A DNA stretch of 64,000 nucleotides, from the NCBI RefSeq assembly GCF_016722925.1, contig NZ_JAEQNC010000003.1:434001-498000 (forward strand). Direction: 5' to 3'. The position numbers were made by a program, and so were the translations under genes. Shown piece after piece: positions 1-64,000 of the stretch. This stretch comes from Phytoamicus setariae. Its GTDB lineage: Bacteria; Pseudomonadota; Alphaproteobacteria; Rhizobiales; Rhizobiaceae. Position 1 is the stretch's first letter, and every line of letters begins with the position of its first letter. Below the pieces are notes generated by a model. That model made no database searches. It was not told the origin of the DNA and saw nothing but the letters and a program-made list of their open reading frames with translations.

Positions 1-135
1 TACGCATGATCTCTAACCGTTTTCATTTTTCGTGCCGGCAAGGTGCCGGAAAGGCCCGCCGCTGGCGGACCGGCAAAATGGCAGAAATAGCCTTGGCATT
101 GCAAGTGATTTCCATTGCAAAGTGCGGTCTTGCAC

Positions 136-1098
136 ATGTCGAAGCGGTTGCCCATAAAGGCGAATGATGCATTGACCCCGGAGCAGGCCTTGGCTGACGA
201 CGATATCAAAGACGAAAGCCAGTCCGGCAGCTTCCGGATCCGGACCCTGACCGTGCCGGCGCGGCCACTCGAAACAGCGCTCTATCTCGTCGCCACGCCT
301 ATCGGCAACCTTGGCGACATTACCTTGAGGGCACTCGAGACGCTTGCCGGCGCCGACATGCTCGCCGCCGAAGATACACGCGTCACGCGGGTGCTGCTCG
401 ACCGCTACGGCATCAACAAGCGCCCCTATGCCTACCACGAATACAATGCCTCGGAAGTCGGGCCGAAACTGATCGCCGCCATCGAAAGCGGCAAGTCGGT
501 GGCGCTGGTGTCCGATGCAGGCACGCCGCTGGTTTCCGATCCCGGATTTCGACTGGTGAAAGAGGCGCTCGCTGCGGGCCTCAAGGTCGTGCCGGTGCCC
601 GGCGCCTCTTCGGTGATTACGGCACTTTCGGCAGCCGGGCTGCCCAACGAAGCATTTTTCTTTGCCGGATTTCTGCCGCAGAAGGAAAAAGCCCGCCGCG
701 ACCGTCTTGCCGAAATTGCCGTCATACCGGGAACGCTGCTCTATTTCGAATCTCCGCATCGGCTGGGGGCGAGTCTTCGGGACGCCGCCGACATGCTCGG
801 CGGCAGCCGTGCCGCGACCGTGTGCCGCGAGCTCACCAAGACATTCGAGGAGTTCCGGCGCGGCACGCTCGCGGAACTGGCGGACTATTATGCCATCAAC
901 GACAACGTCAAAGGCGAGATCGTGGTTGCGGTCGCGCCGCCCGAAGCGGTAGCCGCGCCAGAGGGACAGGCGCTCGACGATATCCTGAAAGCTCTGGCCG
1001 TGCATCTGCCGACCGCCAAAGCAGCAACGGAGGCTGCCCGCCAGACCGGCCTGCCGCGCAAGGACCTCTATCAGCGGCTCCTCGAACTGAAGGAATAG
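136..1098 (+). CDS. rsmI: 16S rRNA 2'-O-ribose C1402 methyltransferase RsmI
   Basis: RsmI methylates the ribose of C1402 in the 16S rRNA decoding centre, using SAM in the cytoplasm. The 320-residue product shows the family signatures VATPIGNLGDITLRA (from about residue 52), EDTRVTRVLLDRYGI and VSDAGTPLVSDPGFR, followed by the typical C-terminal part. About 47 residues precede the conserved core, a poorly conserved N-terminal extension. A TTG seven codons upstream is possible, but the ATG at 136 is the likelier start. yraN follows after 3 bp, the usual rhizobial pairing, so the two are probably cotranscribed. Confidence 0.95.
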   Translation: MSKRLPIKANDALTPEQALADDDIKDESQSGSFRIRTLTVPARPLETALYLVATPIGNLGDITLRALETLAGADMLAAEDTRVTRVLLDRYGINKRPYAYHEYNASEVGPKLIAAIESGKSVALVSDAGTPLVSDPGFRLVKEALAAGLKVVPVPGASSVITALSAAGLPNEAFFFAGFLPQKEKARRDRLAEIAVIPGTLLYFESPHRLGASLRDAADMLGGSRAATVCRELTKTFEEFRRGTLAELADYYAINDNVKGEIVVAVAPPEAVAAPEGQALDDILKALAVHLPTAKAATEAARQTGLPRKDLYQRLLELKE

Positions 1099-1101
1099 GC
1101 G

Positions 1102-1467
1102 ATGGCGAAACGAAACCTTGGAGATCGCCGAAAAGCGCATCAGAGAGGTTACGTTTCCGAGTATTTCGCTGCTTTCTGGCTGCTCGCGAAGGGCTACCGG
1201 ATCGTGGCCATGCGCTATAGGGCAAAGTCGGGCGAGATCGACATCATTGCCCGCAAAGGTCAGTTGATCGCCTTCGTCGAGGTCAAGGCGAGGCGCACGA
1301 CCGAGGATGCGGTGTTCGCGGTCAGTCACGACGCCCAGAGGCGAATCACCAATGCCAGCCTCGCCTGGCTTGCCCGGCAGCCGGACGCTGCATTGCTTTC
1401 GCTGCGCTATGACATCATCGCCGTCCGCCCGTGGAAATTACCGGTGCATTTCGCCAACGCTTTCTGA
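1102..1467 (+). CDS. YraN/UPF0102 family endonuclease-like protein
   Basis: This 121-residue protein belongs to the UPF0102 (YraN) family, which has a PD-(D/E)xK nuclease-like fold and no firmly established substrate. The core motif is visible as GEIDIIARKGQLIAFVEVKAR, supplying the acidic residues and the E-x-K pair expected of that fold. Length and N-terminal sequence (GDRRKAHQRGYVSEYFAAFWLLAKGYRI) are normal for the family. It follows rsmI by 3 bp. In many rhizobia gshB comes next, but here a terminator and then a sugar transporter operon follow. Confidence 0.93.
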   Translation: MAKRNLGDRRKAHQRGYVSEYFAAFWLLAKGYRIVAMRYRAKSGEIDIIARKGQLIAFVEVKARRTTEDAVFAVSHDAQRRITNASLAWLARQPDAALLSLRYDIIAVRPWKLPVHFANAF

Positions 1468-1521
1468 CGTCGGGAATTTTCGTCTCCCCGCGTACATATC
1501 CTGAGATTTCCATTTCGTTTG

Positions 1522-1549
1522 AAGGGTGCGTTTTGAACACCCTTTTCTG
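1522..1549 (+). terminator. Rho-independent terminator after rsmI-yraN
   Basis: A 7-bp stem (AAGGGTG with CACCCTT) and a 9-nt loop are followed by a T-rich run. The hairpin lies 54 bp after the yraN stop codon and before the sugar transporter operon, so it probably ends the rsmI-yraN transcript. Confidence 0.7.
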
Positions 1550-1620
1550 TTGGCCATAACAAATACACTTATTCTATAGACTATATGTTATCATATGGCT
1601 TATTCGAAAAGGGGTATCAA

Positions 1621-2631
1621 ATGACTGAACGAAACTTCACAGGTGGCCTTGGTCGCCGCGACATCCTCAAGCTTTCGGCGTTGGCCGGCGTCGTCGCTGC
1701 CGGAGCAGGCCTGATCGGCAGCCAGCAAGCGCGCGCCGACGAAAGCCTGTCGCTCAAGGGCAAGCGGATCGGCATCAGCGCCACCGGAACCGATCACTTT
1801 TTCGACCTGCAGGCCTACAATGCCCAGATCGAGGAAGTGAAGCGGCTCGGTGGCGAGCCGATCGCCGTGGATGCCGGCCGAAACGACGGCAAGCTGGTTT
1901 CGCAACTGCAGACGCTGATCGCCCAGAAGCCGGACGCGATCGTGCAACTGCTTGGCACGCTTTCGGTCATCGACCCGTGGCTCAAGAAAGCCCGCGATGC
2001 CGGCATTCCGGTGCTGACGATCGACGTCGGCTCCAACAATTCGCTGAACAATGCAACCTCCGACAATTGGGGTATCGGCAAGGATCTGGCGCTGCAGCTG
2101 GTGGCCGACATCGGAGGCGAAGGCAATATCGTGATCTTCAACGGCTTCTACGGCGTCACTCCATGCGCCATCCGCTACGACCAGCTGGTCAACGTCACCA
2201 AGTACTTTCCCAAGATCAAGATCATCCAGCCGGAACTGCGCGATGTGATTCCAAACACCGTACAGGACGCCTTTACCCAGATCACCGCGATCCTCAACAA
2301 GTATCCGGACAAAGGATCGATCAAGGCCGTCTGGTCGGCGTGGGACATCCCGCAGCTTGGCGCGACCCAGGCTATCGCCGCCGCTGGCCGTAGCGAAATC
2401 AAGACCTACGGCGTCGACGGCAGCCCGGAAGTCCTGCAGCTGGTCGCCGATCCGAAGTCGCCAGCGGCCGCCGATGTCGCCCAGCAGCCGGCCGAACTGG
2501 GCCGCACCGCCATCCGCAACGTGGCGCGCCTGCTCGCAGGTGAAACGCTGCCGCGAGAAACCTATGTGCCGGCGCTACTCGCCAACAAGCAGAATGTCGG
2601 TGAAGTCAGCAAGAAACTCGGCATCAGCTGA
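1621..2631 (+). CDS. Sugar ABC transporter substrate-binding protein, Tat-exported
   Basis: Periplasmic binding protein of the ribose/xylose (periplasmic-binding-protein-like I) class, 336 residues. The N-terminus carries a twin-arginine signal (GRRDILKLSALAGVVAAGAG) ending near ARA-DE at about residue 38. The mature part begins GKRIGISATGTDHFFDLQAYNAQIEEVKRLGG, typical of RbsB-like proteins. The start at 1621 is preceded by AAGGGG at a good distance; an in-frame ATG at 1585 would only add residues ahead of the signal. It heads an operon with a two-domain ATPase, two permeases and an SfnB-like flavoprotein. The ligand cannot be read from the sequence. Confidence 0.9.
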   Translation: MTERNFTGGLGRRDILKLSALAGVVAAGAGLIGSQQARADESLSLKGKRIGISATGTDHFFDLQAYNAQIEEVKRLGGEPIAVDAGRNDGKLVSQLQTLIAQKPDAIVQLLGTLSVIDPWLKKARDAGIPVLTIDVGSNNSLNNATSDNWGIGKDLALQLVADIGGEGNIVIFNGFYGVTPCAIRYDQLVNVTKYFPKIKIIQPELRDVIPNTVQDAFTQITAILNKYPDKGSIKAVWSAWDIPQLGATQAIAAAGRSEIKTYGVDGSPEVLQLVADPKSPAAADVAQQPAELGRTAIRNVARLLAGETLPRETYVPALLANKQNVGEVSKKLGIS

Positions 2632-2644
2632 CAAGCAAACCAGG

Positions 2645-2664
2645 TGCCGGCGCTCACGCCGGCA
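2645..2664 (+). promoter_or_regulatory. Intercistronic hairpin after the binding-protein gene
   Basis: A perfect 8-bp GC-rich stem (TGCCGGCG with CGCCGGCA) with a 4-nt loop lies 13 bp after the stop codon of the binding-protein gene and 29 bp before the ATPase gene. No T-run follows, so partial termination or 3'-end protection of the binding-protein mRNA is likelier than full termination. Confidence 0.6.
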
Positions 2665-2693
2665 TCTCAGTTGCGCATCCGAAAAGGCCCGCC

Positions 2694-4244
2694 ATGTCCT
2701 TCACTCCCTCATCCAAAGCACCGGAAGCGTCCGATGCGATTATCCGGCTCAGCAACATCGTCAAGCATTTCGGTGGCGCCCGCGCGCTCGATGGCGCATC
2801 GCTGACAGTCATGCGCGGCACGGTGCATGGCCTTGTCGGCCAGAACGGCGCCGGCAAATCGACCCTTATCAAGCTGCTTGCGGGACTTCACCAGCCGGAC
2901 GGCGGGCGCATCGAAATCGATGGCGTCTCCCATGCGCAGCTCACGCCGCATCTGGTCGAAGAGCTCGGCATCCATTTCATCCATCAGGATAGGCTGCTGG
3001 TGCCGACATTCACGATTGGAGAGGCACTGTTTGTCGGCCGCGAGCCACGCATGTCAGGAACCCCGTTCGTTGACCGCAGAAGAATGAACAGGGAAGCAGA
3101 AGCGCTGCTGCACCGGTTTTTCGGGATAAAGCTTGAGGCATCCGCCCTGATATCGGACCTGACCACGGCCGAAAGACAGATCATCCAGATCACCCGCGCG
3201 TTGATCAACAAGCCCAAGGTGCTGGTGTTCGACGAGCCGACGGCTGCCCTGGTGCGGCGCGAGGCCGATATCCTTTTCCGGCTGATCCGCAAGCTTCGCG
3301 ACGATGGCATCAGCGTTATCTACATCTCGCACTATTTGCGCGAGATCGAGGCGCTTTGCGACACCGTGACTGTGCTCCGCAACGGCCTGGACGTCGCCAC
3401 GCTACCGCTCGCCGAAACCTCGGCGGCGGCAATCGGCACACTGATGGTGGCGCGCGACATCAGGGAACTCTACCCCAAACGACCCATTGAATTCGGCGAA
3501 ACGGTGTTGAAGCTCGACAGGCTTTCATCGACAGGTAAATACGATGCCGTTTCGTTTACGCTCCGAAAAGGTGAAATCCTCGGCTTGACTGGCCTGCTCG
3601 GTTCAGGTGCCAAGGATCTCTTGCGCACATTGTTCGGGCTGGAGCAGCCGACGTCGGGATCGGTCGAGTTGAACGGCAAAACTGCATGGCCCGCCGACCC
3701 CTCCGAGGCTTCGCGCAGGCGGCTGGCTCTCATTCCCGAGGACCGCCGCCGCCATGGCGTGGCGCTTGACCTGAATGTGCGAGAGAATACGACTCTCGCG
3801 AGCCTTGGGCGCTTCACCCGCTTTGGCCTGATCAACCGGCACGCCGAGAATTCCGAAACGGAAGCGCTGGTCAAACGCCTGCAGATCAAGACGACAGGTC
3901 GGGAGGCATTGGTGCGCTCGCTTTCCGGCGGCAACCAGCAGAAAGTCGCGATCGCCAAATGGCTCAGCCATCATTCGGAAATCTATCTCCTCGATGAGCC
4001 GACCGTAGGTGTCGATATTGCCGCCAAGGTCGAAATCTACTCGCTGATTGGCGAGCTTGCCGCTCGTGGAGCCGGCATCATCGTGCTGTCATCTGACCTC
4101 GATGAACTGGTCGGCATCGCCGACAGTGTGCTCGTCATGTTCCGCGGCCGGGTCGTCCGGGAAATTTCAACATCCCGAACCACGCCGGATGAAATCCTTG
4201 CCGAAGCGACCGGCTCCAAGGAGGCCCTGCGCCATGTTGGTTGA
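2694..4244 (+). CDS. Sugar ABC transporter ATP-binding protein (RbsA/XylG type)
   Basis: A 516-residue cytoplasmic ATPase with two fused nucleotide-binding domains, the arrangement of carbohydrate importers of the RbsA/MglA family. The first domain has a complete Walker A (GQNGAGKST, residues 49-57) and Walker B (VLVFDEPTAAL), but a degenerate signature (SDLTTAERQ). The second has a degenerate Walker A (GLLGSGAKD), a canonical signature (LSGGNQQKVAIAKWL) and a Walker B (IYLLDEPTVGVD). This complementary degeneracy is usual in RbsA. The 3' end overlaps the first permease gene by 11 bp, suggesting translational coupling. Confidence 0.95.
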   Translation: MSFTPSSKAPEASDAIIRLSNIVKHFGGARALDGASLTVMRGTVHGLVGQNGAGKSTLIKLLAGLHQPDGGRIEIDGVSHAQLTPHLVEELGIHFIHQDRLLVPTFTIGEALFVGREPRMSGTPFVDRRRMNREAEALLHRFFGIKLEASALISDLTTAERQIIQITRALINKPKVLVFDEPTAALVRREADILFRLIRKLRDDGISVIYISHYLREIEALCDTVTVLRNGLDVATLPLAETSAAAIGTLMVARDIRELYPKRPIEFGETVLKLDRLSSTGKYDAVSFTLRKGEILGLTGLLGSGAKDLLRTLFGLEQPTSGSVELNGKTAWPADPSEASRRRLALIPEDRRRHGVALDLNVRENTTLASLGRFTRFGLINRHAENSETEALVKRLQIKTTGREALVRSLSGGNQQKVAIAKWLSHHSEIYLLDEPTVGVDIAAKVEIYSLIGELAARGAGIIVLSSDLDELVGIADSVLVMFRGRVVREISTSRTTPDEILAEATGSKEALRHVG

Positions 4245-5268
4245 TACCCACTACCCATCATCGCTGACTGAAAACGAGACCGTGTCCACATCCAGGCCGA
4301 CAGGGTCGGGAAAACAGCTCGCAACGGCGACGCTGCGCTACGGCTCGCTGCTGGCGTTCCTGATGATCCTCGTGATCTTTTCGCTGACGGCACCCTATTT
4401 CCTGACCATCGGCAATATCGGCAACGTCCTCGGACAGTCCGCCATTGCCGGGGTTCTGGCGATCGGACTCACCATCGTCATCATCGCCGGCGGCTCGAAC
4501 GTCGTCACCGGCGGCATCGACCTGTCGCTCGCCGCCAATATGGGGCTGAGCGCCGCAGTTTATGCCAGTCTTACCCAAGCTGGGTTTGGCGACGCAACTG
4601 CCGTTGTTGCCGCCCTTGCGACTGGCCTCGTCATCGGCACCGTCAATGCGATCGCCGTGGTTGCGGCAGGCATCGTACCACTCCTGGCAACACTCGCGGT
4701 CATGAATGTCGTGGCTGGGCTTGAACTCGTTCTAACCCAGAATACGGTCATCCCTGCCTCGACCGCGTTTCTGGATTTTCTGTCAGCCAGCCCCTTCGGC
4801 TTTCCAATGCTCGCTTATGTGCTGATCGGATTTACGGCGATCATCGCGGCGATCATCCAATACACGCCGTTCGGATTGAGGCTGTATGCGGTCGGCGAAT
4901 TTCCGGAAGCTGCGCGCGCTGCCGGCCTACCGGTCAAGCGCTATGTTGCAACTTCGTTTCTCGCCAGCGGATTGTGCGGTGGCATCGCCGGAATTCTCTC
5001 CGTCTCCTATCTCAGTGGCAGCACGACCGGCTCGGGCGAGATGTTGCTGCCGGTGGTGGTGACGGCGCTGCTCGGAAGCGTATTCTCACGCCGCCTGGTG
5101 CCGACCATCCCCGGCACCCTGCTTTCGGCGCTGTTCGTCGGCCTGCTGCTCAACGGCTTCCAGCTTCTCAACATCTCCTCGACACTCGTCAGCGGCGTAC
5201 AAGGCGTGCTGATCCTGCTCGTGGTCTCTGCCACCACGCTGCTTCGCAACCAGGAAAACCAGCCATGA
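4234..5268 (+). CDS. Sugar ABC transporter permease (RbsC type), first subunit
   Basis: A 344-residue integral membrane permease with about eight to ten hydrophobic segments and the conserved loop of the BPD_transp_2 family (GGSNVVTGGIDLSLAANMGLSAA). The start at 4234 lies inside the 3' end of the ATPase gene, where the open frame begins to look like a permease (MLVDTHYPSSLTENE, then a long hydrophobic segment). The frame is open further upstream, but that part is antisense-like composition and not permease sequence. It probably forms a heterodimer with the next permease. Confidence 0.92.
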   Translation: MLVDTHYPSSLTENETVSTSRPTGSGKQLATATLRYGSLLAFLMILVIFSLTAPYFLTIGNIGNVLGQSAIAGVLAIGLTIVIIAGGSNVVTGGIDLSLAANMGLSAAVYASLTQAGFGDATAVVAALATGLVIGTVNAIAVVAAGIVPLLATLAVMNVVAGLELVLTQNTVIPASTAFLDFLSASPFGFPMLAYVLIGFTAIIAAIIQYTPFGLRLYAVGEFPEAARAAGLPVKRYVATSFLASGLCGGIAGILSVSYLSGSTTGSGEMLLPVVVTALLGSVFSRRLVPTIPGTLLSALFVGLLLNGFQLLNISSTLVSGVQGVLILLVVSATTLLRNQENQP

Positions 5269-6251
5269 GCGCCCCTCATACACGTGATCCAAGAGCCCCC
5301 TTTCGGCATATCACCCGTCATGCTCTGACAATTGCACTGTTTGTCGTCGTCGTGACTTTCTCGCTGGTGTCGCCCAGTTTTCTGACCACGGCAAACGTCA
5401 CCAGCATCCTCGTCAATAACTTCGCGCTGCTGGCCATCGTGTCCATCGCGATGACGCTTGCGGTCGCTGCCGGCGGCATCGATCTTTCAGTCGGCACGGC
5501 GATCGACTTTGCGAGCTTCGCTTTCGTCTCACTCGTTCTTGCAGGCCAGCCGATCGGCATTGCCCTACTGGGCGGGATTGCGGCCGGCGTGGCCGTCGGA
5601 ATTTTCAATGCAGTGCTGATCGCCGGTGTCGGCGTGTCACCATTCCTGGCCACGCTCGGCAGCCAGTTCGTCGGCCGAAGCGTCCAACAGATCCTCACCA
5701 ATGGCGGCAACCCGGTTTATCTACCTCCGGCAGGCGTTCCGGAAAGCTTCACCTTCCTCGGCCGCGGCACCGTGCTTGGCCTGCCCGTGCCACTGATCAT
5801 CGCCGCCGCCGTGATCATCGCAGCCACGATCGTCCTTGGCCGCACGCGCTTCGGCCGCGTGACTATATCGGCCGGCATCCAGGCTCCAGTCGTGCGCTAT
5901 TCAGGCATCCGGCTCCGCGCCTATGTCGCGGCCTGCTACATTCTTGTTGCCGCCACCGCCGCCATCGCCGGACTCATCCTCACCTCGACGGTGACCGTCT
6001 ATATCCCGAATTCTGGCAATGCCTTCCTGCTCAATGCCATTGGCGCAACCTTCATCGGCACCACCCTCAATGCCAACGGACGGCCGAACATTGCCGGCAC
6101 CGCGCTCGGCGTATTGCTGCTCAGCGTCGTGTCCAACGGCCTGCTGCTCAGCGGCCTGAACTTCTACTGGCAACAGGTCGGAACCGGGCTGCTGATCTTT
6201 GCCGTACTCGCGCTCAGCTTCACCAACAACAAGGCGGCGCGCCACGCCTGA
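5265..6251 (+). CDS. Sugar ABC transporter permease (RbsC type), second subunit
   Basis: A 328-residue membrane permease homologous to the preceding one, with the family loop AAGGIDLSVGTAIDFASFAFVSLVLAG. The start codon overlaps the previous stop as ATGA (5265-5268), the normal coupling for such pairs. Having two different RbsC-type subunits rather than one homodimeric permease is common in rhizobial sugar importers. The C-terminal region (ATFIGTTLNANGRPNIAGTALGVLLLSVVSNGL) is complete. Confidence 0.92.
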   Translation: MSAPHTRDPRAPFRHITRHALTIALFVVVVTFSLVSPSFLTTANVTSILVNNFALLAIVSIAMTLAVAAGGIDLSVGTAIDFASFAFVSLVLAGQPIGIALLGGIAAGVAVGIFNAVLIAGVGVSPFLATLGSQFVGRSVQQILTNGGNPVYLPPAGVPESFTFLGRGTVLGLPVPLIIAAAVIIAATIVLGRTRFGRVTISAGIQAPVVRYSGIRLRAYVAACYILVAATAAIAGLILTSTVTVYIPNSGNAFLLNAIGATFIGTTLNANGRPNIAGTALGVLLLSVVSNGLLLSGLNFYWQQVGTGLLIFAVLALSFTNNKAARHA

Positions 6252-6279
6252 GTGGCCCGGCCGACAGAAAGATATCATC

Positions 6280-7494
6280 ATGACACAACAAACCGCACTT
6301 TCCGAAAAACTCCCGGTTGCCCGCCGGATCTCAACCGAGGCCGAAGCGCTATCGGTCGCGCGCCAACTGGCCGCCGATTTTGCCAGCGGTGCAAGCCGCC
6401 GCGATCTCGAACGCGCCCTCCCACATGCAGAACTCGACCGTCTTTCCGACTCCGGTCTCCTCGCCATCACGGTGCCCGAAGCGTTCGGCGGCATCGATGT
6501 CTCCAACTCGACGCTGGCGGAGGTCATTGCAATCCTGTCGGAAGCTGACAGCTCGATCGGTCAGATTCCTCAGAACCATTTCTACATCCTTGAGGCGCTG
6601 CGCCACGACGGCACGGATGAGCAGAAAGCTTTCTATTTCGAACGTGCGCTTGCAGGCGACAAGTTCGGCAACGCGCTTTCGGAAACAGGGACCAAGACCG
6701 TCGGCCACTACAACACCAGGATCACTGCTGATGGGGCCGGCTTCCGCATCAACGGCCGCAAATTCTACTCGACGGGCGTGCTGTTTGCCGACTGGATCGT
6801 GATCTTCGCCAACGATGCCGACGACAAGCTGACAATGTCGTTTGTACCGCGCGGCACCAAGGGTATCGAGATCATCGATGACTGGGACGGCTTTGGCCAA
6901 CGTACCACCGGCAGCGGCACCACTGTGCTGAACGACGTGTACGTGCCGGCCGATGCCGTCGTCCGGCACCATCTGGGCTTTGAACGCCCACAGACGATTG
7001 GCTCGGTCGGACAGATCATACAGGCCGCCGTCGATCTCGGCATTGCCCGCGCCGCGCTCAGGGAAACGGTCGATTTCGTCCAGCACCGCGCGCGCCCCTG
7101 GATGGATGCCGGCGTCGAACGCGCCTCCGAGGATCCCTTGACCATCGCCAAGGTCGGCAGAATTGCCATACAGATCGATGCCGCAACGGCACTGACCGAC
7201 TCGGCCGGGCGAAAGGTCGACCTTGCGCAGATCGATCCTTCAGACGAAAACACCGTCTCGGCCACCCTTGCCGTTGCGGCGGCCAAAGTGCTCACGACAG
7301 AAATCGCGCTCGAGGCGACCAACACGCTGTTCGAACTCGCGGGAACCTCCTCGACCCGGCGCAGCCACAATCTGGACCGCCACTGGCGCAATGCCCGCAC
7401 CCACACGCTGCATGATCCGGTGCGGTGGAAATTCCATGCTGTCGGCAACTACCTGCTGAACGGCATCATCCCGCCACGCAACGGGGCACTTTGA
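6280..7494 (+). CDS. SfnB-like acyl-CoA dehydrogenase-fold flavoprotein (sulfur acquisition oxidoreductase family)
   Basis: A 404-residue flavoprotein of the acyl-CoA dehydrogenase fold, closest in pattern to the SfnB/DszC-like group linked to organosulfur scavenging. Visible segments are the N-terminal helical domain (VARQLAADFASGASRRDLERALPHAELDRL), the flavin-proximal LAITVPEAFGGIDVSNSTLAEVIAILSEADSSIGQIPQNHF, the beta domain (GNALSETGTKTVGHYNTRI) and the C-terminal helices with RRSHNLDRHWRNARTHTLHDP, typical of flavin monooxygenases rather than true acyl-CoA dehydrogenases. It lies 28 bp after the second permease gene and is probably cotranscribed. The substrate is unknown; a sulfur-containing or sulfonated sugar-like ligand would link it to the importer, but this is inference. 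Confidence 0.82.
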   Translation: MTQQTALSEKLPVARRISTEAEALSVARQLAADFASGASRRDLERALPHAELDRLSDSGLLAITVPEAFGGIDVSNSTLAEVIAILSEADSSIGQIPQNHFYILEALRHDGTDEQKAFYFERALAGDKFGNALSETGTKTVGHYNTRITADGAGFRINGRKFYSTGVLFADWIVIFANDADDKLTMSFVPRGTKGIEIIDDWDGFGQRTTGSGTTVLNDVYVPADAVVRHHLGFERPQTIGSVGQIIQAAVDLGIARAALRETVDFVQHRARPWMDAGVERASEDPLTIAKVGRIAIQIDAATALTDSAGRKVDLAQIDPSDENTVSATLAVAAAKVLTTEIALEATNTLFELAGTSSTRRSHNLDRHWRNARTHTLHDPVRWKFHAVGNYLLNGIIPPRNGAL

Positions 7495-7567
7495 ATACGC
7501 TGTCAACGACGAATTTCGTCGGGTCGGCCAGGACGTGTCCGACCCCTTCGTCATGCGTTGAACCACA

Positions 7568-8779
7568 TCAGGCCGCCGAGGGCTCCCGGCGCGGGGCCCG
7601 CGTCGCGGCAAGCGAGATGGCGGCGAGCAGGATGACAATGCCGCCATAAAGATAGGCAGCATTGGAAAGCCCGATGCTCGGCGCGATCAGGCCGACAGCA
7701 ATCGTCGGCAGGGAGAAGGCCAGGTAGCTCTGGATGAAGAAGGTCGAGAGCAGTCCGGCGCGCTCATCGGGATGGGCGAGCGGCAGCACGATGCGGAGCG
7801 CGCCCGAGTAGCACGAACCAAAGCCGACGCCGGTGACAACCGCGCCCAGCAGCATCAGCGGCACCAGATGCAGATAGACACCGGCAAGCGTGACCGCGAC
7901 CCCTGAAATCAGCGACAGCGTGCCGATCGTCAGCACCTGCGTCCCTGGCCGGCTCTTGAGTACGAGCGCCGTGAATGTGGCGGTCAGCGTCAGAATTGCA
8001 ACGATGACGCCACCGAACACCGGGGCGGTAATCCCCGTTGCAACCCGGATCAAAGACGGCATCAGCGAGAAATAGAAGCCACCCAGCGCCCAACCGGCAA
8101 TGTTGACGGGCGTGATCCTGAGCAACGCCTTGCGTGTCTGGGCTGGCACCGCAATGTGCGGCTTGAGCGAGGCCCAGGCGCCCTTCTTGCCCTCGGTCGA
8201 TTCCGGCAGCCAGCGGAGCAGCACGATCAGTAGAAGTGTTGCGGCAAGCAACACCACGTAGACGAGCTGGGTCGGCAACGGCGCATAGGTGACGAGAACA
8301 CCTGACACCAATGAGCCTGCCGTCAGCCCGATGAATGCCGTGAGGCTGTTGATCACGGGACCGCGCGCCCGGTCGAAATCGAGGATCGCTGCCCCCATCG
8401 TGGTCATGGCCGCACCCGCCGCAAGCCCCTGAATGGCCCGCGCCAGTACCAGCATCCCCGCCGACGCTGCTTCGGCAAACAATGCCATCGCGATGAGATT
8501 GAGACCAAGAGCGCCAAAGATCACCGGCTTGCGACCCACATAATCCGACAACGAACCAATGGTCAGCAGCGCTGCAAGCAGAGTGAAGGCATAGACGGAA
8601 AAGATCGTCATCAGCATCACGGGCGTCAGCCCGAGCGTCTCCTGGTAGAGGTGGTAGACCGGCGTCGGCGCGCTGCTGCTGGCGGAAAACAGCGCCGCGG
8701 CGACAACGCCATAGGCAATCGATATCCGGCGTGAAAACTGCCCGGGATGAGCAAAATGCGAAGGACTTGTATCGGACAT
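7568..8779 (-). CDS. MFS transporter (drug/efflux type)
   Basis: A 403-residue major facilitator with about 12 hydrophobic segments and the conserved loop-2/3 motif GSLSDYVGRKPVIFGALGLN. It has no accessory domain. It is divergent from a TetR gene 119 bp away, and the space between holds a strong dyad operator, so it is probably an efflux pump repressed by that TetR protein and induced by its ligand. The substrate cannot be predicted. Confidence 0.88.
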   Translation of the reverse strand: MSDTSPSHFAHPGQFSRRISIAYGVVAAALFSASSSAPTPVYHLYQETLGLTPVMLMTIFSVYAFTLLAALLTIGSLSDYVGRKPVIFGALGLNLIAMALFAEAASAGMLVLARAIQGLAAGAAMTTMGAAILDFDRARGPVINSLTAFIGLTAGSLVSGVLVTYAPLPTQLVYVVLLAATLLLIVLLRWLPESTEGKKGAWASLKPHIAVPAQTRKALLRITPVNIAGWALGGFYFSLMPSLIRVATGITAPVFGGVIVAILTLTATFTALVLKSRPGTQVLTIGTLSLISGVAVTLAGVYLHLVPLMLLGAVVTGVGFGSCYSGALRIVLPLAHPDERAGLLSTFFIQSYLAFSLPTIAVGLIAPSIGLSNAAYLYGGIVILLAAISLAATRAPRREPSAA

Positions 8780-8810
8780 GGATGTGACCTATCCTAAAAG
8801 CTAAATCATA

Positions 8811-8864
8811 GCGTTAAGGTCATGTACGACGAAAACAGCCTTAACGCAATTATTTTGCGTTAAG
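8811..8864. promoter_or_regulatory. Operator with three GCGTTAAG half-sites between MFS and TetR genes
   Basis: The divergent intergenic region has GCGTTAAGG (8811-8819), its reverse complement CCTTAACGC (8839-8847), and GCGTTAAG again (8857-8864). The last two form a dyad with 10-bp perfect arms, CTTAACGCAA (8840-8849) and TTGCGTTAAG (8855-8864), separated by 5 bp. Size and place fit a TetR-family operator controlling both the exporter and the regulator gene. Confidence 0.75.
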
Positions 8865-8898
8865 AAGACGGAGAAAAGTCTCCTCGCGGGTATTGGCA

Positions 8899-9462
8899 AT
8901 GGCGATGAAGGAAAGGGTCAGGGTCGGCGGGCGCAGTGCACGCATCCAGGCCGAAGTGCACAAGGCGGTCAAGGAGCTACAGCAGGAAGCCGATCGCGCC
9001 GAGCTGACCGTGCCGATGATCGCGGCCCGTTCAGGCGTCACGCCCTCGACCATCTACCGTCGCTGGGGCGATCTTGCCGAACTCTTGGCCGACGTTGCGG
9101 CGGAACGCCTGCGGCCGGTGTCCGACCCGGACGACACCGGCGCACAGATCAGCGACCTCAAGGCCTATGTCGAGCAATATGCCGAGGAGTTTTCCTCGCC
9201 CACCGGCCGGGCCATGCTGCGGGATATATTTTCCAGCGCCACCGACGCGACCTACACGGGCCAGTGCTGCGGCTACACATTCGACCATCTGAACGTCATT
9301 GCTGGCCGTGCCAAGGCGCGCGGCGAACACCCGATCGTGGTGCAGGACATGGTCGACCACGTGATTGCACCGATCATGTACCGCATCCTGTTCGGCGGCG
9401 GCGAATTGACCGAAGCCTATTGGCAGGCGCTGCTCGACCGCGCCATGCCGGCAACGGCCTGA
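8899..9462 (+). CDS. TetR/AcrR family transcriptional regulator
   Basis: A 187-residue one-component regulator. The N-terminal helix-turn-helix is seen as ELTVPMIAARSGVTPSTIYRRWGDLAELLADVAAERL (about residues 36-72), with the classic STIYRRWG recognition segment. The C-terminal ligand domain resembles the TetR_C_11/C_33-like groups (VEQYAEEFSSPTGRAMLRDIFSS). A TTG and two ATGs are close together; ATG 8899 or 8905 are equally credible. It is transcribed away from the MFS gene and probably represses it through the intervening dyad. Confidence 0.88.
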   Translation: MAMKERVRVGGRSARIQAEVHKAVKELQQEADRAELTVPMIAARSGVTPSTIYRRWGDLAELLADVAAERLRPVSDPDDTGAQISDLKAYVEQYAEEFSSPTGRAMLRDIFSSATDATYTGQCCGYTFDHLNVIAGRAKARGEHPIVVQDMVDHVIAPIMYRILFGGGELTEAYWQALLDRAMPATA

Positions 9463-9464
9463 CA

Positions 9465-9511
9465 CCGGCCGATGCAGCCGGCCGCTGTCATTCACCGGCC
9501 GCATCGGCCGG
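9465..9511. terminator. Possible bidirectional hairpin between convergent TetR gene and rutB
   Basis: CCGGCCGATGC (9465-9475) and GCATCGGCCGG (9501-9511) form a perfect 11-bp stem around a 25-nt loop that contains the rutB stop codon. There is no clear T-run. It may act as a convergent terminator or may simply be GC-rich chance pairing. Confidence 0.4.
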
Positions 9512-10237
9512 CGCTGCCTGCGAGATCGCGCCGCAGAAATCATTAACGGTCGAGACCCAGCCGAAGAATTTCTCGACATTGAAGATTGTCGCCTGCTGAA
9601 TAAATTCGGGACCGAGATGGTTGGTCGCGTCTTCGAGCATCACGCCGAAATATTCGAGATGGAAGGCATCGCGCAGCGAGCTTTCGACGCAGACATTGGT
9701 GGCGATGCCGACAAAGACGAGATTGCGGATGCCGCGCGCCCTGAGAATGCTGTCCACGCCGGTGTTGAAGAACCCGCTGTAACGCGTCTTCGGCACGACG
9801 ATATCGCCCGGCTGGGGCGCGAGCTCGTCGATGATCGCATAGTCCCAGCCGCCCTTAGAAAGCAGCTGGCCCTGCAGTTCCGGCCGCGCCCGCATGGTCT
9901 TCAGCGCATTGGACTTGTGCCAGTTGGGCGATCCGGGACCACCTGCCTCGACATAGTCCTTGTCCCAGCCGTTCTGGAAATAGACGATCTGCACGCCGTT
10001 TTGGCGCGCCGCATCGAGCGTCTTCTTGATATTGGCGATCGTGCCCTTGGCGCCGGAAATATCGAAGCCGGCGATATCGACATAGCCTCCCTCCGTCGCG
10101 TAGGCGTTCTGCATGTCGACCACGATGACAGCGGTTTCCGACGGCTTCAGGGTCAGCGGTTCAGGTCGCGCCGGCAGCGTTACGCTTTGCGTAGGCGCCT
10201 TCGGTGCGTGATAGCCAGTGATCCCAACATCAGTCAT
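9488..10237 (-). CDS. rutB: Ureidoacrylate amidohydrolase RutB (isochorismatase-fold)
   Basis: RutB hydrolyses ureidoacrylate/peroxyureidoacrylate in the Rut pathway of uracil degradation. The 249-residue protein closely follows E. coli Rut[64 protein letters not shown] and [31 protein letters not shown]. The cysteine hydrolase triad is visible as D41, K150 and C183. No other rut genes (rutA, C-G) lie nearby, so the gene is an orphan here. The partners may be elsewhere or the enzyme may act on a related ureido acid. Confidence 0.9.
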
Positions 10238-10293
10238 CTTGTCCTCCCCAATGCCGCAGGCGCTGGTTGGAACCGACGGCCTGCAATTTCCCC

Positions 10294-10959
10294 TTATTGG
10301 CTAGCCCAGATGATCCGCGCGATCCAGTCCACGTCGGCAACTTCGATCGTCCGTCCGGGATGTTCGGGGTTGAGCGACATCAGCTCGATGGCCTTGGGCG
10401 TCTGGCGGATCAGCACTTTCGCCATCACCTCGCCCTCCTTGGTGCGCACGACGATGCGGTCGTTGCGGCGGACCTGCGCACCGGGCTCAACGATCAACAC
10501 GTCGCCGTCGCGATAGAGCGGCATCATGCTCTCGCCTTGGACCTCCAGCGCATAGACACCGGATTTCTGTGCGGGTGAAACCGGAAACTCCACCACATCC
10601 CAGCCCTGGCCAGCGGGAAAGCCGCCATCATCGAAGAATCCGCCGGCCCCCGCTTGGGCGAAGCCCAGCAGCGGGATGGTCGAGGTTTGTGGCGGAAACG
10701 CCCCGTCCGGCAGGCCCGAAAGCTTGAGCGGCCCCTGCAACACAGCCATGAAGTCCTCAATGGTCGAGCTGGTCGCCTCGAGAATTTTGTAGATCGATTC
10801 CGTCGACGGCCAGCGCTGCCGTCCGTCCGCGCTTTGCCGCTTCGACTTGTTGAAGGATGTCGGATCAAGACCCGCCTTGCGGGCAAGTCCCGACGGCGTC
10901 AGCTCGTGGCGTGCCGCCAGCTGGTCGATCGCCTCCCAAATCTTGTTATGCGAGAACAT
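10294..10959 (-). CDS. HTH-S24 (LexA/CI-like) transcriptional regulator
   Basis: A 221-residue protein with an N-terminal helix-turn-helix ([35 protein letters not shown], about residues 8-42) and a C-terminal S24 peptidase domain. The S24 catalytic pair is visible as S144 ([14 protein letters not shown]) and K181 (EGEVMAKVL), with a possible self-cleavage Ala-Gly at residues 103-104 (AQAGAGG). The frame is open upstream, but the start at 10959 gives the normal domain beginning. No phage genes surround it, so it looks like a chromosomal stress-type regulator rather than a prophage repressor. Targets are unknown. Confidence 0.85.
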
Positions 10960-11083
10960 GGCCGGCCGGTGCTTTCGGATGGGCGTGAGCATCTTGTTGA
11001 GGTTCTGCCGTATAATAGCCACAGTGGCGGCATGAGTAAAGCGATACAGGAATAAAATCCTGCCATGGGAAAATTTTTCCAGA

Positions 11084-11734
11084 TCAGGCAGAAATCGCCG
11101 TGCCGATCTTAGCCATCTGGATCACGGCCTGGGTACGGCTATCGACGTCGAGCTTGAGCAGGATCGCCGACACATGCGCCTTGATCGTCGCTTCGGAAAC
11201 GCCGAGTTCATAGGCGATCTGCTTGTTGAGCAGGCCCTCGCCGATCATGCCGAGCACCCGCGTTTGCTGGGGAGTCAGCGTCTTGAGCCGGCCGATCAGC
11301 GTCTCGATCTCCGGATCATGCTCGCGACCGGCATCAAAACCCGGCGGAAACCACAGTCCGCCTTCCAGAACCGTACTTATGGCAGTGCGGATCTCCTCGA
11401 TGCCACTGGATTTCGGAATGAAGGCGGACGCGCCGAGTTCGATCGCCCGGCGAATGGTCGCTTGATCGTCGCTGGCGGTGATCACCGCTACCGGGATGTT
11501 CTGAAATTCCGCCCGGATCATCATCAGTCCGGTGAGACCGCTGCCCCCCGGCATGGTCAGGTCAAGCAGCATCAGATCTGCTTCGCCATGCATGCGGGCC
11601 GCTTTGCGAGCCTCCTCGAAATCACCCGCCTCGACAATCTCCGTGCCGCCTGCCGACTGTGTCAGAGCCTGCTTCAAGGCGCCGCGGAACAACGGGTGAT
11701 CGTCGGCAATGATAATGGTCGCGGCCTGGCTCAT
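11084..11734 (-). CDS. NarL/FixJ-family response regulator (REC-LuxR)
   Basis: A 216-residue two-component response regulator. The receiver domain begins IIIADDHPLFRGALKQAL with the acidic pair D11/D12, phosphoacceptor D58 in LMLLDLTMPG, and the conserved lysine in FIPKSSG. A LuxR-type helix-turn-helix follows at about residues 155-208 (LTPQQTRVLGMIGEGLLNKQIAYELGVSEATIKAHVSAIL). No histidine kinase gene is adjacent, so the partner must be encoded elsewhere. Confidence 0.92.
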   Translation of the reverse strand: MSQAATIIIADDHPLFRGALKQALTQSAGGTEIVEAGDFEEARKAARMHGEADLMLLDLTMPGGSGLTGLMMIRAEFQNIPVAVITASDDQATIRRAIELGASAFIPKSSGIEEIRTAISTVLEGGLWFPPGFDAGREHDPEIETLIGRLKTLTPQQTRVLGMIGEGLLNKQIAYELGVSEATIKAHVSAILLKLDVDSRTQAVIQMAKIGTAISA

Positions 11735-11818
11735 TTCTCCCCCGCGGGCATGGTTTTTATCGCCCGTTTACTGTCGTTGGGGAAGGCTACAACACGACGG
11801 GTCCAACCGAAAGCACTT

Positions 11819-12169
11819 TTACAACGTGCAGTCCTTGGTCTTCTCGCCAGCGATTGACATAAAGCTTTTCATCGCCCTCTCGATGGCCGAAAGAGCCCTG
11901 TCGAAATCCTCTGCGGAAGACGTGCGATCCTGCTGCAGCGCCTGCTTGCCGGGTTCGCTGCCGGCCAAGCCACCGGCATCGACCGCGCGGCAGGCAAAAT
12001 CGTCAACTTCGTCCCGGCAGAAAGTCAGCGCGCCCGATACGGTATCGAGCCGGACAAAACCACCTGATACCGGGACGATCTGGTAACGGGAGGCAGCCGG
12101 CTCGGCTGCAAATGACATTGCAGGCAGCACCGCAAGAGCGATCGCGAGCGGCAAAAAACGTGGGAGCAT
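11819..12169 (-). CDS. Small secreted protein of unknown function
   Basis: A 116-residue protein with a Sec signal peptide (LPRFLPLAIALAVLPAMSFA, cleavage near residue 21) and a mature part containing the pattern YQIVPVSGGFVRLDTVSGALTFCR-6-FAC. This pattern is common in small rhizobial periplasmic proteins with no assigned function. The three cysteines of the mature part may form disulfides. Nothing in the context suggests a role. Confidence 0.75.
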   Translation of the reverse strand: MLPRFLPLAIALAVLPAMSFAAEPAASRYQIVPVSGGFVRLDTVSGALTFCRDEVDDFACRAVDAGGLAGSEPGKQALQQDRTSSAEDFDRALSAIERAMKSFMSIAGEKTKDCTL

Positions 12170-12265
12170 GGTTTTTCCTCCAGTTTAAGCAGGGTGTACG
12201 CCGGCACGCCTTTTCCACAGCGGCAAAAGGCGCTAGGGAGCGAAGAAATACGAGGATACGAAGCA

Positions 12266-12613
12266 ATGTCAGGCATAATCTACAAGATCGTTCCAGCAGA
12301 TTTGTGGCAGCAGGCCGAAGCCAGCGGCACCTTTACCGGAGCGCCGATCGACATTCAGGACGGCTACATCCACTTTTCTACCAGCGCCCAGGCGCGCCGA
12401 ACGGCCGAACTTTACTTTCACGGCCAAACCGACCTGCTGCTCGTCGCGGTCGATGATGCAGAACTGGGCGACAAGCTGGTCTATGAACCATCGCGCGGCG
12501 GCGACCTCTTTCCGCATCTTTACGGGACATTGCCGGTCTCCGCTATCCTTTGGGCCAAACCGCTGCCGCTCGAAGCCGATGGAAACCATCGCTTTCCGGA
12601 GGACATGCAATGA
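12266..12613 (+). CDS. DUF952 domain-containing protein
   Basis: A 115-residue cytoplasmic protein matching DUF952: IYKIVPADLWQQAEASGTFTGAPIDIQDGYIHFSTSAQARRTAELYF, then a C-terminal part with LVYEPSRGGDLFPHLYG. The biochemical function of this family is not established. The stop overlaps the pyrD start as ATGA (12610-12613), a conserved rhizobial pairing suggesting cotranscription. The ATG at 12266 is chosen because the conserved domain begins directly there. Confidence 0.9.
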   Translation: MSGIIYKIVPADLWQQAEASGTFTGAPIDIQDGYIHFSTSAQARRTAELYFHGQTDLLLVAVDDAELGDKLVYEPSRGGDLFPHLYGTLPVSAILWAKPLPLEADGNHRFPEDMQ

Positions 12614-13695
12614 CGGACGCGCTTTGGCCGCTGATCCGCGCCGGTCTGTTCAGGATCGATCCCGAGACGGCGCACGGCCTGTCGATCACCGGCCTGAAAA
12701 CCGGCCTGATGCCGGCCCCGGCGGCGGAAGACGACCCCCGCCTGCATGTCGATCTCGCCGGATTGAAATTTCCCAATCCCCTTGGCCTTGCCGCCGGCTA
12801 CGACAAGAATGCCGAGGTGCCCGCAGCGATGCTGAAGCTGGGCTTCGGCTTCACCGAAATCGGCACGGTGACGCCAAAGCCGCAGAGCGGCAATCCCCGG
12901 CCCCGGCTGTTCCGTCTGGTGGCGGATCAGGGAGTCATCAACCGCTTCGGGTTCAACAATGAAGGCCATGCCGCAGCGCTGGAACGGTTGCGCGGCCGGC
13001 CCGCAGGGATCGTCGGCGTCAATATCGGCGCCAACAAGGATACGACAGACCGGGTCGGGGACTATGTCGCGGGGATCGGGAACTTCTATCCGGTCGCACG
13101 CTATTTCACCGCCAACATCTCCTCGCCCAACACGCCCGGCCTGCGCGACCTGCAGGCGCGCGACAGCCTGCGTGAACTGCTCGTTGCCGTGCTTGCCGCC
13201 CGCGACGAGGAAGCGAAGAAGTCCGGTCGGATCGTACCGGTATTTCTCAAGATCGCACCGGATCTGACCGAGGAAGGCCTCGACGACATATCAGCCGAAG
13301 TGCTGGCCAGCCGCCTCGACGGCATCATCGTCTCGAATACGACGCTGTCGCGCGACGGCCTTGCCGACCGGGTGACGGCAGCCGAGGCAGGTGGGCTTTC
13401 CGGCAAGCCGCTGTTCGAGAAATCGACCGCCGTGTTGGCCCGCATGCGCAAGCGCCTTGGCAAGGATTTTCCGATCATCGGGGTAGGCGGCATCCATTCG
13501 CCGGAAACGGCTGCGGAGAAAATCCGGGCAGGCGCCGATCTCATCCAGCTCTATTCCGCGATGGTCTATGAAGGGCCGGGCCTGCCGGCACGGATCGTGC
13601 GCGGCCTGTCGACACTGTGCAATCGCGAAAAGCTGGCCAGCATCCGGGATATCCGGGACAGCCGCACGGACTACTGGGCCGGCCTGAAGATCTGA
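12610..13695 (+). CDS. pyrD: Dihydroorotate dehydrogenase (quinone), class 2
   Basis: PyrD oxidises dihydroorotate to orotate at the membrane with quinone as acceptor, the fourth step of pyrimidine synthesis. The 361-residue protein has the class 2 N-terminal helical extension (LIRAGLFRIDPETAHGLSITGLK) followed by the FMN-binding barrel: FPNPLGLAAGYDKNAEVPAAMLKLGFGFTEIGTVTPKPQSGNPRPRLFRL, NRFGFNNEG, NISSPNTPGLRDLQ, VSNTTLSRDG and GVGGIHSPETAAEKIRAGADLIQLYSAMVYEGP. The gene is translationally coupled to the DUF952 gene and its 3' end overlaps the convergent MATE gene by 25 bp. Confidence 0.97.
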   Translation: MTDALWPLIRAGLFRIDPETAHGLSITGLKTGLMPAPAAEDDPRLHVDLAGLKFPNPLGLAAGYDKNAEVPAAMLKLGFGFTEIGTVTPKPQSGNPRPRLFRLVADQGVINRFGFNNEGHAAALERLRGRPAGIVGVNIGANKDTTDRVGDYVAGIGNFYPVARYFTANISSPNTPGLRDLQARDSLRELLVAVLAARDEEAKKSGRIVPVFLKIAPDLTEEGLDDISAEVLASRLDGIIVSNTTLSRDGLADRVTAAEAGGLSGKPLFEKSTAVLARMRKRLGKDFPIIGVGGIHSPETAAEKIRAGADLIQLYSAMVYEGPGLPARIVRGLSTLCNREKLASIRDIRDSRTDYWAGLKI

Positions 13696-15008
13696 TCGCG
13701 CAGCGCCGGCACCCGCACAGCCAGAAGGATGCCGCGCAAAATCAGAAATACGTTGAGCGATATCCACAGTCCGGTGTTGCCGGCGAGTGGGACAAGAACC
13801 GCGAGCGCCACGCAGTAACCGGCAAAGGCCAGAATCATGCGGTTGCGCATGGCATGCGACCAGGTGGCGCCGATAAAGACGCCATCCATCAGGAAGGCCA
13901 GACAGCCCGAGACGGCAGTGATCGCCGCCCAGCCGAGGTGATCATAGGCCACCACGCGCACCGATTCGACCGTCGTCAGGAAATCGATTGCTGGCCGGCC
14001 GATCGCCAGCAGGCCGAGCGTGGTGAAGATCGCCAGAACCAGCGACCAGTAGCCGGTGAGCTTCAGGCCACGATCGAAGGCCGGCCGCCAGTGGGCGCCG
14101 ATCGACCGGCCGATGATCGTTTCGGCAGCGTTGGCCAATCCGTCGAGCCAGAAGCCGGCAATCATGAAGAAGTTCATCAGCACCGCATTGGCCGCGAGCG
14201 TCACCGGGCCGAACCCCGTGCCGATCCGCGTCATCAGGAAAAACGCCGCGAGGAGCACGAAGGAGCGGATCATGATGTCAGTGTTGAGCGAGAAAAGCTG
14301 CATCAGCCTCTGGCGATCAAGCAACCCGGCAACCGCAAGCGGGTTGCGATGGCGAAACCTGGCCAGGATGATCGCCAGCCCGGCGAGAGCACCGATGGTC
14401 TCGCCGGTGATGGTAGCAAATGCAATACCGGAAATACCCCATTGCAGCGTCAGGCCGAGGAAGATCGACAAGACGATATTGATGCCGTTGATCAGCGCCT
14501 GGAGTAACAGGCCGATGCGCGCCTGGCCCCGGCCGAGCAGAAAGCCGAGGATTGCATAGTTGGCGAGCCCGGCCGGCGCCGACAGCACCCGGATCGTGAA
14601 CCAGTGGCTCGTCGCATCGGCAGCACTCTCTTCCGGCGCCATCAGCAACAGGCCCGCCTTGAGCAGGAACGGCGACAGTGCCGCGACGCCAAGTCCGAGC
14701 GCCAGCGACAACAGCAGCGCCCGCCAGAAGACGGCTTCCTGCTCTTCTCGGTCGCCGCGTCCCCAGGCCTGGGCGACGAGTGCCGTGGTGGAGGCGCGCA
14801 GGAAATTGAATGTCGCGAAAATCAGGTCGAACAGTACCGAACCGATCGCAAGTCCGGCCAGGATCGCCGGATCGCCGAGCCGGCCGGCGACCCCCGTGTC
14901 GGTGATGCCGAGCAACGGAATGGTGAGAAAGCCGAAGGTCATCGGCAACGCAAGTCCGAGCACCATGCGGTGCGTGACTTCAAATGCACCCGACGACCTG
15001 GCGTCCAT
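13671..15008 (-). CDS. MATE family efflux transporter (DinF-like)
   Basis: A 445-residue membrane protein with about 12 hydrophobic segments and MATE features: VTHRMVLGLALPMTFGFLTIPLLGITDTGVAGRLGD at the N-terminus and the second-half repeat NAVLMNFFMIAGFWLDGLANAAETIIGRSIGA. The pattern is that of DinF-type MATE proteins, which export organic cations with Na+ or H+. Its ATG directly follows the TAA of the upstream CAP-domain gene with no gap, so the two are probably cotranscribed. Confidence 0.9.
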   Translation of the reverse strand: MDARSSGAFEVTHRMVLGLALPMTFGFLTIPLLGITDTGVAGRLGDPAILAGLAIGSVLFDLIFATFNFLRASTTALVAQAWGRGDREEQEAVFWRALLLSLALGLGVAALSPFLLKAGLLLMAPEESAADATSHWFTIRVLSAPAGLANYAILGFLLGRGQARIGLLLQALINGINIVLSIFLGLTLQWGISGIAFATITGETIGALAGLAIILARFRHRNPLAVAGLLDRQRLMQLFSLNTDIMIRSFVLLAAFFLMTRIGTGFGPVTLAANAVLMNFFMIAGFWLDGLANAAETIIGRSIGAHWRPAFDRGLKLTGYWSLVLAIFTTLGLLAIGRPAIDFLTTVESVRVVAYDHLGWAAITAVSGCLAFLMDGVFIGATWSHAMRNRMILAFAGYCVALAVLVPLAGNTGLWISLNVFLILRGILLAVRVPALRDQIFRPAQ

Positions 15009-15554
15009 TTATGCGCCCCGAATACCCAGGAAAGACGGATCCGGATTGGACAGCACCATCGCCCAGTACGGCCTGCTGCCGGTGCCGGAGTTTCGGGCGA
15101 CCGCAACGCCCAGGCCGCGATAGGAACCGAGCATGTTTTCCAGATGCTTCTTCGAATGGATCCACGCCGCGACCGCTTCGTCAACCGTGTCCTGACCAGT
15201 AGCAATATTTTCCGCGGCTGGCAGTCGGACGTCCATGCGTTTCATGCGGGCAAGGAAGCTCTTGTCGGACCCGAGATGATGATCCATGCGACCGTAGCGC
15301 GACATGATGATCGCCTGATCCTTGGCGGCGCTGGCGGCGACCGGATCGGAGGACAACCCCGACAGGCCCTTCTTGCGGCGCACGGAATTGACCATGGGCA
15401 GTGAAGCCTCGGTCGCATCGACCACAGCACCCGATTCGATCGGCGCGAGCGCTGTCGTAGTCGAGCACGACGACAGGACAAGCAAGCCCGTGGTGGAGAC
15501 GAACCCGCCAAGGAGGAGGCGGCGGGTTGGATTGATCAGCGTCGGAGAGGTCAA
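15009..15554 (-). CDS. CAP (SCP/PR-1) domain lipoprotein
   Basis: A 181-residue predicted lipoprotein. The N-terminus MTSPTLINPTRRLLLGGF leads into a hydrophobic stretch and lipobox LVLSSCS. The mature part is a CAP/SCP-like domain: VNSVRRKKGLSGLSSDPVAASAAKDQAIIMSRYGRMDHHLG, then AAENIATGQDTVDEAVAAWIHSKKHLENMLGSYRGLGVAVA. The start is a TTG at 15554 overlapping the previous gene's TGA (TTGA), which gives the correct signal peptide; the open frame upstream is not related sequence. Bacterial CAP proteins are poorly characterised, and some are cell-envelope associated. Confidence 0.85.
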   Translation of the reverse strand: MTSPTLINPTRRLLLGGFVSTTGLLVLSSCSTTTALAPIESGAVVDATEASLPMVNSVRRKKGLSGLSSDPVAASAAKDQAIIMSRYGRMDHHLGSDKSFLARMKRMDVRLPAAENIATGQDTVDEAVAAWIHSKKHLENMLGSYRGLGVAVARNSGTGSRPYWAMVLSNPDPSFLGIRGA

Positions 15555-15820
15555 GATTTTCGCCAGTTCAGAATACGAAGAAGGATGAAGATCGGGATTA
15601 CGATGGCGGCACCCAGGATGAGATAGTCGCCAACCCGCCCGAGAGCCGCAAATCCCGAGCGCCAAAGCTCGACAAACGAGCGCCGGAACCAGTTGACGAT
15701 GTCCAGCGGGTAGAGCCCGAAAGTGCTCATGATGAAGCCGACCACGACGCAGATGACAACGAGCTTGACGATGGTGCGGCCGGGTGTGCCACCCAGCAAT
15801 CTGTTCAGCCCATCCGCCAT
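15551..15820 (-). CDS. Small membrane protein, DUF6460-like
   Basis: An 89-residue protein with two hydrophobic segments (VKLVVICVVVGFIMSTFGL and DYLILGAAIVIPIFILLRIL) and the N-terminus MADGLNRLLGGTPGRTIVKL. This is a small alphaproteobacterial membrane family of unknown function. Its TGA overlaps the TTG start of the CAP lipoprotein gene, so the two are coupled. It is the first gene of the 15820-13671 operon and is divergent from the methyltransferase gene. Confidence 0.75.
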   Translation of the reverse strand: MADGLNRLLGGTPGRTIVKLVVICVVVGFIMSTFGLYPLDIVNWFRRSFVELWRSGFAALGRVGDYLILGAAIVIPIFILLRILNWRKS

Positions 15821-15911
15821 ACATTTCTCCCGCATTGAATCTCAAAGAATCGCTTGACCGCGCGACAAGGCGGAAATTAGACAATTGCACCTCTAAATCA
15901 AAGAAAATCAC

Positions 15912-16859
15912 ATGAAACCTGCGACTAGCCGCAATATGACCTCCGGCGACCTCGTCGCCGACCGCCGCGCCGACTACGCTGTCATGCTGGCCGACAGCGG
16001 CGACCCGGCCGCGGCCGCCGAGCTGATGGAGCAGGCGATGGAGCTTGCGCCCGGCTGGGCGGCAGGGTGGTTTCGGCTTGGCAGCTATGCCGAGAAGGCC
16101 GGCGATAACCAGAAAGCGATCGCTGCTTTTCGCCAGGTTCTGGTGCTCGAGCCCGGTGACATTTTCGGCGCACGGCTGAAACTGGCGGTACTTGGCGATG
16201 CCAGCCAGCCCGACCTGCCCCCGAGTTCCTACGTCGAAGGATTGTTCGACGATTATGCCGATCGGTTCGACGCGGCACTGGTCAAAAAGTTGCAATATAC
16301 GGTGCCGGAGAAACTCGCGGCACTGATTGCAGCCAATACCAGTAGCCGGATCTTCCGCTGCACAGTCGATCTCGGCTGCGGCACCGGGCTGTTTGCCGCT
16401 GCCTTTCGCGAACTTGCCGGCATCATCGAAGGCTATGACCTTTCAGGGCGGATGCTGGCCAAGGCGGCAGCCAAGGGTCTCTATGCCCAGCTCGGCAAGG
16501 CCGACCTGTCGCTGCCGCCGGATCGATCAGGCCTGTTTGGCGCGGCCGCCAGCCATCGCGCGGATCTCGTCGCAGCGGCCGACGTGATGATGTATCTCGG
16601 CGATCTCGAGGCTGCATTCACCAATGCGGCCACGCTCCTGTCGCCCGATGGGGTCTTCGCCTTTTCGGTGGAATTGTCAGAAGCCACCACCGGTTTCGAA
16701 CTGAGGCCATCGCTGCGCTATGCGCATTCAGCCGCCCACGTGGAACGAATGCTCATCAAGAATGGAATGGCATCCTTTGCAAGGGAAGAAACCGTGATCC
16801 GCTGGGACGCAGGTGCGCCGATATTGGGGCTCCTGCTGCTGGCAAAACCGGCCAGCTAA
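15912..16859 (+). CDS. TPR-containing SAM-dependent methyltransferase
   Basis: A 315-residue protein with two TPR-like helical repeats at about residues 20-90 (AAELMEQAMELAPGWAAGWFRLGSYAEKAGDNQKAIAAFRQVLVLEPGD). A class I methyltransferase domain follows, with the SAM-binding motif VDLGCGTGLFAAAFRELAGIIEGYDLSGRMLAKA. Homologues in rhizobia are annotated as TPR-methyltransferases with no known substrate. The TPR part may recruit a protein partner. Start at 15912; an ATG at 15948 is also in frame. Confidence 0.88.
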   Translation: MKPATSRNMTSGDLVADRRADYAVMLADSGDPAAAAELMEQAMELAPGWAAGWFRLGSYAEKAGDNQKAIAAFRQVLVLEPGDIFGARLKLAVLGDASQPDLPPSSYVEGLFDDYADRFDAALVKKLQYTVPEKLAALIAANTSSRIFRCTVDLGCGTGLFAAAFRELAGIIEGYDLSGRMLAKAAAKGLYAQLGKADLSLPPDRSGLFGAAASHRADLVAAADVMMYLGDLEAAFTNAATLLSPDGVFAFSVELSEATTGFELRPSLRYAHSAAHVERMLIKNGMASFAREETVIRWDAGAPILGLLLLAKPAS

Positions 16860-16968
16860 TTACGGTCCCGGGGCCGAGAACGGCCACAAGGGCGTGCTTT
16901 CACAAGTCACCCCCTGGCCGAAACCGAGTTCGTTCCGGAGACCGACCAGTTCGAGCTTTAGGCTGTCG

Positions 16969-17877
16969 TTATCTGTAACCGGTGGCGTCGGCGGGTCTGC
17001 CGGCGTCCTGCACCTCGGTTACGTAACGCCACGCATCCGGCCGCGACCCATCCAGATCGGTGAAGCCGAAAATTTGAGCGAGCCCGCCGCTCGACAGCGA
17101 TTGGCCATTGAAGCGGGCGCGATCCGGATCGGAGGCCAGCGCCACAACGGCGCGGCCGACGAACCGCGGCGTTTCCGAAATGACGAAATGCGGCACATGC
17201 GTCGTGGCGTCCCGCCAATTCGCCTCGGTCACACCGAAGGCCTCCAGCATCATCTCCGAGCGTAGCCAGCCTGGCGTCAACGAAACGGACGTCGCACCAA
17301 ATCTGGCGAGATCCTGCGCATGCGACCAGCCCAATCGGTTTACCGCGGTCTTGGCTAGATCGTAGAAGGGAGATAGACGGTAATGCTCGGCGTTGTATTC
17401 GGCGGTCCCATCGGTCACCTCCACGAGCAAGCTGCCGGGGCGCTCGATCATCAGCGGCAACGCATAGTGGGCGGTGATCAGGTGCGTGTCGATGCCGAGC
17501 CGTAGAAGCTTCAGGCCATTTTCAAGGTTGTGCTCCCAGACCGGCTTGTTCCATTCGAACAGCTTTTCGCCGCCCCAGATGTCGTTGACGAGGATATCGA
17601 GCCGGCCGGCTTCGGTGCGGATGCGCCCGACCAACGCCTGGACCTGCTCCGGTATAAGGTGATCGACCTGGACTGCGATGCCATTTCCGCCCGCCGCAGT
17701 GACAATTTCAGCCGTCTCCTCGATGGTTTCAGGGCGGGCATAATCGGATTGCTGGTGGCGCGTCGTGCGACCGGTTACATAGACCGTCGCGCCTGCCGCA
17801 CCGAGTTCGGCCGCTATGCCGCGCCCGGCACCGCGCGTGGCACCCGCGATGAGTGCGATTTTTCCCGACAGCGTCAT
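16969..17877 (-). CDS. SDR family oxidoreductase
   Basis: A 302-residue short-chain dehydrogenase. The cofactor motif is GATRGAGRGIAAELGAAGATVYVTGR, with the arginine suggesting NADP(H). The catalytic Y-x3-K is seen as FYDLAKTAVNRLGW. The long spacing and the C-terminal part (PHFVISETPRFVGRAVVALASDPDRARFNGQSLSSGGLAQIFGFTDLDG) match the DHRS1-like group. It is divergent from a TetR gene 75 bp away, which probably controls it. The substrate is not evident. Confidence 0.88.
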   Translation of the reverse strand: MTLSGKIALIAGATRGAGRGIAAELGAAGATVYVTGRTTRHQQSDYARPETIEETAEIVTAAGGNGIAVQVDHLIPEQVQALVGRIRTEAGRLDILVNDIWGGEKLFEWNKPVWEHNLENGLKLLRLGIDTHLITAHYALPLMIERPGSLLVEVTDGTAEYNAEHYRLSPFYDLAKTAVNRLGWSHAQDLARFGATSVSLTPGWLRSEMMLEAFGVTEANWRDATTHVPHFVISETPRFVGRAVVALASDPDRARFNGQSLSSGGLAQIFGFTDLDGSRPDAWRYVTEVQDAGRPADATGYR

Positions 17878-17922
17878 TTACGGTCCTCCCGCAATTCTGT
17901 AGTCTGCCATGATTATTTATAA

Positions 17923-17948
17923 ACAATCGTTCGGTTATATTGGATTGT
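17923..17948. promoter_or_regulatory. Possible TetR operator between SDR and TetR genes
   Basis: The 75-bp divergent spacer has an inverted repeat ACAATC (17923-17928) and GATTGT (17943-17948) in an AT-rich region just before the TetR start at 17953. The arms are short and the evidence is positional. Confidence 0.35.
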
Positions 17949-17952
17949 CAAG

Positions 17953-18516
17953 ATGCCACGAAAAAAGATGCTCGCAGATGACGCCGTGCTCGAAGCAGCT
18001 TATCAGCTAATCCGCATTGCCGGACCCGATCAGTTGACCTTCGCACGGATGTCGGAGATGACCGGTTTGTCGGCGTCGACGCTGGTACAACGGTTCCGAA
18101 CCAAGGCCGGGTTGCTGCAAAGCGCCCTGCTCCGCGCCTGGGACCAGCTCGATGAGAGGACGGCGTTGTTGAAAGCAGCCGTACCTCAAAGTCCAGAAGG
18201 GGCGATCGCGATGCTGGTCGGACTCTCGGAGGATTACGGCGCCATCGAGCACTATGCCGACGGGCTGATGATTTTGCGGGAAGACCTGCGCGATCCCGTG
18301 CTCAGGGCGCGGGGAACTGCCTGGAAGACAGAACTTTGTGCGGCACTGGACAGGTGCTTTGCCGATGCCCCGGGCGCCGGGAAAGGAATGGGACTGATGA
18401 TGGCGGCACAATGGCAGGGGTCGCTCGTCTGGTGGGGCTTTGATCCTGTGGGTCGCGTGGAAGACCATGTAAACGAGAGCCTGCAGCGCTTCATCGCCGC
18501 ACTTTCGAGCCGTTGA
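17953..18516 (+). CDS. TetR family transcriptional regulator
   Basis: A 187-residue regulator with an N-terminal helix-turn-helix (DAVLEAAYQLIRIAGPDQLTFARMSEMTGLSASTLVQRFRTKAGLLQSALLRAWD, about residues 9-63). The recognition helix reads SASTLVQRF rather than the common TxYxxF. The C-terminal domain has no recognisable ligand signature. It is divergent from the SDR gene, its probable target. Confidence 0.85.
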   Translation: MPRKKMLADDAVLEAAYQLIRIAGPDQLTFARMSEMTGLSASTLVQRFRTKAGLLQSALLRAWDQLDERTALLKAAVPQSPEGAIAMLVGLSEDYGAIEHYADGLMILREDLRDPVLRARGTAWKTELCAALDRCFADAPGAGKGMGLMMAAQWQGSLVWWGFDPVGRVEDHVNESLQRFIAALSSR

Positions 18517-18583
18517 GCATTAGCATGTTGCGTCGCAACAAAAGTCGCGATAGAGCAGCGCCAGCTCATATACGGATCCCCTC

Positions 18584-19207
18584 ATGCCCAAAATCGGACT
18601 TTGGAACACCGCGCCCACGAAACATTCGCTGTTCGAGGATGCGCAAGGCTTGTTCACGGGCACGGTGCTGGCAGCACTTGGCATCATGCTGCTTTCCAAG
18701 GCGGGGCTGCTGACCGGCGGCGTTGCCGGCATGGCTTTCCTGCTGCACTACGCCTTCGGCTGGAGCTTCGGGCTTGGCTTCTTCGTGATCAACATCCCGT
18801 TTTACTATCTCGCCTACAAGCGGCTTGGTGTGGCGTTCACCGTCAAGACCTTCCTGTCGGTTGGCCTGCTGTCGCTGTTGACGCAATACCAGCCGCAGTT
18901 CATCGAGATCGGTTATGTCAATCCGGTCTGGGCGGCGATCCTCGGCGGATTGCTGATCGGCATGGGCATGCTGGCACTCTTTCGCCACCGCGCCAGCCTC
19001 GGCGGCGTCGGCATTCTCGCGCTTTACCTGCAGGACCGCTTCAAGTGGAAGGCCGGGCTGGTGCAGCTTGCCATCGATCTATCCATCCTCTGCATGGCCT
19101 TTTTCGTCACCAGTCCGCTGATCGCGCTGGCCTCGGTTGTCAGCGCGGTGGCGCTGAACTTCTTCATCGTCATCAACCACCGCACCGACCGCTATATCGC
19201 GATGTAG
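18584..19207 (+). CDS. YitT family membrane protein
   Basis: A 207-residue integral membrane protein with five or six hydrophobic segments, matching the YitT/YczE-like family (FTGTVLAALGIMLLSKAGLLTGGVAGMAFLLHYAFGWSFGLGFFVINIPFYYLAYKRLG). The usual C-terminal DUF2179 domain is absent, as in the short proteobacterial members. Transport of a small solute has been proposed but not shown. The stop lies only 3 bp from the stop of the convergent AhpD-like gene. Confidence 0.85.
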   Translation: MPKIGLWNTAPTKHSLFEDAQGLFTGTVLAALGIMLLSKAGLLTGGVAGMAFLLHYAFGWSFGLGFFVINIPFYYLAYKRLGVAFTVKTFLSVGLLSLLTQYQPQFIEIGYVNPVWAAILGGLLIGMGMLALFRHRASLGGVGILALYLQDRFKWKAGLVQLAIDLSILCMAFFVTSPLIALASVVSAVALNFFIVINHRTDRYIAM

Positions 19208-19210
19208 CAA

Positions 19211-19672
19211 TCAGGCTGCCTTGGTCGCCTGATCCACCGGATGTTGTGAGCGAAAGCCGACGGCAAGCCGATTCCAGACGTTGATCGTGCCGATAGCCAC
19301 AGTGAGCTTGGTCATCTCGTCTTCGGAGAAATGCGCCTTCAGCGTCTCATATGCATCGTCCGGCGCGCCGGTCTGTGCAATGTTGGTGACGGCGTCGGTC
19401 CATCCGAGCACGGCGCGTTCGCGCGCATCGTAGACCGGAGATTCCTTCCAGGCCGAGACGAGATTGATCCATTGCTCGGACAGGCCGCTATGGCGAGCTT
19501 CCTTGACATGCATGTCGACGCAATAGGCACAGCCGTTGATGATGGAGGCGCGCAGCTTGATCAGATGGATCAGGCGCTTTTCGATGCCACAGGTCTGCAC
19601 GAATTCCTCGAGCGCAGCGACGGCCTTGTAGGCTTCGGGGGAGGCTTTGTAGAAATTGAAACGGGCTTGCAT
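19211..19672 (-). CDS. AhpD-like / carboxymuconolactone decarboxylase family protein
   Basis: A 153-residue protein of the AhpD/CMD fold with the redox CxxC-x3-H motif at C48, C51 and H55 (NGCAYCVDMHVKEAR). That motif points to an alkylhydroperoxidase-type activity rather than decarboxylation. The rest (ERAVLGWTDAVTNIAQTGAPDDAYETLKAHFSEDEMTKLTVAIGTINVWNRLAVGFR) is typical of the family. It lies 24 bp downstream of an Rrf2 gene, forming a two-gene operon probably responsive to oxidative or electrophile stress. Confidence 0.9.
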   Translation of the reverse strand: MQARFNFYKASPEAYKAVAALEEFVQTCGIEKRLIHLIKLRASIINGCAYCVDMHVKEARHSGLSEQWINLVSAWKESPVYDARERAVLGWTDAVTNIAQTGAPDDAYETLKAHFSEDEMTKLTVAIGTINVWNRLAVGFRSQHPVDQATKAA

Positions 19673-19696
19673 TCGGTTTTCCTTTCCGTGTGGGGT

Positions 19697-20194
19697 TCAA
19701 GCAGATTTGCGTTCATGGAGTTCGAGAAAGGCGCATCCGCGTGCGGTGATGGCGCCATCCTTGTCGGTCTCTGCCAGACCGCGGCGGATCTCGGCGATCG
19801 TGACCCGGCCCAATTCCGCGCGCCAGGCACGTTCGGCGTTCAGCATCGCGGTGGCAATGCCGCAGGGCTCCGTCGGTTTGCCAGGCAGCGGATTGGGGCC
19901 GCGCTGACGGATCTCGTTGCAGCGAAAGGCGGGAGCCTGGCCTTCGACGGCCAGCACGATATCGAGCAACGAGATGTCGCCGGCGGCCCGGGCCAAGCGA
20001 TACCCACCCTTGGGACCGGGTACGGTTTCGACAACCCCGGCCCCGGACAGGGCCTGCAGATGCTTCAGGAGATAACTGGCCGAGACTCCATGAAATTCGG
20101 CAAGCGCGGCTGCCGACAGCACGCCGCCCGGCGACAATGTCGCCAGCATCGTGACACAATGGATCGCCTGTTCCACGCCATCGCCAAGTTTCAT
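19697..20194 (-). CDS. Rrf2 family transcriptional regulator
   Basis: A 165-residue regulator with the Rrf2 winged helix (LSAAALAEFHGVSASYLLKHLQALSGAGVVETVPGPKGGYRLAR, residues 26-69). IscR and NsrR bind an Fe-S cluster through three closely spaced cysteines. Here only C92 sits at the expected place, with C111 and C154 further along, so a canonical [2Fe-2S] site is not evident and thiol-based sensing is more likely. It precedes the AhpD-like gene and has a near-perfect dyad 16 bp upstream of its start codon, suggesting autoregulation. Confidence 0.9.
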   Translation of the reverse strand: MKLGDGVEQAIHCVTMLATLSPGGVLSAAALAEFHGVSASYLLKHLQALSGAGVVETVPGPKGGYRLARAAGDISLLDIVLAVEGQAPAFRCNEIRQRGPNPLPGKPTEPCGIATAMLNAERAWRAELGRVTIAEIRRGLAETDKDGAITARGCAFLELHERKSA

Positions 20195-20209
20195 TCCGAT
20201 CGCTCCATT

Positions 20210-20234
20210 ATCATGGATATTTTTTATCCGTGAT
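20210..20234. promoter_or_regulatory. Rrf2 operator dyad
   Basis: ATCATGGATA (20210-20219) and TATCCGTGAT (20225-20234) form an inverted repeat matching at 9 of 10 positions, with a 5-bp T-rich spacer. It lies 16-40 bp upstream of the Rrf2 start codon. Spacing and AT-rich centre resemble known Rrf2-family operators, so it is probably the autoregulatory site. Confidence 0.7.
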
Positions 20235-20326
20235 TCCTGAGCGCGTCAAGAGACTGCGTATTCGTTCTTGCCTCGCAACATGAAAGGACTATTTTCCTCT
20301 CAGCAGAACGAAGCAGGGACGGCAGC

Positions 20327-22849
20327 ATGGATGCGAAGACCACGAACGGGGAGAGTGCCGCGCTGCCGGCGCCATTCTCCGGCTGGTTTGCTGCCAAGGG
20401 CTGGACACCACGGCCGCACCAGCTCGCGCTGATCGAGAAGACCGGCGCGGACCAATCGGCCCTGTTGATCGCCCCCACCGGCGCCGGCAAGACACTCGCC
20501 GGCTTCCTTCCCTCGCTGATCGAGCTCCATCGCCGCGGCCGGCACAAGCCAGGCACCGGATTTCACGGCATTCACACGCTCTATATCTCCCCCCTCAAGG
20601 CGCTCGCGGTCGATATCGAGCGCAACCTCGAGCGGCCGGTGAGCGAAATGGGGCTTGCCGTAAGCATCGAGACCCGCACCGGCGACACACCCCAGCACAA
20701 GCGCACCCGCCAGCGACTGAACCCACCCGATATCCTGCTGACGACCCCCGAACAGCTGGCGCTGCTGATTTCTTCGAAGGAGGCGGAGCGTTTTTTCAAG
20801 AGTTTGCGGCTCGTCATTTTCGACGAATTGCACTCGCTGGTGACCTCCAAGCGCGGCCATCTGCTGTCGCTAGGGCTTGCGCGACTGAGAAAGCTCGCAC
20901 CTGATCTCCGCACCATCGGCCTTTCGGCAACGGTCGCCGAGCCGGATGACCTGCGGCGCTGGCTGGTAGCGCAACGGACGGACCAGGAGAACCTCTCCTC
21001 GCTTGTGACAATTACCGGCGGCGCCAAGCCGATCATCACCATTCTGCGCACCGAGGAACACATTCCATGGCAGGGCCATTCGGCGCGCTATGCGATGGGC
21101 GAGGTCTACGAGGCGATCAAGGAGCACCGCACGACGATCCTGTTCGTCAACACACGCTCGCAGGCCGAATTGCTGTTTCAGGAACTCTGGCGGATCAACG
21201 ACGACAGCCTGCCGATCGCATTGCATCATGGCTCACTGGATGCGGGCCAACGCCGCAAGGTGGAAGCGGCGATGAGCGACAACCGGCTGCGTGCCGTTGT
21301 CGCCACATCCACCCTCGATCTCGGGCTGGACTGGGGCGATGTCGATCTCGTCATCCATGTCGGCGCACCGAAGGGCGCTTCACGACTGGCCCAGCGCATC
21401 GGCCGCTCCAACCACCGGATGGACGAGCCGAGCCGCGCCATCCTGGTGCCGGCCAACCGTTTCGAGGTGATGGAGTGCCAGGCGGCGCTGGACGCCAACT
21501 ATCTCGGTGCGCAGGACACGCCGCCGGTGGGGGCCGGCGCGCTCGACGTGCTTTGCCAGCATATTATGGGCCTTGCCTGCGCCGACCCATTCGACGCGCT
21601 TGCAATCTACAAGGAAATCACTTCGGCCTCGCCCTATGCGCATCTCGCGTGGGAGACATTCGAGCGCGCGCTCGATTTTGTCGCCACCGGCGGCTATGCG
21701 CTGAAAAGCTACGAACGCTACGCCAAGATCCGCAAGAACAGTGACGGGCTCTGGCGCGTGTCGAACCCACAGTTCGTCCAGCAGTACCGCATGAACATCG
21801 GCACGATCATCGAAGAGCCGATGCTGAACATTCGCCTCGTCAAGCAGGGAAGAGGTGCGGCAGGCCGCGGCGGCCCGGTGCTCGGCCAGGTCGAGGAATA
21901 TTTCGTCGAAAGCCTGGCGCCGGGCGACACGTTCCTGTTTTCCGGCAAGGTGCTGCGTTTCGAAGGCATCCGCGAAAACGAGTGCCTTACATCGGAAGCC
22001 CGCGCCGCCGATCCGCGCATCCCCGCCTATGCCGGGGGCAAGTTTCCGCTGTCGACCTATCTTGCCGAGGGCGTCCGGGCGATGCTGGCCGACAAGGGCG
22101 CCCGTCGGGAACTGCCCGACCAGGTGTGCGACTGGCTGGCGCTACAGGAGGAAAAATCCGTGCTGCCACGGCGTGACGAGCTGCTGATCGAGACGTTTCC
22201 GCGCGGCAGCCGCTATTTCATGGTCGCCTATCCGTTCGAAGGGAGACTGGCGCACCAGACGCTCGGCATGCTGCTCACCCGCCGGCTCGAACGCGCAGGC
22301 GCCAAGCCGCTCGGTTTTGTCGCGACGGACTATTCGCTGGCAATCTGGGCACTGGAAGATATCGGCGCGTTCTTTTCGCGGAAGAAAACTTCGGTTTCTG
22401 AACTCTTCAGCGAGGACATGCTGGGCGACGATCTCGAAGCCTGGCTCAACGAAACTTTCCTCCTCAAGCGCACCTTCCGCAATTGCGCCGTGATCGCCGG
22501 ACTGATCGAGCGGCGGCATCCGGGCAAGGAAAAGTCCGGCCGGCAGGTGACGGTTTCATCCGACCTGATCTACGACGTTCTGCGCGCCCACGAACCGGAC
22601 CATATCCTGCTGGAAGCCACCCGGCATGATGCGGCACAGGGGCTTTTGGATATTCAACGTCTTGGCGATATGCTGATGCGAATCAAGGGGCATATCAAGC
22701 TGATGCGCCTCGACCAGATCTCGCCGCTTGCGGTGCCGATCATGCTCGAAATCGGCAAGGTTTCGGTGGCCGGCTCTGCCGACGAGGCCCTGCTTTCGGA
22801 AGCGGCAGACGACCTGATCGCGGATGCGCTCGGCCCGACCGGGCAATAG
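20327..22849 (+). CDS. Ligase-associated DNA damage response DEXH-box helicase (Lhr-like)
   Basis: An 840-residue superfamily 2 helicase of the Lhr-related group found beside DNA ligase and PdeM in bacterial repair clusters. Visible motifs are the N-terminal Q-like TPRPHQLALIEK, Walker A APTGAGKT (residues 49-56), DELH at 166-169 (VIFDELHSLV), SATV, and motifs IV-VI with VATSTLDLGLDWGDVDLVIHVGAPKGASRLAQRIGRSNHR. The Lhr-specific winged-helix and C-terminal region follow to residue 840. pdeM starts 12 bp downstream. It probably works on damaged or branched DNA in the cytoplasm. Confidence 0.93.
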   Translation: MDAKTTNGESAALPAPFSGWFAAKGWTPRPHQLALIEKTGADQSALLIAPTGAGKTLAGFLPSLIELHRRGRHKPGTGFHGIHTLYISPLKALAVDIERNLERPVSEMGLAVSIETRTGDTPQHKRTRQRLNPPDILLTTPEQLALLISSKEAERFFKSLRLVIFDELHSLVTSKRGHLLSLGLARLRKLAPDLRTIGLSATVAEPDDLRRWLVAQRTDQENLSSLVTITGGAKPIITILRTEEHIPWQGHSARYAMGEVYEAIKEHRTTILFVNTRSQAELLFQELWRINDDSLPIALHHGSLDAGQRRKVEAAMSDNRLRAVVATSTLDLGLDWGDVDLVIHVGAPKGASRLAQRIGRSNHRMDEPSRAILVPANRFEVMECQAALDANYLGAQDTPPVGAGALDVLCQHIMGLACADPFDALAIYKEITSASPYAHLAWETFERALDFVATGGYALKSYERYAKIRKNSDGLWRVSNPQFVQQYRMNIGTIIEEPMLNIRLVKQGRGAAGRGGPVLGQVEEYFVESLAPGDTFLFSGKVLRFEGIRENECLTSEARAADPRIPAYAGGKFPLSTYLAEGVRAMLADKGARRELPDQVCDWLALQEEKSVLPRRDELLIETFPRGSRYFMVAYPFEGRLAHQTLGMLLTRRLERAGAKPLGFVATDYSLAIWALEDIGAFFSRKKTSVSELFSEDMLGDDLEAWLNETFLLKRTFRNCAVIAGLIERRHPGKEKSGRQVTVSSDLIYDVLRAHEPDHILLEATRHDAAQGLLDIQRLGDMLMRIKGHIKLMRLDQISPLAVPIMLEIGKVSVAGSADEALLSEAADDLIADALGPTGQ

Positions 22850-22861
22850 GAATGGATTTGC

Positions 22862-23587
22862 ATGTACCGGCTGGCAACGGCAACAACCGACAACGCGATG
22901 ATACCGGCTCCATCCTGCGTGACAGAGATCAACGGCGTGCGGATCGTGCTGGATCCGGCGGGTGCAATGCTCTTGCCGCAGCACAGCCTGCTCTGCGTCT
23001 CCGACCTGCATCTGGAGAAGGGCGCGGCTTTTGCCCGCCGGGGGCAGCTGCTGCCGCCATGGGACACGCTTGCGACGCTGCGCATCCTTGCGGCGGTCAT
23101 CGCCCGGCACGATCCCCGAATCGTCGTTTCCCTGGGCGACAATTTCCACGACCGGCTGGGTTCGGTGCACATGCCGGCCGAGTTCCGGGCGATGATCAAC
23201 GAGATGGCGCATGGTCGGGAATGGATCTGGATCAACGGCAACCACGACCCCGATGGCGTGACGGATCTCGCCGGCACCGCTGCCGACACGCTGGATTATG
23301 CCGGCCTGCATTTCCGCCACGAACCGTTGAAGCAACCGCAACCGGGAGAAATCGCCGGGCATCTGCATCCGGCCGCCACGCTCTTGCGCCGGGAAAGGGC
23401 GGTGCGCCGCCCCTGTTTCGCCACCGACGGGCGGCGGATGATCATGCCGTCCTTCGGGGTCATGACCGGCGGCCTCGATATCAACAACCGCGCCTTTGCC
23501 GGCCTGTTCGACAAGGACCGACTGACCGCCCACATGTTGAGCCAGGGCCGCATCCACAGCTTTGCCCATTCCGCATTGCGGGGCTGA
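22862..23587 (+). CDS. pdeM: Ligase-associated DNA damage response endonuclease PdeM
   Basis: A 241-residue metallophosphoesterase-fold nuclease. The two-metal motifs are visible: D48-L-H50 (LLCVSDLHLEKGAAFARRGQLLPPWDT), GDNFHDR, NGNHDPDG and EIAGHLHPAA. The LPPWDT segment and the tight linkage to the Lhr-like helicase identify the ligase-associated PdeM family, thought to act in DNA repair. The ligase and exonuclease of the usual four-gene set are not next to it here. Its stop forms a shared TGATCA with the convergent gene. Confidence 0.92.
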   Translation: MYRLATATTDNAMIPAPSCVTEINGVRIVLDPAGAMLLPQHSLLCVSDLHLEKGAAFARRGQLLPPWDTLATLRILAAVIARHDPRIVVSLGDNFHDRLGSVHMPAEFRAMINEMAHGREWIWINGNHDPDGVTDLAGTAADTLDYAGLHFRHEPLKQPQPGEIAGHLHPAATLLRRERAVRRPCFATDGRRMIMPSFGVMTGGLDINNRAFAGLFDKDRLTAHMLSQGRIHSFAHSALRG

Positions 23588-24142
23588 TCAGTCGGCGTTC
23601 CGAGGCTTGTAACGGAGGATGACCGAGCCGTTCGAAAGCGGACGGGCTTCCAGCAGGTCGAAATCGAGCGGCGCGCCACCCTTGAAGAAGCGGTTGCCCT
23701 TGCCCAGCGTCACGGGCACCACGCAGAGCATGACTTCGTCGACGAGACCGGCACCCATGAGCGAATGGGAGAGCTCCGCGCTTCCGAAGACGTAGACATC
23801 CTTGCCGGGCGCCTTGCGCCTGCGGGCAATCTCCGCGTCGATATCGGCCGTCATCACTGTATTGTTCCATTCCGACATGGACTGGGTCCGCGACGCGACC
23901 AGCTTGGGAAGGGCGTTCATGTAGGTCGTGATGGTCGAAGGTTCCGCGGCAGTCCAGTAGTCGCGCATGCCCTCATAGGTCACCCTGCCGAACACCAATA
24001 GGCCCGCCTTGTCGCCGAACTCATTGGCCATTGCCTCAAGCTCCCCGCCCCAGGCACGATTGTGGAATTCGAGATCCCATTTTTTCTCGCCCTCGTAGAA
24101 ACCGTCGAGCGTTACGAGATTCCAGACGATTACCTTTGCCAT
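23588..24142 (-). CDS. Dihydrofolate reductase family protein (RibD C-terminal-like)
   Basis: A 184-residue protein of the bacterial bifunctional deaminase-reductase C-terminal (RibD_C) fold, not a housekeeping FolA. Features: VIVWNLVTLDGFYEG at the N-terminus, LLVFGRVTYEGMRDYW, LPKLVASRTQSMSEWNNTVM and KDVYVFGSAELSHSLMGAGLVDEVMLCVVPVTLGKGNRFF. The start at 24142 directly begins the conserved domain. It is divergent from an HxlR regulator 93 bp away, a common pairing for this family. Function is unknown, probably a pyridine-nucleotide reductase. Confidence 0.88.
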   Translation of the reverse strand: MAKVIVWNLVTLDGFYEGEKKWDLEFHNRAWGGELEAMANEFGDKAGLLVFGRVTYEGMRDYWTAAEPSTITTYMNALPKLVASRTQSMSEWNNTVMTADIDAEIARRRKAPGKDVYVFGSAELSHSLMGAGLVDEVMLCVVPVTLGKGNRFFKGGAPLDFDLLEARPLSNGSVILRYKPRNAD

Positions 24143-24235
24143 GCCACGTCCTCCCGGCTTTACCAGTTGCAATCTGCAATCGGTTGATACATACGGAATC
24201 TGATTGTATTACGCAAGCAGTTTTCGGAGTACATC

Positions 24236-24736
24236 ATGAACGAAGCCCATAGATCCGGCTGCCCCATCAATCTCACGCTGGAGATCCTAGGCGATCGCTG
24301 GAGCCTGATCGTGCTGCGCGACATGATGTTCGGCAATCGCAGGCATTTTCGCGAGCTGCTTTTGAAATCGGAGGAAGGCATTGCCTCCAACATTTTGGCC
24401 GACCGGCTGAAACGGCTGGTCGACAAAGGCCTGCTAACCAGAACGGCCGACCCAAGCCACAAGCAGAAGGCGCTCTACAGCCTGAGTGAAATGGGAATTG
24501 CTCTGGTTCCGGTATTCGCCGTCATGGGAGCCTGGGGACGGAAATTCCTGCCCGTTACCGAGGAACTCAGCATACGCGCCGAACTGCTCGAAAATGGCGG
24601 ACCGAGGATGTGGGAGGATTTCATGCAGGAACTGCGCAACATCCATCTGGGCGCCCCACCGCCCGCGCAATCGGTTCTGGCCGGATTGCAGAAGGCCTAT
24701 GAGGATCTGGTGGCGGCAAAATCGGCCGTCGCCTGA
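24236..24736 (+). CDS. HxlR family transcriptional regulator
   Basis: A 166-residue winged-helix regulator. The HxlR domain is SGCPINLTLEILGDRWSLIVLRDMMFGNRRHFRELLLKSEEGIASNILADRLKRLVDKGLLTR (about residues 6-68), including the N-terminal cysteine often used for thiol or electrophile sensing. It has a longer C-terminal tail than minimal HxlR proteins. It is divergent from the DHFR-like gene, which it probably controls. The spacer has a weak ATACA...TGTAT repeat. Confidence 0.9.
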   Translation: MNEAHRSGCPINLTLEILGDRWSLIVLRDMMFGNRRHFRELLLKSEEGIASNILADRLKRLVDKGLLTRTADPSHKQKALYSLSEMGIALVPVFAVMGAWGRKFLPVTEELSIRAELLENGGPRMWEDFMQELRNIHLGAPPPAQSVLAGLQKAYEDLVAAKSAVA

Positions 24737-24742
24737 TGTCCC

Positions 24743-25552
24743 TCAGTCCTTGCGGAACATGATACTGGCGCCCCAGCCGGTGATCACGGCCAGAAGCACT
24801 GAAAACAGACCATAGTAAAGCGGGGTCTCCTCGGCGGCACGGGTGATTGTCTGTTCGAGCCCCGTCTTGACCACATGCAGCTTGAGTTCCTTTTCCGCGA
24901 CGTAGACGCCATTCTTGAAGGCCACCGCGCGGATGGTGTGCGTTCCATTCGGAATATCGGCCGGAATGTGGATCGTTGCCTGGAAAAGGGACGAGGACGA
25001 AACGAAGGAAACGCCACCAGGATTGCTTTGGTAGAGCTTGGACTTGTGCTTTAGATTGAGGAAAGCGTCACGATACTCGATCACCTCCTCGGCCCGCCCG
25101 GAATAGGTCGAGGGCACGATCTTGGCTCGGGGCAAACCGATATTGTAGGTGTAGAGCTCCATCGGCGTCCCGATCTGGTCTATGACCCTCGTCGAGGCCA
25201 TCGAGAAGGACTCCGGCATCCACTCGAACGTTACGGAATGCCTGTTGACCCAGACGCCGAACACGCGTTCTTTTTTGCGCACCGTGATGAAATCGCGCGG
25301 CCCTTCGAGCGCGACGACGACGTCATACGAACCGATGGCCAGAAGATATGGATCGATATTGTCGAGCGCCCCGAACACCGTGACATCAGTACCGGAAAAG
25401 TCCGGCGCGATCGCGATTTCACGGGAACTGACGCCGATATTGATGGCCTCCGGCAATCGCGCCGAAGCGAGCGGCAGCTTCTCGGCCGCCGCCATCTCGG
25501 CAGCCGACGCCATCAGCACCAGCGGCAATACCATGGAGAGGAGGCGTCTCAT
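24743..25552 (-). CDS. TIGR02186-family transmembrane protein
   Basis: A 269-residue envelope protein with a signal peptide (RRLLSMVLPLVLMASAAEMAAA), a large periplasmic part beginning LPEAINIGVSSREIAIAPDFSGTDVTVFGALDN, and a C-terminal membrane anchor (LYYGLFSVLLAVITGWGASIMF). It matches the alphaproteobacterial TIGR02186 family, almost always found behind a TSUP permease gene. The start overlaps the TSUP stop as ATGA (25549-25552). The open frame extends upstream over the TSUP gene, but that part is antisense-like. A role as partner of the exporter is inferred from linkage. Confidence 0.87.
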   Translation of the reverse strand: MRRLLSMVLPLVLMASAAEMAAAEKLPLASARLPEAINIGVSSREIAIAPDFSGTDVTVFGALDNIDPYLLAIGSYDVVVALEGPRDFITVRKKERVFGVWVNRHSVTFEWMPESFSMASTRVIDQIGTPMELYTYNIGLPRAKIVPSTYSGRAEEVIEYRDAFLNLKHKSKLYQSNPGGVSFVSSSSLFQATIHIPADIPNGTHTIRAVAFKNGVYVAEKELKLHVVKTGLEQTITRAAEETPLYYGLFSVLLAVITGWGASIMFRKD

Positions 25553-26475
25553 TGGAAGGCCCCCGTGCGTGCGATCGAGTAAAGATCGGCGGGCGCAAGG
25601 AAAAGGTCGATGGCGAGGCGCGCGCCGACAGCAAGGATCATCAACGCCAGCAGCGCCCGGAGTTGCTCGGCGCGAAGCCGCTGGCCGACCCTCACCCCGT
25701 ACTGCGCGGCGACCACGCCGGACAGCATGAGGATGAAAGCCAGCACGATGTCGACGGAATGATTGGTGACCGCCTGAATCACGGTCGAATAGGTCGAGAC
25801 GAAGATGATCTGGAAGAGCGACGTGCCAACGACGACACTGGCAGGGATGCGTAGCAGGTAGATCATCGCCGGAACCATGATGAAGCCGCCGCCGACCCCC
25901 ATGATCGACGTCAGCACCCCGACGCCAAAACCGAGCGCGGCGACTGGAACGATCGACAGATAGATCTTCGACTTTTTGAACCGCATCTTGAATGGCAGCC
26001 GGTGCACCCAATTGTGCTGCCCGGTGCGCTTGAGGGTTACCGTTTCATTGCGCCGTGCGCGGCGCAGGGCATTGACGCTTTCCCACAGCATCAAGGTGCC
26101 CACCGTGCTGAGCAGCACGACATAGAGCAGCGAAATCACCAGATCCAGCTGGCCGAGCGCACGCAGCGCTGCGAAGATCCAGATGCCCAGCGTTGCCCCG
26201 AAAAGGCCGCCGACCAGCAGAACAGTTCCCAGCTTGAGATCGATGGTGCCGCGTCGGAAATGGGTAATGGCGCCAGAAATAGAGGACGCGACGACTTGAT
26301 TGGCCCCCGTTGCCACAGCAATGGCAGGCGGCACGTTGTAGAAGATCAACAGCGGCGTGATCAGAAAGCCACCCCCGACGCCGAACATGCCGGACAAGAA
26401 CCCCACGGCCGCGCCCATGCCCAGAATGATGAAGATGTTCACCGAGAGTTCGGCTATGGGCAGGTAGATGGTCAC
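25549..26475 (-). CDS. TSUP (TauE/SafE) family sulfite/anion exporter
   Basis: A 308-residue membrane permease of the TSUP family, with two repeats carrying the family motif (GFLSGMFGVGGGFLITPLLIF and GVLTSIMGVGGGFIMVPAMIYLLRIP). TSUP proteins move sulfite, sulfoacetate, thiosulfate or related anions. I chose the GTG at 26475, preceded by GAGGGA, because homologues begin M-T-x-Y-L-P-I-A-E-L-S-V-N; a TTG seven codons upstream is the alternative. It is coupled to the TIGR02186 gene. An inverted repeat lies 32-56 bp upstream. Confidence 0.9.
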   Translation of the reverse strand: MTIYLPIAELSVNIFIILGMGAAVGFLSGMFGVGGGFLITPLLIFYNVPPAIAVATGANQVVASSISGAITHFRRGTIDLKLGTVLLVGGLFGATLGIWIFAALRALGQLDLVISLLYVVLLSTVGTLMLWESVNALRRARRNETVTLKRTGQHNWVHRLPFKMRFKKSKIYLSIVPVAALGFGVGVLTSIMGVGGGFIMVPAMIYLLRIPASVVVGTSLFQIIFVSTYSTVIQAVTNHSVDIVLAFILMLSGVVAAQYGVRVGQRLRAEQLRALLALMILAVGARLAIDLFLAPADLYSIARTGAFQ

Positions 26476-26506
26476 GCGGGGGTCCCTCGCCGACAATAGA
26501 TCAGTG

Positions 26507-26531
26507 ACAGGCCCGAAAAATTCTGGCCTGT
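26507..26531. promoter_or_regulatory. Inverted repeat upstream of the TSUP operon
   Basis: ACAGGCC (26507-26513) and GGCCTGT (26525-26531) form a 7-bp dyad with an 11-bp AT-rich spacer, 32-56 bp upstream of the GTG start. It may be an operator or a leader hairpin. The remaining spacer, to the PodJ-like stop codon at 26727, contains nothing else I can recognise. Confidence 0.35.
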
Positions 26532-26726
26532 TCCAGAGTGTTACATATTGATTTTAAAATAGTCTTGCGCCCGTCTCAGTTGGCTGTCAACCAACGCGGC
26601 GGCGCTTTGCTCGGCAAAACTGATAATCAATACAAGCGTTTCTCGAAGGCAACATCCGCGTATACTCTACAGAGTAGATCGACATCGCTACCAATCCGGC
26701 GACATGACCTTCCGGCCGACGCCGGA

Positions 26727-29700
26727 CTATGCCTTCTTCTTGTTGCGCGACAGCAATTCGCGGACCAGCGCATCGTCCACCCTGCCCGTTGGCTCCTGGC
26801 CCACGGACTTCTGGAACGCCTTGATCGCCGTGACGGTTTTCTTGCCCAACTCGCCATCCGGCGTGCCGGCGTCGAAACCGCTGTTGTTGAGGATCGCCTG
26901 AATGTTGCGGATCGCCCGCTTCATGTCGATCGTCGCCGTGGTATTGGCCTTGGCGACCCATTCGTCGGGCGCGACGGCACTGTTGGCCGTATCGTCGAGC
27001 GGGCGCGGCTTCCAGAGCTCGAACTTCGCCTTGGCGCTCTTCAGTTGCTCTGGCTTCAAGGCGTTGGCAATCTCGTCGCGCTTCTGCGCCGCATCCTGAT
27101 CGCCCTGCTTGGCTGCTACGGCGAACCACTTGTAGGACTCCTCGAGATCCTGGGGGACCCCATTGCCGCGCGCATAAAGGATCGCCAGATTGAACTGGCT
27201 GTCGCGGACATTCAGTTCGGCCGCCTCACGGAACCAGCGGACCGCCTCGTCGAAGTTGGCGGTGCCCGCTGCGCCCGTGGCATTGAGCACAGCAAGGTTG
27301 TGCATGGCACTGGCATTGCCCTTTTGCGACGCCGACAAATAGAGCGCCTTGGCCTTCTGCAAGTCGCGGCTCAGTCCGGTACCCTTCTCGTAGAAATTCG
27401 CGAGCCGGTACTCGGCGGGCGCAAGTCCCTTGTCCGCGGCAAGCTGATACCACTTGGCCGCTTCGGCCAGATCGATCTTCGTGCCGCGTCCATCGGTAAA
27501 GCGCGAGCCGATTTCGAAATAGGCGAGCGCATCGCCTTTTTTCGCCGCCTCGACCAGCGAGGCAGGCTGCAATCCGGCAGGCAGCACTGGTGGCGCCATC
27601 GGCTCAGCGGATGAGAGATCAGCCGTATCCGCAGCAACCGCCGCCTGGGCGCCATCCGCCGCATCAGCGCCTTCGCTCTCCGCCAGCTTGGGTGAGGCGA
27701 TCGTTTCCGGTTCGCTATCCTCTGACTTTTCGACAACGGGCTTTTCGGCAACGGGCTTTTCGAGCACGGCAGCCTGATCGGCGTTTTCAGCCGGAGTCAT
27801 CAGCTTTTCCGTGCCGGTTTCCATTGGTGTTACTGCAGGCGAAGAATCAACCACCGCCTCGTCGACGGAATTGTCGGCGCCCGCTGTTGCAGCCACGACG
27901 GGATCGGCCACGCCTTCGGCGGTCGAGTTCTCGTTGGTCGGCAGGCTGATCGCTGGCTGGACAGCATTCTGAGCCTCGGCCTGCCGGCCCTTGATCAGAT
28001 TGGAGACCAGCGGGTAGGACATAACGACCAGCAGGACGGCGGCGGCGGCAAGCACTATCGGCCGGCGGGCTTCACCGGCTCCGCTGAACAGCGACTTCGA
28101 CTCCTTAGCAGGCCTGGTGGCCGACATTGCGGCCGGCTGGACGAATTTCTGGGCGCCGGCTTCCTGAGCGGCGGCCTGGGCGGCACGGCGAGCAGCAGCG
28201 ATGACATCGGCCTGTGCGGGCCTAGCGCCTGTTCCAGCCTGATTCTGGCCGGCACGAACCTTTTCCATGATTTTCTTGACGTCCGGTACACCCGAGCCGG
28301 GCTCAAGCAGCAAGCTGCTTTCTTCGGAAATCAGCATGTCGCCCGGATCGAGTGCAGGCGCGGGGTCGACGGACACGCGCGCGGTCTCGACGGCTTTCTC
28401 CCTCTTGGCGGGCTTAAGCCGTGCGGCAAGACCCGCGATCAGGCTCTTGGACGCCGGCTTCTGCTTTTCGAGGGGAGCGGAAATGGCATCAATTGCGTCT
28501 TCGGTGATATCGGCCTCTGCCGCCGCGTCGAGCAGATCTGGCTCATGCAGCACTTCCACCTTCGGATTTTCGGGCGCACGACGAACGGATTGGGGCTCAA
28601 GTACAGCTGTTGCTGCCGAAAAATCGGGTTGGGCCGCTCTTGGCATCGGCGACGGCTGGTAATCCGGCGCCCGATGCGACTGTACTTCCATGTGCGATCC
28701 GCCGAAATCGTCGAGGCGGCCGGCAATCTGAACCAGAGTCTCGTGCAGCGCAGAAAAAGTCTCCGCCGTGCGTTCTTCGCTCGAACGGGTATGGGCCTCC
28801 AGCGCCCGAAGGTCCTCGGCCAAACCGGCTAGCGCCGAGATTTCCGCATGATCAATTTGACCAACACCGATGCCGGTGCGCGAATAGGCTTCGACGACCG
28901 CTTCGGCGGCCTGACGGGCTGCCTCGACGATAAACTCGTCCGAGGATGCAATGTAATCCTCGATGGCCGTGCGACCCATGAAACCGTCGGGAAGCGCATT
29001 CTCGCCGGTCGGCTTGTTCATCAGGCCGGAAAGGTTGGCTATTTGTCGTTCAAGGTTTTGCAGGGCGTTGGTGTCGGCTGCGGGTGCGCCGACAGTTTCA
29101 TCCAGGCGAGAGGCAATTTCAGAAAGCCGGCTTTCGAGCCTCGACATTGCTGTCAGGTCGGCCATGGCAAGCGGTGGTGTTTCGCTCGGCAATTCGAATT
29201 CGCCGATCTGCCGCGACAACGCCTCCAGGCGTGCCATCAGGGCATCGGTCTGGTTGCCGCCGAGACCGTCGATCTTGCGGGAAATGTCGGCGAGGTGGTT
29301 CGAAACGTCTGGCGCCTGCGTTTCGCGAAAGTTGCGTTCGATGAGCGTGGAAAGGTGGCCGATCCGTTCTTCGAGTTTCTGGGCAGCGTCTTCCGCCGCC
29401 AATTCCTCGATGCGCTGGGTCAGCGCCTCGATGCGTTCCGCGATGTGGCTCTCCGGCGCAGGCTGCGGCAGCGCGTTGATGTGCTCGGCAAGTTCGCCGA
29501 TGCGGCCTTCAAGCCGGCGCAATGCGCTGCTGTCGACAGCAGACGCGCTCTGGCTGGCACTTGCAGCGATGGCCCGGCTGATTTCATCGAGCCGTCCATC
29601 GAGACCGGCAAACTGGTGGCTGAGATCCGACTTGTCATGGACGTCGCGGCCAATGGTCTCGATAGCGCCCGCAAGCGCCATCAACTTGTCTTCCAGTGAG

Positions 29701-30437
29701 CGGACGGCGGGCGCGGCGTTCAACTCGCCCAGACCGGACTTGATGCCATCTATCCGCCAGGCGAGCTGGATCAACTCCTCGCGCAGCTGCTCCGGATCGA
29801 ACGCGGCCACAAGAGTAGCCTCCGTGCGGTCCCAGCGATGCTCCAGATGGCGGACGCTTTCCTCACGTGCGAGGCCAGCTGTCATCATCCTGAGTTCTTC
29901 GAGATCGGCGCGCAATTCCGGCAGGCCCTGCATGCGTGTATCGCCGAGCCGCTCGACACTGTCGCCGAGCCTGGCAATGTCGTCACGCAACGATTCCACG
30001 CCGCCGGATGCCGCGCTGCTGCGAAGGCTGCGCATGTCACTGCGAATTTCGCTGAGATCGTGGGCCAGCGCGTCGCTGGCGTCGTGGCGGATTTCGCCCC
30101 GCAACGCCTGAAGTGTCGCGGCAATATCGGCGAGCGCGCCTGAATGGTCTACGCGGGATGGTTCGTTGACGGGTGTCTGATGACGCATTTCCGGTTCGTG
30201 GCGCGGCGAACGATCCATCGCTGCCGCAACCCGTTCGCGCGCGCCGCCCAATGCCCGTTGGCGCTCCATGATTTCGCCGAGTGGATCGGCCTTGACTGGC
30301 GAGGGTCGCAGTTGCGCTTGCTTGCGCTCGCTGACCAACCCCTGGATGCGCGCTTCCAACCCTTCGATGGTCCTGTTGAGTTGGTCCAGTGAAGTCTTGC
30401 CGCCGTAGTTCGGGGTATTCGATCGTGATCCGTTCAT
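26727..30437 (-). CDS. PodJ-like polar organelle development/localisation protein
   Basis: A 1236-residue protein with the domain order of Caulobacter PodJ and rhizobial PodJ1. It has a long cytoplasmic part rich in coiled coil (to about residue 700, many SRLESRLSEIASRLDE-like heptads), one membrane segment at about residues 790-812 (RPIVLAAAAVLLVVMSYPLV), a Pro/Glu-rich periplasmic linker, four Sel1-like repeats at about 955-1125, and a C-terminal peptidoglycan-binding domain at about 1160-1236 (IQAILNNSGFDAGTPDGELGKKTVTAIKAFQKSVG). PodJ homologues organise the old pole and the polarity switch in cells with asymmetric division. No neighbouring gene is obviously linked. Confidence 0.85.
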   Translation of the reverse strand: MNGSRSNTPNYGGKTSLDQLNRTIEGLEARIQGLVSERKQAQLRPSPVKADPLGEIMERQRALGGARERVAAAMDRSPRHEPEMRHQTPVNEPSRVDHSGALADIAATLQALRGEIRHDASDALAHDLSEIRSDMRSLRSSAASGGVESLRDDIARLGDSVERLGDTRMQGLPELRADLEELRMMTAGLAREESVRHLEHRWDRTEATLVAAFDPEQLREELIQLAWRIDGIKSGLGELNAAPAVRSLEDKLMALAGAIETIGRDVHDKSDLSHQFAGLDGRLDEISRAIAASASQSASAVDSSALRRLEGRIGELAEHINALPQPAPESHIAERIEALTQRIEELAAEDAAQKLEERIGHLSTLIERNFRETQAPDVSNHLADISRKIDGLGGNQTDALMARLEALSRQIGEFELPSETPPLAMADLTAMSRLESRLSEIASRLDETVGAPAADTNALQNLERQIANLSGLMNKPTGENALPDGFMGRTAIEDYIASSDEFIVEAARQAAEAVVEAYSRTGIGVGQIDHAEISALAGLAEDLRALEAHTRSSEERTAETFSALHETLVQIAGRLDDFGGSHMEVQSHRAPDYQPSPMPRAAQPDFSAATAVLEPQSVRRAPENPKVEVLHEPDLLDAAAEADITEDAIDAISAPLEKQKPASKSLIAGLAARLKPAKREKAVETARVSVDPAPALDPGDMLISEESSLLLEPGSGVPDVKKIMEKVRAGQNQAGTGARPAQADVIAAARRAAQAAAQEAGAQKFVQPAAMSATRPAKESKSLFSGAGEARRPIVLAAAAVLLVVMSYPLVSNLIKGRQAEAQNAVQPAISLPTNENSTAEGVADPVVAATAGADNSVDEAVVDSSPAVTPMETGTEKLMTPAENADQAAVLEKPVAEKPVVEKSEDSEPETIASPKLAESEGADAADGAQAAVAADTADLSSAEPMAPPVLPAGLQPASLVEAAKKGDALAYFEIGSRFTDGRGTKIDLAEAAKWYQLAADKGLAPAEYRLANFYEKGTGLSRDLQKAKALYLSASQKGNASAMHNLAVLNATGAAGTANFDEAVRWFREAAELNVRDSQFNLAILYARGNGVPQDLEESYKWFAVAAKQGDQDAAQKRDEIANALKPEQLKSAKAKFELWKPRPLDDTANSAVAPDEWVAKANTTATIDMKRAIRNIQAILNNSGFDAGTPDGELGKKTVTAIKAFQKSVGQEPTGRVDDALVRELLSRNKKKA

Positions 30438-30849
30438 GTCACCAGCCCGCTCGATCTGCTCTGCCGAACTGTGTTTCCGGCATGTTTACTCCGGATGGCT
30501 GTCTTCTGGCCGCACTCCGGACGTGCTGCGTCGCTTCCCATTAACAGCTCAGACTTTCGTCAGGCTGTTGTATCGATGCCACTTCCGGAGGCGCGCAAAA
30601 CCTTAACCGCACCCGCTTTTCATTAACGAGTTTTTACAAATCGTGGTAAACAAGCCGTTAACCCAGCCGAAGAATCTTTTAATTTCTTCAGTTTGCGACA
30701 CCATTTTTCACGCTAGAACCGACATTATGCGGCGCCCACCGGTTGCCGGGCGGCGAACCAAAGAATTCAAGTGTTTTTGACGTTTACGCAAACGTCAATA
30801 TTTTGTATTATTGACCGGAACGATTTCGGCTTGGGTAAGGAGAGTCTGC
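30438..30849. other. 412-bp divergent intergenic region between podJ-like gene and fad operon
   Basis: The half nearer the PodJ-like gene should carry its promoter but shows no clear motif. The right end has the fad promoter and dyad (listed separately), and AAGGAGAG precedes the fadE start. The middle is AT-rich relative to its surroundings, with no small gene visible. Confidence 0.6.
30777..30804 (+). promoter_or_regulatory. fad operon promoter with overlapping dyad operator
   Basis: TTGACGTTT (30777-30785) and AAACGTCAA (30790-30798) form perfect 9-bp arms around ACGC. The left arm doubles as a -35 (TTGACG), and TATTTT at 30799-30804 gives a 16-bp spacer. This lies 46 bp upstream of fadE. 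The dyad is of the general TTGACGT...ACGTCAA type reported for MerR- and TetR-family regulators of acyl-CoA catabolism in proteobacteria; the actual regulator is not in this window. Confidence 0.7.
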
Positions 30850-32643
30850 ATGCCCGTTTACAAGGCACCGGTTGAAGATACGCTGTTTGTTCTTAACGAT
30901 GTCCTCGGCATCGAGAAATTCAACAACCTTCCCGGTTTTGCCGAAGTTATGCCCGACCTGCTTGAAGCAATTGTGGGCGAAGCAGCCAAAATCTCCGAGG
31001 AGGTGTTCTTTCCACTCAACCTTTCCGGCGATCAGCAGGGCTGCGTCCGCCGTGACGACGGCTCTGTCGACGTGCCCAACGGCTTCAAGCAAGCCTATGA
31101 CCAATATTGCGCTGGCGGCTGGAGCGGGCTTTCGGTGCCGGAAGCGTTCGGCGGCCAGGGCCTGCCCTATACGCTGCACACTGCCGTGGGCGAATATATG
31201 TCCGCAGCCAACATGGCGCTGATGATGTATCCGGGCCTCACCAACGGTGCGATTGCGGCGATCCTGGTGCACGGTTCCGAGGAGCAGAAGCAAACCTACC
31301 TCCCGAACATGGTTTCGGGCCTCTGGTCGGGCACCATGAACCTCACCGAACCCCATTGCGGCACCGACCTCGGCATGCTGCGCACCAGGGCCGTGCCGCA
31401 GTCGGACGGCAGCTACAAGATCACCGGCCAGAAGATCTTCATCTCGGCTGGCGAACACGGAATGACCGAAAACATCATCCATCTGGTGCTGGCGCGCATC
31501 GAAGGCGCGCCGGAAGGCACCAAGGGCATTTCGCTGTTCATCGTACCGAAATTCCTGCTCAACGCCGATGGCACGACTGGCAAGCGCAATGGCGTCACCT
31601 GCGGCGCGATCGAGCACAAGATGGGCATTCATGGCAACGCGACCTGCGTGCTCAACCATGACGAAGCTGTCGGCTATCTCATCGGCCAGGAGAACAAGGG
31701 CCTTGCAGCCATGTTCGTGATGATGAACGAAGCGCGCCTTGGCGTCGGCCTGCAGGGGCTGGCTGTGTCGGAAGCGGCCTACCAGAACGCCGCCAACTAT
31801 GCCCGCGAGCGCATCCAGGGCCGTTCGCTGACCGGCCCCAAGCAACCTGACAAACCAGCCGATCCGATCATCGTGCATGCCGACGTCCGTCGCACGCTGA
31901 TGCAGATCCGCTCGATCAACGAGGCCGGCCGGGCCTTCATGCTGTATACGGCGCTGCAATCCGACATCGCCCACCGCTCGCCGGATGCGAGCGAACGCCA
32001 GAAGGCAGAGGATATCCTGTCGATCATGACGCCGATCCTCAAGGGCGTGATGACCGATCGCGGCTTCGAAAATGCAGTGCAGGCCCAACAGATGTTTGGC
32101 GGCCACGGCTATATCGAAGAAAACGGCATGAGCCAGTATGTGCGCGATGCGCGCATCGCCATGCTTTACGAAGGTGCCAACGGCGTCCAGGCAATGGATC
32201 TCGTCGGCCGCAAGCTCGCCGCCAATGGCGGCCGCGCCGCGATGGCCGTGTTCAAGGAAATCGGCGATTTTTGCGAGGAAAACCGCAATAACGAACGTCT
32301 TGCCCCCTTCACCAAGGCCATCAAGAAGGGCTTGAACGACCTGCAAGCCGCCACCATGTGGTTCATGAGCAATGCCATGGCCAAGCCCGACAATGCCGGC
32401 GCCGGCGCAACCGACTACATGCACCTGTTCGGTCTGGTCATCCTCGGCTTCATGTGGGGCAAGACCGCCAAGGCCGCTCTGGAGAAGCAGGATGCCGGCG
32501 ACGCCCGCACGGAATTCCTTGTCAACAAGCTGTTGACCGCCAGGTTCTACATGGAGCGGATGATGCCGGAAACCGCCTTCCGCAAGGCCCGTATCGAAGC
32601 GGGCGCAGATAGCGTCATGGCGCTTGCGGCGGATGCGTTTTGA
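30850..32643 (+). CDS. Acyl-CoA dehydrogenase with C-terminal extension (fatty acid beta-oxidation)
   Basis: A 597-residue flavoprotein catalysing the first step of beta-oxidation. It has the long form of acyl-CoA dehydrogenase: an N-terminal extension (VYKAPVEDTLFVLNDVLGIEKFNNLPGF), central domains (MNLTEPHCGTDLGMLRTRAVPQSDGSYKITGQKIFISAGEH), the helical domain with the flavin-binding QMFGGHGYIEENGMSQYVRDARIAMLYEGANGVQAMDLVGRKL, and the C-terminal dehydrogenase_C-like extension. It heads the operon with thiolase and multifunctional FadB-like genes. An ATG at 30850 with AAGGAGAG upstream is the start. Confidence 0.94.
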   Translation: MPVYKAPVEDTLFVLNDVLGIEKFNNLPGFAEVMPDLLEAIVGEAAKISEEVFFPLNLSGDQQGCVRRDDGSVDVPNGFKQAYDQYCAGGWSGLSVPEAFGGQGLPYTLHTAVGEYMSAANMALMMYPGLTNGAIAAILVHGSEEQKQTYLPNMVSGLWSGTMNLTEPHCGTDLGMLRTRAVPQSDGSYKITGQKIFISAGEHGMTENIIHLVLARIEGAPEGTKGISLFIVPKFLLNADGTTGKRNGVTCGAIEHKMGIHGNATCVLNHDEAVGYLIGQENKGLAAMFVMMNEARLGVGLQGLAVSEAAYQNAANYARERIQGRSLTGPKQPDKPADPIIVHADVRRTLMQIRSINEAGRAFMLYTALQSDIAHRSPDASERQKAEDILSIMTPILKGVMTDRGFENAVQAQQMFGGHGYIEENGMSQYVRDARIAMLYEGANGVQAMDLVGRKLAANGGRAAMAVFKEIGDFCEENRNNERLAPFTKAIKKGLNDLQAATMWFMSNAMAKPDNAGAGATDYMHLFGLVILGFMWGKTAKAALEKQDAGDARTEFLVNKLLTARFYMERMMPETAFRKARIEAGADSVMALAADAF

Positions 32644-32663
32644 GATAAAGCTAATGGCAAAGA

Positions 32664-32844
32664 GCCTCCTCATCCGGCCCCTCGGGCCACCTTCTCCCCG
32701 TTGGGGAGAAGAGATAACCCGTTGAACCTGCCCAGCAAACCGTGCTGAGCCGAACAAGACGATGCCGGTTGGCGGCGCACGCGAAGCAACCTCCCTCTTC
32801 TCCCCAGCGGGGAGAAGTCGGCCCGAAGGGTCGGATGAGGAGGC
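32664..32844. repeat. RIME-type palindromic intergenic repeat inside the fad operon
   Basis: The ends are inverted: GCCTCCTCATCCGGCCC at the left with GGGTCGGATGAGGAGGC at the right, and inner arms around TTCTCCCC/GGGGAGAA, each itself hairpin-forming. Sequences of this kind (CCTCATCCGGCC ... CTTCTCCCC) are abundant rhizobial intergenic palindromes. It fills most of the fadE-fadA gap and may fold in the mRNA and alter expression downstream. I saw no second copy in the window. Confidence 0.8.
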
Positions 32845-32898
32845 ACTCCGTGACGAGTAATTTGAATTGGGCACCCCAGTGCCAAAGGGAGAAGAAGC

Positions 32899-34107
32899 AT
32901 GACCGAGGCCTATATCTACGACCACGTCCGCACGCCGCGCGGCCGTGGCAAGAAGGATGGATCGCTACACGAGGTGCCGCCCGTGCGCCTGGCCGCCCAT
33001 ACGCTCGAATGGATCCGTGATCGCAACGGTCTCGACACCAGCACTGTCGACGACATCATCTTCGGCTGCGTCGATCCGGTCATGGAAGCGGGCTCGGTGA
33101 TACCGCGTGCTGCCGCCTTCGAAGCCGGCTATTCCAACCGTGCACCGGGCATGCAGATCTCCCGCTTCTGCGCCTCTGGTCTAGACGCCGTCAACCTGGC
33201 AGCCGCCAAGGTGGCGCAAGGCGCCGACGACATCATCATTGCCGGCGGCGTCGAATCCATGAGCCGTGTCGGCATGGGCATGTCGGGCGGTGCCTGGCCG
33301 GTCGATCCATCGGTCGCGGTGCCGGCCTATTTCATGCCGCAGGGCGTATCCGCCGACCTGATCGCCACTAAATACGGCTTCACCCGCGACGATGTCGATG
33401 CCTATGCCGTCGAGAGCCAGAAGCGCGCCGCCAATTCCTGGGCGAACGGCTATTTCAACAAATCGGTGGTGCCCGTGAAGGACATCAACGGCATGACCAT
33501 CCTCGACCGTGACGAGCACATGCGGCCGACGACCGATATGCAGGCGCTCGCGGCGCTGCAGCCCTCCTTCACGATGATGGGCGAGATGGGCGGATTCGAC
33601 GCGGTGGCGATCCAAGCGCATCCCGACGTCGAGCGGATCAACTATGTCCATCATGCCGGCAATTCCTCCGGCATCGTCGATGGCGCGGCAGCCGTGCTGA
33701 TCGGCTCCAAGGCCGGCGGCGAGAGCATGGGGATCAAGCCGCGCGCCCGCATCCGGGCGATCGCCAATATCGGTTCAGAGCCGGCGCTGATGCTGACCGG
33801 CCCGGTGGACGTGACCGAAAAGCTGCTCAAGCGTGCGGGCATGCAGATGTCCGACATCGATCTGTTCGAGCTCAATGAAGCGTTCGCGGCGGTCGTACTG
33901 CGATACATGCAGGCTTTCGACATCCCGCACGACAAGATCAACGTCAATGGCGGCGCCATCGCCATGGGCCATCCGCTCGGCGCCACCGGCGCCATGATTC
34001 TCGGCACCGTGCTCGACGAGCTGGAACGTCGCGGCCTGTCCACCGCCCTGGTGACGCTGTGCATCGGCGCCGGCATGGGCACCGCCACCATCATCGAACG
34101 CGTTTGA
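32899..34107 (+). CDS. fadA: Acetyl-CoA acetyltransferase / 3-ketoacyl-CoA thiolase
   Basis: A 402-residue thiolase for the last step of beta-oxidation. The acylated cysteine is C91 (QISRFCASGLDAVNLAAAKV), with GGVESMSRVGMG, the NEAFAAVVLRYMQAF motif, the catalytic histidine in NGGAIAMGHPLGATGAMI and the second cysteine in TLCIGAGMGTATIIERV. It is 255 bp after the acyl-CoA dehydrogenase gene with a palindromic repeat in between, and 17 bp before the FadB-like gene. GGGAGAAGAAGC precedes the ATG. Confidence 0.94.
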   Translation: MTEAYIYDHVRTPRGRGKKDGSLHEVPPVRLAAHTLEWIRDRNGLDTSTVDDIIFGCVDPVMEAGSVIPRAAAFEAGYSNRAPGMQISRFCASGLDAVNLAAAKVAQGADDIIIAGGVESMSRVGMGMSGGAWPVDPSVAVPAYFMPQGVSADLIATKYGFTRDDVDAYAVESQKRAANSWANGYFNKSVVPVKDINGMTILDRDEHMRPTTDMQALAALQPSFTMMGEMGGFDAVAIQAHPDVERINYVHHAGNSSGIVDGAAAVLIGSKAGGESMGIKPRARIRAIANIGSEPALMLTGPVDVTEKLLKRAGMQMSDIDLFELNEAFAAVVLRYMQAFDIPHDKINVNGGAIAMGHPLGATGAMILGTVLDELERRGLSTALVTLCIGAGMGTATIIERV

Positions 34108-34124
34108 GTTTTCTGGAGAGAGAT

Positions 34125-36335
34125 ATGACCTACACGAATTTCACTCTGGAAACGGACGCCGACGGTTTCGCCCTCCTCACCTGGGACATGCCCGGCAAAT
34201 CGATGAATGTCTTCACCATGGAGGTGATGGACGAGATCGATGCGATCGTCGACCAGGTCGTCGCCGACGCCGCTGTCAAGGGCGTGGTCTTTGCGTCGGG
34301 CAAGGCTGCGTTTTCGGGCGGCGCCGACCTCACCATGCTGAAGGCAATGTTCTCGATGATCGAGAGCGAGCGCGCGAGCGATCCCGAAGGCGCGACCAAG
34401 AGGCTGTTCGATGCCGCTGGCCGCATGAGTTGGCTGTGGCGCAAGATCGAAACCTGCGGCAAGCCGTGGGTTGCCGCGATCAACGGCACCTGCATGGGTG
34501 GCGCGACCGAACTCGCCATGGCCTGCCATGCGCGCGTCGCGTCCAACGCCAAGTCGGTCAAGATCGCATTGCCTGAGGTCAAGGTCGGCATCTTCCCGGG
34601 CGCGGGCGGTACCCAGCGTATGCCCCGCCTCATCAACACGCAGGATGCGCTGCAGATCATGACCACCGGCCAGGATCTCACCCCGTCGCGCGCCAAGGCT
34701 CTCGGTCTCATCAATGAGGTCGTGGAGCCCGACCAACTGATCCCGGCTGCCAAAGCGCTGCTCAAGGCTGGCGTCGATCCGGTCGCGCCTTGGGACAAAA
34801 AAGGGTTCAAGGCACCGGGCGGGACGATCTGGTCGCCGCAGGGCGTGCAACTGTTCTCGGCGGCCAATGCCATTCTGCGCCGCGAGACCAACATGAATTA
34901 CCCCGGTGCGCACACCATCCTCAAATGCGTCTATGAGGGTCTGCAGGTGCCATTCGACACGGCGCTCAGGATCGAGCAGCGCTATTTCACCGCGATCCTG
35001 CAGACCACCGAAGCCTATTCGATGATCCGCTCGCTGTTCGTGTCGATGCAGGAACTCGGCAAGGGCGCACGCCGTCCGGCCAATATTGCGCCGACCAAGT
35101 TCACCAAGGTCGGCATCATTGGCGCAGGCTTCATGGGCGCCGGCATCGCCTACGTCACTGCCAAGGCCGGCATCCCGGTGGTGCTGATCGACCGTGACCA
35201 GGCCGCCGCCGACAAGGGCAAGGCCCATTCCGAGGAACTGGTCAAGGCGGCGATTGCCAAGGGCAGATCGACCCAGGAACAGGGCGCTCAGCTGCTGTCA
35301 CTGATCACAGCAACGCCGGATTACGGCCAGCTTTCCGATGCCGACCTCGTTATCGAGGCCGTGTTCGAGGATCGAGGCATCAAGAAGGTGGTGACCGAAG
35401 CCGTCGAGGCGGTGTTGCCCGCTGGCTCGATCTACGCCTCCAACACCTCTACGCTGCCGATCTCCGGCCTGGCCGAGAATTCCAAGCGGCCGGATCAGTT
35501 CGTCGGCGTACATTTCTTCTCGCCGGTCGACAGGATGGGGCTGGTTGAAGTCATTCTCGGTGAAAAAACCGGGGAGAAGGCGATTGCCGTCGCGCTCGAT
35601 TATGCCGCGGCGATCAAGAAAACGCCGATCGTCGTCAACGACACGCGCGGGTTCTATGTCAACCGCTGCGTCTTCCGCTACATCGACGAAGCCTATGACA
35701 TGCTCGCCGAAGGCATCCCGGCGATCATGATCGAGAATGCGGCGAAATTCGCCGGCATGCCGGTCGGCCCTCTGTCGCTCAACGACGAGGTGGCCATCGA
35801 CCTGTCCTACAAGATCATGAAGGCCTCGATCAACGATCTCGGGGAAGCCTCAGTCAAAAAGCATCACATGGCGCTGATCGACAAGATGGTCAACGAGCTC
35901 GGTCGCCTGGGCCGCAAGAACCAGAAGGGCTTTTACGACTATCCGCCCAAGCCGGCGAAGAAGTCGCTGTGGCCCGGCCTGAAGGATCTCTATCCGCAGA
36001 AGAAACCGGAAGACGTGGATTTCGCCGAACTCAAGCAGCGCCTGCTGGTGACCATCGCGCTGGAGGCTGCCCGCACGGTCGAGGAAGGCATCGTCACCGA
36101 TCCGCGCGAGGCCGACGTCGGCTCGATCCTCGGCTTCGGCTTTGCACCCTATACCGGCGGCACATTGAGCTACATCGACGGCATGGGCGTGAAGACTTTT
36201 GTCGCGCTCTGCGAGACGCTTGCCGGCAAATACGGCGAGCATTTCGCCCCGACGCCGCTGCTCAAGGACATGGCCGCCAAGGGCGACACGTTCTACAAGC
36301 GCTTCGACCCCTATGCGGCGAAGAAGGCCGCCTGA
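34125..36335 (+). CDS. Multifunctional enoyl-CoA hydratase / 3-hydroxyacyl-CoA dehydrogenase (FadB/FadJ-like)
   Basis: A 736-residue fusion enzyme. The N-terminal crotonase domain (to about residue 300) has the oxyanion-hole segment FASGKAAFSGGADLTMLKAM and the catalytic region MGGATELAMACHARVASNAKSVKIALPEVKVGIFPGAGGTQR. The 3-hydroxyacyl-CoA dehydrogenase part begins VGIIGAGFMGAGIAYVTAKAGIPVVLID (NAD-binding, about residue 328), followed by ASNTSTLPISGLAENSKRPDQFVGVHFFSPVDRM and the C-terminal 3HCDH domains. ATG 34125 with GGAGAGAG upstream is the start. Third gene of the fad operon. Confidence 0.95.
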   Translation: MTYTNFTLETDADGFALLTWDMPGKSMNVFTMEVMDEIDAIVDQVVADAAVKGVVFASGKAAFSGGADLTMLKAMFSMIESERASDPEGATKRLFDAAGRMSWLWRKIETCGKPWVAAINGTCMGGATELAMACHARVASNAKSVKIALPEVKVGIFPGAGGTQRMPRLINTQDALQIMTTGQDLTPSRAKALGLINEVVEPDQLIPAAKALLKAGVDPVAPWDKKGFKAPGGTIWSPQGVQLFSAANAILRRETNMNYPGAHTILKCVYEGLQVPFDTALRIEQRYFTAILQTTEAYSMIRSLFVSMQELGKGARRPANIAPTKFTKVGIIGAGFMGAGIAYVTAKAGIPVVLIDRDQAAADKGKAHSEELVKAAIAKGRSTQEQGAQLLSLITATPDYGQLSDADLVIEAVFEDRGIKKVVTEAVEAVLPAGSIYASNTSTLPISGLAENSKRPDQFVGVHFFSPVDRMGLVEVILGEKTGEKAIAVALDYAAAIKKTPIVVNDTRGFYVNRCVFRYIDEAYDMLAEGIPAIMIENAAKFAGMPVGPLSLNDEVAIDLSYKIMKASINDLGEASVKKHHMALIDKMVNELGRLGRKNQKGFYDYPPKPAKKSLWPGLKDLYPQKKPEDVDFAELKQRLLVTIALEAARTVEEGIVTDPREADVGSILGFGFAPYTGGTLSYIDGMGVKTFVALCETLAGKYGEHFAPTPLLKDMAAKGDTFYKRFDPYAAKKAA

Positions 36336-36408
36336 GCGATCGGGCGGTTCACAAATGGATCAATGATGCAATGCGGGTGCCGTTGGCGCTCCGCATTGCC
36401 GGCCTGGG

Positions 36409-38067
36409 TCAGGTCTTTGATGCCATCCAGTGGCGGCGTGCTTCCTGCTGTTCGGCAAGCTCGGCTTCGTCCCAATAGCCAATGAGAACGCCCGGCTCGA
36501 TCAGGGGATCGAAATGGGCAAACTTCTCGTCGGAGGTCGTCACCCAATCGTCCGACACCGTAATCCGGTTGGCTGGCGTCGCCATCCAGTGCTCGAGCGC
36601 CGCCCGCAGGCGGTTGACGACATAAGCCATTGCCGGGTCGCGGCCACGATCGACCAGTTCGTCGGGATCACCAGCGAGATCGAACAGCATCGGCGGCACT
36701 TCGGGCCCGGTTACCAGTTTGAACCGGCCATCGGTGATCATGAACAACCGGCATTCCGACACCGGCAGATCCAGCGCCAGGCGTGCACGTTCACCGGCAT
36801 AATCGTATTCGCTGACAGCGAAGCTGCGCCAATTTTGCGGGTTTTCGCCACGCACGAGCGGCAGCACCGAACGACCCTCCAGCACATGCGGCTTGGCTTT
36901 GCCGCCGAGATGTTCGAGGAAAGTCGGCGCCATGTCGATCATCTCGACCAGGCTATCGTTGACGGTCCCGCGCGTCGCATCCGCCTTCGGCGACGGATCG
37001 TAGACGATCATCGGCACTTTCACTGAAACATCGTGAAACATGTATTTCTCGCCAAGCCAATGGTCGCCGAGGTAATCGCCGTGGTCTGACGTGAAGACGA
37101 TCAGCGTGTCTTCGAACAGGCTCCGTTCCTCGAGAAACTTGAACAGCACTCCCATCTGGTCATCGATCTGCTTGATCAGCCCCATATAGGCCGGAATGAC
37201 CTTCTCACGTACCTCGTCACGGGAGAAATTCACCGAGAACCGCTCGGCCTGAAATGCCTTGAGCACCGGATGGGGATGGATGCGCTCTGCCTCGGATCGC
37301 ACCGGCGGCTTGACGTCGGCGCTCGAATACATGGCGTGGTAAGGCGCGGGCACGATGTAGGGCCAGTGCGGCTTGATGTAGGAGATATGTGCGCACCAGT
37401 TTTGCCCCTTGGCTTCGGCTTCCTCGATAAACCGCATGGCGCGCCGGGTCATGTAGGGCGTTTCCGAGTGCTCTTCGGGGATCCGGGCGGCCTTGTCGGC
37501 ATGGGTCAGCAGCCAGCCGTTGAAGTTTTCGCCGTCGTCGCCTTCACCGGAATTGGCCCAATACTCCCACGGATTGTCGGCATCGAAACCATGTTCGCGG
37601 AGGTAGGCGTCATAGGCGGGATCGGCATCGTAGTCGGAAGACGGGTGCAGCCCGTCGTCGCGCTCGTAGGGCTCGAAGCCGCATTGCGCCACATGCACCC
37701 CGATGATCGAATCCGGATCGATACCCAGCCGCTCCATACCCTCCTGATCGGCAACCATGTGGGTCTTGCCGATCAACGCACAGCGCACGTCGATTTCGCG
37801 CAGATGATCGCCCAGCGTCGGTTCGCCAACCCTCAGTGGAATGCCGTTCTGCGTCGAGCCATGCGAGCGCATGTAGCGACCGGTATAGGCGCTCATGCGG
37901 GACGGGCCACAGACGGTGGATTGCACATAGCAATTGGTGAACCGCACGCCGCGCGCCGCCAGGCTGTCGATATTCGGCGTCGAAAGCGTCGGGTGTCCAG
38001 CGCACGACAGGTAGTCGTAACGAAGCTGGTCGCACATGATGAAGAGAACGTTCTTGCGTTTGCCCAA
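36409..38067 (-). CDS. Cytoplasmic type I sulfatase / phosphonate monoester hydrolase-like
   Basis: A 552-residue member of the alkaline phosphatase superfamily sulfatases, without signal peptide. The metal and active-site start is NVLFIMCDQLRYDYLSCAG, and the formylglycine site is C53-G-P-S-R57 (CYVQSTVCGPSRMSAYTGRYMRSHG), a full CxPSR motif. Later motifs are IGKTHM, HWPYIVPAPYHAMY, FTSDHGDYLGDHWLGEKYMFHD. It resembles rhizobial arylsulfatase/phosphonate monoester hydrolases, so a sulfate ester or phosphonate ester is possible. It is followed upstream in the same operon by a TauABC-like importer, which should bring in the ester. An FGE gene at 43270 can mature C53. Confidence 0.9.
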   Translation of the reverse strand: MGKRKNVLFIMCDQLRYDYLSCAGHPTLSTPNIDSLAARGVRFTNCYVQSTVCGPSRMSAYTGRYMRSHGSTQNGIPLRVGEPTLGDHLREIDVRCALIGKTHMVADQEGMERLGIDPDSIIGVHVAQCGFEPYERDDGLHPSSDYDADPAYDAYLREHGFDADNPWEYWANSGEGDDGENFNGWLLTHADKAARIPEEHSETPYMTRRAMRFIEEAEAKGQNWCAHISYIKPHWPYIVPAPYHAMYSSADVKPPVRSEAERIHPHPVLKAFQAERFSVNFSRDEVREKVIPAYMGLIKQIDDQMGVLFKFLEERSLFEDTLIVFTSDHGDYLGDHWLGEKYMFHDVSVKVPMIVYDPSPKADATRGTVNDSLVEMIDMAPTFLEHLGGKAKPHVLEGRSVLPLVRGENPQNWRSFAVSEYDYAGERARLALDLPVSECRLFMITDGRFKLVTGPEVPPMLFDLAGDPDELVDRGRDPAMAYVVNRLRAALEHWMATPANRITVSDDWVTTSDEKFAHFDPLIEPGVLIGYWDEAELAEQQEARRHWMASKT

Positions 38068-38071
38068 GGGG

Positions 38072-38845
38072 TCAACCTTTGCTGCTGAGGTCTTGCGAGC
38101 GATAGTGCCAGAACAACCAGCGCTTCTCGAACTGGAAGACGAGGCTGTTGATGATCAGGCCCGCAAGCGAAATGAAGGCGATGCCGGCAAGCCCGCCGGC
38201 GATCTGGAAATTTTCCTGCTGCCGCTGGATGAACACGCCGATGCCGTTGGTGGCGAGCAGCATCTCCGAGGTCACACTGACGAGCAGCGCCGACGACACC
38301 GCCAGCCGGGCGCCGGTGGCGATCATCGGCAGCGAGGATGGCAGGTCAATATGCACCATCGCCTCGAAGCGCGTGAGGTGCAGCGCCCGCGCAACGAGGT
38401 TCGCCGATGGATGCACGGTCTTGGACGCTTCATACGTATTCATCAGCAGCGGCACGGCGGCTGCATAGGCGATAATGACGATCTTGGCACCATCGCCGGT
38501 TCCGGCAAACAGCATGACCAGCGGCACCACGGCCGGCGGCGGCAGGGTCGCCAGCATATCGATCGCCGGCTCAAGGATCTGGCCCAGAAGCTTCAGCCGG
38601 CCAAGCAGGATGCCGCACGGGATTGCCAAGGCCGCGGCGATGAGGAAACCGATGCCCGCACGGGCCAACGTATGGCCAAGCTGTCCGACAATGGCCGGAT
38701 AAAGCTTGGCAATGGACATCATGACCTGCCATGGACCGGGAAACAGCGGCGTATGCGCCCGGATGGCCAGGCCCTGCCAGACCAGCAGGATGACAAGCGG
38801 CAAAACCAACGCGTTCCAGGCTATTTTCTTGTGAAGCGACGTCAT
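38072..38845 (-). CDS. Taurine/sulfonate-type ABC transporter permease
   Basis: A 257-residue membrane permease of the SsuC/TauC type (BPD_transp_1). The EAA-like loop is visible in KTVHPSANLVARALHLTRFEAMVHIDLPSSLPMIATGARLAVSSALLVSVTSEMLLATNGIGVFI. Its start overlaps the end of the other permease gene by 4 bp (38842-38845). It is 4 bp from the sulfatase gene, so the sulfatase and the transporter form one operon. Confidence 0.9.
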   Translation of the reverse strand: MTSLHKKIAWNALVLPLVILLVWQGLAIRAHTPLFPGPWQVMMSIAKLYPAIVGQLGHTLARAGIGFLIAAALAIPCGILLGRLKLLGQILEPAIDMLATLPPPAVVPLVMLFAGTGDGAKIVIIAYAAAVPLLMNTYEASKTVHPSANLVARALHLTRFEAMVHIDLPSSLPMIATGARLAVSSALLVSVTSEMLLATNGIGVFIQRQQENFQIAGGLAGIAFISLAGLIINSLVFQFEKRWLFWHYRSQDLSSKG

Positions 38846-39621
38846 ACCGTGCGCTCCGTCATGCGGATGTGCCAGCCGGTGACCCGCCAGCGGGCGAAGT
38901 TGATGACGCTGTTCATGATCACACCATTCAGCGCGCAGACGAACATCAGCGCGAAGACTTCGGGAATACGGGTGGCGAAAGCCTTGCGGATCAGCATGAA
39001 GCCGAGGCCGTCGCGACCGGCGAGCATTTCCGCCACCACCACCGCAATCAGGCTGATGGTCGATGCATAGCGAATGCCGGCAAAGATCTCCGGCCAGGCG
39101 GCGGGCAACTTGATCTGGAACAGGATCTCACGGTCGGAAAGCCCGAGCATCTTGCCGGTCTTGACCTGTACATCGCTGACGGCGGAAAGGGCCGCTGCGC
39201 CATTCAGATATGGCGGCCAGATCGTCACCAGAATGATGATAAAGGCATAGAGCTTGAAGCCGAGCCCGAGCATGAACACCGCCATCGGCACCAGTGCGGC
39301 CGGCGGAATGGGCTGGACCAGCGCCGCGATCGGCCGGAAGCCGGCGCGAAAGGTGGGAGAGATCTCGGCGAGCAGCGCCAGCGCCACCCCGATCAGCGAG
39401 GCGCCAATGATTCCGATAATCGCGCGCGTCAATGTCAGCGCATCCCCCGCGAGCAACTCGCCGGAAACCAGCATCGACCAGAAGCCTTCAGCGATTTCCG
39501 GGATCGACGGGAAATATTTGTGCGGCACGATCTCCAGCATCGCCACCACCTGCCAGATCGCCATGATCAACAGCAGCGAGATGAGGGCGCGCGACCGCAA
39601 GAGCCATTTTTCAAACCACAT
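38842..39621 (-). CDS. Taurine/sulfonate-type ABC transporter permease, second subunit
   Basis: A 259-residue permease homologous to its neighbour, with the loop KTGKMLGLSDREILFQIKLPAAWPEIFAGIRYASTISLIAVVVAEMLAGRDGLGFMLIRKAF. Two different permease subunits suggest a heterodimeric channel. SsuC/TauC systems usually have one, as a homodimer. Starts 4 bp after the ATPase gene. Confidence 0.9.
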   Translation of the reverse strand: MWFEKWLLRSRALISLLLIMAIWQVVAMLEIVPHKYFPSIPEIAEGFWSMLVSGELLAGDALTLTRAIIGIIGASLIGVALALLAEISPTFRAGFRPIAALVQPIPPAALVPMAVFMLGLGFKLYAFIIILVTIWPPYLNGAAALSAVSDVQVKTGKMLGLSDREILFQIKLPAAWPEIFAGIRYASTISLIAVVVAEMLAGRDGLGFMLIRKAFATRIPEVFALMFVCALNGVIMNSVINFARWRVTGWHIRMTERTV

Positions 39622-39625
39622 CGCC

Positions 39626-40426
39626 TCAGGCCTTTTCCGCGATCGGCGCCTGGGCGCGGAACCGCCGGATCGCCGCCATCACATCGTGGCGGATCTCGAG
39701 GAAACGCGCGTCCTCGCGGGTGGTGATCTGGTCACGCTTCTTGCCGAGATCGACGACAATATCGTGATCGACACGCGTCGGTCTCCGGGTCAGCACGACG
39801 ACGCGATCGGCCATGTAGACGGCCTCGTCGACATCGTGGGTGACGAGGATGCAGGTCTGCTGGAAACGTTCGGCAAGCTCGAGCAACAGATCCTGCATGT
39901 CGGCGCGCGTCTGCGCATCGACCGCGGCCAGCGGCTCGTCGAGCAGCAGCAACTCGCTTTGCGATGCCAGGCCCCGGGCAATGGCCACACGCTGCTGCAT
40001 GCCGCCGGAAAGTTGCCAGGGGTAATGATCGGCAAAACCTTCGAGGCCGACGGCGGCGAGCAATTCGCGGCCACGCGCCTGCTTCTCTGCCTTGGCCTGA
40101 ACCTTGTCGCGCACCATGCCGAAGACGACGTTGTCGAGATTGCTCTTCCAGGCAAACAGCGAGCGCGAGTAATCCTGGAACACGACTGAAATTCCGGGCG
40201 TAGGCCCGCTCAGCTTCCGGCCTTTGAAGCTGACATCGCCGCCGTCCAGTTTTAGCAGGCCAGCCAGCGCCATCAACAACGTGGTCTTGCCGCAACCGGA
40301 GGGGCCGACAATCGAGACGAATTCACCGCGCTTGACTGAAAAGCTGATCCCGTCGAGGATTTTCAACGCGCCGGGGCCTGAACCGTAGGCCTTGGCGAGT
40401 TCTCGCGCATCCAGCATCACATCCAT
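39626..40426 (-). CDS. Taurine/sulfonate-type ABC transporter ATP-binding protein
   Basis: A 266-residue ATPase of the SsuB/TauB class. Walker A is VGPSGCGKTTLLMALAG, signature QLSGGMQQRVAIARGLASQSELLLLDEPLAAVDAQTR, and the switch histidine is in ILVTHDVDEAVYMADRVVVL. The frame is open upstream, but ATG 40426 is preceded by GGAGA at a suitable distance; ATG 40417 is the alternative. A hairpin separates it from the binding-protein gene. Confidence 0.92.
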   Translation of the reverse strand: MDVMLDARELAKAYGSGPGALKILDGISFSVKRGEFVSIVGPSGCGKTTLLMALAGLLKLDGGDVSFKGRKLSGPTPGISVVFQDYSRSLFAWKSNLDNVVFGMVRDKVQAKAEKQARGRELLAAVGLEGFADHYPWQLSGGMQQRVAIARGLASQSELLLLDEPLAAVDAQTRADMQDLLLELAERFQQTCILVTHDVDEAVYMADRVVVLTRRPTRVDHDIVVDLGKKRDQITTREDARFLEIRHDVMAAIRRFRAQAPIAEKA

Positions 40427-40447
40427 CCGTTGTCTCCATAGAAAAAG

Positions 40448-40469
40448 GGCCGGCATGGAGGTGCCGGCC
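40448..40469 (-). promoter_or_regulatory. Intercistronic hairpin after the binding-protein gene
   Basis: GGCCGGCA (40448-40455) and TGCCGGCC (40462-40469) form a perfect 8-bp stem with a 6-nt loop. It lies directly downstream of the binding-protein stop codon and just before the ATPase gene. No T-run follows on the coding strand. The function is probably a higher level of the binding-protein mRNA relative to the rest of the operon. Confidence 0.6.
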
Positions 40470-40483
40470 AAGTGCTCGATCAC

Positions 40484-41464
40484 TCAATCGGCAAGATTGT
40501 CGACCATCTCGTCCGCTGTCACCGGCGCGGGGAGCATTCCGGTTTTGTGCATGGCATCGAGCAATTTCTGAACGTCGGCGGTCGAGATGGACATATCCGC
40601 CTTGACGATCGGCAGCTGGAACGTCTTGGCGGTATCCGCCGTCAGGCCGAGGAATTCGACGGCAGCCGCCTCTTCCTTGGCGCGATCGGCCTGCATCTCC
40701 TTGCGGGCCGCATCTGTCACCTCGGCAAACTTCTTCAGGACGTCACGATTGGCGACGAGATATTCGTCGGTGGCAAAGACCACGTCATTGATGACAGGCT
40801 CCTTCTCATCGGCCAGCATGCCCTCGGCAATCACCGTTGCATCGATTGCCTTGTTGGCCGAGATCGAGGAATAGAACGGATTGACCGTGCAGGCCGCATC
40901 GATGCTTGCCTGCTCGAGCGCGGCCTCCTGTTGCGGGAACGGCAACACCACGGGCTCGATATCGTCGAAGGTGACGCCGGCCTTCATAAGATGGTCGCGC
41001 CATGCCAGTTCGCAAAGACTGCCATTGGCGTTGAAGGAAATCTTCTTGCCCTTGATGTCGGCGATTTTTGCGACGCCCGATGCCTTGGAAGCAACCAGCC
41101 AGATGAATTTCTTGTCCGGATCCACTTCGTGACCGAGCGCCAGAACCATCTTGACGTTGACACCGTTGAGGCGCGCATTGATTGGCGGCACCGGCGCGGC
41201 ATAGCCGATATCGGCATCGCCCGACGCGATGGCAGCGACAACGGCCGGACCTCCCTGAACCTCCGTCAGTTCGAGATCGATACCCGCCTTCTCGTAGGCG
41301 CCGGCCTTTTTTGCGGCCATGATCGGCAACATGCTGTCAGCCAGGAGATAGGCAAACCGAAGCTTGACGTTCTCTGCCTGGGCCACGGCAGTCGCGGCGG
41401 AGAGAACGAGCAAGGTGGCTGAAAGTGTGGCGGCTGTCTTCCTGAGCAAATTCATGACTGGCAT
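40484..41464 (-). CDS. ABC transporter substrate-binding protein (NMT1/SsuA/TauA-like)
   Basis: A 326-residue periplasmic binding protein with a Sec signal (LLRKTAATLSATLLVLSAATAVAQA, cleavage near residue 28). The mature part is NVKLRFAYLLADSMLPIMAAKKAGAYEKAGIDLELTEVQGGPAVVAAIASGDADIGYAAPVPPINARLNG, typical of the NMT1/SsuA group that binds sulfonates, taurine, nitrate or related ligands. ATG 41464 has AAAAGGGG upstream. First gene of the importer-sulfatase operon, divergent from a MarR gene. The sulfatase suggests an organosulfate as the ligand. Confidence 0.9.
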   Translation of the reverse strand: MPVMNLLRKTAATLSATLLVLSAATAVAQAENVKLRFAYLLADSMLPIMAAKKAGAYEKAGIDLELTEVQGGPAVVAAIASGDADIGYAAPVPPINARLNGVNVKMVLALGHEVDPDKKFIWLVASKASGVAKIADIKGKKISFNANGSLCELAWRDHLMKAGVTFDDIEPVVLPFPQQEAALEQASIDAACTVNPFYSSISANKAIDATVIAEGMLADEKEPVINDVVFATDEYLVANRDVLKKFAEVTDAARKEMQADRAKEEAAAVEFLGLTADTAKTFQLPIVKADMSISTADVQKLLDAMHKTGMLPAPVTADEMVDNLAD

Positions 41465-41545
41465 TTCAGATCCCCTTTTGGTCGTGGCTTGCGATGCGGC
41501 TGCGTTCATGCGACCTAGCCATTAGGTGAAATCTGTGAGAATTGC

Positions 41546-41558
41546 TTGACAATGTCAA
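41546..41558. promoter_or_regulatory. Palindrome over the marR start codon
   Basis: TTGACA and TGTCAA surround a single A in a perfect 13-bp palindrome. It overlaps the ATG of the MarR gene (41552-41554) and lies 82 bp from the start of the divergent importer gene. A MarR dimer bound here could block its own translation initiation region or promoter. Confidence 0.5.
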
Positions 41559-42052
41559 ACAAAAAATTGCCGACCGTTCCCGTCGAGGTCATGGACCCCA
41601 TCCCATCGCCTTGGGCAAAGCCCCGGGATATCCGCGACCTGTTTTCCTACAGGCTCGCCTATATGGTGCGGCTGAACGATCGCCACGCGCAGACCGTGCT
41701 GATCGACCAGTTCGGCCTGACACTCGGAGAATGGCGGACGCTGGCGACGATCAACTATCTCGGTCGACCCTCATTGCGACATCTGGCGCGGACAACCCAG
41801 CAGGACGAAGGGCAATTGAGCCGTTATGTCAGCGGATTGATCAAGCGCGACCTGCTTGCGAAGAAGCCGAGCGAGACGGACCAGCGCATGGTCGAATTGA
41901 CGCTGACAGAGAAAGGCGAAGCCTTGCATCAGGATGTCATGACCTTCGCCTGGCGCCTCAATCAGGATATTTTCGTCGACCTCGACGAAAACGAGCAAAC
42001 GCAGCTTATTTCCTTGTTGGACAAGCTCTTCCAATCGATTAGCCGGCTTTAG
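41552..42052 (+). CDS. MarR family transcriptional regulator
   Basis: A 166-residue winged-helix regulator: LFSYRLAYMVRLNDRHAQTVLIDQFGLTLGEWRTLATINYLGRPSLRHLARTTQQDEGQLSRYVSGLIKRDLLAKKPSETDQRMVELTLTEKG (about residues 31-125), the full MarR domain with the D-R-M wing. It is divergent from the organosulfate importer-sulfatase operon and is probably its repressor. A TTG two codons upstream is an alternative start. Confidence 0.9.
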   Translation: MSNKKLPTVPVEVMDPIPSPWAKPRDIRDLFSYRLAYMVRLNDRHAQTVLIDQFGLTLGEWRTLATINYLGRPSLRHLARTTQQDEGQLSRYVSGLIKRDLLAKKPSETDQRMVELTLTEKGEALHQDVMTFAWRLNQDIFVDLDENEQTQLISLLDKLFQSISRL

Positions 42053-42067
42053 ATATTGCTACGCCTC

Positions 42068-42081
42068 GGGGGGGGGGGGGG
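42068..42081 (+). repeat. 14-base poly-G tract
   Basis: A run of 14 G lies 16 bp after the marR stop codon. It is outside recognisable genes; the small frame crossing it (42056-42394) has no credible protein. Homopolymers this long are rare in GC-rich alphaproteobacterial chromosomes. Confidence 0.9.
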
Positions 42082-42236
42082 AGAGCATGACCATCACGTC
42101 GCGCTCGGCGCCACAGCGATGGCGGCACGCTCTCAAGGGGACGCGGTAACGATCCGCCTCAACCCGACAGGAAACGAACCGGCCCAATTGGCAATGTGTT
42201 CGCCAGGCGGACAAACCATTGGCCGCCCATTTGCTA

Positions 42237-43238
42237 TCATTTCTCGAAGTCGTAGACCTTCTTCCAATCATTCTTCATATCGACCAACACCCAGCCCCGC
42301 TCTGGCGCCTCGGTCATGGCCTTGTCGAGCCGGCCGACTTTGGTGTCGCGATCATAAGCATACTCGCGCGCGCTGTCGGTGTGATGAACAATGATGCCAA
42401 GGCTTGGCCCACCGCGCGCGGTCACCCAACGCAGCATTTCATAGTCGCCATCGGAGTTGCCGGCGACGAAAATCGGGCGCCGACCGATGTGATTGTTGAT
42501 TCCGACTGGCTTGCCAGGACCGTCATCGATGAAATTCACCTTGGGCTCACGCATCAAATAGGGGATGTCATCCTTCAGAACATATTTGGTGACGATACTG
42601 CTGCCGATCACCTGTTCCGGCGGGATGCCGTACATCTGATCGGTCTGTGGCCGCATGAACTCTATGCCGCCGCCCGAGACGATGTAGGTCTTGAATCCAT
42701 TGGCTCGCAGAAAGTCGAGCAGCTCCCGCATCGGGACGAAAGTCAGGTCGTTGTAGGGGCGCTTGAATTTAGGATGCCGAGCTGTTGCAAACCAATCTGA
42801 CACGATCTTTTGGAACGCATCCGTCGACATGCCGGCATGGGTCTCCATGCCGATTTCCATGATGCCCTTTTCGCCGCTTGCCTCCACTCCCTTCATGTCA
42901 CCGGCGAGAATGGACTTGAACGGCTCGTTTTCCTTCCATTCCGGGTGCTCGGGTGCCAGGGCTTTCACCCGGTCGAGCATGAAGGCGAACTGGAAATAGA
43001 TCGGATGCTCCGTCCAGAGCGTCCCATCGTTGTCGAAAACCGCTATGCGATCCTCGACAGGCACAAATTTCGGGTCACCTTGTGTCGTCACGTCCTTGAC
43101 GAAATCGATGATGGCTTTGCGGGTCGGACCGTCATTCCACGTGGCCAGGTCCTCGGCCTGTGCAGCCAGAGGCATCAGCAGCGATGTACAAAATACAATC
43201 ACAGTCGCAAGGATGCGAACCGGGTTGAGATGTCTCAA
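42237..43238 (-). CDS. Exported HAD-family phosphatase
   Basis: A 333-residue hydrolase with a signal peptide (LNPVRILATVIVFCTSLLMPLAAQA) and a haloacid dehalogenase fold. Motif I is VFDNDGTLWTEHP, motif II is in TYIVSGGGIEFMRP, and motif IV in PIFVAGNSDGDYEML. This matches a group of periplasmic HAD phosphatases often found beside FGE-like genes. I chose a TTG start at 43238 because GGAGGACG lies 8 bp upstream and the signal peptide begins there. The gene is 31 bp downstream of the FGE gene, so they are cotranscribed. The substrate is unknown. Confidence 0.85.
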   Translation of the reverse strand: MRHLNPVRILATVIVFCTSLLMPLAAQAEDLATWNDGPTRKAIIDFVKDVTTQGDPKFVPVEDRIAVFDNDGTLWTEHPIYFQFAFMLDRVKALAPEHPEWKENEPFKSILAGDMKGVEASGEKGIMEIGMETHAGMSTDAFQKIVSDWFATARHPKFKRPYNDLTFVPMRELLDFLRANGFKTYIVSGGGIEFMRPQTDQMYGIPPEQVIGSSIVTKYVLKDDIPYLMREPKVNFIDDGPGKPVGINNHIGRRPIFVAGNSDGDYEMLRWVTARGGPSLGIIVHHTDSAREYAYDRDTKVGRLDKAMTEAPERGWVLVDMKNDWKKVYDFEK

Positions 43239-43269
43239 GATGACGTCCTCCTTTGAATTTATGCTCTGT

Positions 43270-44256
43270 CTACGGGCGCTTGACGCAACGAAAACCAACA
43301 TGGCTGGTGGATGTGTCGTCAGGCTCGGCGTGGCGAGCCGCTGGCCGGTAGCGGCGGCAATAGTTGGGGGCACAGAGATGCGAGCCGCCCTTCAATACGC
43401 GGCGTGTAATGCGGATTTCCGGCTGCCGCGGATCGTAGCTTGCATCGGCAGGCCCGCCGCGCGGATTGCTCGGGATACAGCAGGATTTTGCGGCCGGCTC
43501 GGAATGGCGGGTAGACCAATAGTCGCTCGTCCACTCCCAGACATTGCCGATCATATCGTAGAGGCCGTAGCTGTTGGGGGGAAAGCTGCGCACGGCGGAG
43601 GTTCGTTCCGTCCCTTTCGGCTTCAAGCTCTGATGCGGGAAAATTCCGTGCCACGTGTTGGCAAGCCGCTTACCACCCGGCGTCAACTCATCGCCCCATG
43701 CATATTCCGCTTCGTCGAGGCCGGCACGCGCCGCAAGCTCCCATTCGGCCTCGGTGGCCAGATCGAGACCAGCCCAGTCCGCATAGGCCTTGGCATCCGA
43801 ATAGGCGACATGCACGACTGGATGGTCGAACTTTCCGCGGATGTCGCTACGCGGCCCCAGCGGATGGCGCCAGTCGGCCCCGAATTTGAAGGTCCACCAT
43901 TGGCTGAAGTCATTGGTCGAGACCGGATGCTTGGGTTGCGTGAAAACCAGAGAGCCGGCGCGCATCATTTCCGGCAGCGCACCGGGATAATCGTCCGGGT
44001 TTGGGGCTTTCTCCGCCATGGTGATGTATCCAGTCGCCTTGACGAATTCGGCGAATTGACGATTGGTCACAGGCGTTGTGTCGATCCAGAAGCCATCCAC
44101 TGAAACCGGATGGACGGGCGCTTCCTCCGGGTAGTGATTGTTTGAGCCCATCAGGAAGGTCCTGCCGGGAATCCATGCCATTTCCCGCCCATCGAGAAAT
44201 AGCTTATCCGAAGCGTTCGTCACAATGTTCGATTGGTTTTCTGCGAGCAAAGCCAT
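43270..44256 (-). CDS. Formylglycine-generating enzyme (SUMF1/FGE)
   Basis: A 328-residue FGE-type protein that oxidises the CxPxR cysteine of sulfatases to formylglycine. The N-terminus has MAWIPGRTFLMGSNNHYPEEAPVHPVSVDGFWIDTTPVTNRQFAEFV. The middle has TEAEWELAARAG and the C-terminus NVWEWTSDYW. The two catalytic cysteines of genuine FGE are present as C295 and C300 (GGSHLCAPNYCRRYRPAARH), followed by HVGFRCVK. EgtB and PvdO relatives lack this Cys pair. The sulfatase with a CGPSR site lies at 36409, so it is the probable client. Upstream is a region rich in GTAAC sites. Confidence 0.92.
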   Translation of the reverse strand: MALLAENQSNIVTNASDKLFLDGREMAWIPGRTFLMGSNNHYPEEAPVHPVSVDGFWIDTTPVTNRQFAEFVKATGYITMAEKAPNPDDYPGALPEMMRAGSLVFTQPKHPVSTNDFSQWWTFKFGADWRHPLGPRSDIRGKFDHPVVHVAYSDAKAYADWAGLDLATEAEWELAARAGLDEAEYAWGDELTPGGKRLANTWHGIFPHQSLKPKGTERTSAVRSFPPNSYGLYDMIGNVWEWTSDYWSTRHSEPAAKSCCIPSNPRGGPADASYDPRQPEIRITRRVLKGGSHLCAPNYCRRYRPAARHAEPDDTSTSHVGFRCVKRP

Positions 44257-44330
44257 TCTCCTTCTATGAAGGCGGTCTTAGGACGGCAACCCGTGAACCT
44301 TTTGCCATTCGCACGAGGCCGCATGAAGTA

Positions 44331-44609
44331 CGTTACGGTAACATTTGACGTAACAGGCGTCGCCAAAAACCGGATGAATCGCTGCAGCAGGGCCAAGCAT
44401 TTCGCACATATCTCCGGTGGTCCTGTTCACCTGCGCACTGCGAATTGAAAATCTGTGCCTGTAACGTTCCGTCGAACGACCGTTGCGTTACGGTAACATA
44501 GGAACCTTTTCCGATGGTTGGCTATCTGGCAGCCCTCGACCTAGCCAGGAAAGCAAGGCCCCCTTCGTGGGTTAGCCCCACGATTTACAGCGTTATGTAA
44601 CCGTAACGT
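44331..44609. promoter_or_regulatory. Repeated GTTAC-N-GTAAC operator-like sites upstream of FGE
   Basis: ACGTTACGGTAACAT at 44331-44345 and GCGTTACGGTAACAT at 44485-44499 share 14 of 15 bases and contain the palindrome GTTAC-G-GTAAC. The third, ATGTAACCGTAACGT at 44595-44609, is an inverted near copy (one mismatch). Extra GTAAC pentamers occur at 44351 and 44461, and another at 45024 beyond this region. The cluster lies between the divergent FGE and 88-aa protein genes and probably binds a dimeric regulator. Confidence 0.7.
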
Positions 44610-44726
44610 ACTCGCTTCCTCCGTGGCATTGCGTCATATTTACGACAGGGTGCCCGTCACCAAATTTCAAAAATACTCTGCGGTGGCTGATGCTCCGAAA
44701 ATCCTCGAAACACAGTTTCGTGAACG

Positions 44727-44993
44727 ATGATGTCCAGAGAAGGCTTGTCAAAGGGACTCCTGAAACTCATGGTCCGGCTCCCCGCCCTGCGGAGCGAGCT
44801 GCAGCGCCGGCATGCCCACGAGCAGGCGCTGCGAGATCTTTGCGATGCCTATGACGAGGCAACCCACGTGCTTGCCCTGATGCGAAACAACCCCCATCCC
44901 GACCGCGAGATTATTGCCGATTACGAGAGCGTCTGCGGTGGCATCGAGGGTGAAGTCATCGAGTTGTGCTCTGCGCGGCGGTCGAGTGTCTGA
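44727..44993 (+). CDS. Small protein of unknown function (88 aa)
   Basis: An 88-residue hydrophilic, probably helical protein: LSKGLLKLMVRLPALRSELQRRHAHEQALRDLCDAYDEATHVLALM, then DREIIADYESVCGGIEGEVIELC. No signal peptide or membrane segment. The pattern of two long amphipathic helices is seen in small rhizobial proteins of no known role. It is divergent from FGE across the GTAAC-rich region and 138 bp ahead of the 608-aa TPR protein. I do not recognise a function. Confidence 0.6.
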   Translation: MMSREGLSKGLLKLMVRLPALRSELQRRHAHEQALRDLCDAYDEATHVLALMRNNPHPDREIIADYESVCGGIEGEVIELCSARRSSV

Positions 44994-45131
44994 TAAAAAG
45001 ACTACGATTCGCAACAACTTAAGGTAACATTCACCTTCTCCTCCAGATTGTGCTCGCCAATAAGCGAAGCGCACGCTATGCTTAATTAAGGAATTTCTAT
45101 TGCACCAAGACAACAACCGTGGGGGTGTGTC

Positions 45132-46958
45132 ATGGACGAAAATAGATATCCGGACATGTCACGGACCGAAGAAAAAGCTCCTGTTGAGGAGCGCGCCGCC
45201 AGAGATGAATTGGAGCGGCTATTTTCGGATCCGCGACTCCGGCTGACCGAGCGGAACTATGCGTTTCTCGGCTATATCGCTGAGAAAGCTTTCGCCGGAA
45301 ATACTAAGGGCGCCAAGGCCTATTCGATTGCCGTCGACGTTTTCGGCCGGCCGCCGAGCTTCGACCCGGCTATCGACCCAATCGTACGTATTGAGGCCGC
45401 CCGGCTTCGTGCGGCGCTCGACCAATATTATGACGCCTATGGGGCGCCGAACGGGATCCGCGTAGGCTTGCCGAGGGGCCACTACATTGCCGACTTCACT
45501 CATATTCCGCATGAGGCTGCGCAGGGTCCAGCGGCGGCGGCTGTTTCCCAGCAGGCACCGTTGATCATCGAGCGGGGTGATTTGCATGATGCCGCAGATA
45601 ACCAGCAGCCGAAAAGCCCACGCCGCGTTCCAAAACCACTATTGTTCTTGGTAACCACGCTCGTTGCGGCTCTCACCCTGGTTTCGGCCGCAGCTTTTTT
45701 CGTTACACCGGAAACCCATGTAACTGGCCGAGCCGTGGACAAGCCGCTGGTCTCGCTGGTCGTTCAGACGAGGGATCCGGCCTACAGCGTGCGGGCCGAT
45801 AATCTCAAAGATGACCTGATGGTCGCACTCGCACGTTTCGGTACCTTGCGGCTGGCCAAATCGCAGAGCTTTGCCCGTCACCGGTCTGGTACGGCAATGG
45901 CCGGAGTCGATCGCGACACCTTTGTCAGCCCAAGCGATTATCAGATTGCGCTGACATACAGGGTCGATAGCGATGCGCACCGCGTCACGTGGTCGGTGAT
46001 TGAACCGGGCAGCGGTGAAACGCTTTTTTCTGGTCAAGACGCTGTTGCCAATCCCGCAGGCCACGCAGACCAGGCCGATGCAAAGCTCGTATCTTTACTG
46101 GGCGCCCGTTTCGGATCAGCCATGGGCCAGTTGAACGGTCTTGAGCTTCATCGCAAGGCGGATTCCGTTGAGGAAGGCAATGTTTGCGTTCTGGGCAGCG
46201 AGTACGCGATCAGCGCCGGCACGATTGCCGGACTGGCGCAGTCACGCGCATGCCTCGAGGCGACGCTCAAAGCCAACAAACGCGATGCCGACGCCAATGC
46301 GACTTTGGCGAGGGTCCTTGTTGCGTTAGACGAGGTGGCGGGCGCGTCCTCCAATTCGACGGCCGCACTCGGTTTGGCAAATGAGGCGCTTACGCTGGCG
46401 CCCAACTCGGACCGGGCGCTTGCCGCCCGCATGGTCGCCCTCTATGCCAAGGGGCGGCTGGATGCTGCGTTTGAGGCCGGCAATGATGCGCTTGCTGCCA
46501 ATCCGCTCAATGCCGAGGTGGCCAGCGCTTTCGCGCTACGCCTCTATGTCAGTGGCTCCTGGGCAAAAGGCGCGGCATTGGCACGATCGACGCTTGCAAG
46601 CTCGGAAATCGATCCGCCGGATGCCGCCCTGGTGCTCGCGCTCGAAGCCTATCGCAACGGCGCGTTCACCACCACACTACGCCAGTTGGATTCAATCATC
46701 GGCGAAGACAGCACCGGCTCGGCCCTGCGCATCGCCACGCTCGTACGAATGGGCAGGCGGGCCGATGCATTTACCGCACTCGGTGAGGCCAACCATATTC
46801 ATCCGCACTTCCTGAAGTTGTTCTCCAACATCATGACTTCGCGCCATGCCGATCCCTCTCTTCTTGCCACGCTAAAGCGTGACATTGCGGAGGCCGGCAC
46901 CAAAGCTTCCGCCGAATTGCGGCCAGCCATGGACAGCAACCCACAGAATCTTCGATAA
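45132..46958 (+). CDS. Membrane-anchored TPR protein with N-terminal DNA-binding-like domain
   Basis: A 608-residue protein. Residues 36-122 ([69 protein letters not shown]...[14 protein letters not shown]) form a domain shared with rhizobial TPR and cyclase proteins and resembling a winged helix. A membrane segment follows at 169-191 ([23 protein letters not shown]), then a TolB/FlgO-like periplasmic part ([23 protein letters not shown]) and several TPR-like repeats to the end. The layout is ToxR-like, so membrane-bound transcriptional control is possible but unproven. A GTAAC site lies about 100 bp upstream. Confidence 0.75.
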
Positions 46959-47578
46959 CGTTTCAATCGGCACGGCATCCAATTTTGCCCCCCCATATGC
47001 TGTAGATCAGCGCTTGGCCTGCCAGGCGCTGGCCGTGGTAGTACAGGGTAGGCCAAGTGCGAGTGATTGGGGCCTTCGGCTTTAGCATTGAGAACGGTTT
47101 TTGAAGCGCAGGACTCGTTTCCGGTCTCAACGATCTCGCAATGGTGCGTCAAGCGGTCGAGGAGTGCTGTCGTCATCTTGGCATTGTCGAATACTGTGCC
47201 GGTTGCCAGCTCCCAACCAGGGCCTCCGCTACCTCGCGCCTGTCGCCAAGTGCTTCCAGCAACGCGCCGATATCGCCTTGCAGCTCACCTCCGTCATCAT
47301 AATGGCGCAGGAAACCAACCGGAAGTGCCGCTGTCTCATCCCGCACCGCGAGGGCTTCGATTTCGCGGTGGAGCCGCGCAAACTCTGTTGTCCGGGCGCC
47401 AGGCCATTCGTGGTAACGGCTGGCAAGCATATCGTCGATCTCTGAATGGAAAGTTTCGACACTTCACCCTCTCTTCTTAAAGCTTGCCGGGAGGCGAACC
47501 TGATTGAGATAACCGCGCGGTTTTCAAAATCCCATAACGAGGTTTTCCTTCATGTGATCGCCTCGGTAGGGGACCAGG
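46959..47578. other. 620-bp degenerate region with IS21 relic
   Basis: This stretch has no intact gene. It holds the istB relic (47082-47200). To its right, on the minus strand, a frame (about 47200-47440) translates to hydrophilic, protein-like sequence (ARLHREIEALAVRDETAALPVGFLRHYDDGG) that I cannot assign. It marks the left boundary of the aromatic catabolic island. Confidence 0.55.
47082..47200 (-). pseudogene. IS21-family istB C-terminal fragment, frameshifted
   Basis: The translation [27 protein letters not shown] matches the C-terminus of IstB, the ATP-binding transposition helper of IS21 elements. After this the frame should read W-R-F-K-N-R, and it does if a single G is restored in TCCTG-CGC; as it stands the frame is broken. 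No istA and no terminal repeats are visible, so it is only a relic. Confidence 0.75.
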
Positions 47579-47911
47579 TTATTTCAGCGCGATATATGTC
47601 TGCGGATCGAGGGCGGTCGCGCGGACGGCGACATACTGGCCGGAAGCCTCGGTGACCATCTCGCGCAGTTTTCGGCACACGTCCCTCACGGTTTCTTGTG
47701 TCCGGTCGGGTTTGGGCAGGATCATCAACTCGACGTTCACGTGAGGCTGATCATCCAAACCCGCAACCTGCAGGATCGCGAACTGGCACGCGCTCGTATC
47801 AACCTTCAGTTCGACGCACAGCATCTCCCGTATAGGTAGCAGAGCTGATTTCAGCGACGTTACGGAAGCTTCGGGCAACGTCTCGTCCACATAGATTTTA
47901 ATGTTAGGCAT
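47579..47911 (-). CDS. Tautomerase-superfamily protein
   Basis: A 110-residue protein starting M-P-N-I-K-I-Y-V-D-E-T-L-P, so the processed form would have the N-terminal proline used as catalytic base in the tautomerase (4-OT/MIF) superfamily. The size is that of MIF-like or 5-carboxymethyl-2-hydroxymuconate isomerase-like members rather than the 60-residue 4-OT. It is 3 bp downstream of hydroxyquinol dioxygenase and the last gene of module A. It may isomerise a ring-cleavage product, though this step is not needed in the standard hydroxyquinol pathway. Confidence 0.75.
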   Translation of the reverse strand: MPNIKIYVDETLPEASVTSLKSALLPIREMLCVELKVDTSACQFAILQVAGLDDQPHVNVELMILPKPDRTQETVRDVCRKLREMVTEASGQYVAVRATALDPQTYIALK

Positions 47912-47914
47912 GGG

Positions 47915-48760
47915 TTACCTCGACACGGGGCAGAGCACGAAATCGAACGGCGAGCGCCAGAGCGTCTCCGCTTCATTCAGGCGCTCGTAAGGGGCAACGA
48001 GTGTAGTCTTGACGCCAAACACGGTGTCGGACTGCAGATAGGGATCATCACCAACGAAGGTGTGCGTGACGAGCTTCTGATATCCATCCGCCGTAACCAT
48101 GTAATGCATATGCGCAGGACGATAGGGATGGCGCCCCAGATTCCCCAGCATCTGGCCGACCGGTCCGTCATCGGGGATGGGGTAGGATACCGGCTTGATC
48201 CCGACAAAACTGTAGCAGCCGTCCGGGCCTGTAACGAAGATGCCGCGATTGTTCCACTTCGGCTGGATATCGGGTTGCTGGACATCGTAGAAGCCATCGG
48301 CATTGTCCGACCAGACGTCGACGCGAGCGCCTTCGATCGGCCGCCCTTCGAGATCGAGAACCTTTCCCTCGAAGAGACAGCTTTCCCCCTTGCCGTCGAG
48401 CGATATGCAGTCGCCCATCGCCAATACCGGCGCACCGACGACATGGAACGGTCCGAAGACGGTGTTTTCAGTCGAGCCCGCAGGCCTGCGGTTGTTGATG
48501 GCGTCAACGAGCATGGAGAAGCCGAGCGTATCGGACAGCAGGATGAATTCCTGACGTTCACCGCTACAGATCCGGCCGGTTTTCGTCAGGAAATCGATGC
48601 CAACTTCCCACTCCTTCTGGGTCAGTTGAATTTCCTTCGCAAAAGCATGCAGGTGCTTGACGAGACATGACATGACTTCTGCCAGGCGAGGGTCCGTGCC
48701 CTCCCCCATTCTGGCGTTTACCGCCTCGACCGAACCTTCCTCGTTAAAATATCTGGTCAT
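47915..48760 (-). CDS. Hydroxyquinol 1,2-dioxygenase (module A)
   Basis: A 281-residue intradiol dioxygenase that cleaves 1,2,4-trihydroxybenzene to maleylacetate. The N-terminal helical dimerisation part (VKHLHAFAKEIQLTQKEWEVGIDFLTKTGRICSGERQEFILLSDTLGFSMLVDAINNRR) and the catalytic part follow the hydroxyquinol subgroup. Fe(III) ligands are the tyrosines in DNADGFYDVQQPD and PVSYPIPDDGP and the histidines in RPAHMHYM. Roughly 70 percent of residues appear identical to the module B copy at 59108. AGGAG lies 9 bp before the ATG. Confidence 0.93.
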   Translation of the reverse strand: MTRYFNEEGSVEAVNARMGEGTDPRLAEVMSCLVKHLHAFAKEIQLTQKEWEVGIDFLTKTGRICSGERQEFILLSDTLGFSMLVDAINNRRPAGSTENTVFGPFHVVGAPVLAMGDCISLDGKGESCLFEGKVLDLEGRPIEGARVDVWSDNADGFYDVQQPDIQPKWNNRGIFVTGPDGCYSFVGIKPVSYPIPDDGPVGQMLGNLGRHPYRPAHMHYMVTADGYQKLVTHTFVGDDPYLQSDTVFGVKTTLVAPYERLNEAETLWRSPFDFVLCPVSR

Positions 48761-48800
48761 CTGAACTTACTCCTGAATAGATGAAGGGATGCCGCCTCAT

Positions 48801-49877
48801 TCAAGCTGCCGGTTGCCCGACGGGCAGCGGCGGCGCCTCACCCGCGGCATTCCTGGCAGGTGCCAGGTGGCGAAGAGGCAGCAGATCGAGGCCGGTGCGA
48901 TCGACGAACGTGCCCCAAAGACCGCGTCGCGCGAACAACATGATCCCAATGCCAAGCAGGCCGAGAATGATGAGGTAGACCGTTCCATAATCGGCCATGA
49001 CCCGCTGCAGGCAGTAGAACACCGCAACGCCGACAATTGGCCCCGGCAACGTGCCGATTCCGCCGATGACCACGACGAAGATGACGAACGCCGTCCAGTC
49101 GATGACCGAGAATGCGGCATCCGGCGTGACGCGCGTGATCTGCAGGAACATCAGCGCTCCGCACAAACCCGTCCCCAAGGCCGAAAGGATGAAGATAGCA
49201 GCCTTGATGCGAACCGGATCGACGCCCACGGAACGGGCGGCATTGGCATTGTCGCGAGTGGCCTGAAGCCCCAGCCCCAACCGGGAGCGCAAAAACAGGT
49301 AAGATGCCACGAACAGAACAAGAGCAAGCACCAAGGCAAACCAATAGGTCAGGGCATCGGTGGCGGCGGCGGTGCTGACGTCAAGCAGATGCTTGATCGC
49401 GTCCACCCCGAACATGTCCTTGGTCGTGCCCTTCGGCAGCGACGTTCCAGTTCCTCCGCCGAGAGCCTTCCACTGGCCTGCGGCAAGCCGGGCGATGTCA
49501 GCGACAACCCAGGTACCGATGGCAAAATAGGCGCCGTTCAATCGGAAGGTGAAAAACGCCATCGGAACAGCAAACAACGCTGCGACGAGACCGCCGATCA
49601 GAATGCCGATCAGTGGATCAAATCCCCAGAGGATCACCGCAGCAAACATCGCGTAGGCGCCGATGCCGACGAATGCCTGCTGCCCGACGGAAACGAGCCC
49701 CGCGAATCCGGCAAGCATGTTCCAGTTCATGGCAAGAACCAGCAAGGTCAAAACACCGAAGAGATCCTGAACGACGGCGCGCGGTGCAAAGAATGGCAGG
49801 GCGAACAGCGTTGCGACGATCACCGCCGACAGGATGACAACCGAAGCACGGCCAGTTGTAAAAGATGAAATGTTCAT
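48801..49877 (-). CDS. Branched-chain-type ABC transporter permease LivM
   Basis: A 358-residue permease with LivM signatures: LLVLAMNWNMLAGFAGLVSVGQQAFVGIGAYAMFAAVILWG at the N-terminus and LGLGLQATRDNANAARSVGVDPVRIKAAIFILSALGTGLCGALMF in the middle. The extended C-terminal tail (LDLLPLRHLAPARNAAGEAPPLP) is unusual but not disruptive. The start at 49877 is the first credible one; the frame upstream overlaps livH. The Liv-type importer in a phenolic catabolic operon probably takes up an aromatic acid or phenol. Confidence 0.9.
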   Translation of the reverse strand: MNISSFTTGRASVVILSAVIVATLFALPFFAPRAVVQDLFGVLTLLVLAMNWNMLAGFAGLVSVGQQAFVGIGAYAMFAAVILWGFDPLIGILIGGLVAALFAVPMAFFTFRLNGAYFAIGTWVVADIARLAAGQWKALGGGTGTSLPKGTTKDMFGVDAIKHLLDVSTAAATDALTYWFALVLALVLFVASYLFLRSRLGLGLQATRDNANAARSVGVDPVRIKAAIFILSALGTGLCGALMFLQITRVTPDAAFSVIDWTAFVIFVVVIGGIGTLPGPIVGVAVFYCLQRVMADYGTVYLIILGLLGIGIMLFARRGLWGTFVDRTGLDLLPLRHLAPARNAAGEAPPLPVGQPAA

Positions 49878-49888
49878 AGCTTCAGACC

Positions 49889-50752
49889 TCAATCGTTGGC
49901 GCGCGGAAAGAGGCCGCGGGGACTGACGAGAAGAACAAGGACGAAGGCGATATGTCCCGCCAGAATCTGCCATTCCGGATTGACCGCAGCACCCACCGTC
50001 TGGGCGAGCCCGATGACGATGCCGCCAGCAAGCGTGCCCCATAGGCTGCCGAGACCGCCGATGATGACGGCTTCGAAGGCGTAGAGCAGACGCGCCGGAC
50101 CGATCGACGGATCGAAGTTCGCGCGCATGCCAAGATAAACGGCGGCAATGCTCGCAACGACGAACGCGAGCCCGGTTGCAATCGCAAAGATTCGGTTTGG
50201 CCGGATGCCCATCAACCGGGCAGTGACGGCATCATCCGATGTCGCTCGAAACGCACGGCCAAGAGCCGTGGTATAGAAGAGCCTATTCAGAGCAAAAATG
50301 ACGAGAACGGCGGTCGCAAGAGTCAGAAGCGGCATGACACCGACCGTCAGAGACCCTATCTGCAATGATTGTGTCTCGATAGCGCCGGCAGAAAGCTTCT
50401 GGCTGTTTGCGGAGAAACCCTCCAGCAACGCATTCTGGATGACGACGGACAGGCCGAACGTCACCAGTAGCGGCGGCAGCAAGTCATCACCGAGCACCCT
50501 GTTCAGCACATGGGTCTGCAGCAGCCAGCCGACGGCGAACATCCCGGGAGCAGCCAACAGGACGGCCCAAAAAGGATGCAATCCCAGAGCGCTGGCAATG
50601 ACGAGGATAAGATAGGCCGCCAACACGATCAGATCACCATGGGCCAGATTGACCAGACGCATGATCCCAAAGACAAGGCTGAGGCCGGCGGCGAAAAGGG
50701 CGTAGAGCCCACCAAGCAGGATGCCCTGCATGATCGTGTCCAGGGTTATCAT
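49889..50752 (-). CDS. Branched-chain-type ABC transporter permease LivH
   Basis: A 287-residue permease: GILLGGLYALFAAGLSLVFGIMRLVNLAHGDLIVLAAYL is the LivH hallmark, with the loop LGRAFRATSDDAVTARLMGIRPNRIFAIATGLAFVVASIAAVYLG. It overlaps livF by 4 bp (50749-50752) and is 11 bp from livM. Confidence 0.92.
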   Translation of the reverse strand: MITLDTIMQGILLGGLYALFAAGLSLVFGIMRLVNLAHGDLIVLAAYLILVIASALGLHPFWAVLLAAPGMFAVGWLLQTHVLNRVLGDDLLPPLLVTFGLSVVIQNALLEGFSANSQKLSAGAIETQSLQIGSLTVGVMPLLTLATAVLVIFALNRLFYTTALGRAFRATSDDAVTARLMGIRPNRIFAIATGLAFVVASIAAVYLGMRANFDPSIGPARLLYAFEAVIIGGLGSLWGTLAGGIVIGLAQTVGAAVNPEWQILAGHIAFVLVLLVSPRGLFPRAND

Positions 50753-51462
50753 GCATGCACTCCGAAATAGGCATCGTGGATGGCATCCCGAGAGAGTTCG
50801 TCGGGACGGCCCTCAAGCGTGATCCGGCCTTCCGCCATGCAATAGACGCGATCTGCGACCTTCAGGGCCTGGCCGATATCCTGCTCGACGACGACGATCG
50901 AGGTTCCCACCGCCTTGATCCGGGGGACGGCGGCGTAAATGTCCTTGATGACGACAGGTGCGAGGCCAAGCGAGATCTCGTCGCAAAGCAGGACGCGCGG
51001 GTTGCTCATCAGTGCGCGACCAATGGCCACCATCTGCTGCTGCCCACCCGAAAGCGCGGTGCCGGGGCTGCGCCGGCGTTCGGCGAGGATCGGGAAAAGC
51101 TCGTAGAGGCTTTTCAGGTTCCAGGGCCCCTCGCCCTTGCGGGCATGGGCGCCGATCAGCAGGTTTTCCTCCACGGTCAATGAAGGGAACAGACGGCGCC
51201 CTTCCGGTACGGTGGCGATTCCCTTGAGGAGAATGTCCGGCGCATCCAGATGATCGATGCGCTCTCCCTCGAGCGTCATATTACCGGACCCGATTTTGAC
51301 AATCCCGGTCAGTGCACGCATCAACGTGCTCTTTCCAGCGCCGTTTGCCCCGATCATGGCAACCGTTTCACCGGCATCGAGATACATGTCGATGCCGAAC
51401 AACGCCTGGAAGTCACCGTAATAGGCTGTCAGGCCGTTGATTTCGAGAAAATGCCCGCTCAT
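50749..51462 (-). CDS. Branched-chain-type ABC transporter ATP-binding protein LivF
   Basis: A 237-residue ATPase. Walker A is IGANGAGKSTLMRALTG, signature ALSGGQQQMVAIGRALMSNPRVLLCDEISLGLAP, with the LivF-type end PDELSRDAIHDAYFGVHA. The start at 51462 overlaps the livG stop as ATGA. The frame upstream is unrelated. Confidence 0.92.
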   Translation of the reverse strand: MSGHFLEINGLTAYYGDFQALFGIDMYLDAGETVAMIGANGAGKSTLMRALTGIVKIGSGNMTLEGERIDHLDAPDILLKGIATVPEGRRLFPSLTVEENLLIGAHARKGEGPWNLKSLYELFPILAERRRSPGTALSGGQQQMVAIGRALMSNPRVLLCDEISLGLAPVVIKDIYAAVPRIKAVGTSIVVVEQDIGQALKVADRVYCMAEGRITLEGRPDELSRDAIHDAYFGVHA

Positions 51463-52178
51463 GCCTCGATCCCCAGATAGATTTCGCGAACCTCGCGCGA
51501 CGCCATGACCTCTTCCGGCGGGCCGGCCATGAGGACACGGCCGAAATTCAGCACCACCAGTCGTTCTACGACGCTGTTCAGTGCATGCAGAACGTGCTCG
51601 ATCCATATGATCGCCGTGCCTCCGGCGTGGATCTCCCTTATGGTCGCAACCAGCTCCCGACACTCCGCCTCCGTCAGTCCACCGGCGATCTCATCCAGCA
51701 GAAGGATCCTTGGCTTGGTTGCCATCGCTCGCGCCAGTTCAAGCCGTTTGCGCTGAAGCAGCGGCAGCCCGCCGGCTTCCCTGTTGGCCTGCGGTGCCAA
51801 ACGGGTGCGCTCGAGAATGTCCATGCAGAAACCGGGCGCGTCAGCGGCGGAAACGGTTCCGCCGAAGCGGGCGGCAACAAGGAGGTTTTCATAGACGGAA
51901 AGTCGACCGAACGGCTGCGGGATCTGAAACGACCGGCCGATGCCGCTCTCGCAGCGCTTCATCGCGCTGTCACGGGTAACATCCCGTCCGTCGAGAAAAA
52001 TCTGGCCGCTGTCAGCCGCGACATTTCCCGTGATGAGGTTGAAGAGGGTCGACTTCCCTGCGCCGTTCGGACCGATGATGCCGAGCGCTTCGCCATTGTT
52101 CAGGTCGAAACTGACATCGTCTGTCACCTTCAATGCACCGAACGATTTCGATACCGCTTTGAGAGATAGGATGGGCAT
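51459..52178 (-). CDS. Branched-chain-type ABC transporter ATP-binding protein LivG
   Basis: A 239-residue ATPase: LKAVSKSFGALKVTDDVSFDLNNGEALGIIGPNGAGKSTLFNLITGNVAADSGQIFLDGRDVT, signature-region AGGLPLLQRKRLELARAMATKPRILLLDEIAGGLTEAECRELV. The LivG hallmark, in which the LSGGQ motif reads L-P-L-L-Q-R-K-R, is present. It follows livK by 70 bp with a hairpin in between. Confidence 0.92.
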   Translation of the reverse strand: MPILSLKAVSKSFGALKVTDDVSFDLNNGEALGIIGPNGAGKSTLFNLITGNVAADSGQIFLDGRDVTRDSAMKRCESGIGRSFQIPQPFGRLSVYENLLVAARFGGTVSAADAPGFCMDILERTRLAPQANREAGGLPLLQRKRLELARAMATKPRILLLDEIAGGLTEAECRELVATIREIHAGGTAIIWIEHVLHALNSVVERLVVLNFGRVLMAGPPEEVMASREVREIYLGIEA

Positions 52179-52212
52179 GCGCGCTCCGATGGATCGTCAG
52201 ACTCGTGGAGTG

Positions 52213-52241
52213 GCCAGCCGGCTCCGTTCGTGCCGGCTGGC
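52213..52241 (-). promoter_or_regulatory. Intercistronic hairpin after livK
   Basis: GCCAGCCGGC (52213-52222) and GCCGGCTGGC (52232-52241) form a perfect 10-bp stem with a 9-nt loop. It begins 7 bp after the livK stop and precedes livG. No T-run is present, so it is probably an mRNA-stabilising or partially terminating element. Confidence 0.65.
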
Positions 52242-52248
52242 GGGTTCC

Positions 52249-53514
52249 TTAGCCAAGCAGTTCCAGCTTGCCGCCGAGCGGAATCTCCGGCGCATTGGCG
52301 TTTTCAACGATGACCAGATCGAAGGTTCCATCGCTCTTTCGGCGCCACTGCCCGCCGACCAGCGGCGTCTTCGCCACGTTCTTGCGTGCAAAGGGAGGCA
52401 CGTTGTCCTTGCCCCATTTGATGTTGCCCACCACGGTATCGAGGTTGGTGGCGGAAATGGCTTCAACGATGGCCTCACCATCTGTGGGGTCGGATGCGCG
52501 CTTCAAGACATCGGCTGCGAGCTCGAACAGCGCGTGGGTGAAGCCAACCGGCTGGGTCCATTGCCGTTTTGCCGCTTTTGAAAAGCCGTCAGCCAGTTCC
52601 GCCGAGCTTTCGCCGGTCAGGGACGACTTGTAGGGGAAAGCCGGCGACCAGTAGATTTCCGCTGTCAGGTTATGACCAAGATCGCCCAAGGCGACCACGC
52701 TTTCCGGGAACAGAAGCGCCTTTGCGATCGACACGATCTTGGGCTTGAAACCCTGCTGGGCGGCCTGTGTCCAGAAGGTCGTGAAGTCCGGCGGGATCGG
52801 AATACCGGTGAAGATATCGCAGCCGGCCTGCTTGAATGCGTTGATCTGGGCGCTGAAGTCGTCCGTCAGGTTCTGGTAACGGCCGGGATCGGTCAGTTGA
52901 TAACCGGCCGCCTTTGCCGCCGGAGGCATTCCGACGTCCGAGCCCCAGGCATTGCCATCCCCGTCATTCGGCCACAGTGCGCCGACCTTCTTGTTGGTGT
53001 CGAGGCTATTCCACATATTGAGGAAGACCGAGACGTTGTCTTCCAGCCCCCAGAAGAAGTGATAGACATAATCGAACTCCTGCCAGCTTCCGGGATCAGC
53101 GGGGTTTCCCTGCTGCCCGATGAACCAGGGCTGCCATGGAGCGACGGAGGAAATGACTGGCACTTCCTCGCTTTCGGCAATGGCACAGACCGGGTTCGTG
53201 GTCTCCGGCGTGGAGGCGACGAGGATCAGGTTCACTTCGTCGCGGCTGATGAGTTCCTTCGCGACTTCCGCTGCCCGGTTCGGATTGGACTGGCTGTCCT
53301 TCACGATCACCTCAACATCCAGACCGAGAGACTTGGCGCTTTCGAGGAATTTCGAGACCATGTAGCTATCCGCCTGGGCGAAGGCCGAAAGCGGGCCGGA
53401 CTGAGGCGTCACATAGCCGATCTTGATCTTGGCACCGCTGGCAAGAGCGGGCATGGCGAAGCTCGTGGCATAGGCGGCGGCAGTCGTCTTCAACAGTTGT
53501 CTTCTGGTAATCAT
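52249..53514 (-). CDS. Branched-chain-type ABC transporter substrate-binding protein LivK-like
   Basis: A 421-residue periplasmic protein with a signal resembling the Tat class (ITRRQLLKTTAAAYATSFAMPALA, cleavage near residue 26). The mature part starts KIKIGYVTPQSGPLSAFAQADSYMVSKFLESAKSLGLDVEVIVKDSQSNPNRAAEVAKELISRDEVNLILVASTPETTNPVC. Relatives of this subtype (Peripla_BP_6) bind aromatic acids as well as amino acids. The start at 53514 is chosen for the signal. It lies 26 bp after maleylacetate reductase. Confidence 0.9.
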   Translation of the reverse strand: MITRRQLLKTTAAAYATSFAMPALASGAKIKIGYVTPQSGPLSAFAQADSYMVSKFLESAKSLGLDVEVIVKDSQSNPNRAAEVAKELISRDEVNLILVASTPETTNPVCAIAESEEVPVISSVAPWQPWFIGQQGNPADPGSWQEFDYVYHFFWGLEDNVSVFLNMWNSLDTNKKVGALWPNDGDGNAWGSDVGMPPAAKAAGYQLTDPGRYQNLTDDFSAQINAFKQAGCDIFTGIPIPPDFTTFWTQAAQQGFKPKIVSIAKALLFPESVVALGDLGHNLTAEIYWSPAFPYKSSLTGESSAELADGFSKAAKRQWTQPVGFTHALFELAADVLKRASDPTDGEAIVEAISATNLDTVVGNIKWGKDNVPPFARKNVAKTPLVGGQWRRKSDGTFDLVIVENANAPEIPLGGKLELLG

Positions 53515-53540
53515 CGCTTTCTCCTCCCGTTTCGTGCGAT

Positions 53541-54602
53541 TTACTCTGGTCTTGAACCGCTCCATGCGCGTTGCAGAAGATCGCGGATCGCCTGCTTCTC
53601 GATGGGGCGTGGATTCCAGTATGGATTGGTAGTGGCAAGCTCCGCGGCGCGATCGAGATCGGCCGAAGCGAGGCCAAGGACCTTCAGGCTTGTTGGAGCA
53701 CCGAGCGCAGCAGAGAAGGCGTATAATCCTGCGGCTGCGGTGGGCGCCCCAAAAATCTCGGCAACCGGCGACAGCAGTTCGGGAACCGCTTTCTCCGCAT
53801 AGGCCACCGTATGCGGCAGCATGACTGCGTGCGTTTCTGCGTGCGGCAAGTCGTACGTGCCGCCGAGCGTGTGACAGATCTTGTGATGCAGCGCCATTCC
53901 GACCATGCCGAGCACGCTGCCACAGAGCCAGGAGCCGTAGAGCGCATTCGAGCGCGCCACGGCATCGCCCGGATTGGTGACGATGCCCGGCAAAGCCACC
54001 TTCAGGGCGCGCACGCCTTCGACAGCCATCATCGATGCGATCGGATTGCGGTCCTGCGCACAAAGACCCTCGACCGCATGCGCGATCGCATTCAGGCCCG
54101 AGGTGACGCTTATCGCAACAGGAAGACCGCGTGTGAGATCCGGATCGTAGATGACTGTTTCGGGAAGGATCGAGGAGCCGCGTACGGTCGTTTTCACGCC
54201 TCTCTCGGTCTGGCCAAGGATGGGCGTGACTTCCGACCCGGCATAGGTGGTCGCAATGACGATCTGCGGCGCATCGTTTCGATAGGCTATGGCCTTGCCG
54301 AGCCCGATCGTCGAGCCGCCACCGAAAGCGACCACGCAGTCCGCACCCGTGTCTGAGTAGACGGCCATTGCCCTTTCCGTCACCTCGACCGGCGTGTGCA
54401 TCGTGGCCTCCGCGAAAACGCCGGCGGCAAGATTGCCAAGCGTCTGGGCGATCGCTTCAACATCAGGCTTCTGAAATGGGGTCGAGAGCAGCAAGGCGCG
54501 GCGGCGGCCCAATCGACGAATTTCTTCGCCAAGCTCCGCCGCCCTGCCTGACCCAAAAAGAATGCGTGCCGGATTTCCCGTATAGATAAATGACTGGTCC
54601 AC
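53541..54602 (-). CDS. Maleylacetate reductase (module A)
   Basis: A 353-residue iron-type alcohol dehydrogenase-fold enzyme that reduces maleylacetate to 3-oxoadipate with NAD(P)H. The N-terminus FIYTGNPARILFGSGRAAELGEEIRRLGRRRALLLSTP and the nucleotide-binding GGGSTIGLGKAIAYRNDAPQIVIATTYAGSEVTPILGQTERGVKTT match the family; HHKICHTLGGTYDLPHAETHAVMLPH is the usual metal-binding region. The module B copy at 57941 is a close homologue. Lies between the hydroxylase and the importer genes. Confidence 0.92.
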   Translation of the reverse strand: MDQSFIYTGNPARILFGSGRAAELGEEIRRLGRRRALLLSTPFQKPDVEAIAQTLGNLAAGVFAEATMHTPVEVTERAMAVYSDTGADCVVAFGGGSTIGLGKAIAYRNDAPQIVIATTYAGSEVTPILGQTERGVKTTVRGSSILPETVIYDPDLTRGLPVAISVTSGLNAIAHAVEGLCAQDRNPIASMMAVEGVRALKVALPGIVTNPGDAVARSNALYGSWLCGSVLGMVGMALHHKICHTLGGTYDLPHAETHAVMLPHTVAYAEKAVPELLSPVAEIFGAPTAAAGLYAFSAALGAPTSLKVLGLASADLDRAAELATTNPYWNPRPIEKQAIRDLLQRAWSGSRPE

Positions 54603-54667
54603 GACCCCATCCCTTCAGCATTGTTTTCAAGAGCCTTAACGACAGTTCCGTCAGGCTCTCGGGTTCA

Positions 54668-56296
54668 TCAGGCGACGGCCCGTTCCACCACATCGTTCAG
54701 GCAGAGGCGCTCAAGCACCCTGTCAAATCGATGACAAAGCTCCTCGGGGGTCGAAGCGGTTGCAGCAACATAGAAGTCAGGACGGAGAACGACGTAACTT
54801 GCGCCGATGCCCTTCAGCCAATTGGCATAGGTACCCTCGCTATCGACGGCGTCACATTGTTCGCCGGAGCCGCCAATGCGAACGGTGTGGCCGCCGAGCT
54901 TGCGCAGGTTTCGCAACTGATCAGGATGGAGTGCGTTTGCGGGGTCGGCATCGAGCCCCAACACCATCCAGCCGAAGCCGACGGCCTGATCGAAACGGTC
55001 CTTTTTGCCATTGGCTTCGACCACGCCCTGCACCGACAGTTCGCCCGCGTGATGGGATTCCGGCAACCAGATGCCCGGCCCAAGCTGGCAGATATCGGTC
55101 GGGAGAGGCGTAAAGTTTCTTGCTTCAAGCTCGGCCCTCATCTGGCGGTCACGCTCGGCCGCTTCCTCGGGATCGGAGATGCAGATGATCTTGCCGAGTT
55201 GCTGGCTGAAATCGATATAGTGCTTGGCGTGCTCCAGGCGCTCCGTCGTGTAGCTGTCGAGGACCTTGTCGGACAGAGTGCCATCCAAAATCCCGTTCAG
55301 ACGCCAGGCCAGTGCAAAAGCATCACGCAACCCGGCGCACATGCCCTCGCCGGCAAAGGGCGGCATCAGGTGCGCTGCATCACCCGCTATCGCACAACGG
55401 CCCTTGTTCCACTGCTTTGCCCAACGCGCCTGGAAGCGGTAAACGGCGCTGCGCTCCAGCGTGGCGTTGTCTCGCGTAAGGCCCCACGGCTCCAGCAGCT
55501 TCCAAGCGTTGTCCTCCAGTGCGAGTTCGGCGGGATTTTCGCCGGGAAGAACCATGTATTCCCAACGCCGGCGCCCCGGACCGCCGGGAACGATTGTCGT
55601 CGGCCGGCGTGGATCGCAGAGCTGCCACTGGGCGGGCTGCATGACATAATCGCCATGCGGGATCATATCGAGGATCAGCCAGTCGAAGAAATAACCCTTG
55701 TCTTCGTTCTCGATACCGAGGGCCTGCCGGACGAAGCTGTTCGCACCATCAGCACCCACGACATACTCGGCCTGTACCGTCAGCTTCTCCGTGCTATCCG
55801 CATCCTCGGCGGGATTGCGCAGCAGGTTCAACGTGACGCCATGCTCATCCTGGACGAGACCGCAGGCCTCGAAACCCTTAATATGCTTAATACTCGAATA
55901 TTGTGTCGAAATCCTCGTGAGGCGCTTCTCCAGGTCCGGCTGGTTGAACCAGTAACGCACGCGCCAACCCGACGCCGACGTGCTCTGCCAATCGACGATC
56001 TGGATGTTTTCGCCATTGGCGTCTTTCCAGTAATAGAGTTCGTCGTGATAGTTGATCGCCGAGTCATTCTCGCTGTCGATGCCGAGGACGGCGAGAATTC
56101 GGGCGATCTCATGGTCGTAGGTGACCGCACGCGGGCGACCATAGGTCTCCGTCCATCGCTCGATCAAGGCGACTTTCTTTCCGGCCTTGCCCAGAAGTAT
56201 CGCAAGAAGGGTTCCGACGGGACCGCCGCCCACAATTGCAACATCAGCGTGAAACAGCTCGCCATCCGGCGAAATTCGACTCGACTTGTTGCTCAA
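54668..56296 (-). CDS. FAD-dependent phenol-type monooxygenase (TfdB/resorcinol hydroxylase-like)
   Basis: A 542-residue class A flavoprotein hydroxylase with GxGxxG FAD motif (DVAIVGGGPVGTLLAILLGKAGKKVALIERW), the middle motif FRVEADGANSFVRQAL-like (YVVGADGANSFVRQALGIENED) and the FAD ribityl site RCAIAGDAAHLMPPFAGEGMCAGLRDAFALAWRL. The C-terminal thioredoxin-like domain is present. It should hydroxylate a resorcinol-like or chlorophenol-like phenol to hydroxyquinol. The start is a TTG at 56296 with GGAGG 5 bp upstream; an ATG 13 codons earlier lacks a good Shine-Dalgarno sequence. It heads module A. Confidence 0.88.
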   Translation of the reverse strand: MSNKSSRISPDGELFHADVAIVGGGPVGTLLAILLGKAGKKVALIERWTETYGRPRAVTYDHEIARILAVLGIDSENDSAINYHDELYYWKDANGENIQIVDWQSTSASGWRVRYWFNQPDLEKRLTRISTQYSSIKHIKGFEACGLVQDEHGVTLNLLRNPAEDADSTEKLTVQAEYVVGADGANSFVRQALGIENEDKGYFFDWLILDMIPHGDYVMQPAQWQLCDPRRPTTIVPGGPGRRRWEYMVLPGENPAELALEDNAWKLLEPWGLTRDNATLERSAVYRFQARWAKQWNKGRCAIAGDAAHLMPPFAGEGMCAGLRDAFALAWRLNGILDGTLSDKVLDSYTTERLEHAKHYIDFSQQLGKIICISDPEEAAERDRQMRAELEARNFTPLPTDICQLGPGIWLPESHHAGELSVQGVVEANGKKDRFDQAVGFGWMVLGLDADPANALHPDQLRNLRKLGGHTVRIGGSGEQCDAVDSEGTYANWLKGIGASYVVLRPDFYVAATASTPEELCHRFDRVLERLCLNDVVERAVA

Positions 56297-56757
56297 TCTT
56301 TCCTCCGTCTTCAAACACACGCCATCCAGACGCACAGCAGCGCCATCGCCGGACTGATAAATTCGGTACGATTTCAGCTTCTATTGGGTCTTTTCCGTCG
56401 TCAGAGCGGACCTTTCAGGCCCAGCCCATCGCTACGCCTTGGGAACGCTTTTCCGTATTGTGCTCAATGAGCCGAGCGCACGCTGGGAATACCTCACCGA
56501 AAATTCCTCCAGATCCTCCGTTGGAATTGACGTTAGATCAAAAATGAATGACATTCAATATAGAATATTATTCGGTATCGAAATCTGTGATTGAGGTGCT
56601 TCCTTAAAAAATCTCGTCGCCGGCCGTTGAACGAGCTACCATCATGAGACATTGACGATTTGGCCGCTTCACTCCCATTTTCGCGGCTGAGAAATGGTCG
56701 ACACCCGGTATTCGAACGCGATTCGGATATGAGGCTTGAAGTAAGGACGAGAGAGTT
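56297..56757. other. 461-bp divergent control region of module A
   Basis: This spacer lies between the FAD hydroxylase and the TetR gene. It holds the two palindromes listed separately. A possible relic of coding sequence near 56340-56500 could not be assigned. Confidence 0.55.
56546..56573. promoter_or_regulatory. Paired palindromic TetR operator
   Basis: GAATGACATTC (56546-56556) and GAATATTATTC (56563-56573) are both perfect 11-bp palindromes of form GAATN-N-NATTC, centred 17 bp apart. They lie 250 bp upstream of the hydroxylase and about 185 bp upstream of the TetR gene. Such tandem sites commonly bind two TetR-type dimers. Confidence 0.6.
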
Positions 56758-57426
56758 ATGGATACGAAGCGGGCAGAGGGCAGAGTAGCCCGACGGCAAA
56801 AGCGCAACCGCACGGCTTTGCTGGAAGCCGGCGAGGAAGTCATGTCGGAAAAGGGGATTGATGCCGCAACGATGCAGGAGATTGCAGAACGGGCGGACGT
56901 TGGCGCCGGTACAGTCTACAACTACTTCAAGTCCAAGGACGATCTGGCAGTCGCTGTTCTGGAGAACATCATGGAACGTTTGGCGGAGCGCATCGAGGAC
57001 GTGACGGACACGTTTTCGGACCCTGCCCAGGTTTATGCATTCGGTATTCGGCAGGTGCTCGAAACGGCCACGGGGGATGTACGATGGAAGCAACTGCTCC
57101 ATCGCTCCGAAGTCATCGCTGACGCGCTTTATCGGCGAATGGGGCCCTACCCCATGCGGGATATGCGCCTGGCCACTGAGGCTGGACGCTTCAATGTCAC
57201 GGATCCAGCCCTCATCTGGCGTTTGACCTCGCATGCGATCGTTGGCTTTGCTCTCGGCATCACCAAGGATGGCCTGCCACCCAGCTCGATCAACGAGGCA
57301 GTTATCCGGCTTTTGTGCATGACCGGTCTCGCGATTGATGACGCGGCCGAACTCGCCGCGAGGCCATGCCCACCACTGCCTCCGCAACCGGCTCCGCGCA
57401 AAAACCGCATCAGCGATTACATGTGA
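56758..57426 (+). CDS. TetR family transcriptional regulator (module A)
   Basis: A 222-residue regulator with a TetR helix-turn-helix at about residues 16-62 (RTALLEAGEEVMSEKGIDAATMQEIAERADVGAGTVYNYFKSKDDLAVAVLENIMERLAERI), including the classic GTVYNYFKSKDDL. The ligand domain is of the general AcrR-like type. It is divergent from the module A operon and probably controls it in response to a phenolic ligand or pathway intermediate. Confidence 0.9.
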   Translation: MDTKRAEGRVARRQKRNRTALLEAGEEVMSEKGIDAATMQEIAERADVGAGTVYNYFKSKDDLAVAVLENIMERLAERIEDVTDTFSDPAQVYAFGIRQVLETATGDVRWKQLLHRSEVIADALYRRMGPYPMRDMRLATEAGRFNVTDPALIWRLTSHAIVGFALGITKDGLPPSSINEAVIRLLCMTGLAIDDAAELAARPCPPLPPQPAPRKNRISDYM

Positions 57427-57940
57427 AGAATGCCAAGCCGGCGTCACGCGACATCGCAACGGCTGTGGGATAGACTGAAGGAGATTCCATATTCGAAACG
57501 AAACTGCAGAAAGAAAGACTCCTCGCACGCAAAGCACTTGAGCGTGCCGGACGCCTGGCCTTCAAGCCCAGCGGGCTCGAGATCTCTGACCACCGTTGGC
57601 CGGTTGATCCATATGGGTTCCGCCGAAGATGATGGTTGCGCATTCTACAGCGAAACCCACGTCGGAATGAAAATTCCTGTTCGCGGCTTTCTGTTCAACT
57701 GGCTGGTCCTGCCGTTTGTCTATTCGCGCAAGAAGGGTGAGCATTGGATCAAGCACAATATCGAGGAAAGCGGCCGGACCGAGGATGCGCTTCCGTTTTT
57801 GTATGCTCATGCCGACAGCGGTCTTGGACCAAGCCCTACTTCACGCGTTTTGACACAATGAAGTTGATGCGCAAGCTCCTGTCGTGTCCCTGTCCGGCGT
57901 CGAATGATCGTCCGATGGATGCATCAATCTGTTTTCGCAG
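57427..57940. other. 514-bp degenerate region between modules A and B
   Basis: No intact gene. Two conserved-looking pieces lie in different frames: a short N-terminal-like stretch at 57489-57635 (KLQKERLLARKALERAGRLA...DPYGF), and the C-terminal SRPBCC-like piece at 57596-57861, annotated separately. Together they suggest a decayed gene or genes. Confidence 0.5.
57596..57861 (+). pseudogene. Remnant of an SRPBCC-like protein, C-terminal part
   Basis: The frame translates to SAEDDGCAFYSETHVGMKIPVRGFLFNWLVLPFVYSRKKGEHWIKHNIEESGRTEDALPFLYAHAD, which resembles the C-terminal helix region of SRPBCC/polyketide cyclase-type proteins. Upstream sequence in this frame is not protein-like, and a stretch in another frame looks like a lost N-terminal part. 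Probably a decayed gene; the family assignment is uncertain. Confidence 0.4.
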
Positions 57941-59014
57941 TCAGGCGACCGGCGGATCGCCTGACCAGGCGGCCTGCAGCAGTCGCCGGATCGCGTCCCG
58001 CTCGACCAAGCGTGGGTTCCAATAGGGGTTTTTCGCGGCTAGATCGGCAGCATGGTCGAGGTCACCTGCCTTCAACCCCAGATCTTCAAGTGACATCGGC
58101 GCGTTCACCGTACCGGCGAAACGGTGAAGCGCCATTCCCGGCTCGTCGTCGCCGAAGAGCTCGGCAAGGGGTCGCAGTTCATCACGCGCCGCTCTAGCGT
58201 TGTAGGCAATGGCATGCGGTAGAATAACGGCGTGGGTTTCGGCATGCGGCAGGTCAAAACTGCCCCCCAGTGTGTGGCAAAGCTTGTGATGCAGTGCCAT
58301 GCCGACCTGCCCCAGCACCGTGCCGCACAGCCATGCGCCATAAAGAGTTTCGGCGCGCGCGCTCAGGTCGTCGGGATTGGCCAGCACGCGCGGCAGGGCA
58401 TCGCGGAAGGCCCGCATTCCCTCAACTGCCATAAGCGAGGTGAGTGGCGTGCGGTTCTGAGCGTAAAGCCCTTCGGCAGCATGCGCTATGGCATTGAGCG
58501 CGCTCGCCACCGTCATTGCTATCGGCAGGGTACGCACCAGTTCGGCATCATAGAGGATGACCTCCGGCTGCACTCTGGCGTCGGTCAAAGTGGTCTTCAC
58601 GCCATCTTCGGTCTGGCCGAGAATGGCAGTCGCCTCGCTGCCCGCATAGGTTGTCGGTACGACGATCTGCGGCAGATCGGTGCGTAATGCAATCGCTTTG
58701 CCGAGCCCGGTGGTTGAACCGCCACCGACGGCCACGAGGCAGTCGGCCCCGATCTCACGCGCATAGGACGCCGCTTCCTCGGAAATCGCCACCGGCGTAT
58801 GCATCCGCGCACGGCTGAAGGTCCCGGCAACGTGATCGCCACACAGCACCGCGAATTCCTCTGCCACGGAAACTTGCTCCGGCGTCGTCAGGATAAGGGC
58901 GCGCCGGCAATCCAGCCGCTTGATCTCCGCAACAAGGTCGTGACGCACACCGGCGCCGAAACGCACGCGAATTGCCGGCCATTGCACGGCAAACTCTTCA
59001 CGGAAAAATGACAT
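57941..59014 (-). CDS. Maleylacetate reductase (module B)
   Basis: A 357-residue paralogue of the module A enzyme, with GVRHDLVAEIKRLDCRRALILTTP at the N-terminus, GGGSTTGLGKAIALRTDLPQIVVPTTYAGSEATAILGQTEDGVKTT for nucleotide binding, and HHKLCHTLGGSFDLPHAETHAVILPH at the metal-type region. It reduces maleylacetate to 3-oxoadipate. It is the last gene of module B, 93 bp after hydroxyquinol dioxygenase. Confidence 0.92.
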   Translation of the reverse strand: MSFFREEFAVQWPAIRVRFGAGVRHDLVAEIKRLDCRRALILTTPEQVSVAEEFAVLCGDHVAGTFSRARMHTPVAISEEAASYAREIGADCLVAVGGGSTTGLGKAIALRTDLPQIVVPTTYAGSEATAILGQTEDGVKTTLTDARVQPEVILYDAELVRTLPIAMTVASALNAIAHAAEGLYAQNRTPLTSLMAVEGMRAFRDALPRVLANPDDLSARAETLYGAWLCGTVLGQVGMALHHKLCHTLGGSFDLPHAETHAVILPHAIAYNARAARDELRPLAELFGDDEPGMALHRFAGTVNAPMSLEDLGLKAGDLDHAADLAAKNPYWNPRLVERDAIRRLLQAAWSGDPPVA

Positions 59015-59107
59015 GGGGCTCCTCCATACGGCGTCCGCATTCCTTTGGACGTACTGCGTTCGTCGAACATCGTTTTATCGACAGGTTTGTCACCTCTCTC
59101 CTTGCGC

Positions 59108-59956
59108 TCATTCAGGTGTCATCATGAAGTCGAAGGGAGAGCGCCAGAGCGTCGGCGCCCCTTCTAGCCGCTCATAGGGGGCGATCAGCGACTCCTTCAC
59201 CCCGAAGACCGCGTCGGAAGACAAGTATCCATCGCCACCGACGAAAGTATGCGTCACCAGTTTGCGAAAACCCGGCGCGCTGATCATATAGTGCATGTGG
59301 GCTGGCCGCCACGGATGACGTCCGAGATAACCAAGAAGCCGTCCGACAGGGCCGTCGTCGGGGATCGGATAGCTCACCGGGCGGATGCCGACAAAACTGT
59401 AGCGGCCGTCGGCTCGAGTGATGAAACGACCGCGATTGTTCCATTTAGGCTGGATATCTGGCTGCTGAACATCGTAGAAACCGTCGGCATTGTCTGACCA
59501 GACATCGACACAGGCCCCCTCGACCGGCTGGCCTGAAAGGTCCAGAACGCAACCTTCGAACAGGCAGCTTTCACCCTTGCCATCCAGGCTGATGACCGAG
59601 CCATGTTCGCGCACCGGTGCATTCTCTACATGGAAAGGACCAAGGACCGTGCTTTCGGTCGCCCCCTTCGGGCGTCGGTTGGTTATGGCGTCCACCAGCA
59701 TCGAACAACCCAGCACATCCGAGAGCAGGATGAATTCCTGCCGTTCCTGCGTGCAGATTTGCCCCGTTCTGGTCAGAAAATCGATCGCCACGCCCCATTC
59801 GTCGGCAGTCAGCTTCACTTCCTTGACGAAGGCATGCAGATGCTTGACAATGCCCGCCATGATTTCAGCCAGTCGCGGGTCCGTATTGTCGTCCATACGG
59901 GCATTCACGATGGCGGCCGAATCCTCTTCCGCGAAGTATTTCACGATATCCTCCAT
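59108..59956 (-). CDS. Hydroxyquinol 1,2-dioxygenase (module B)
   Basis: A 282-residue intradiol dioxygenase, paralogous to the enzyme at 47915. Conserved ligands are in DNADGFYDVQQPD, PVSYPIPDDGP and RPAHMHYM. Conserved N-terminal helices (VKHLHAFVKEVKLTADEWGVAIDFLTRTGQICTQERQEFILLSDVLGCSM) are complete. The ATG at 59956 is one choice, but a GTG at 59944 follows GGAGG at 5 bp and aligns exactly with the paralogue's first residue, so it is a serious alternative. Confidence 0.93.
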   Translation of the reverse strand: MEDIVKYFAEEDSAAIVNARMDDNTDPRLAEIMAGIVKHLHAFVKEVKLTADEWGVAIDFLTRTGQICTQERQEFILLSDVLGCSMLVDAITNRRPKGATESTVLGPFHVENAPVREHGSVISLDGKGESCLFEGCVLDLSGQPVEGACVDVWSDNADGFYDVQQPDIQPKWNNRGRFITRADGRYSFVGIRPVSYPIPDDGPVGRLLGYLGRHPWRPAHMHYMISAPGFRKLVTHTFVGGDGYLSSDAVFGVKESLIAPYERLEGAPTLWRSPFDFMMTPE

Positions 59957-60067
59957 TGTCCTTTTGTATTGCCAGCGTCTTCACGCGGCATTGCTTTTGC
60001 TCCACCAGAAGCTGGGCACTACCTTGCGCGAGTGGGGCTCTTGGCCACGCGCAACGTGGCCAGGAAG

Positions 60068-60559
60068 TTAAGCGAGGGCGACCGAGCGCGCATACTTCCC
60101 ATCCTCATAGAGCAGAGGGGAAATATTCTCGCTGATCAACACACGATGAACGCCACCAATGAAGACCCTGTGAGTCCCAAACTCGATTGACTTTTCCAGC
60201 GAGCAGAACAGGTTAGCCTGCGCGTCGAAGAGAAAAGGAAGACCTTCCTCGGACTGCCGCCAGTCACCAGCCGAAAAGCGCTGTTCGCCCTTCAGCTTGC
60301 CTGCGAACGCTGTAGAAATCTCATGTTGATCCACTTGCAGCATGTTCACGCAGAACCTTTCGCTTGCCAGAAGAGGAACATGCAGGGATGACGCTGTGTT
60401 GATGCAAACCAACAGAGCAGCAGGCTCAGCGCAGACCGACGTAACGGCGGTCGCCGTCATGCCATATCTGGTGCCGTTGTGTTCGCTTGTGATGACACTG
60501 ACTGTTGTCGTTAGTCGGCGCATCGCGCCGCGGAAGTCGTCGGTAATCTCCGTGATCAT
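60068..60559 (-). CDS. Flavin reductase (small component of two-component monooxygenase)
   Basis: A 163-residue flavin reductase of the FMN-binding split-barrel family (DIM6/NTAB): ITDDFRGAMRRLTTTVSVITSEHNGTRYGMTATAVTSVCAEPAALLVCINTASSLHVPLLASERFCVNML, ending with EFGTHRVFIGGVHRVL. It supplies reduced flavin to the large component at 60964. This is the arrangement reported for resorcinol hydroxylase of Rhizobium (GraA/GraD). The start overlaps the EthD-like gene by 4 bp (60556-60559). Confidence 0.92.
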   Translation of the reverse strand: MITEITDDFRGAMRRLTTTVSVITSEHNGTRYGMTATAVTSVCAEPAALLVCINTASSLHVPLLASERFCVNMLQVDQHEISTAFAGKLKGEQRFSAGDWRQSEEGLPFLFDAQANLFCSLEKSIEFGTHRVFIGGVHRVLISENISPLLYEDGKYARSVALA

Positions 60560-60891
60560 CGCGCATCTCCGGAAAACCTCTCGCATCGGAGTTGCGCAGC
60601 GACTTCGTAGGTCAAAATAGTGACTCCGGCCGCCGCGTAGTTTGGGACATCAGCAGCCGCCGCGGCACCCTCCGGCGAATCCAAAGCCGCCTGCATCGCG
60701 TCCCGGGTATCGAATTCACATTCGACCAGGGCGTAATAAGGCGAATTGTCGCCACCTGCGATATCGAAAGCATGCCTCATGGCCCTTAGATTTTGGAATT
60801 TTGAAACCAGTGGAAGATGCACCTGCTCAAGGTGCTGGCGGAACTGGATGATGTCCGCAGGGTGGTTGTACAGGGCAATCAACTTGTGCAT
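60556..60891 (-). CDS. EthD-like small protein
   Basis: A 111-residue dimeric alpha-beta barrel-type protein: HKLIALYNHPADIIQFRQHLEQVHLPLVSKFQNLRAMRHAFDIAGGDNSPYYALVECEFDTRDAMQAALDSPEGAAAAADVPNYAAAGVTILTYEV. This matches the EthD pattern, found as an accessory in oxygenase operons, with no clear catalytic role. It is translationally coupled to the flavin reductase gene. Confidence 0.85.
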   Translation of the reverse strand: MHKLIALYNHPADIIQFRQHLEQVHLPLVSKFQNLRAMRHAFDIAGGDNSPYYALVECEFDTRDAMQAALDSPEGAAAAADVPNYAAAGVTILTYEVAAQLRCERFSGDAR

Positions 60892-60920
60892 TCAGGTTCT
60901 CCTCATATCCTCAGCTTGAA

Positions 60921-60959
60921 CTGCGGCTGCTGGCAGGTTTCGCATGCCAGCAGCCGCAG
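60921..60959 (-). promoter_or_regulatory. Strong hairpin between monooxygenase and EthD-like genes
   Basis: CTGCGGCTGCTGGCA (60921-60935) and TGCCAGCAGCCGCAG (60945-60959) form a perfect 15-bp stem with a 9-nt loop. It begins 4 bp after the monooxygenase stop codon. No T-run follows on the coding strand. It probably stabilises the monooxygenase mRNA or partly ends transcription. Confidence 0.75.
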
Positions 60960-60963
60960 TGTG

Positions 60964-62208
60964 TCAAAACGGTTGAACGATTTCTTCGACACCGAAGAGA
61001 ACGCGGCCGTAGATCAGGTTCGCCATTTCCGGGAGAACGAAAGCGTGTCTGCTGGCCACTTCGCTATCGCGCCAAATGCGCTGCAAACTGTTGGACAACG
61101 CAAAGCTCGATGCACCGTTGACACTCAAAAGTTTATTGATGGCTTCACGTGCTAGCTTACCCGCTTGGCCTGTATCCATGCGGATGCGCGCTCGGGTCAG
61201 GGGATCAAGCTTCTCCTTGCGCAGAGCAGCGCTATCAATATCCGCGCACGCACGGGCCACGAGCAAATAGGCCTGATCAGCCAATGAGACTGCTTCCGCG
61301 AGTTCGATTTGGTGAACCGGCGAATGGCGAGCTTGAGTGAATGTTGTGTACGCAACTGATTTTGTTGGAGCCTTGGAAAGGGTCAGATCAATCGCACCAC
61401 GAGCGAGGCCAAGTTGGGCTGCAACGAGAACGATCTCAGCCACGGGAACGAACGATGCGTAGTCGTTCGGCTCATCGGAGTCGGATCTCGCGTATGCTTC
61501 GTTCGCCATATCACCGAAATTCTGAATGCGGTGACTGGGGATGAAAACGTTGTCGGCGACCAGCGTGTTGCTGCCGGACGCGCGCATACCTGCGACGAAC
61601 CAGGTGTCGCGGTAGGTAAGATCACTGAACGGCACCAGGGCAAGCCCGAGGATTGTAGAGCCGTCCGGATTCGTGCCGAGGCTGACGCCCAGGGTTGCCC
61701 ACTGAGCATGCCGCGAGCCGGAAGCATACCACCATTCGCCGGTCACCCGAATGCCCCCTTCGACAATCTCGGTTTTCGCCGGCGCGGTGAAAATACCGCA
61801 GATGCGAGCGCCCGGGGTGGTGCCAAAGGACTCTTCCTGAGCCTGATCCGAGTAGAGTGAGGCAAACCAGGTGCAGACGTTCAGAAGAGCCATCGCCCAT
61901 GCCGTCCCGCCATCCGCCTTCGCGACCTCAGCTACCGCGTCGATGAAGGTCCGGAAATTCGCGCCGCTCCCTCCAAGCCGTTTCGGTACAGAAATGTGAA
62001 ACAGGCCGCGCTCATGTAGTGCGTTTACGACCTCTTCGGAAACACAGCGATTGTCCTCACCTTCCTGCGCGTGTTTGCGGACAATCTCCAACACTTCACG
62101 TGCTCTGGAAACGATTTCCAGATCTGGTCCTGGCGCATCAAAGAATGCATCGAGGGGACGTGAAATCGGGTTTGGTGTTTCACTGGTGGAACCCAGTTTG
62201 TTCAGCAT
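60964..62208 (-). CDS. Acyl-CoA dehydrogenase-fold flavin monooxygenase (resorcinol hydroxylase-like large component)
   Basis: A 414-residue reduced-flavin-dependent monooxygenase with the acyl-CoA dehydrogenase fold (group D): LHERGLFHISVPKRLGGSGANFRTFIDAVAEVAKADGGTAWAMALLNVCTWFASLYSDQAQEESFG, then ITGEWWYASGSRHAQW-like beta domain (IRVTGEWWYASGSRHAQWATLG) and C-terminal helices with SLQRIWRDSEVASRHAFVLPE. It resembles large components such as HpaB-like C2, TftD and GraA. It should hydroxylate a resorcinol-like phenol with reduced flavin from the product at 60068. AAGGAGG precedes the ATG, and a sigma54 promoter lies upstream. Confidence 0.88.
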   Translation of the reverse strand: MLNKLGSTSETPNPISRPLDAFFDAPGPDLEIVSRAREVLEIVRKHAQEGEDNRCVSEEVVNALHERGLFHISVPKRLGGSGANFRTFIDAVAEVAKADGGTAWAMALLNVCTWFASLYSDQAQEESFGTTPGARICGIFTAPAKTEIVEGGIRVTGEWWYASGSRHAQWATLGVSLGTNPDGSTILGLALVPFSDLTYRDTWFVAGMRASGSNTLVADNVFIPSHRIQNFGDMANEAYARSDSDEPNDYASFVPVAEIVLVAAQLGLARGAIDLTLSKAPTKSVAYTTFTQARHSPVHQIELAEAVSLADQAYLLVARACADIDSAALRKEKLDPLTRARIRMDTGQAGKLAREAINKLLSVNGASSFALSNSLQRIWRDSEVASRHAFVLPEMANLIYGRVLFGVEEIVQPF

Positions 62209-62260
62209 ATTCTCCTCCTTATTCAGCCGGGGCCAATCGCCTCAACGGCATGCTTGAATT

Positions 62261-62276
62261 TGCATAAGTCGTGCCA
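62261..62276 (-). promoter_or_regulatory. Sigma54 (-24/-12) promoter for module B
   Basis: The minus strand reads TGGCACGACTTATGCA, close to the consensus TGGCAC-N5-TTGCA, with the GG-N10-GC spacing exact. The only mismatch is A for T in the -12 block. It is 53 bp upstream of the monooxygenase ATG. The divergent gene encodes a sigma54-dependent activator, so this is very probably its target. Confidence 0.85.
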
Positions 62277-62295
62277 ACCGGTCCGTCGCTTGCCG

Positions 62296-62330
62296 ATCAA
62301 TCGTTATTCCATTGATAAATAATCGTTATT
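62296..62330. promoter_or_regulatory. Tandem activator sites (UAS) for the XylR/DmpR-like regulator
   Basis: AATCGTTATT occurs at 62299-62308 and again at 62321-62330, exactly 22 bp apart (two helical turns). The first copy lies within the inverted repeat ATCAAT (62296-62301) and ATTGAT (62311-62316). This fits paired upstream activating sites of XylR-type proteins, though they lie closer to the -24 element than usual. Confidence 0.6.
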
Positions 62331-62444
62331 TCTTGAATAGCGTCGATGTCGCCGAGATTGCCATCCCCGCCAATTATGGCTACTGTTCGCCACATCACCG
62401 CAAATTTGGCTTCTGGTGACCAATCGCACATTGGGAGGTGTTCG

Positions 62445-64000
62445 ATGTCCAAACTGTCAGGATTGGTGCTGAGCGTAGGACCGGATGCCTCCGGCAGCAT
62501 CAATACGGGCGAGTCGATATTGCCCGACCTATCGGATTTGAGTGAACGCATTAAATTCGTGCCAAGAGAGGGGCAAATTTGGCTGGACGACCAACGGGCG
62601 GTCATTCTGAACCTGGAAGTTCTAATCACGCTACGCAGGGAGCTGATGGAAGGTCTAGGTCCGCAAAAAGCCAATGAAGTGCTTTTTCGTGCTGGACATG
62701 CGGCGGGGGCACGTGAAGGCATGCTGGCCATCAAGGTCAGGGCCAACAAACCGCATCTCGATGCCTTCCTTGTCGGTCCTCAACTCCACGCGCTGAGAGG
62801 GGAGGTATATGTCGAGCCAGTAATTTTAGAAGGGGACGTCGAGACGGGGAGATACTACAGTGAATTGCTATGGCGGAACTCTGCTGAAGCAGAAACGCAT
62901 GTGGCTTCCTTCGGTGGCAGTAACGAGCCTGTTTGCTGGATGCAGATCGGCTATGCCTCGGGTTACACGAGCACCGTCATGGGGCGACCGATAATATTTA
63001 GGGAAGTCGAATGCGTGGCATGTGGCTCGTCGCACTGTCGCATCGTTGGAAAACCCGCTGAGGAATGGCCGACGGAGCCGGAGCATGCCTTTCTGTCAAA
63101 GGTCGGATCTTACTCGTCGAGCAAAGATGAGAAACGCAGCATTATCGGACGATCCTCCCGGTTTTTGGGTGCGTGGCATCTTCTTACAAAGGTTGCACCG
63201 TTGCGTACAACGACACTGCTTCTGGGTGAAACCGGTGTCGGCAAGGAAATATTCGCAAAAGCAATCCATGACGCCAGTCCACGACGTAAAATGAGCATGC
63301 TGAGCGTAAATTGCGCGGCAATTCCTGAAAGCTTGATCGATGCGGAACTGTTTGGCGTTGAGAAGGGCGCTTTTACAGGTGCCGGACATGCTCGGGCAGG
63401 CTGGTTTGAGGCTGCGGACAAAAACACCCTGTTCCTCGACGAGATCGGAACCCTGAACCTGAACGCTCAGGCAAAGCTCCTAAGAGTCCTTCAAGAGGGT
63501 CAGTTTAGCAGGCTTGGCGGGACGATCATGCGCAACGTCGACGCGAGGATCATCTGCGCAACGAACGTCGACCTCGAGCGGGAAGTCAAAGAGGGCCGCT
63601 TCCGTGCGGACCTTTTGCATCGCCTCAACGCTTTTCCGATCGCCATACCGCCGCTAAGGGAGAGGCGCGATGATATCCCCCTGCTTATCGACTACTTCCT
63701 CTCACGGTTCAACGAAAGGAACGGCCGGCATATTAGCGGCTTCACGATGAAAGCGGTGGACGCTTTGATGGCCTATGAGTTTCCGGGAAATGTTCGTGAG
63801 CTGGAAAACATGATCGAGCGCGCCGCAATCCTTACCCCAGAAGACGAACCCATAGACACTCTACACCTATTCAACAATCAAAGCGGGCTTCACCGCACCT
63901 ATCTTACGCCCGAAGTGGGGGGCAGCCTCGTGCGGAGGGCATTCCCGTATCTTGACGAAATGCCACATGAGGCCATCTCCACCACAGCGGGTATGTCACT
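62445..64000 (+). CDS. XylR/DmpR-type sigma54-dependent activator of aromatic catabolism, truncated at window end
   Basis: At least 518 residues, open to the window end. The N-terminal XylR_N ligand domain is followed by a V4R segment (GYASGYTSTVMGRPIIFREVECVACGSSHCRIVGKPAEEW), the effector-binding part in XylR and DmpR. The AAA+ domain has Walker A GETGVGKE (from residue 261), the sigma54-contact GAFTGA at 308-313, Walker B NTLFLDEIG, and the EFPGNVRELENMIERA end. The C-terminal helix-turn-helix must lie beyond 64000. GGGAGG precedes ATG 62445. Divergent from module B, it should activate that operon when a phenolic effector binds. Confidence 0.92.
   Translation, partial: MSKLSGLVLSVGPDASGSINTGESILPDLSDLSERIKFVPREGQIWLDDQRAVILNLEVLITLRRELMEGLGPQKANEVLFRAGHAAGAREGMLAIKVRANKPHLDAFLVGPQLHALRGEVYVEPVILEGDVETGRYYSELLWRNSAEAETHVASFGGSNEPVCWMQIGYASGYTSTVMGRPIIFREVECVACGSSHCRIVGKPAEEWPTEPEHAFLSKVGSYSSSKDEKRSIIGRSSRFLGAWHLLTKVAPLRTTTLLLGETGVGKEIFAKAIHDASPRRKMSMLSVNCAAIPESLIDAELFGVEKGAFTGAGHARAGWFEAADKNTLFLDEIGTLNLNAQAKLLRVLQEGQFSRLGGTIMRNVDARIICATNVDLEREVKEGRFRADLLHRLNAFPIAIPPLRERRDDIPLLIDYFLSRFNERNGRHISGFTMKAVDALMAYEFPGNVRELENMIERAAILTPEDEPIDTLHLFNNQSGLHRTYLTPEVGGSLVRRAFPYLDEMPHEAISTTAGMS

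What the first reader, a model, noticed from the sequence alone, without database searches (positions are those of the whole stretch)
47579..64000. Two complete hydroxyquinol pathways side by side, with different hydroxylases and different regulators
Seen: module A has a one-component FAD hydroxylase plus hydroxyquinol dioxygenase, maleylacetate reductase and a Liv-type importer next to a TetR gene. Module B has a two-component reduced-flavin monooxygenase, a second dioxygenase and a second reductase next to a sigma54 XylR-type activator. Known: both hydroxylase types occur for resorcinol-like substrates, as in Rhizobium Gra and Corynebacterium resorcinol clusters. Inference: A and B serve different phenols or different concentrations, converging on 3-oxoadipate. 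The 3-oxoadipate end is not in the window.
Basis: partly seen in the sequence, partly recalled or inferred. Interest (0 to 1): 0.75.

Follow-up and report, generated by a model that had tools for sequence, protein, structure and literature searches.

The report
Two independently assembled hydroxyquinol degradation modules
A bacterium carries, side by side, two differently regulated gene sets that each appear to turn phenol-like compounds into hydroxyquinol and then break the ring; the two sets look put together from different ancestors rather than copied from one another.

Summary
Module A (47579-56335, TetR 56758-57426) and module B (57941-62208, activator 62346-64127, cut by the window end) each encode a hydroxylase, a hydroxyquinol dioxygenase (HQDO) and a maleylacetate reductase (MAR). 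A's TetR has RolR, the Corynebacterium resorcinol repressor, as best solved relative by about 16 orders of magnitude. B's activator keeps the zinc site and His/Trp phenol anchor of MopR/DmpR; a sigma54 site precedes the oxygenase in 3 of 3 loci. B is not Gra: its oxygenase is 28% identical to a gra-type one, and no gamma-resorcylate decarboxylase was detected. The modules are not tandem copies: MAR-A and MAR-B are 56% identical and sisterhood is rejected; the HQDO-B/MAR-B pair is closest to Agrobacterium vitis. Module B alone lies on a Caballeronia contig; an A. fabrum plasmid has both hydroxylases but one HQDO. A probable 3-oxoadipate drain lies about 62 kb upstream. Substrates are inferred. 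New variant of a known kind.

The parts
47579..47911 (-). 110-aa conserved protein of unknown function, 3 bp 3' of HQDO-A; invariant Met1-Pro2
   Evidence: DUF1904 match E 0.016, below cut-off
47915..48760 (-). HQDO-A, hydroxyquinol 1,2-dioxygenase
   Evidence: Pfam; 73% to HQDO-B, 89% to A. tumefaciens HAMBI 105
48801..49877 (-). LivM-type permease of module A importer (start inferred)
49889..50752 (-). LivH-type permease
50749..51462 (-). LivF-type ATPase (start inferred)
51459..52178 (-). LivG-type ATPase
52249..53514 (-). Periplasmic substrate-binding protein (start inferred), 85% to that of A. fabrum Kin001
53541..54602 (-). MAR-A, maleylacetate reductase, LHHKICHTLGG motif
   Evidence: 69.5% to gra-like MAR
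54668..56335 (-). Single-component FAD hydroxylase A (MhpA-like)
   Evidence: (568 bits, cut-off 390, PRK06183.1-3)
56545..56557 (.). TGAATGACATTCA palindrome, weak candidate TetR operator
   Evidence: this form is not in 4 relatives
56758..57426 (+). RolR-like TetR regulator
   Evidence: Best PDB hit 3aqs/3aqt RolR E 2.4e-25, next 1.7e-09
57941..59014 (-). MAR-B, maleylacetate reductase, LHHKLCHTLGG motif
   Evidence: 85% to A. vitis, 56% to MAR-A
59108..59956 (-). HQDO-B, hydroxyquinol 1,2-dioxygenase
   Evidence: 86% to A. vitis
60068..60586 (-). Flavin reductase partner (start as listed; may be internal)
   Evidence: PF01613, 3.3e-39
60556..60891 (-).
   Evidence: kept in Kin001 and Caballeronia
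60964..62208 (-). Oxygenase B, reduced-flavin monooxygenase of the HsaA/XiaF type
   Evidence: 83% Kin001, 72% Caballeronia
62261..62276 (-). Sigma54 -24/-12-like site, TGGCACG-N5-TGCA, 53 bp before oxygenase B
   Evidence: mean 0.07 expected in the window by chance
62346..64000 (+). DmpR/MopR-class activator (XylR_N, V4R, AAA+, HTH); continues to window-equivalent 64127

Best explanation
Two separately controlled peripheral modules converge on hydroxyquinol. Module A: a RolR-like TetR repressor, released by a resorcinol-like compound, controls an operon with its own Liv-type importer, an FAD hydroxylase that makes hydroxyquinol, HQDO-A and MAR-A. Module B: a phenol-type ligand binds the V4R sensor of a DmpR/MopR-class activator, which drives sigma54 RNA polymerase at the -24/-12 site in front of oxygenase B, EthD protein, flavin reductase, HQDO-B and MAR-B. 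Both yield 3-oxoadipate, drained by a CoA-transferase pair and PcaF of the pca cluster on the same contig. The modules were assembled independently from rearranging parts. Shown: gene content, full-length genes, signature motifs of HQDO, MAR and hydroxylase A, regulator classes, promoter-like site, relatives, tree rejection of sisterhood. Inferred: substrates, inducers, the direction of TetR control, operon structure, that the importer carries A's substrate, the CoA-transferase's substrate, and flux.
For: Families and motifs; RolR as best PDB hit at 2.4e-25 with Arg148 and Asp149 kept (residues read by hand from that alignment with PMC3086911 passages); MopR His106, Trp134, Cys155, Glu178, Cys181, Cys189 kept in 3 of 3 module-B regulators; sigma54 site in 3 of 3 loci; module B complete on a Caballeronia contig; A-type operon with TetR, importer, MAR and HQDO in Kin001 and Phaeobacter; AU tests p 3.5e-08 for MAR and 3.3e-05 for HQDO against an A+B pair; PcaF equivalog and two CoA_trans subunits 62-65 kb upstream of the window.
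Against: No expression, growth or enzyme data. RolR Arg145 is Tyr and Asp94 is Glu here, so the inducer may not be resorcinol itself. Hydroxylase A could not be compared with RolH (sequence not held). On the Kin001 plasmid there is one HQDO for both hydroxylases, which would also fit two hydroxylations in series. The CoA-transferase pair is outside the curated PcaI/PcaJ cut-offs, and the only clear classical pcaI match in the genome is a truncated fragment, so the drain is inferred from Pfam and context. The trees rest on 14-15 rows that I chose.
Confidence: 0.65

Rival explanations
1. Redundant modules: both hydroxylases act on the same compound (for example resorcinol), and the second set was simply acquired and tolerated.
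For: Both end in the same two enzymes; more than one HQDO per replicon is not rare (408 places in 303 plasmid records at E <= 1e-60).
Against: Sensor classes and ligand pockets are unrelated and only A has an importer.
Confidence: 0.2
2. Series, not parallel: oxygenase B makes a dihydroxybenzene that induces A, whose FAD hydroxylase then forms hydroxyquinol.
For: On the A. fabrum Kin001 plasmid oxygenase B has no HQDO/MAR of its own and lies beside module A; an HQDO search of that whole plasmid finds one copy (the rest of that genome was not searched).
Against: In Caballeronia and here oxygenase B is followed by HQDO and MAR, and so is a 47% relative in R. jostii RHA1. In the Kin001 record the activator's reading frame ends before its helix-turn-helix, so B may be degenerate there.
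Confidence: 0.1
3. Decaying island: the locus is a graveyard of transferred parts with little present function.
For: A truncated pcaI fragment abuts the activator gene and transposase-like genes (judged by eye) follow module C.
Against: The enzymes and both regulators are full length, with signature motifs intact where checked; a drain is present.
Confidence: 0.05

Closest known systems
rol cluster of Corynebacterium glutamicum (RolR, NCgl1110-1111 region)
   Same: RolR-type TetR regulator divergent to FAD hydroxylase, MAR and HQDO (cluster composition recalled; regulator tested)
   Different: Module A has a five-gene Liv-type importer and a 110-aa gene; two of four RolR hydrogen-bonding ligand residues differ; hydroxylase orthology untested
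gra-like gamma-resorcylate/resorcinol cluster (R. johnstonii 3841 pRL12; Rhizobium sp. MTP-10005 recalled)
   Same: Reduced-flavin oxygenase of the acyl-CoA dehydrogenase superfamily, flavin reductase, MAR, HQDO and a small accessory protein
   Different: Module B oxygenase only 28% identical, sigma54 activator instead of MarR, EthD instead of YciI, no decarboxylase
DmpR/MopR/PoxR phenol-sensing sigma54 activators
   Same: Domain order, zinc ligands, His/Trp anchor, -24/-12 site
   Different: Next to a two-component flavin hydroxylase and hydroxyquinol pathway, not a multicomponent phenol hydroxylase (recalled for the models); Phe132 is Leu, Ser166 is Thr and Tyr176 is Phe (MopR numbering)
A. 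fabrum Kin001 pAt2 island
   Same: Hydroxylase A (72%), oxygenase B (83%), EthD, reductase, TetR and activator side by side
   Different: One HQDO/MAR set only; flanked by an aminomethyltransferase/MTHFR/PurU/Liv cluster; activator frame ends early

Membership tests
rol-type resorcinol module (module A) | RolR-like TetR regulator divergent to the operon | tested here: met
   3aqs/3aqt E 2.4e-25, next best 1.7e-09; divergent at 56758-57426
rol-type resorcinol module (module A) | RolR ligand network Asp94, Arg145, Arg148, Asp149 | tested here: inconclusive
   Arg148 and Asp149 kept, Asp94 is Glu, Arg145 is Tyr (read by hand; residues from PMC3086911 passages)
rol-type resorcinol module (module A) | Single-component FAD hydroxylase with MAR and HQDO in one gene run | tested here: met
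rol-type resorcinol module (module A) | Hydroxylase orthologous to RolH | not tested
gra-type cluster (module B) | Oxygenase and reductase of the Gra clade | tested here: not met
   28% and 41% to the R. johnstonii 3841 gra-like proteins; the Gra identity of that cluster is inferred from its gene order and tsdA annotation
gra-type cluster (module B) | gamma-resorcylate decarboxylase in the cluster | tested here: not met
   None among the module's genes; none found in the genome at E <= 0.001 (no positive control)
DmpR/MopR-class phenol regulators | XylR_N, V4R, AAA+ and HTH; zinc ligands; His/Trp hydroxyl anchor | tested here: met
   residue roles as in PMC7264223 and PMC10715001 passages
DmpR/MopR-class phenol regulators | Activation by a phenol in vivo | not testable with these tools
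   Needs reporter assays
Hydroxyquinol 1,2-dioxygenase (both) | Closest solved relatives are hydroxyquinol-type dioxygenases, ahead of catechol dioxygenases | tested here: met
   HQDO-B: 8r2x 2.1e-130, 3n9t (PnpC), 1tmx, 8r2v, 8r2w 1.7e-69, then chlorocatechol 1s9a 1.7e-39. HQDO-A was not searched itself; it is 73% to B
Maleylacetate reductase (both) | LHHKxCHTLGG signature and equivalents of PcpE His172 and Lys238 | tested here: met
   signature and essential residues from PMC5741723 passages; the His172 equivalent is assigned by eye to LNAIAHA
Tautomerase/MIF superfamily (110-aa protein) | N-terminal Pro after Met | tested here: met
   Invariant in 10 of 10 aligned
Tautomerase/MIF superfamily (110-aa protein) | Profile or fold similarity | tested here: inconclusive
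   CHMI profile comparison probability 1.1%; DUF1904 E 0.016 below cut-off; low-confidence single-sequence model, pLDDT 65, whose best matches are other folds at marginal scores

The most novel reading that the evidence does not exclude
Module B carries a mobile hydroxylase cassette (DmpR-type sensor, sigma54 promoter, oxygenase, EthD, reductase), for which my paper searches showed no description, that is plugged onto different hydroxyquinol lower pathways and turns a simple phenol directly into hydroxyquinol; and the conserved 110-aa protein beside HQDO-A is a dedicated 3-hydroxymuconate/maleylacetate tautomerase for a step thought to be spontaneous.
Probability: 0.15. Interest if true: 0.6.

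Novelty: new variant of a known kind. Interest (0 to 1): 0.42.

Why it matters
It gives three natural configurations of the same parts (B on its own on a Caballeronia contig, A and B beside one HQDO/MAR set on the Kin001 plasmid, A and B each complete here), so the value of a separate lower pathway for each inducer can be tested directly. It also flags a rarely found two-component hydroxylase clade distinct from the gra-like one and paired with a phenol-sensor regulator, and an uncharacterised small protein that sits directly 3' of HQDO in 16 of the 18 plasmid records whose coordinates I compared.

Tried and rejected
Tandem duplication of A and B: rejected by identities and AU tests; I ran the test after seeing the tree, though duplication is the obvious prior hypothesis. 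Gra membership of B: rejected. Gamma-resorcylate route: no decarboxylase found (an empty answer without a control). Relic of a 110-aa gene, LysR gene or second FAD monooxygenase between HQDO-B and TetR, as in A. vitis: no such hit by tblastn. TetR operator: one TGAAT-N3-ATTCA palindrome, resembling one in the RolR-bound fragment; that form is absent from four relatives, two of which have only looser TGAA...TTCA sites, and the looser form occurs 8 times in the window; left as a weak lead. Tautomerase fold for the 110-aa protein: PDB profile search (best E 0.71), Pfam scan of 10 members (DUF1904 in 2), DUF1904 genome search, CHMI profile comparison and fold searches gave no support (control comparison with EthD); rang nowhere, also not in its controls. 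No tautomerase appeared among the 50 rows shown of each fold list, which excludes nothing. Rfam: no match at gathering thresholds in the window. Literature: paper searches; one search was ruined by word-start matches, one search found nothing. The original rol and gra gene papers did not turn up in these searches, so those cluster compositions are recalled except where stated. Whether a hydroxyquinol-pathway tautomerase is in print was searched only (12 of 58 papers listed, listing read, none on it by title or abstract start).
Full report
WHAT IS THERE. The window is positions 434001-498000 of contig C23 in a 5.6 Mb, 37-contig genome. Module A on the minus strand runs, in transcription order, FAD hydroxylase (54668-56335), MAR-A (53541-54602), substrate-binding protein, LivG, LivF, LivH, LivM, HQDO-A (47915-48760) and a 110-aa gene (47579-47911), with a divergent TetR gene at 56758-57426. 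Module B runs oxygenase (60964-62208), EthD (60556-60891), flavin reductase (60068-60586), HQDO-B (59108-59956) and MAR-B (57941-59014), with a divergent sigma54 activator from 62346, complete at 593 aa in the continuation L009.

ENZYMES. HQDO-B's five nearest solved relatives are hydroxyquinol-type dioxygenases (8r2x 2.1e-130; 3n9t, named PnpC; 1tmx; 8r2v, named only intradiol dioxygenase; 8r2w 1.7e-69), about 30 orders of magnitude ahead of the first chlorocatechol enzyme (1s9a, 1.7e-39). MAR-B matches maleylacetate reductases 3w5s and 3hl0. Both MARs carry the LHHKxCHTLGG signature described for the family (PMC5741723, passages read). Both HQDOs share the SYPIPDDGP and RPAHMHY stretches in which I recall iron ligands to lie. 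Hydroxylase A belongs to the MhpA-like family and has no close solved relative (best E 5.3e-22). Oxygenase B is nearest to XiaF (3.8e-57) and HsaA (5.9e-55) among solved structures; its catalytic residues were not checked. The genome holds three full-length HQDO-like genes: A, B and a more distant one on C32, which by eye lies beside a muconate-cycloisomerase-like gene and a Liv-type importer.

REGULATORS. The TetR protein's best PDB match is RolR, the resorcinol regulator of Corynebacterium glutamicum, at 2.4e-25; the next is 1.7e-09. Mapped by hand on that alignment, RolR Arg148 and Asp149 are kept, Asp94 is Glu and Arg145 is Tyr. In the paper (passages read) D149A loses resorcinol binding and D94A, R145A and R148A fall to 5.1, 8.6 and 2.8%. 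Arg148 and Asp149 are also kept in the TetR proteins beside hydroxylase A in Kin001, Phaeobacter and P. versutus; a fifth aligned TetR, an unrelated neighbour in Kin001, lacks them. So a resorcinol-like inducer is likely, resorcinol itself uncertain. The module B activator matches the PoxR, MopR and DmpR/CapR sensor domains (E 3.8e-52 to 1.3e-48). By MopR numbering, His106 and Trp134 (hydroxyl anchor) and Cys155, Glu178, Cys181 and Cys189 (zinc) are present in 3 of 3 module-B regulators; the roles of the anchor and zinc residues are from passages of PMC7264223 and PMC10715001, the MopR zinc numbering by alignment. Of the other MopR pocket residues listed there, Phe132 is Leu (3 of 3 regulators), Ser166 is Thr and Tyr176 is Phe in the window protein: a slightly altered phenol pocket. 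A -24/-12-like element TGGCACG-N5-TGCA lies 53 bp before the oxygenase start (mean 0.07 expected, 7 of 100 shuffles had one). I read the pattern off this site and its two relatives before scanning. Of the 41 loci then held, 6 match: four copies of this region, Kin001 and Caballeronia, 53-64 bp before the oxygenase in all three.

RELATIVES AND ORIGIN. A scan of 84,980 named genomes with oxygenase B as a single query, a mode that finds close relatives only, found one, Caballeronia sordidicola PAMC 26633 (73%). Its 9.9 kb contig holds the activator divergent to oxygenase, EthD, reductase, HQDO, a small gene that looks Dabb-like and MAR, with transposase-like genes at its ends (the last three assignments by eye for the small gene and the transposases). 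Whether that genome also has a module A was not examined. Among plasmids the best match is A. fabrum Kin001 pAt2 (83%; the next is 47%, R. jostii RHA1). In 297 genomes of the same family none but the own passes 1e-80, and hydroxylase A at 1e-180 is found in 1 of 397 genomes of the order, the own; both searches scored only the top few candidates of each genome. The Kin001 plasmid carries both hydroxylases and both regulators but one HQDO (whole plasmid) and one MAR in the 34 kb stretch shown. MAR-A and MAR-B are 56% identical; MAR-B is 85% and HQDO-B 86% identical to the A. vitis pair, whereas HQDO-A is 89% to HAMBI 105 and MAR-A 69% to Kin001. In the MAR tree MAR-B falls with A. vitis, P. versutus and Martelella (100/99), and holding A and B together is rejected (p 3.5e-08 for MAR, 3.3e-05 for HQDO). 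The trees have 14 and 15 rows that I chose, and the HQDO tree is poorly resolved (1 starred branch of 12). The modules most likely came together from different sources; module B itself looks chimeric, its hydroxylase half being shared with Kin001 and Caballeronia and its lower half with A. vitis-type clusters.

NOT GRA. R. johnstonii 3841 pRL12 has a gra-like order: MarR, reductase, oxygenase, gamma-resorcylate decarboxylase, MAR, HQDO, YciI. Module B's oxygenase is 28% and its reductase 41% identical to those; HQDO-A and MAR-A are 78% and 69.5%, HQDO-B and MAR-B 71% and 59% identical to that cluster's. So the lower enzymes are close kin of gra-like ones while the hydroxylase is not. That decarboxylase finds no relative in the genome (no positive control).

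THE DRAIN. No PcaI or PcaJ over the curated cut-off is found in the genome; in 151 family genomes, own included, 79 have a PcaI over cut-off. A PcaF equivalog (690 bits, cut-off 597) and two CoA_trans proteins lie in the pca cluster at about C23:368.9-371.8 kb, 62-65 kb before the window start; one of the two gives a weak PcaJ match (24.9 bits), and NCBIfam names neither. I read these as the 3-oxoadipate drain, by Pfam and context only. A truncated pcaI fragment (profile 2-123 of 222) abuts the activator's 3' end just beyond the window and is 45% identical to the P. versutus subunit over its first 126 residues.

THE 110-AA GENE. It occurs in 44 plasmid records but in only 2 of 397 genomes of the order at 1e-12, the own included. 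I could compare positions in 18 of the 44 records: it is directly 3' of an HQDO gene in 16, one gene away in 1 (HAMBI 105), and undecidable in 1 (NZ_CP090093, where only another HQDO copy is listed); several of the 18 are near duplicates. HQDO genes also occur without it (Phaeobacter, R. jostii, Caballeronia, R. johnstonii, and HQDO-B here). Pro2 and 11 other positions are invariant in 10 of 10. A tautomerase acting on the 3-hydroxymuconate product of HQDO is a natural guess, but no profile or fold test supported it.

VERDICT. A real, intact-looking pair of hydroxyquinol modules with unrelated sensors. A is a rol-like module with its own importer; B is a phenol-sensor module with a hydroxylase clade distinct from the gra-like one. 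Parallel use on different phenols is the best explanation (0.65); substrates and inducers need experiments.

Noticed in passing
L009:3598-12974 (window-equivalent 64598-73974): A third aromatic module beyond the window: VOC extradiol dioxygenase, FAA hydrolase, second MhpA-like FAD hydroxylase (35% to hydroxylase A), GntR regulator, substrate-binding protein and Liv-type importer genes (by eye). Gene set like hcdABC of P. mandelii 7HK4 (PMC6222606, passages read) or an orcinol-type route (recalled).
   Followed up: partly
window 36409-44256: Sulfatase with a Cys-type CGPSR motif, HAD hydrolase and formylglycine-generating-enzyme-like protein, with an ABC transporter and MarR-like gene between (by eye). 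P. versutus pTAV3 also has an arylsulfatase and FGE inside its hydroxyquinol island, so aryl sulfates may feed such pathways.
   Followed up: partly
L042, L044, L046: In three rhizobial plasmids MAR-HQDO-110aa sits near an aminomethyltransferase/MTHFR/PurU/Liv cluster; in L044 and L046 no hydroxylase gene lies in the stretch shown, suggesting a folate-dependent O-demethylation route to hydroxyquinol.
   Followed up: no
L009:3083-3508: Truncated pcaI (3-oxoacid CoA-transferase subunit A) fragment convergent with the activator gene.
   Followed up: partly
L010:16404-17978: The Kin001 module-B activator reading frame ends before a helix-turn-helix, which lies in another frame downstream; possibly a broken gene or a sequencing error.
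   Followed up: partly
L040:7306-9404: Third HQDO-like intradiol dioxygenase next to what looks like a muconate-cycloisomerase gene, with its own Liv-type importer, on contig C32.
   Followed up: no
CP070278.1 and NZ_CP066788.1: Plasmid records labelled Dysgonomonadaceae zrk40 and Martelella lutilitoris give identical matches, so the first label is probably a mix-up.
   Followed up: no
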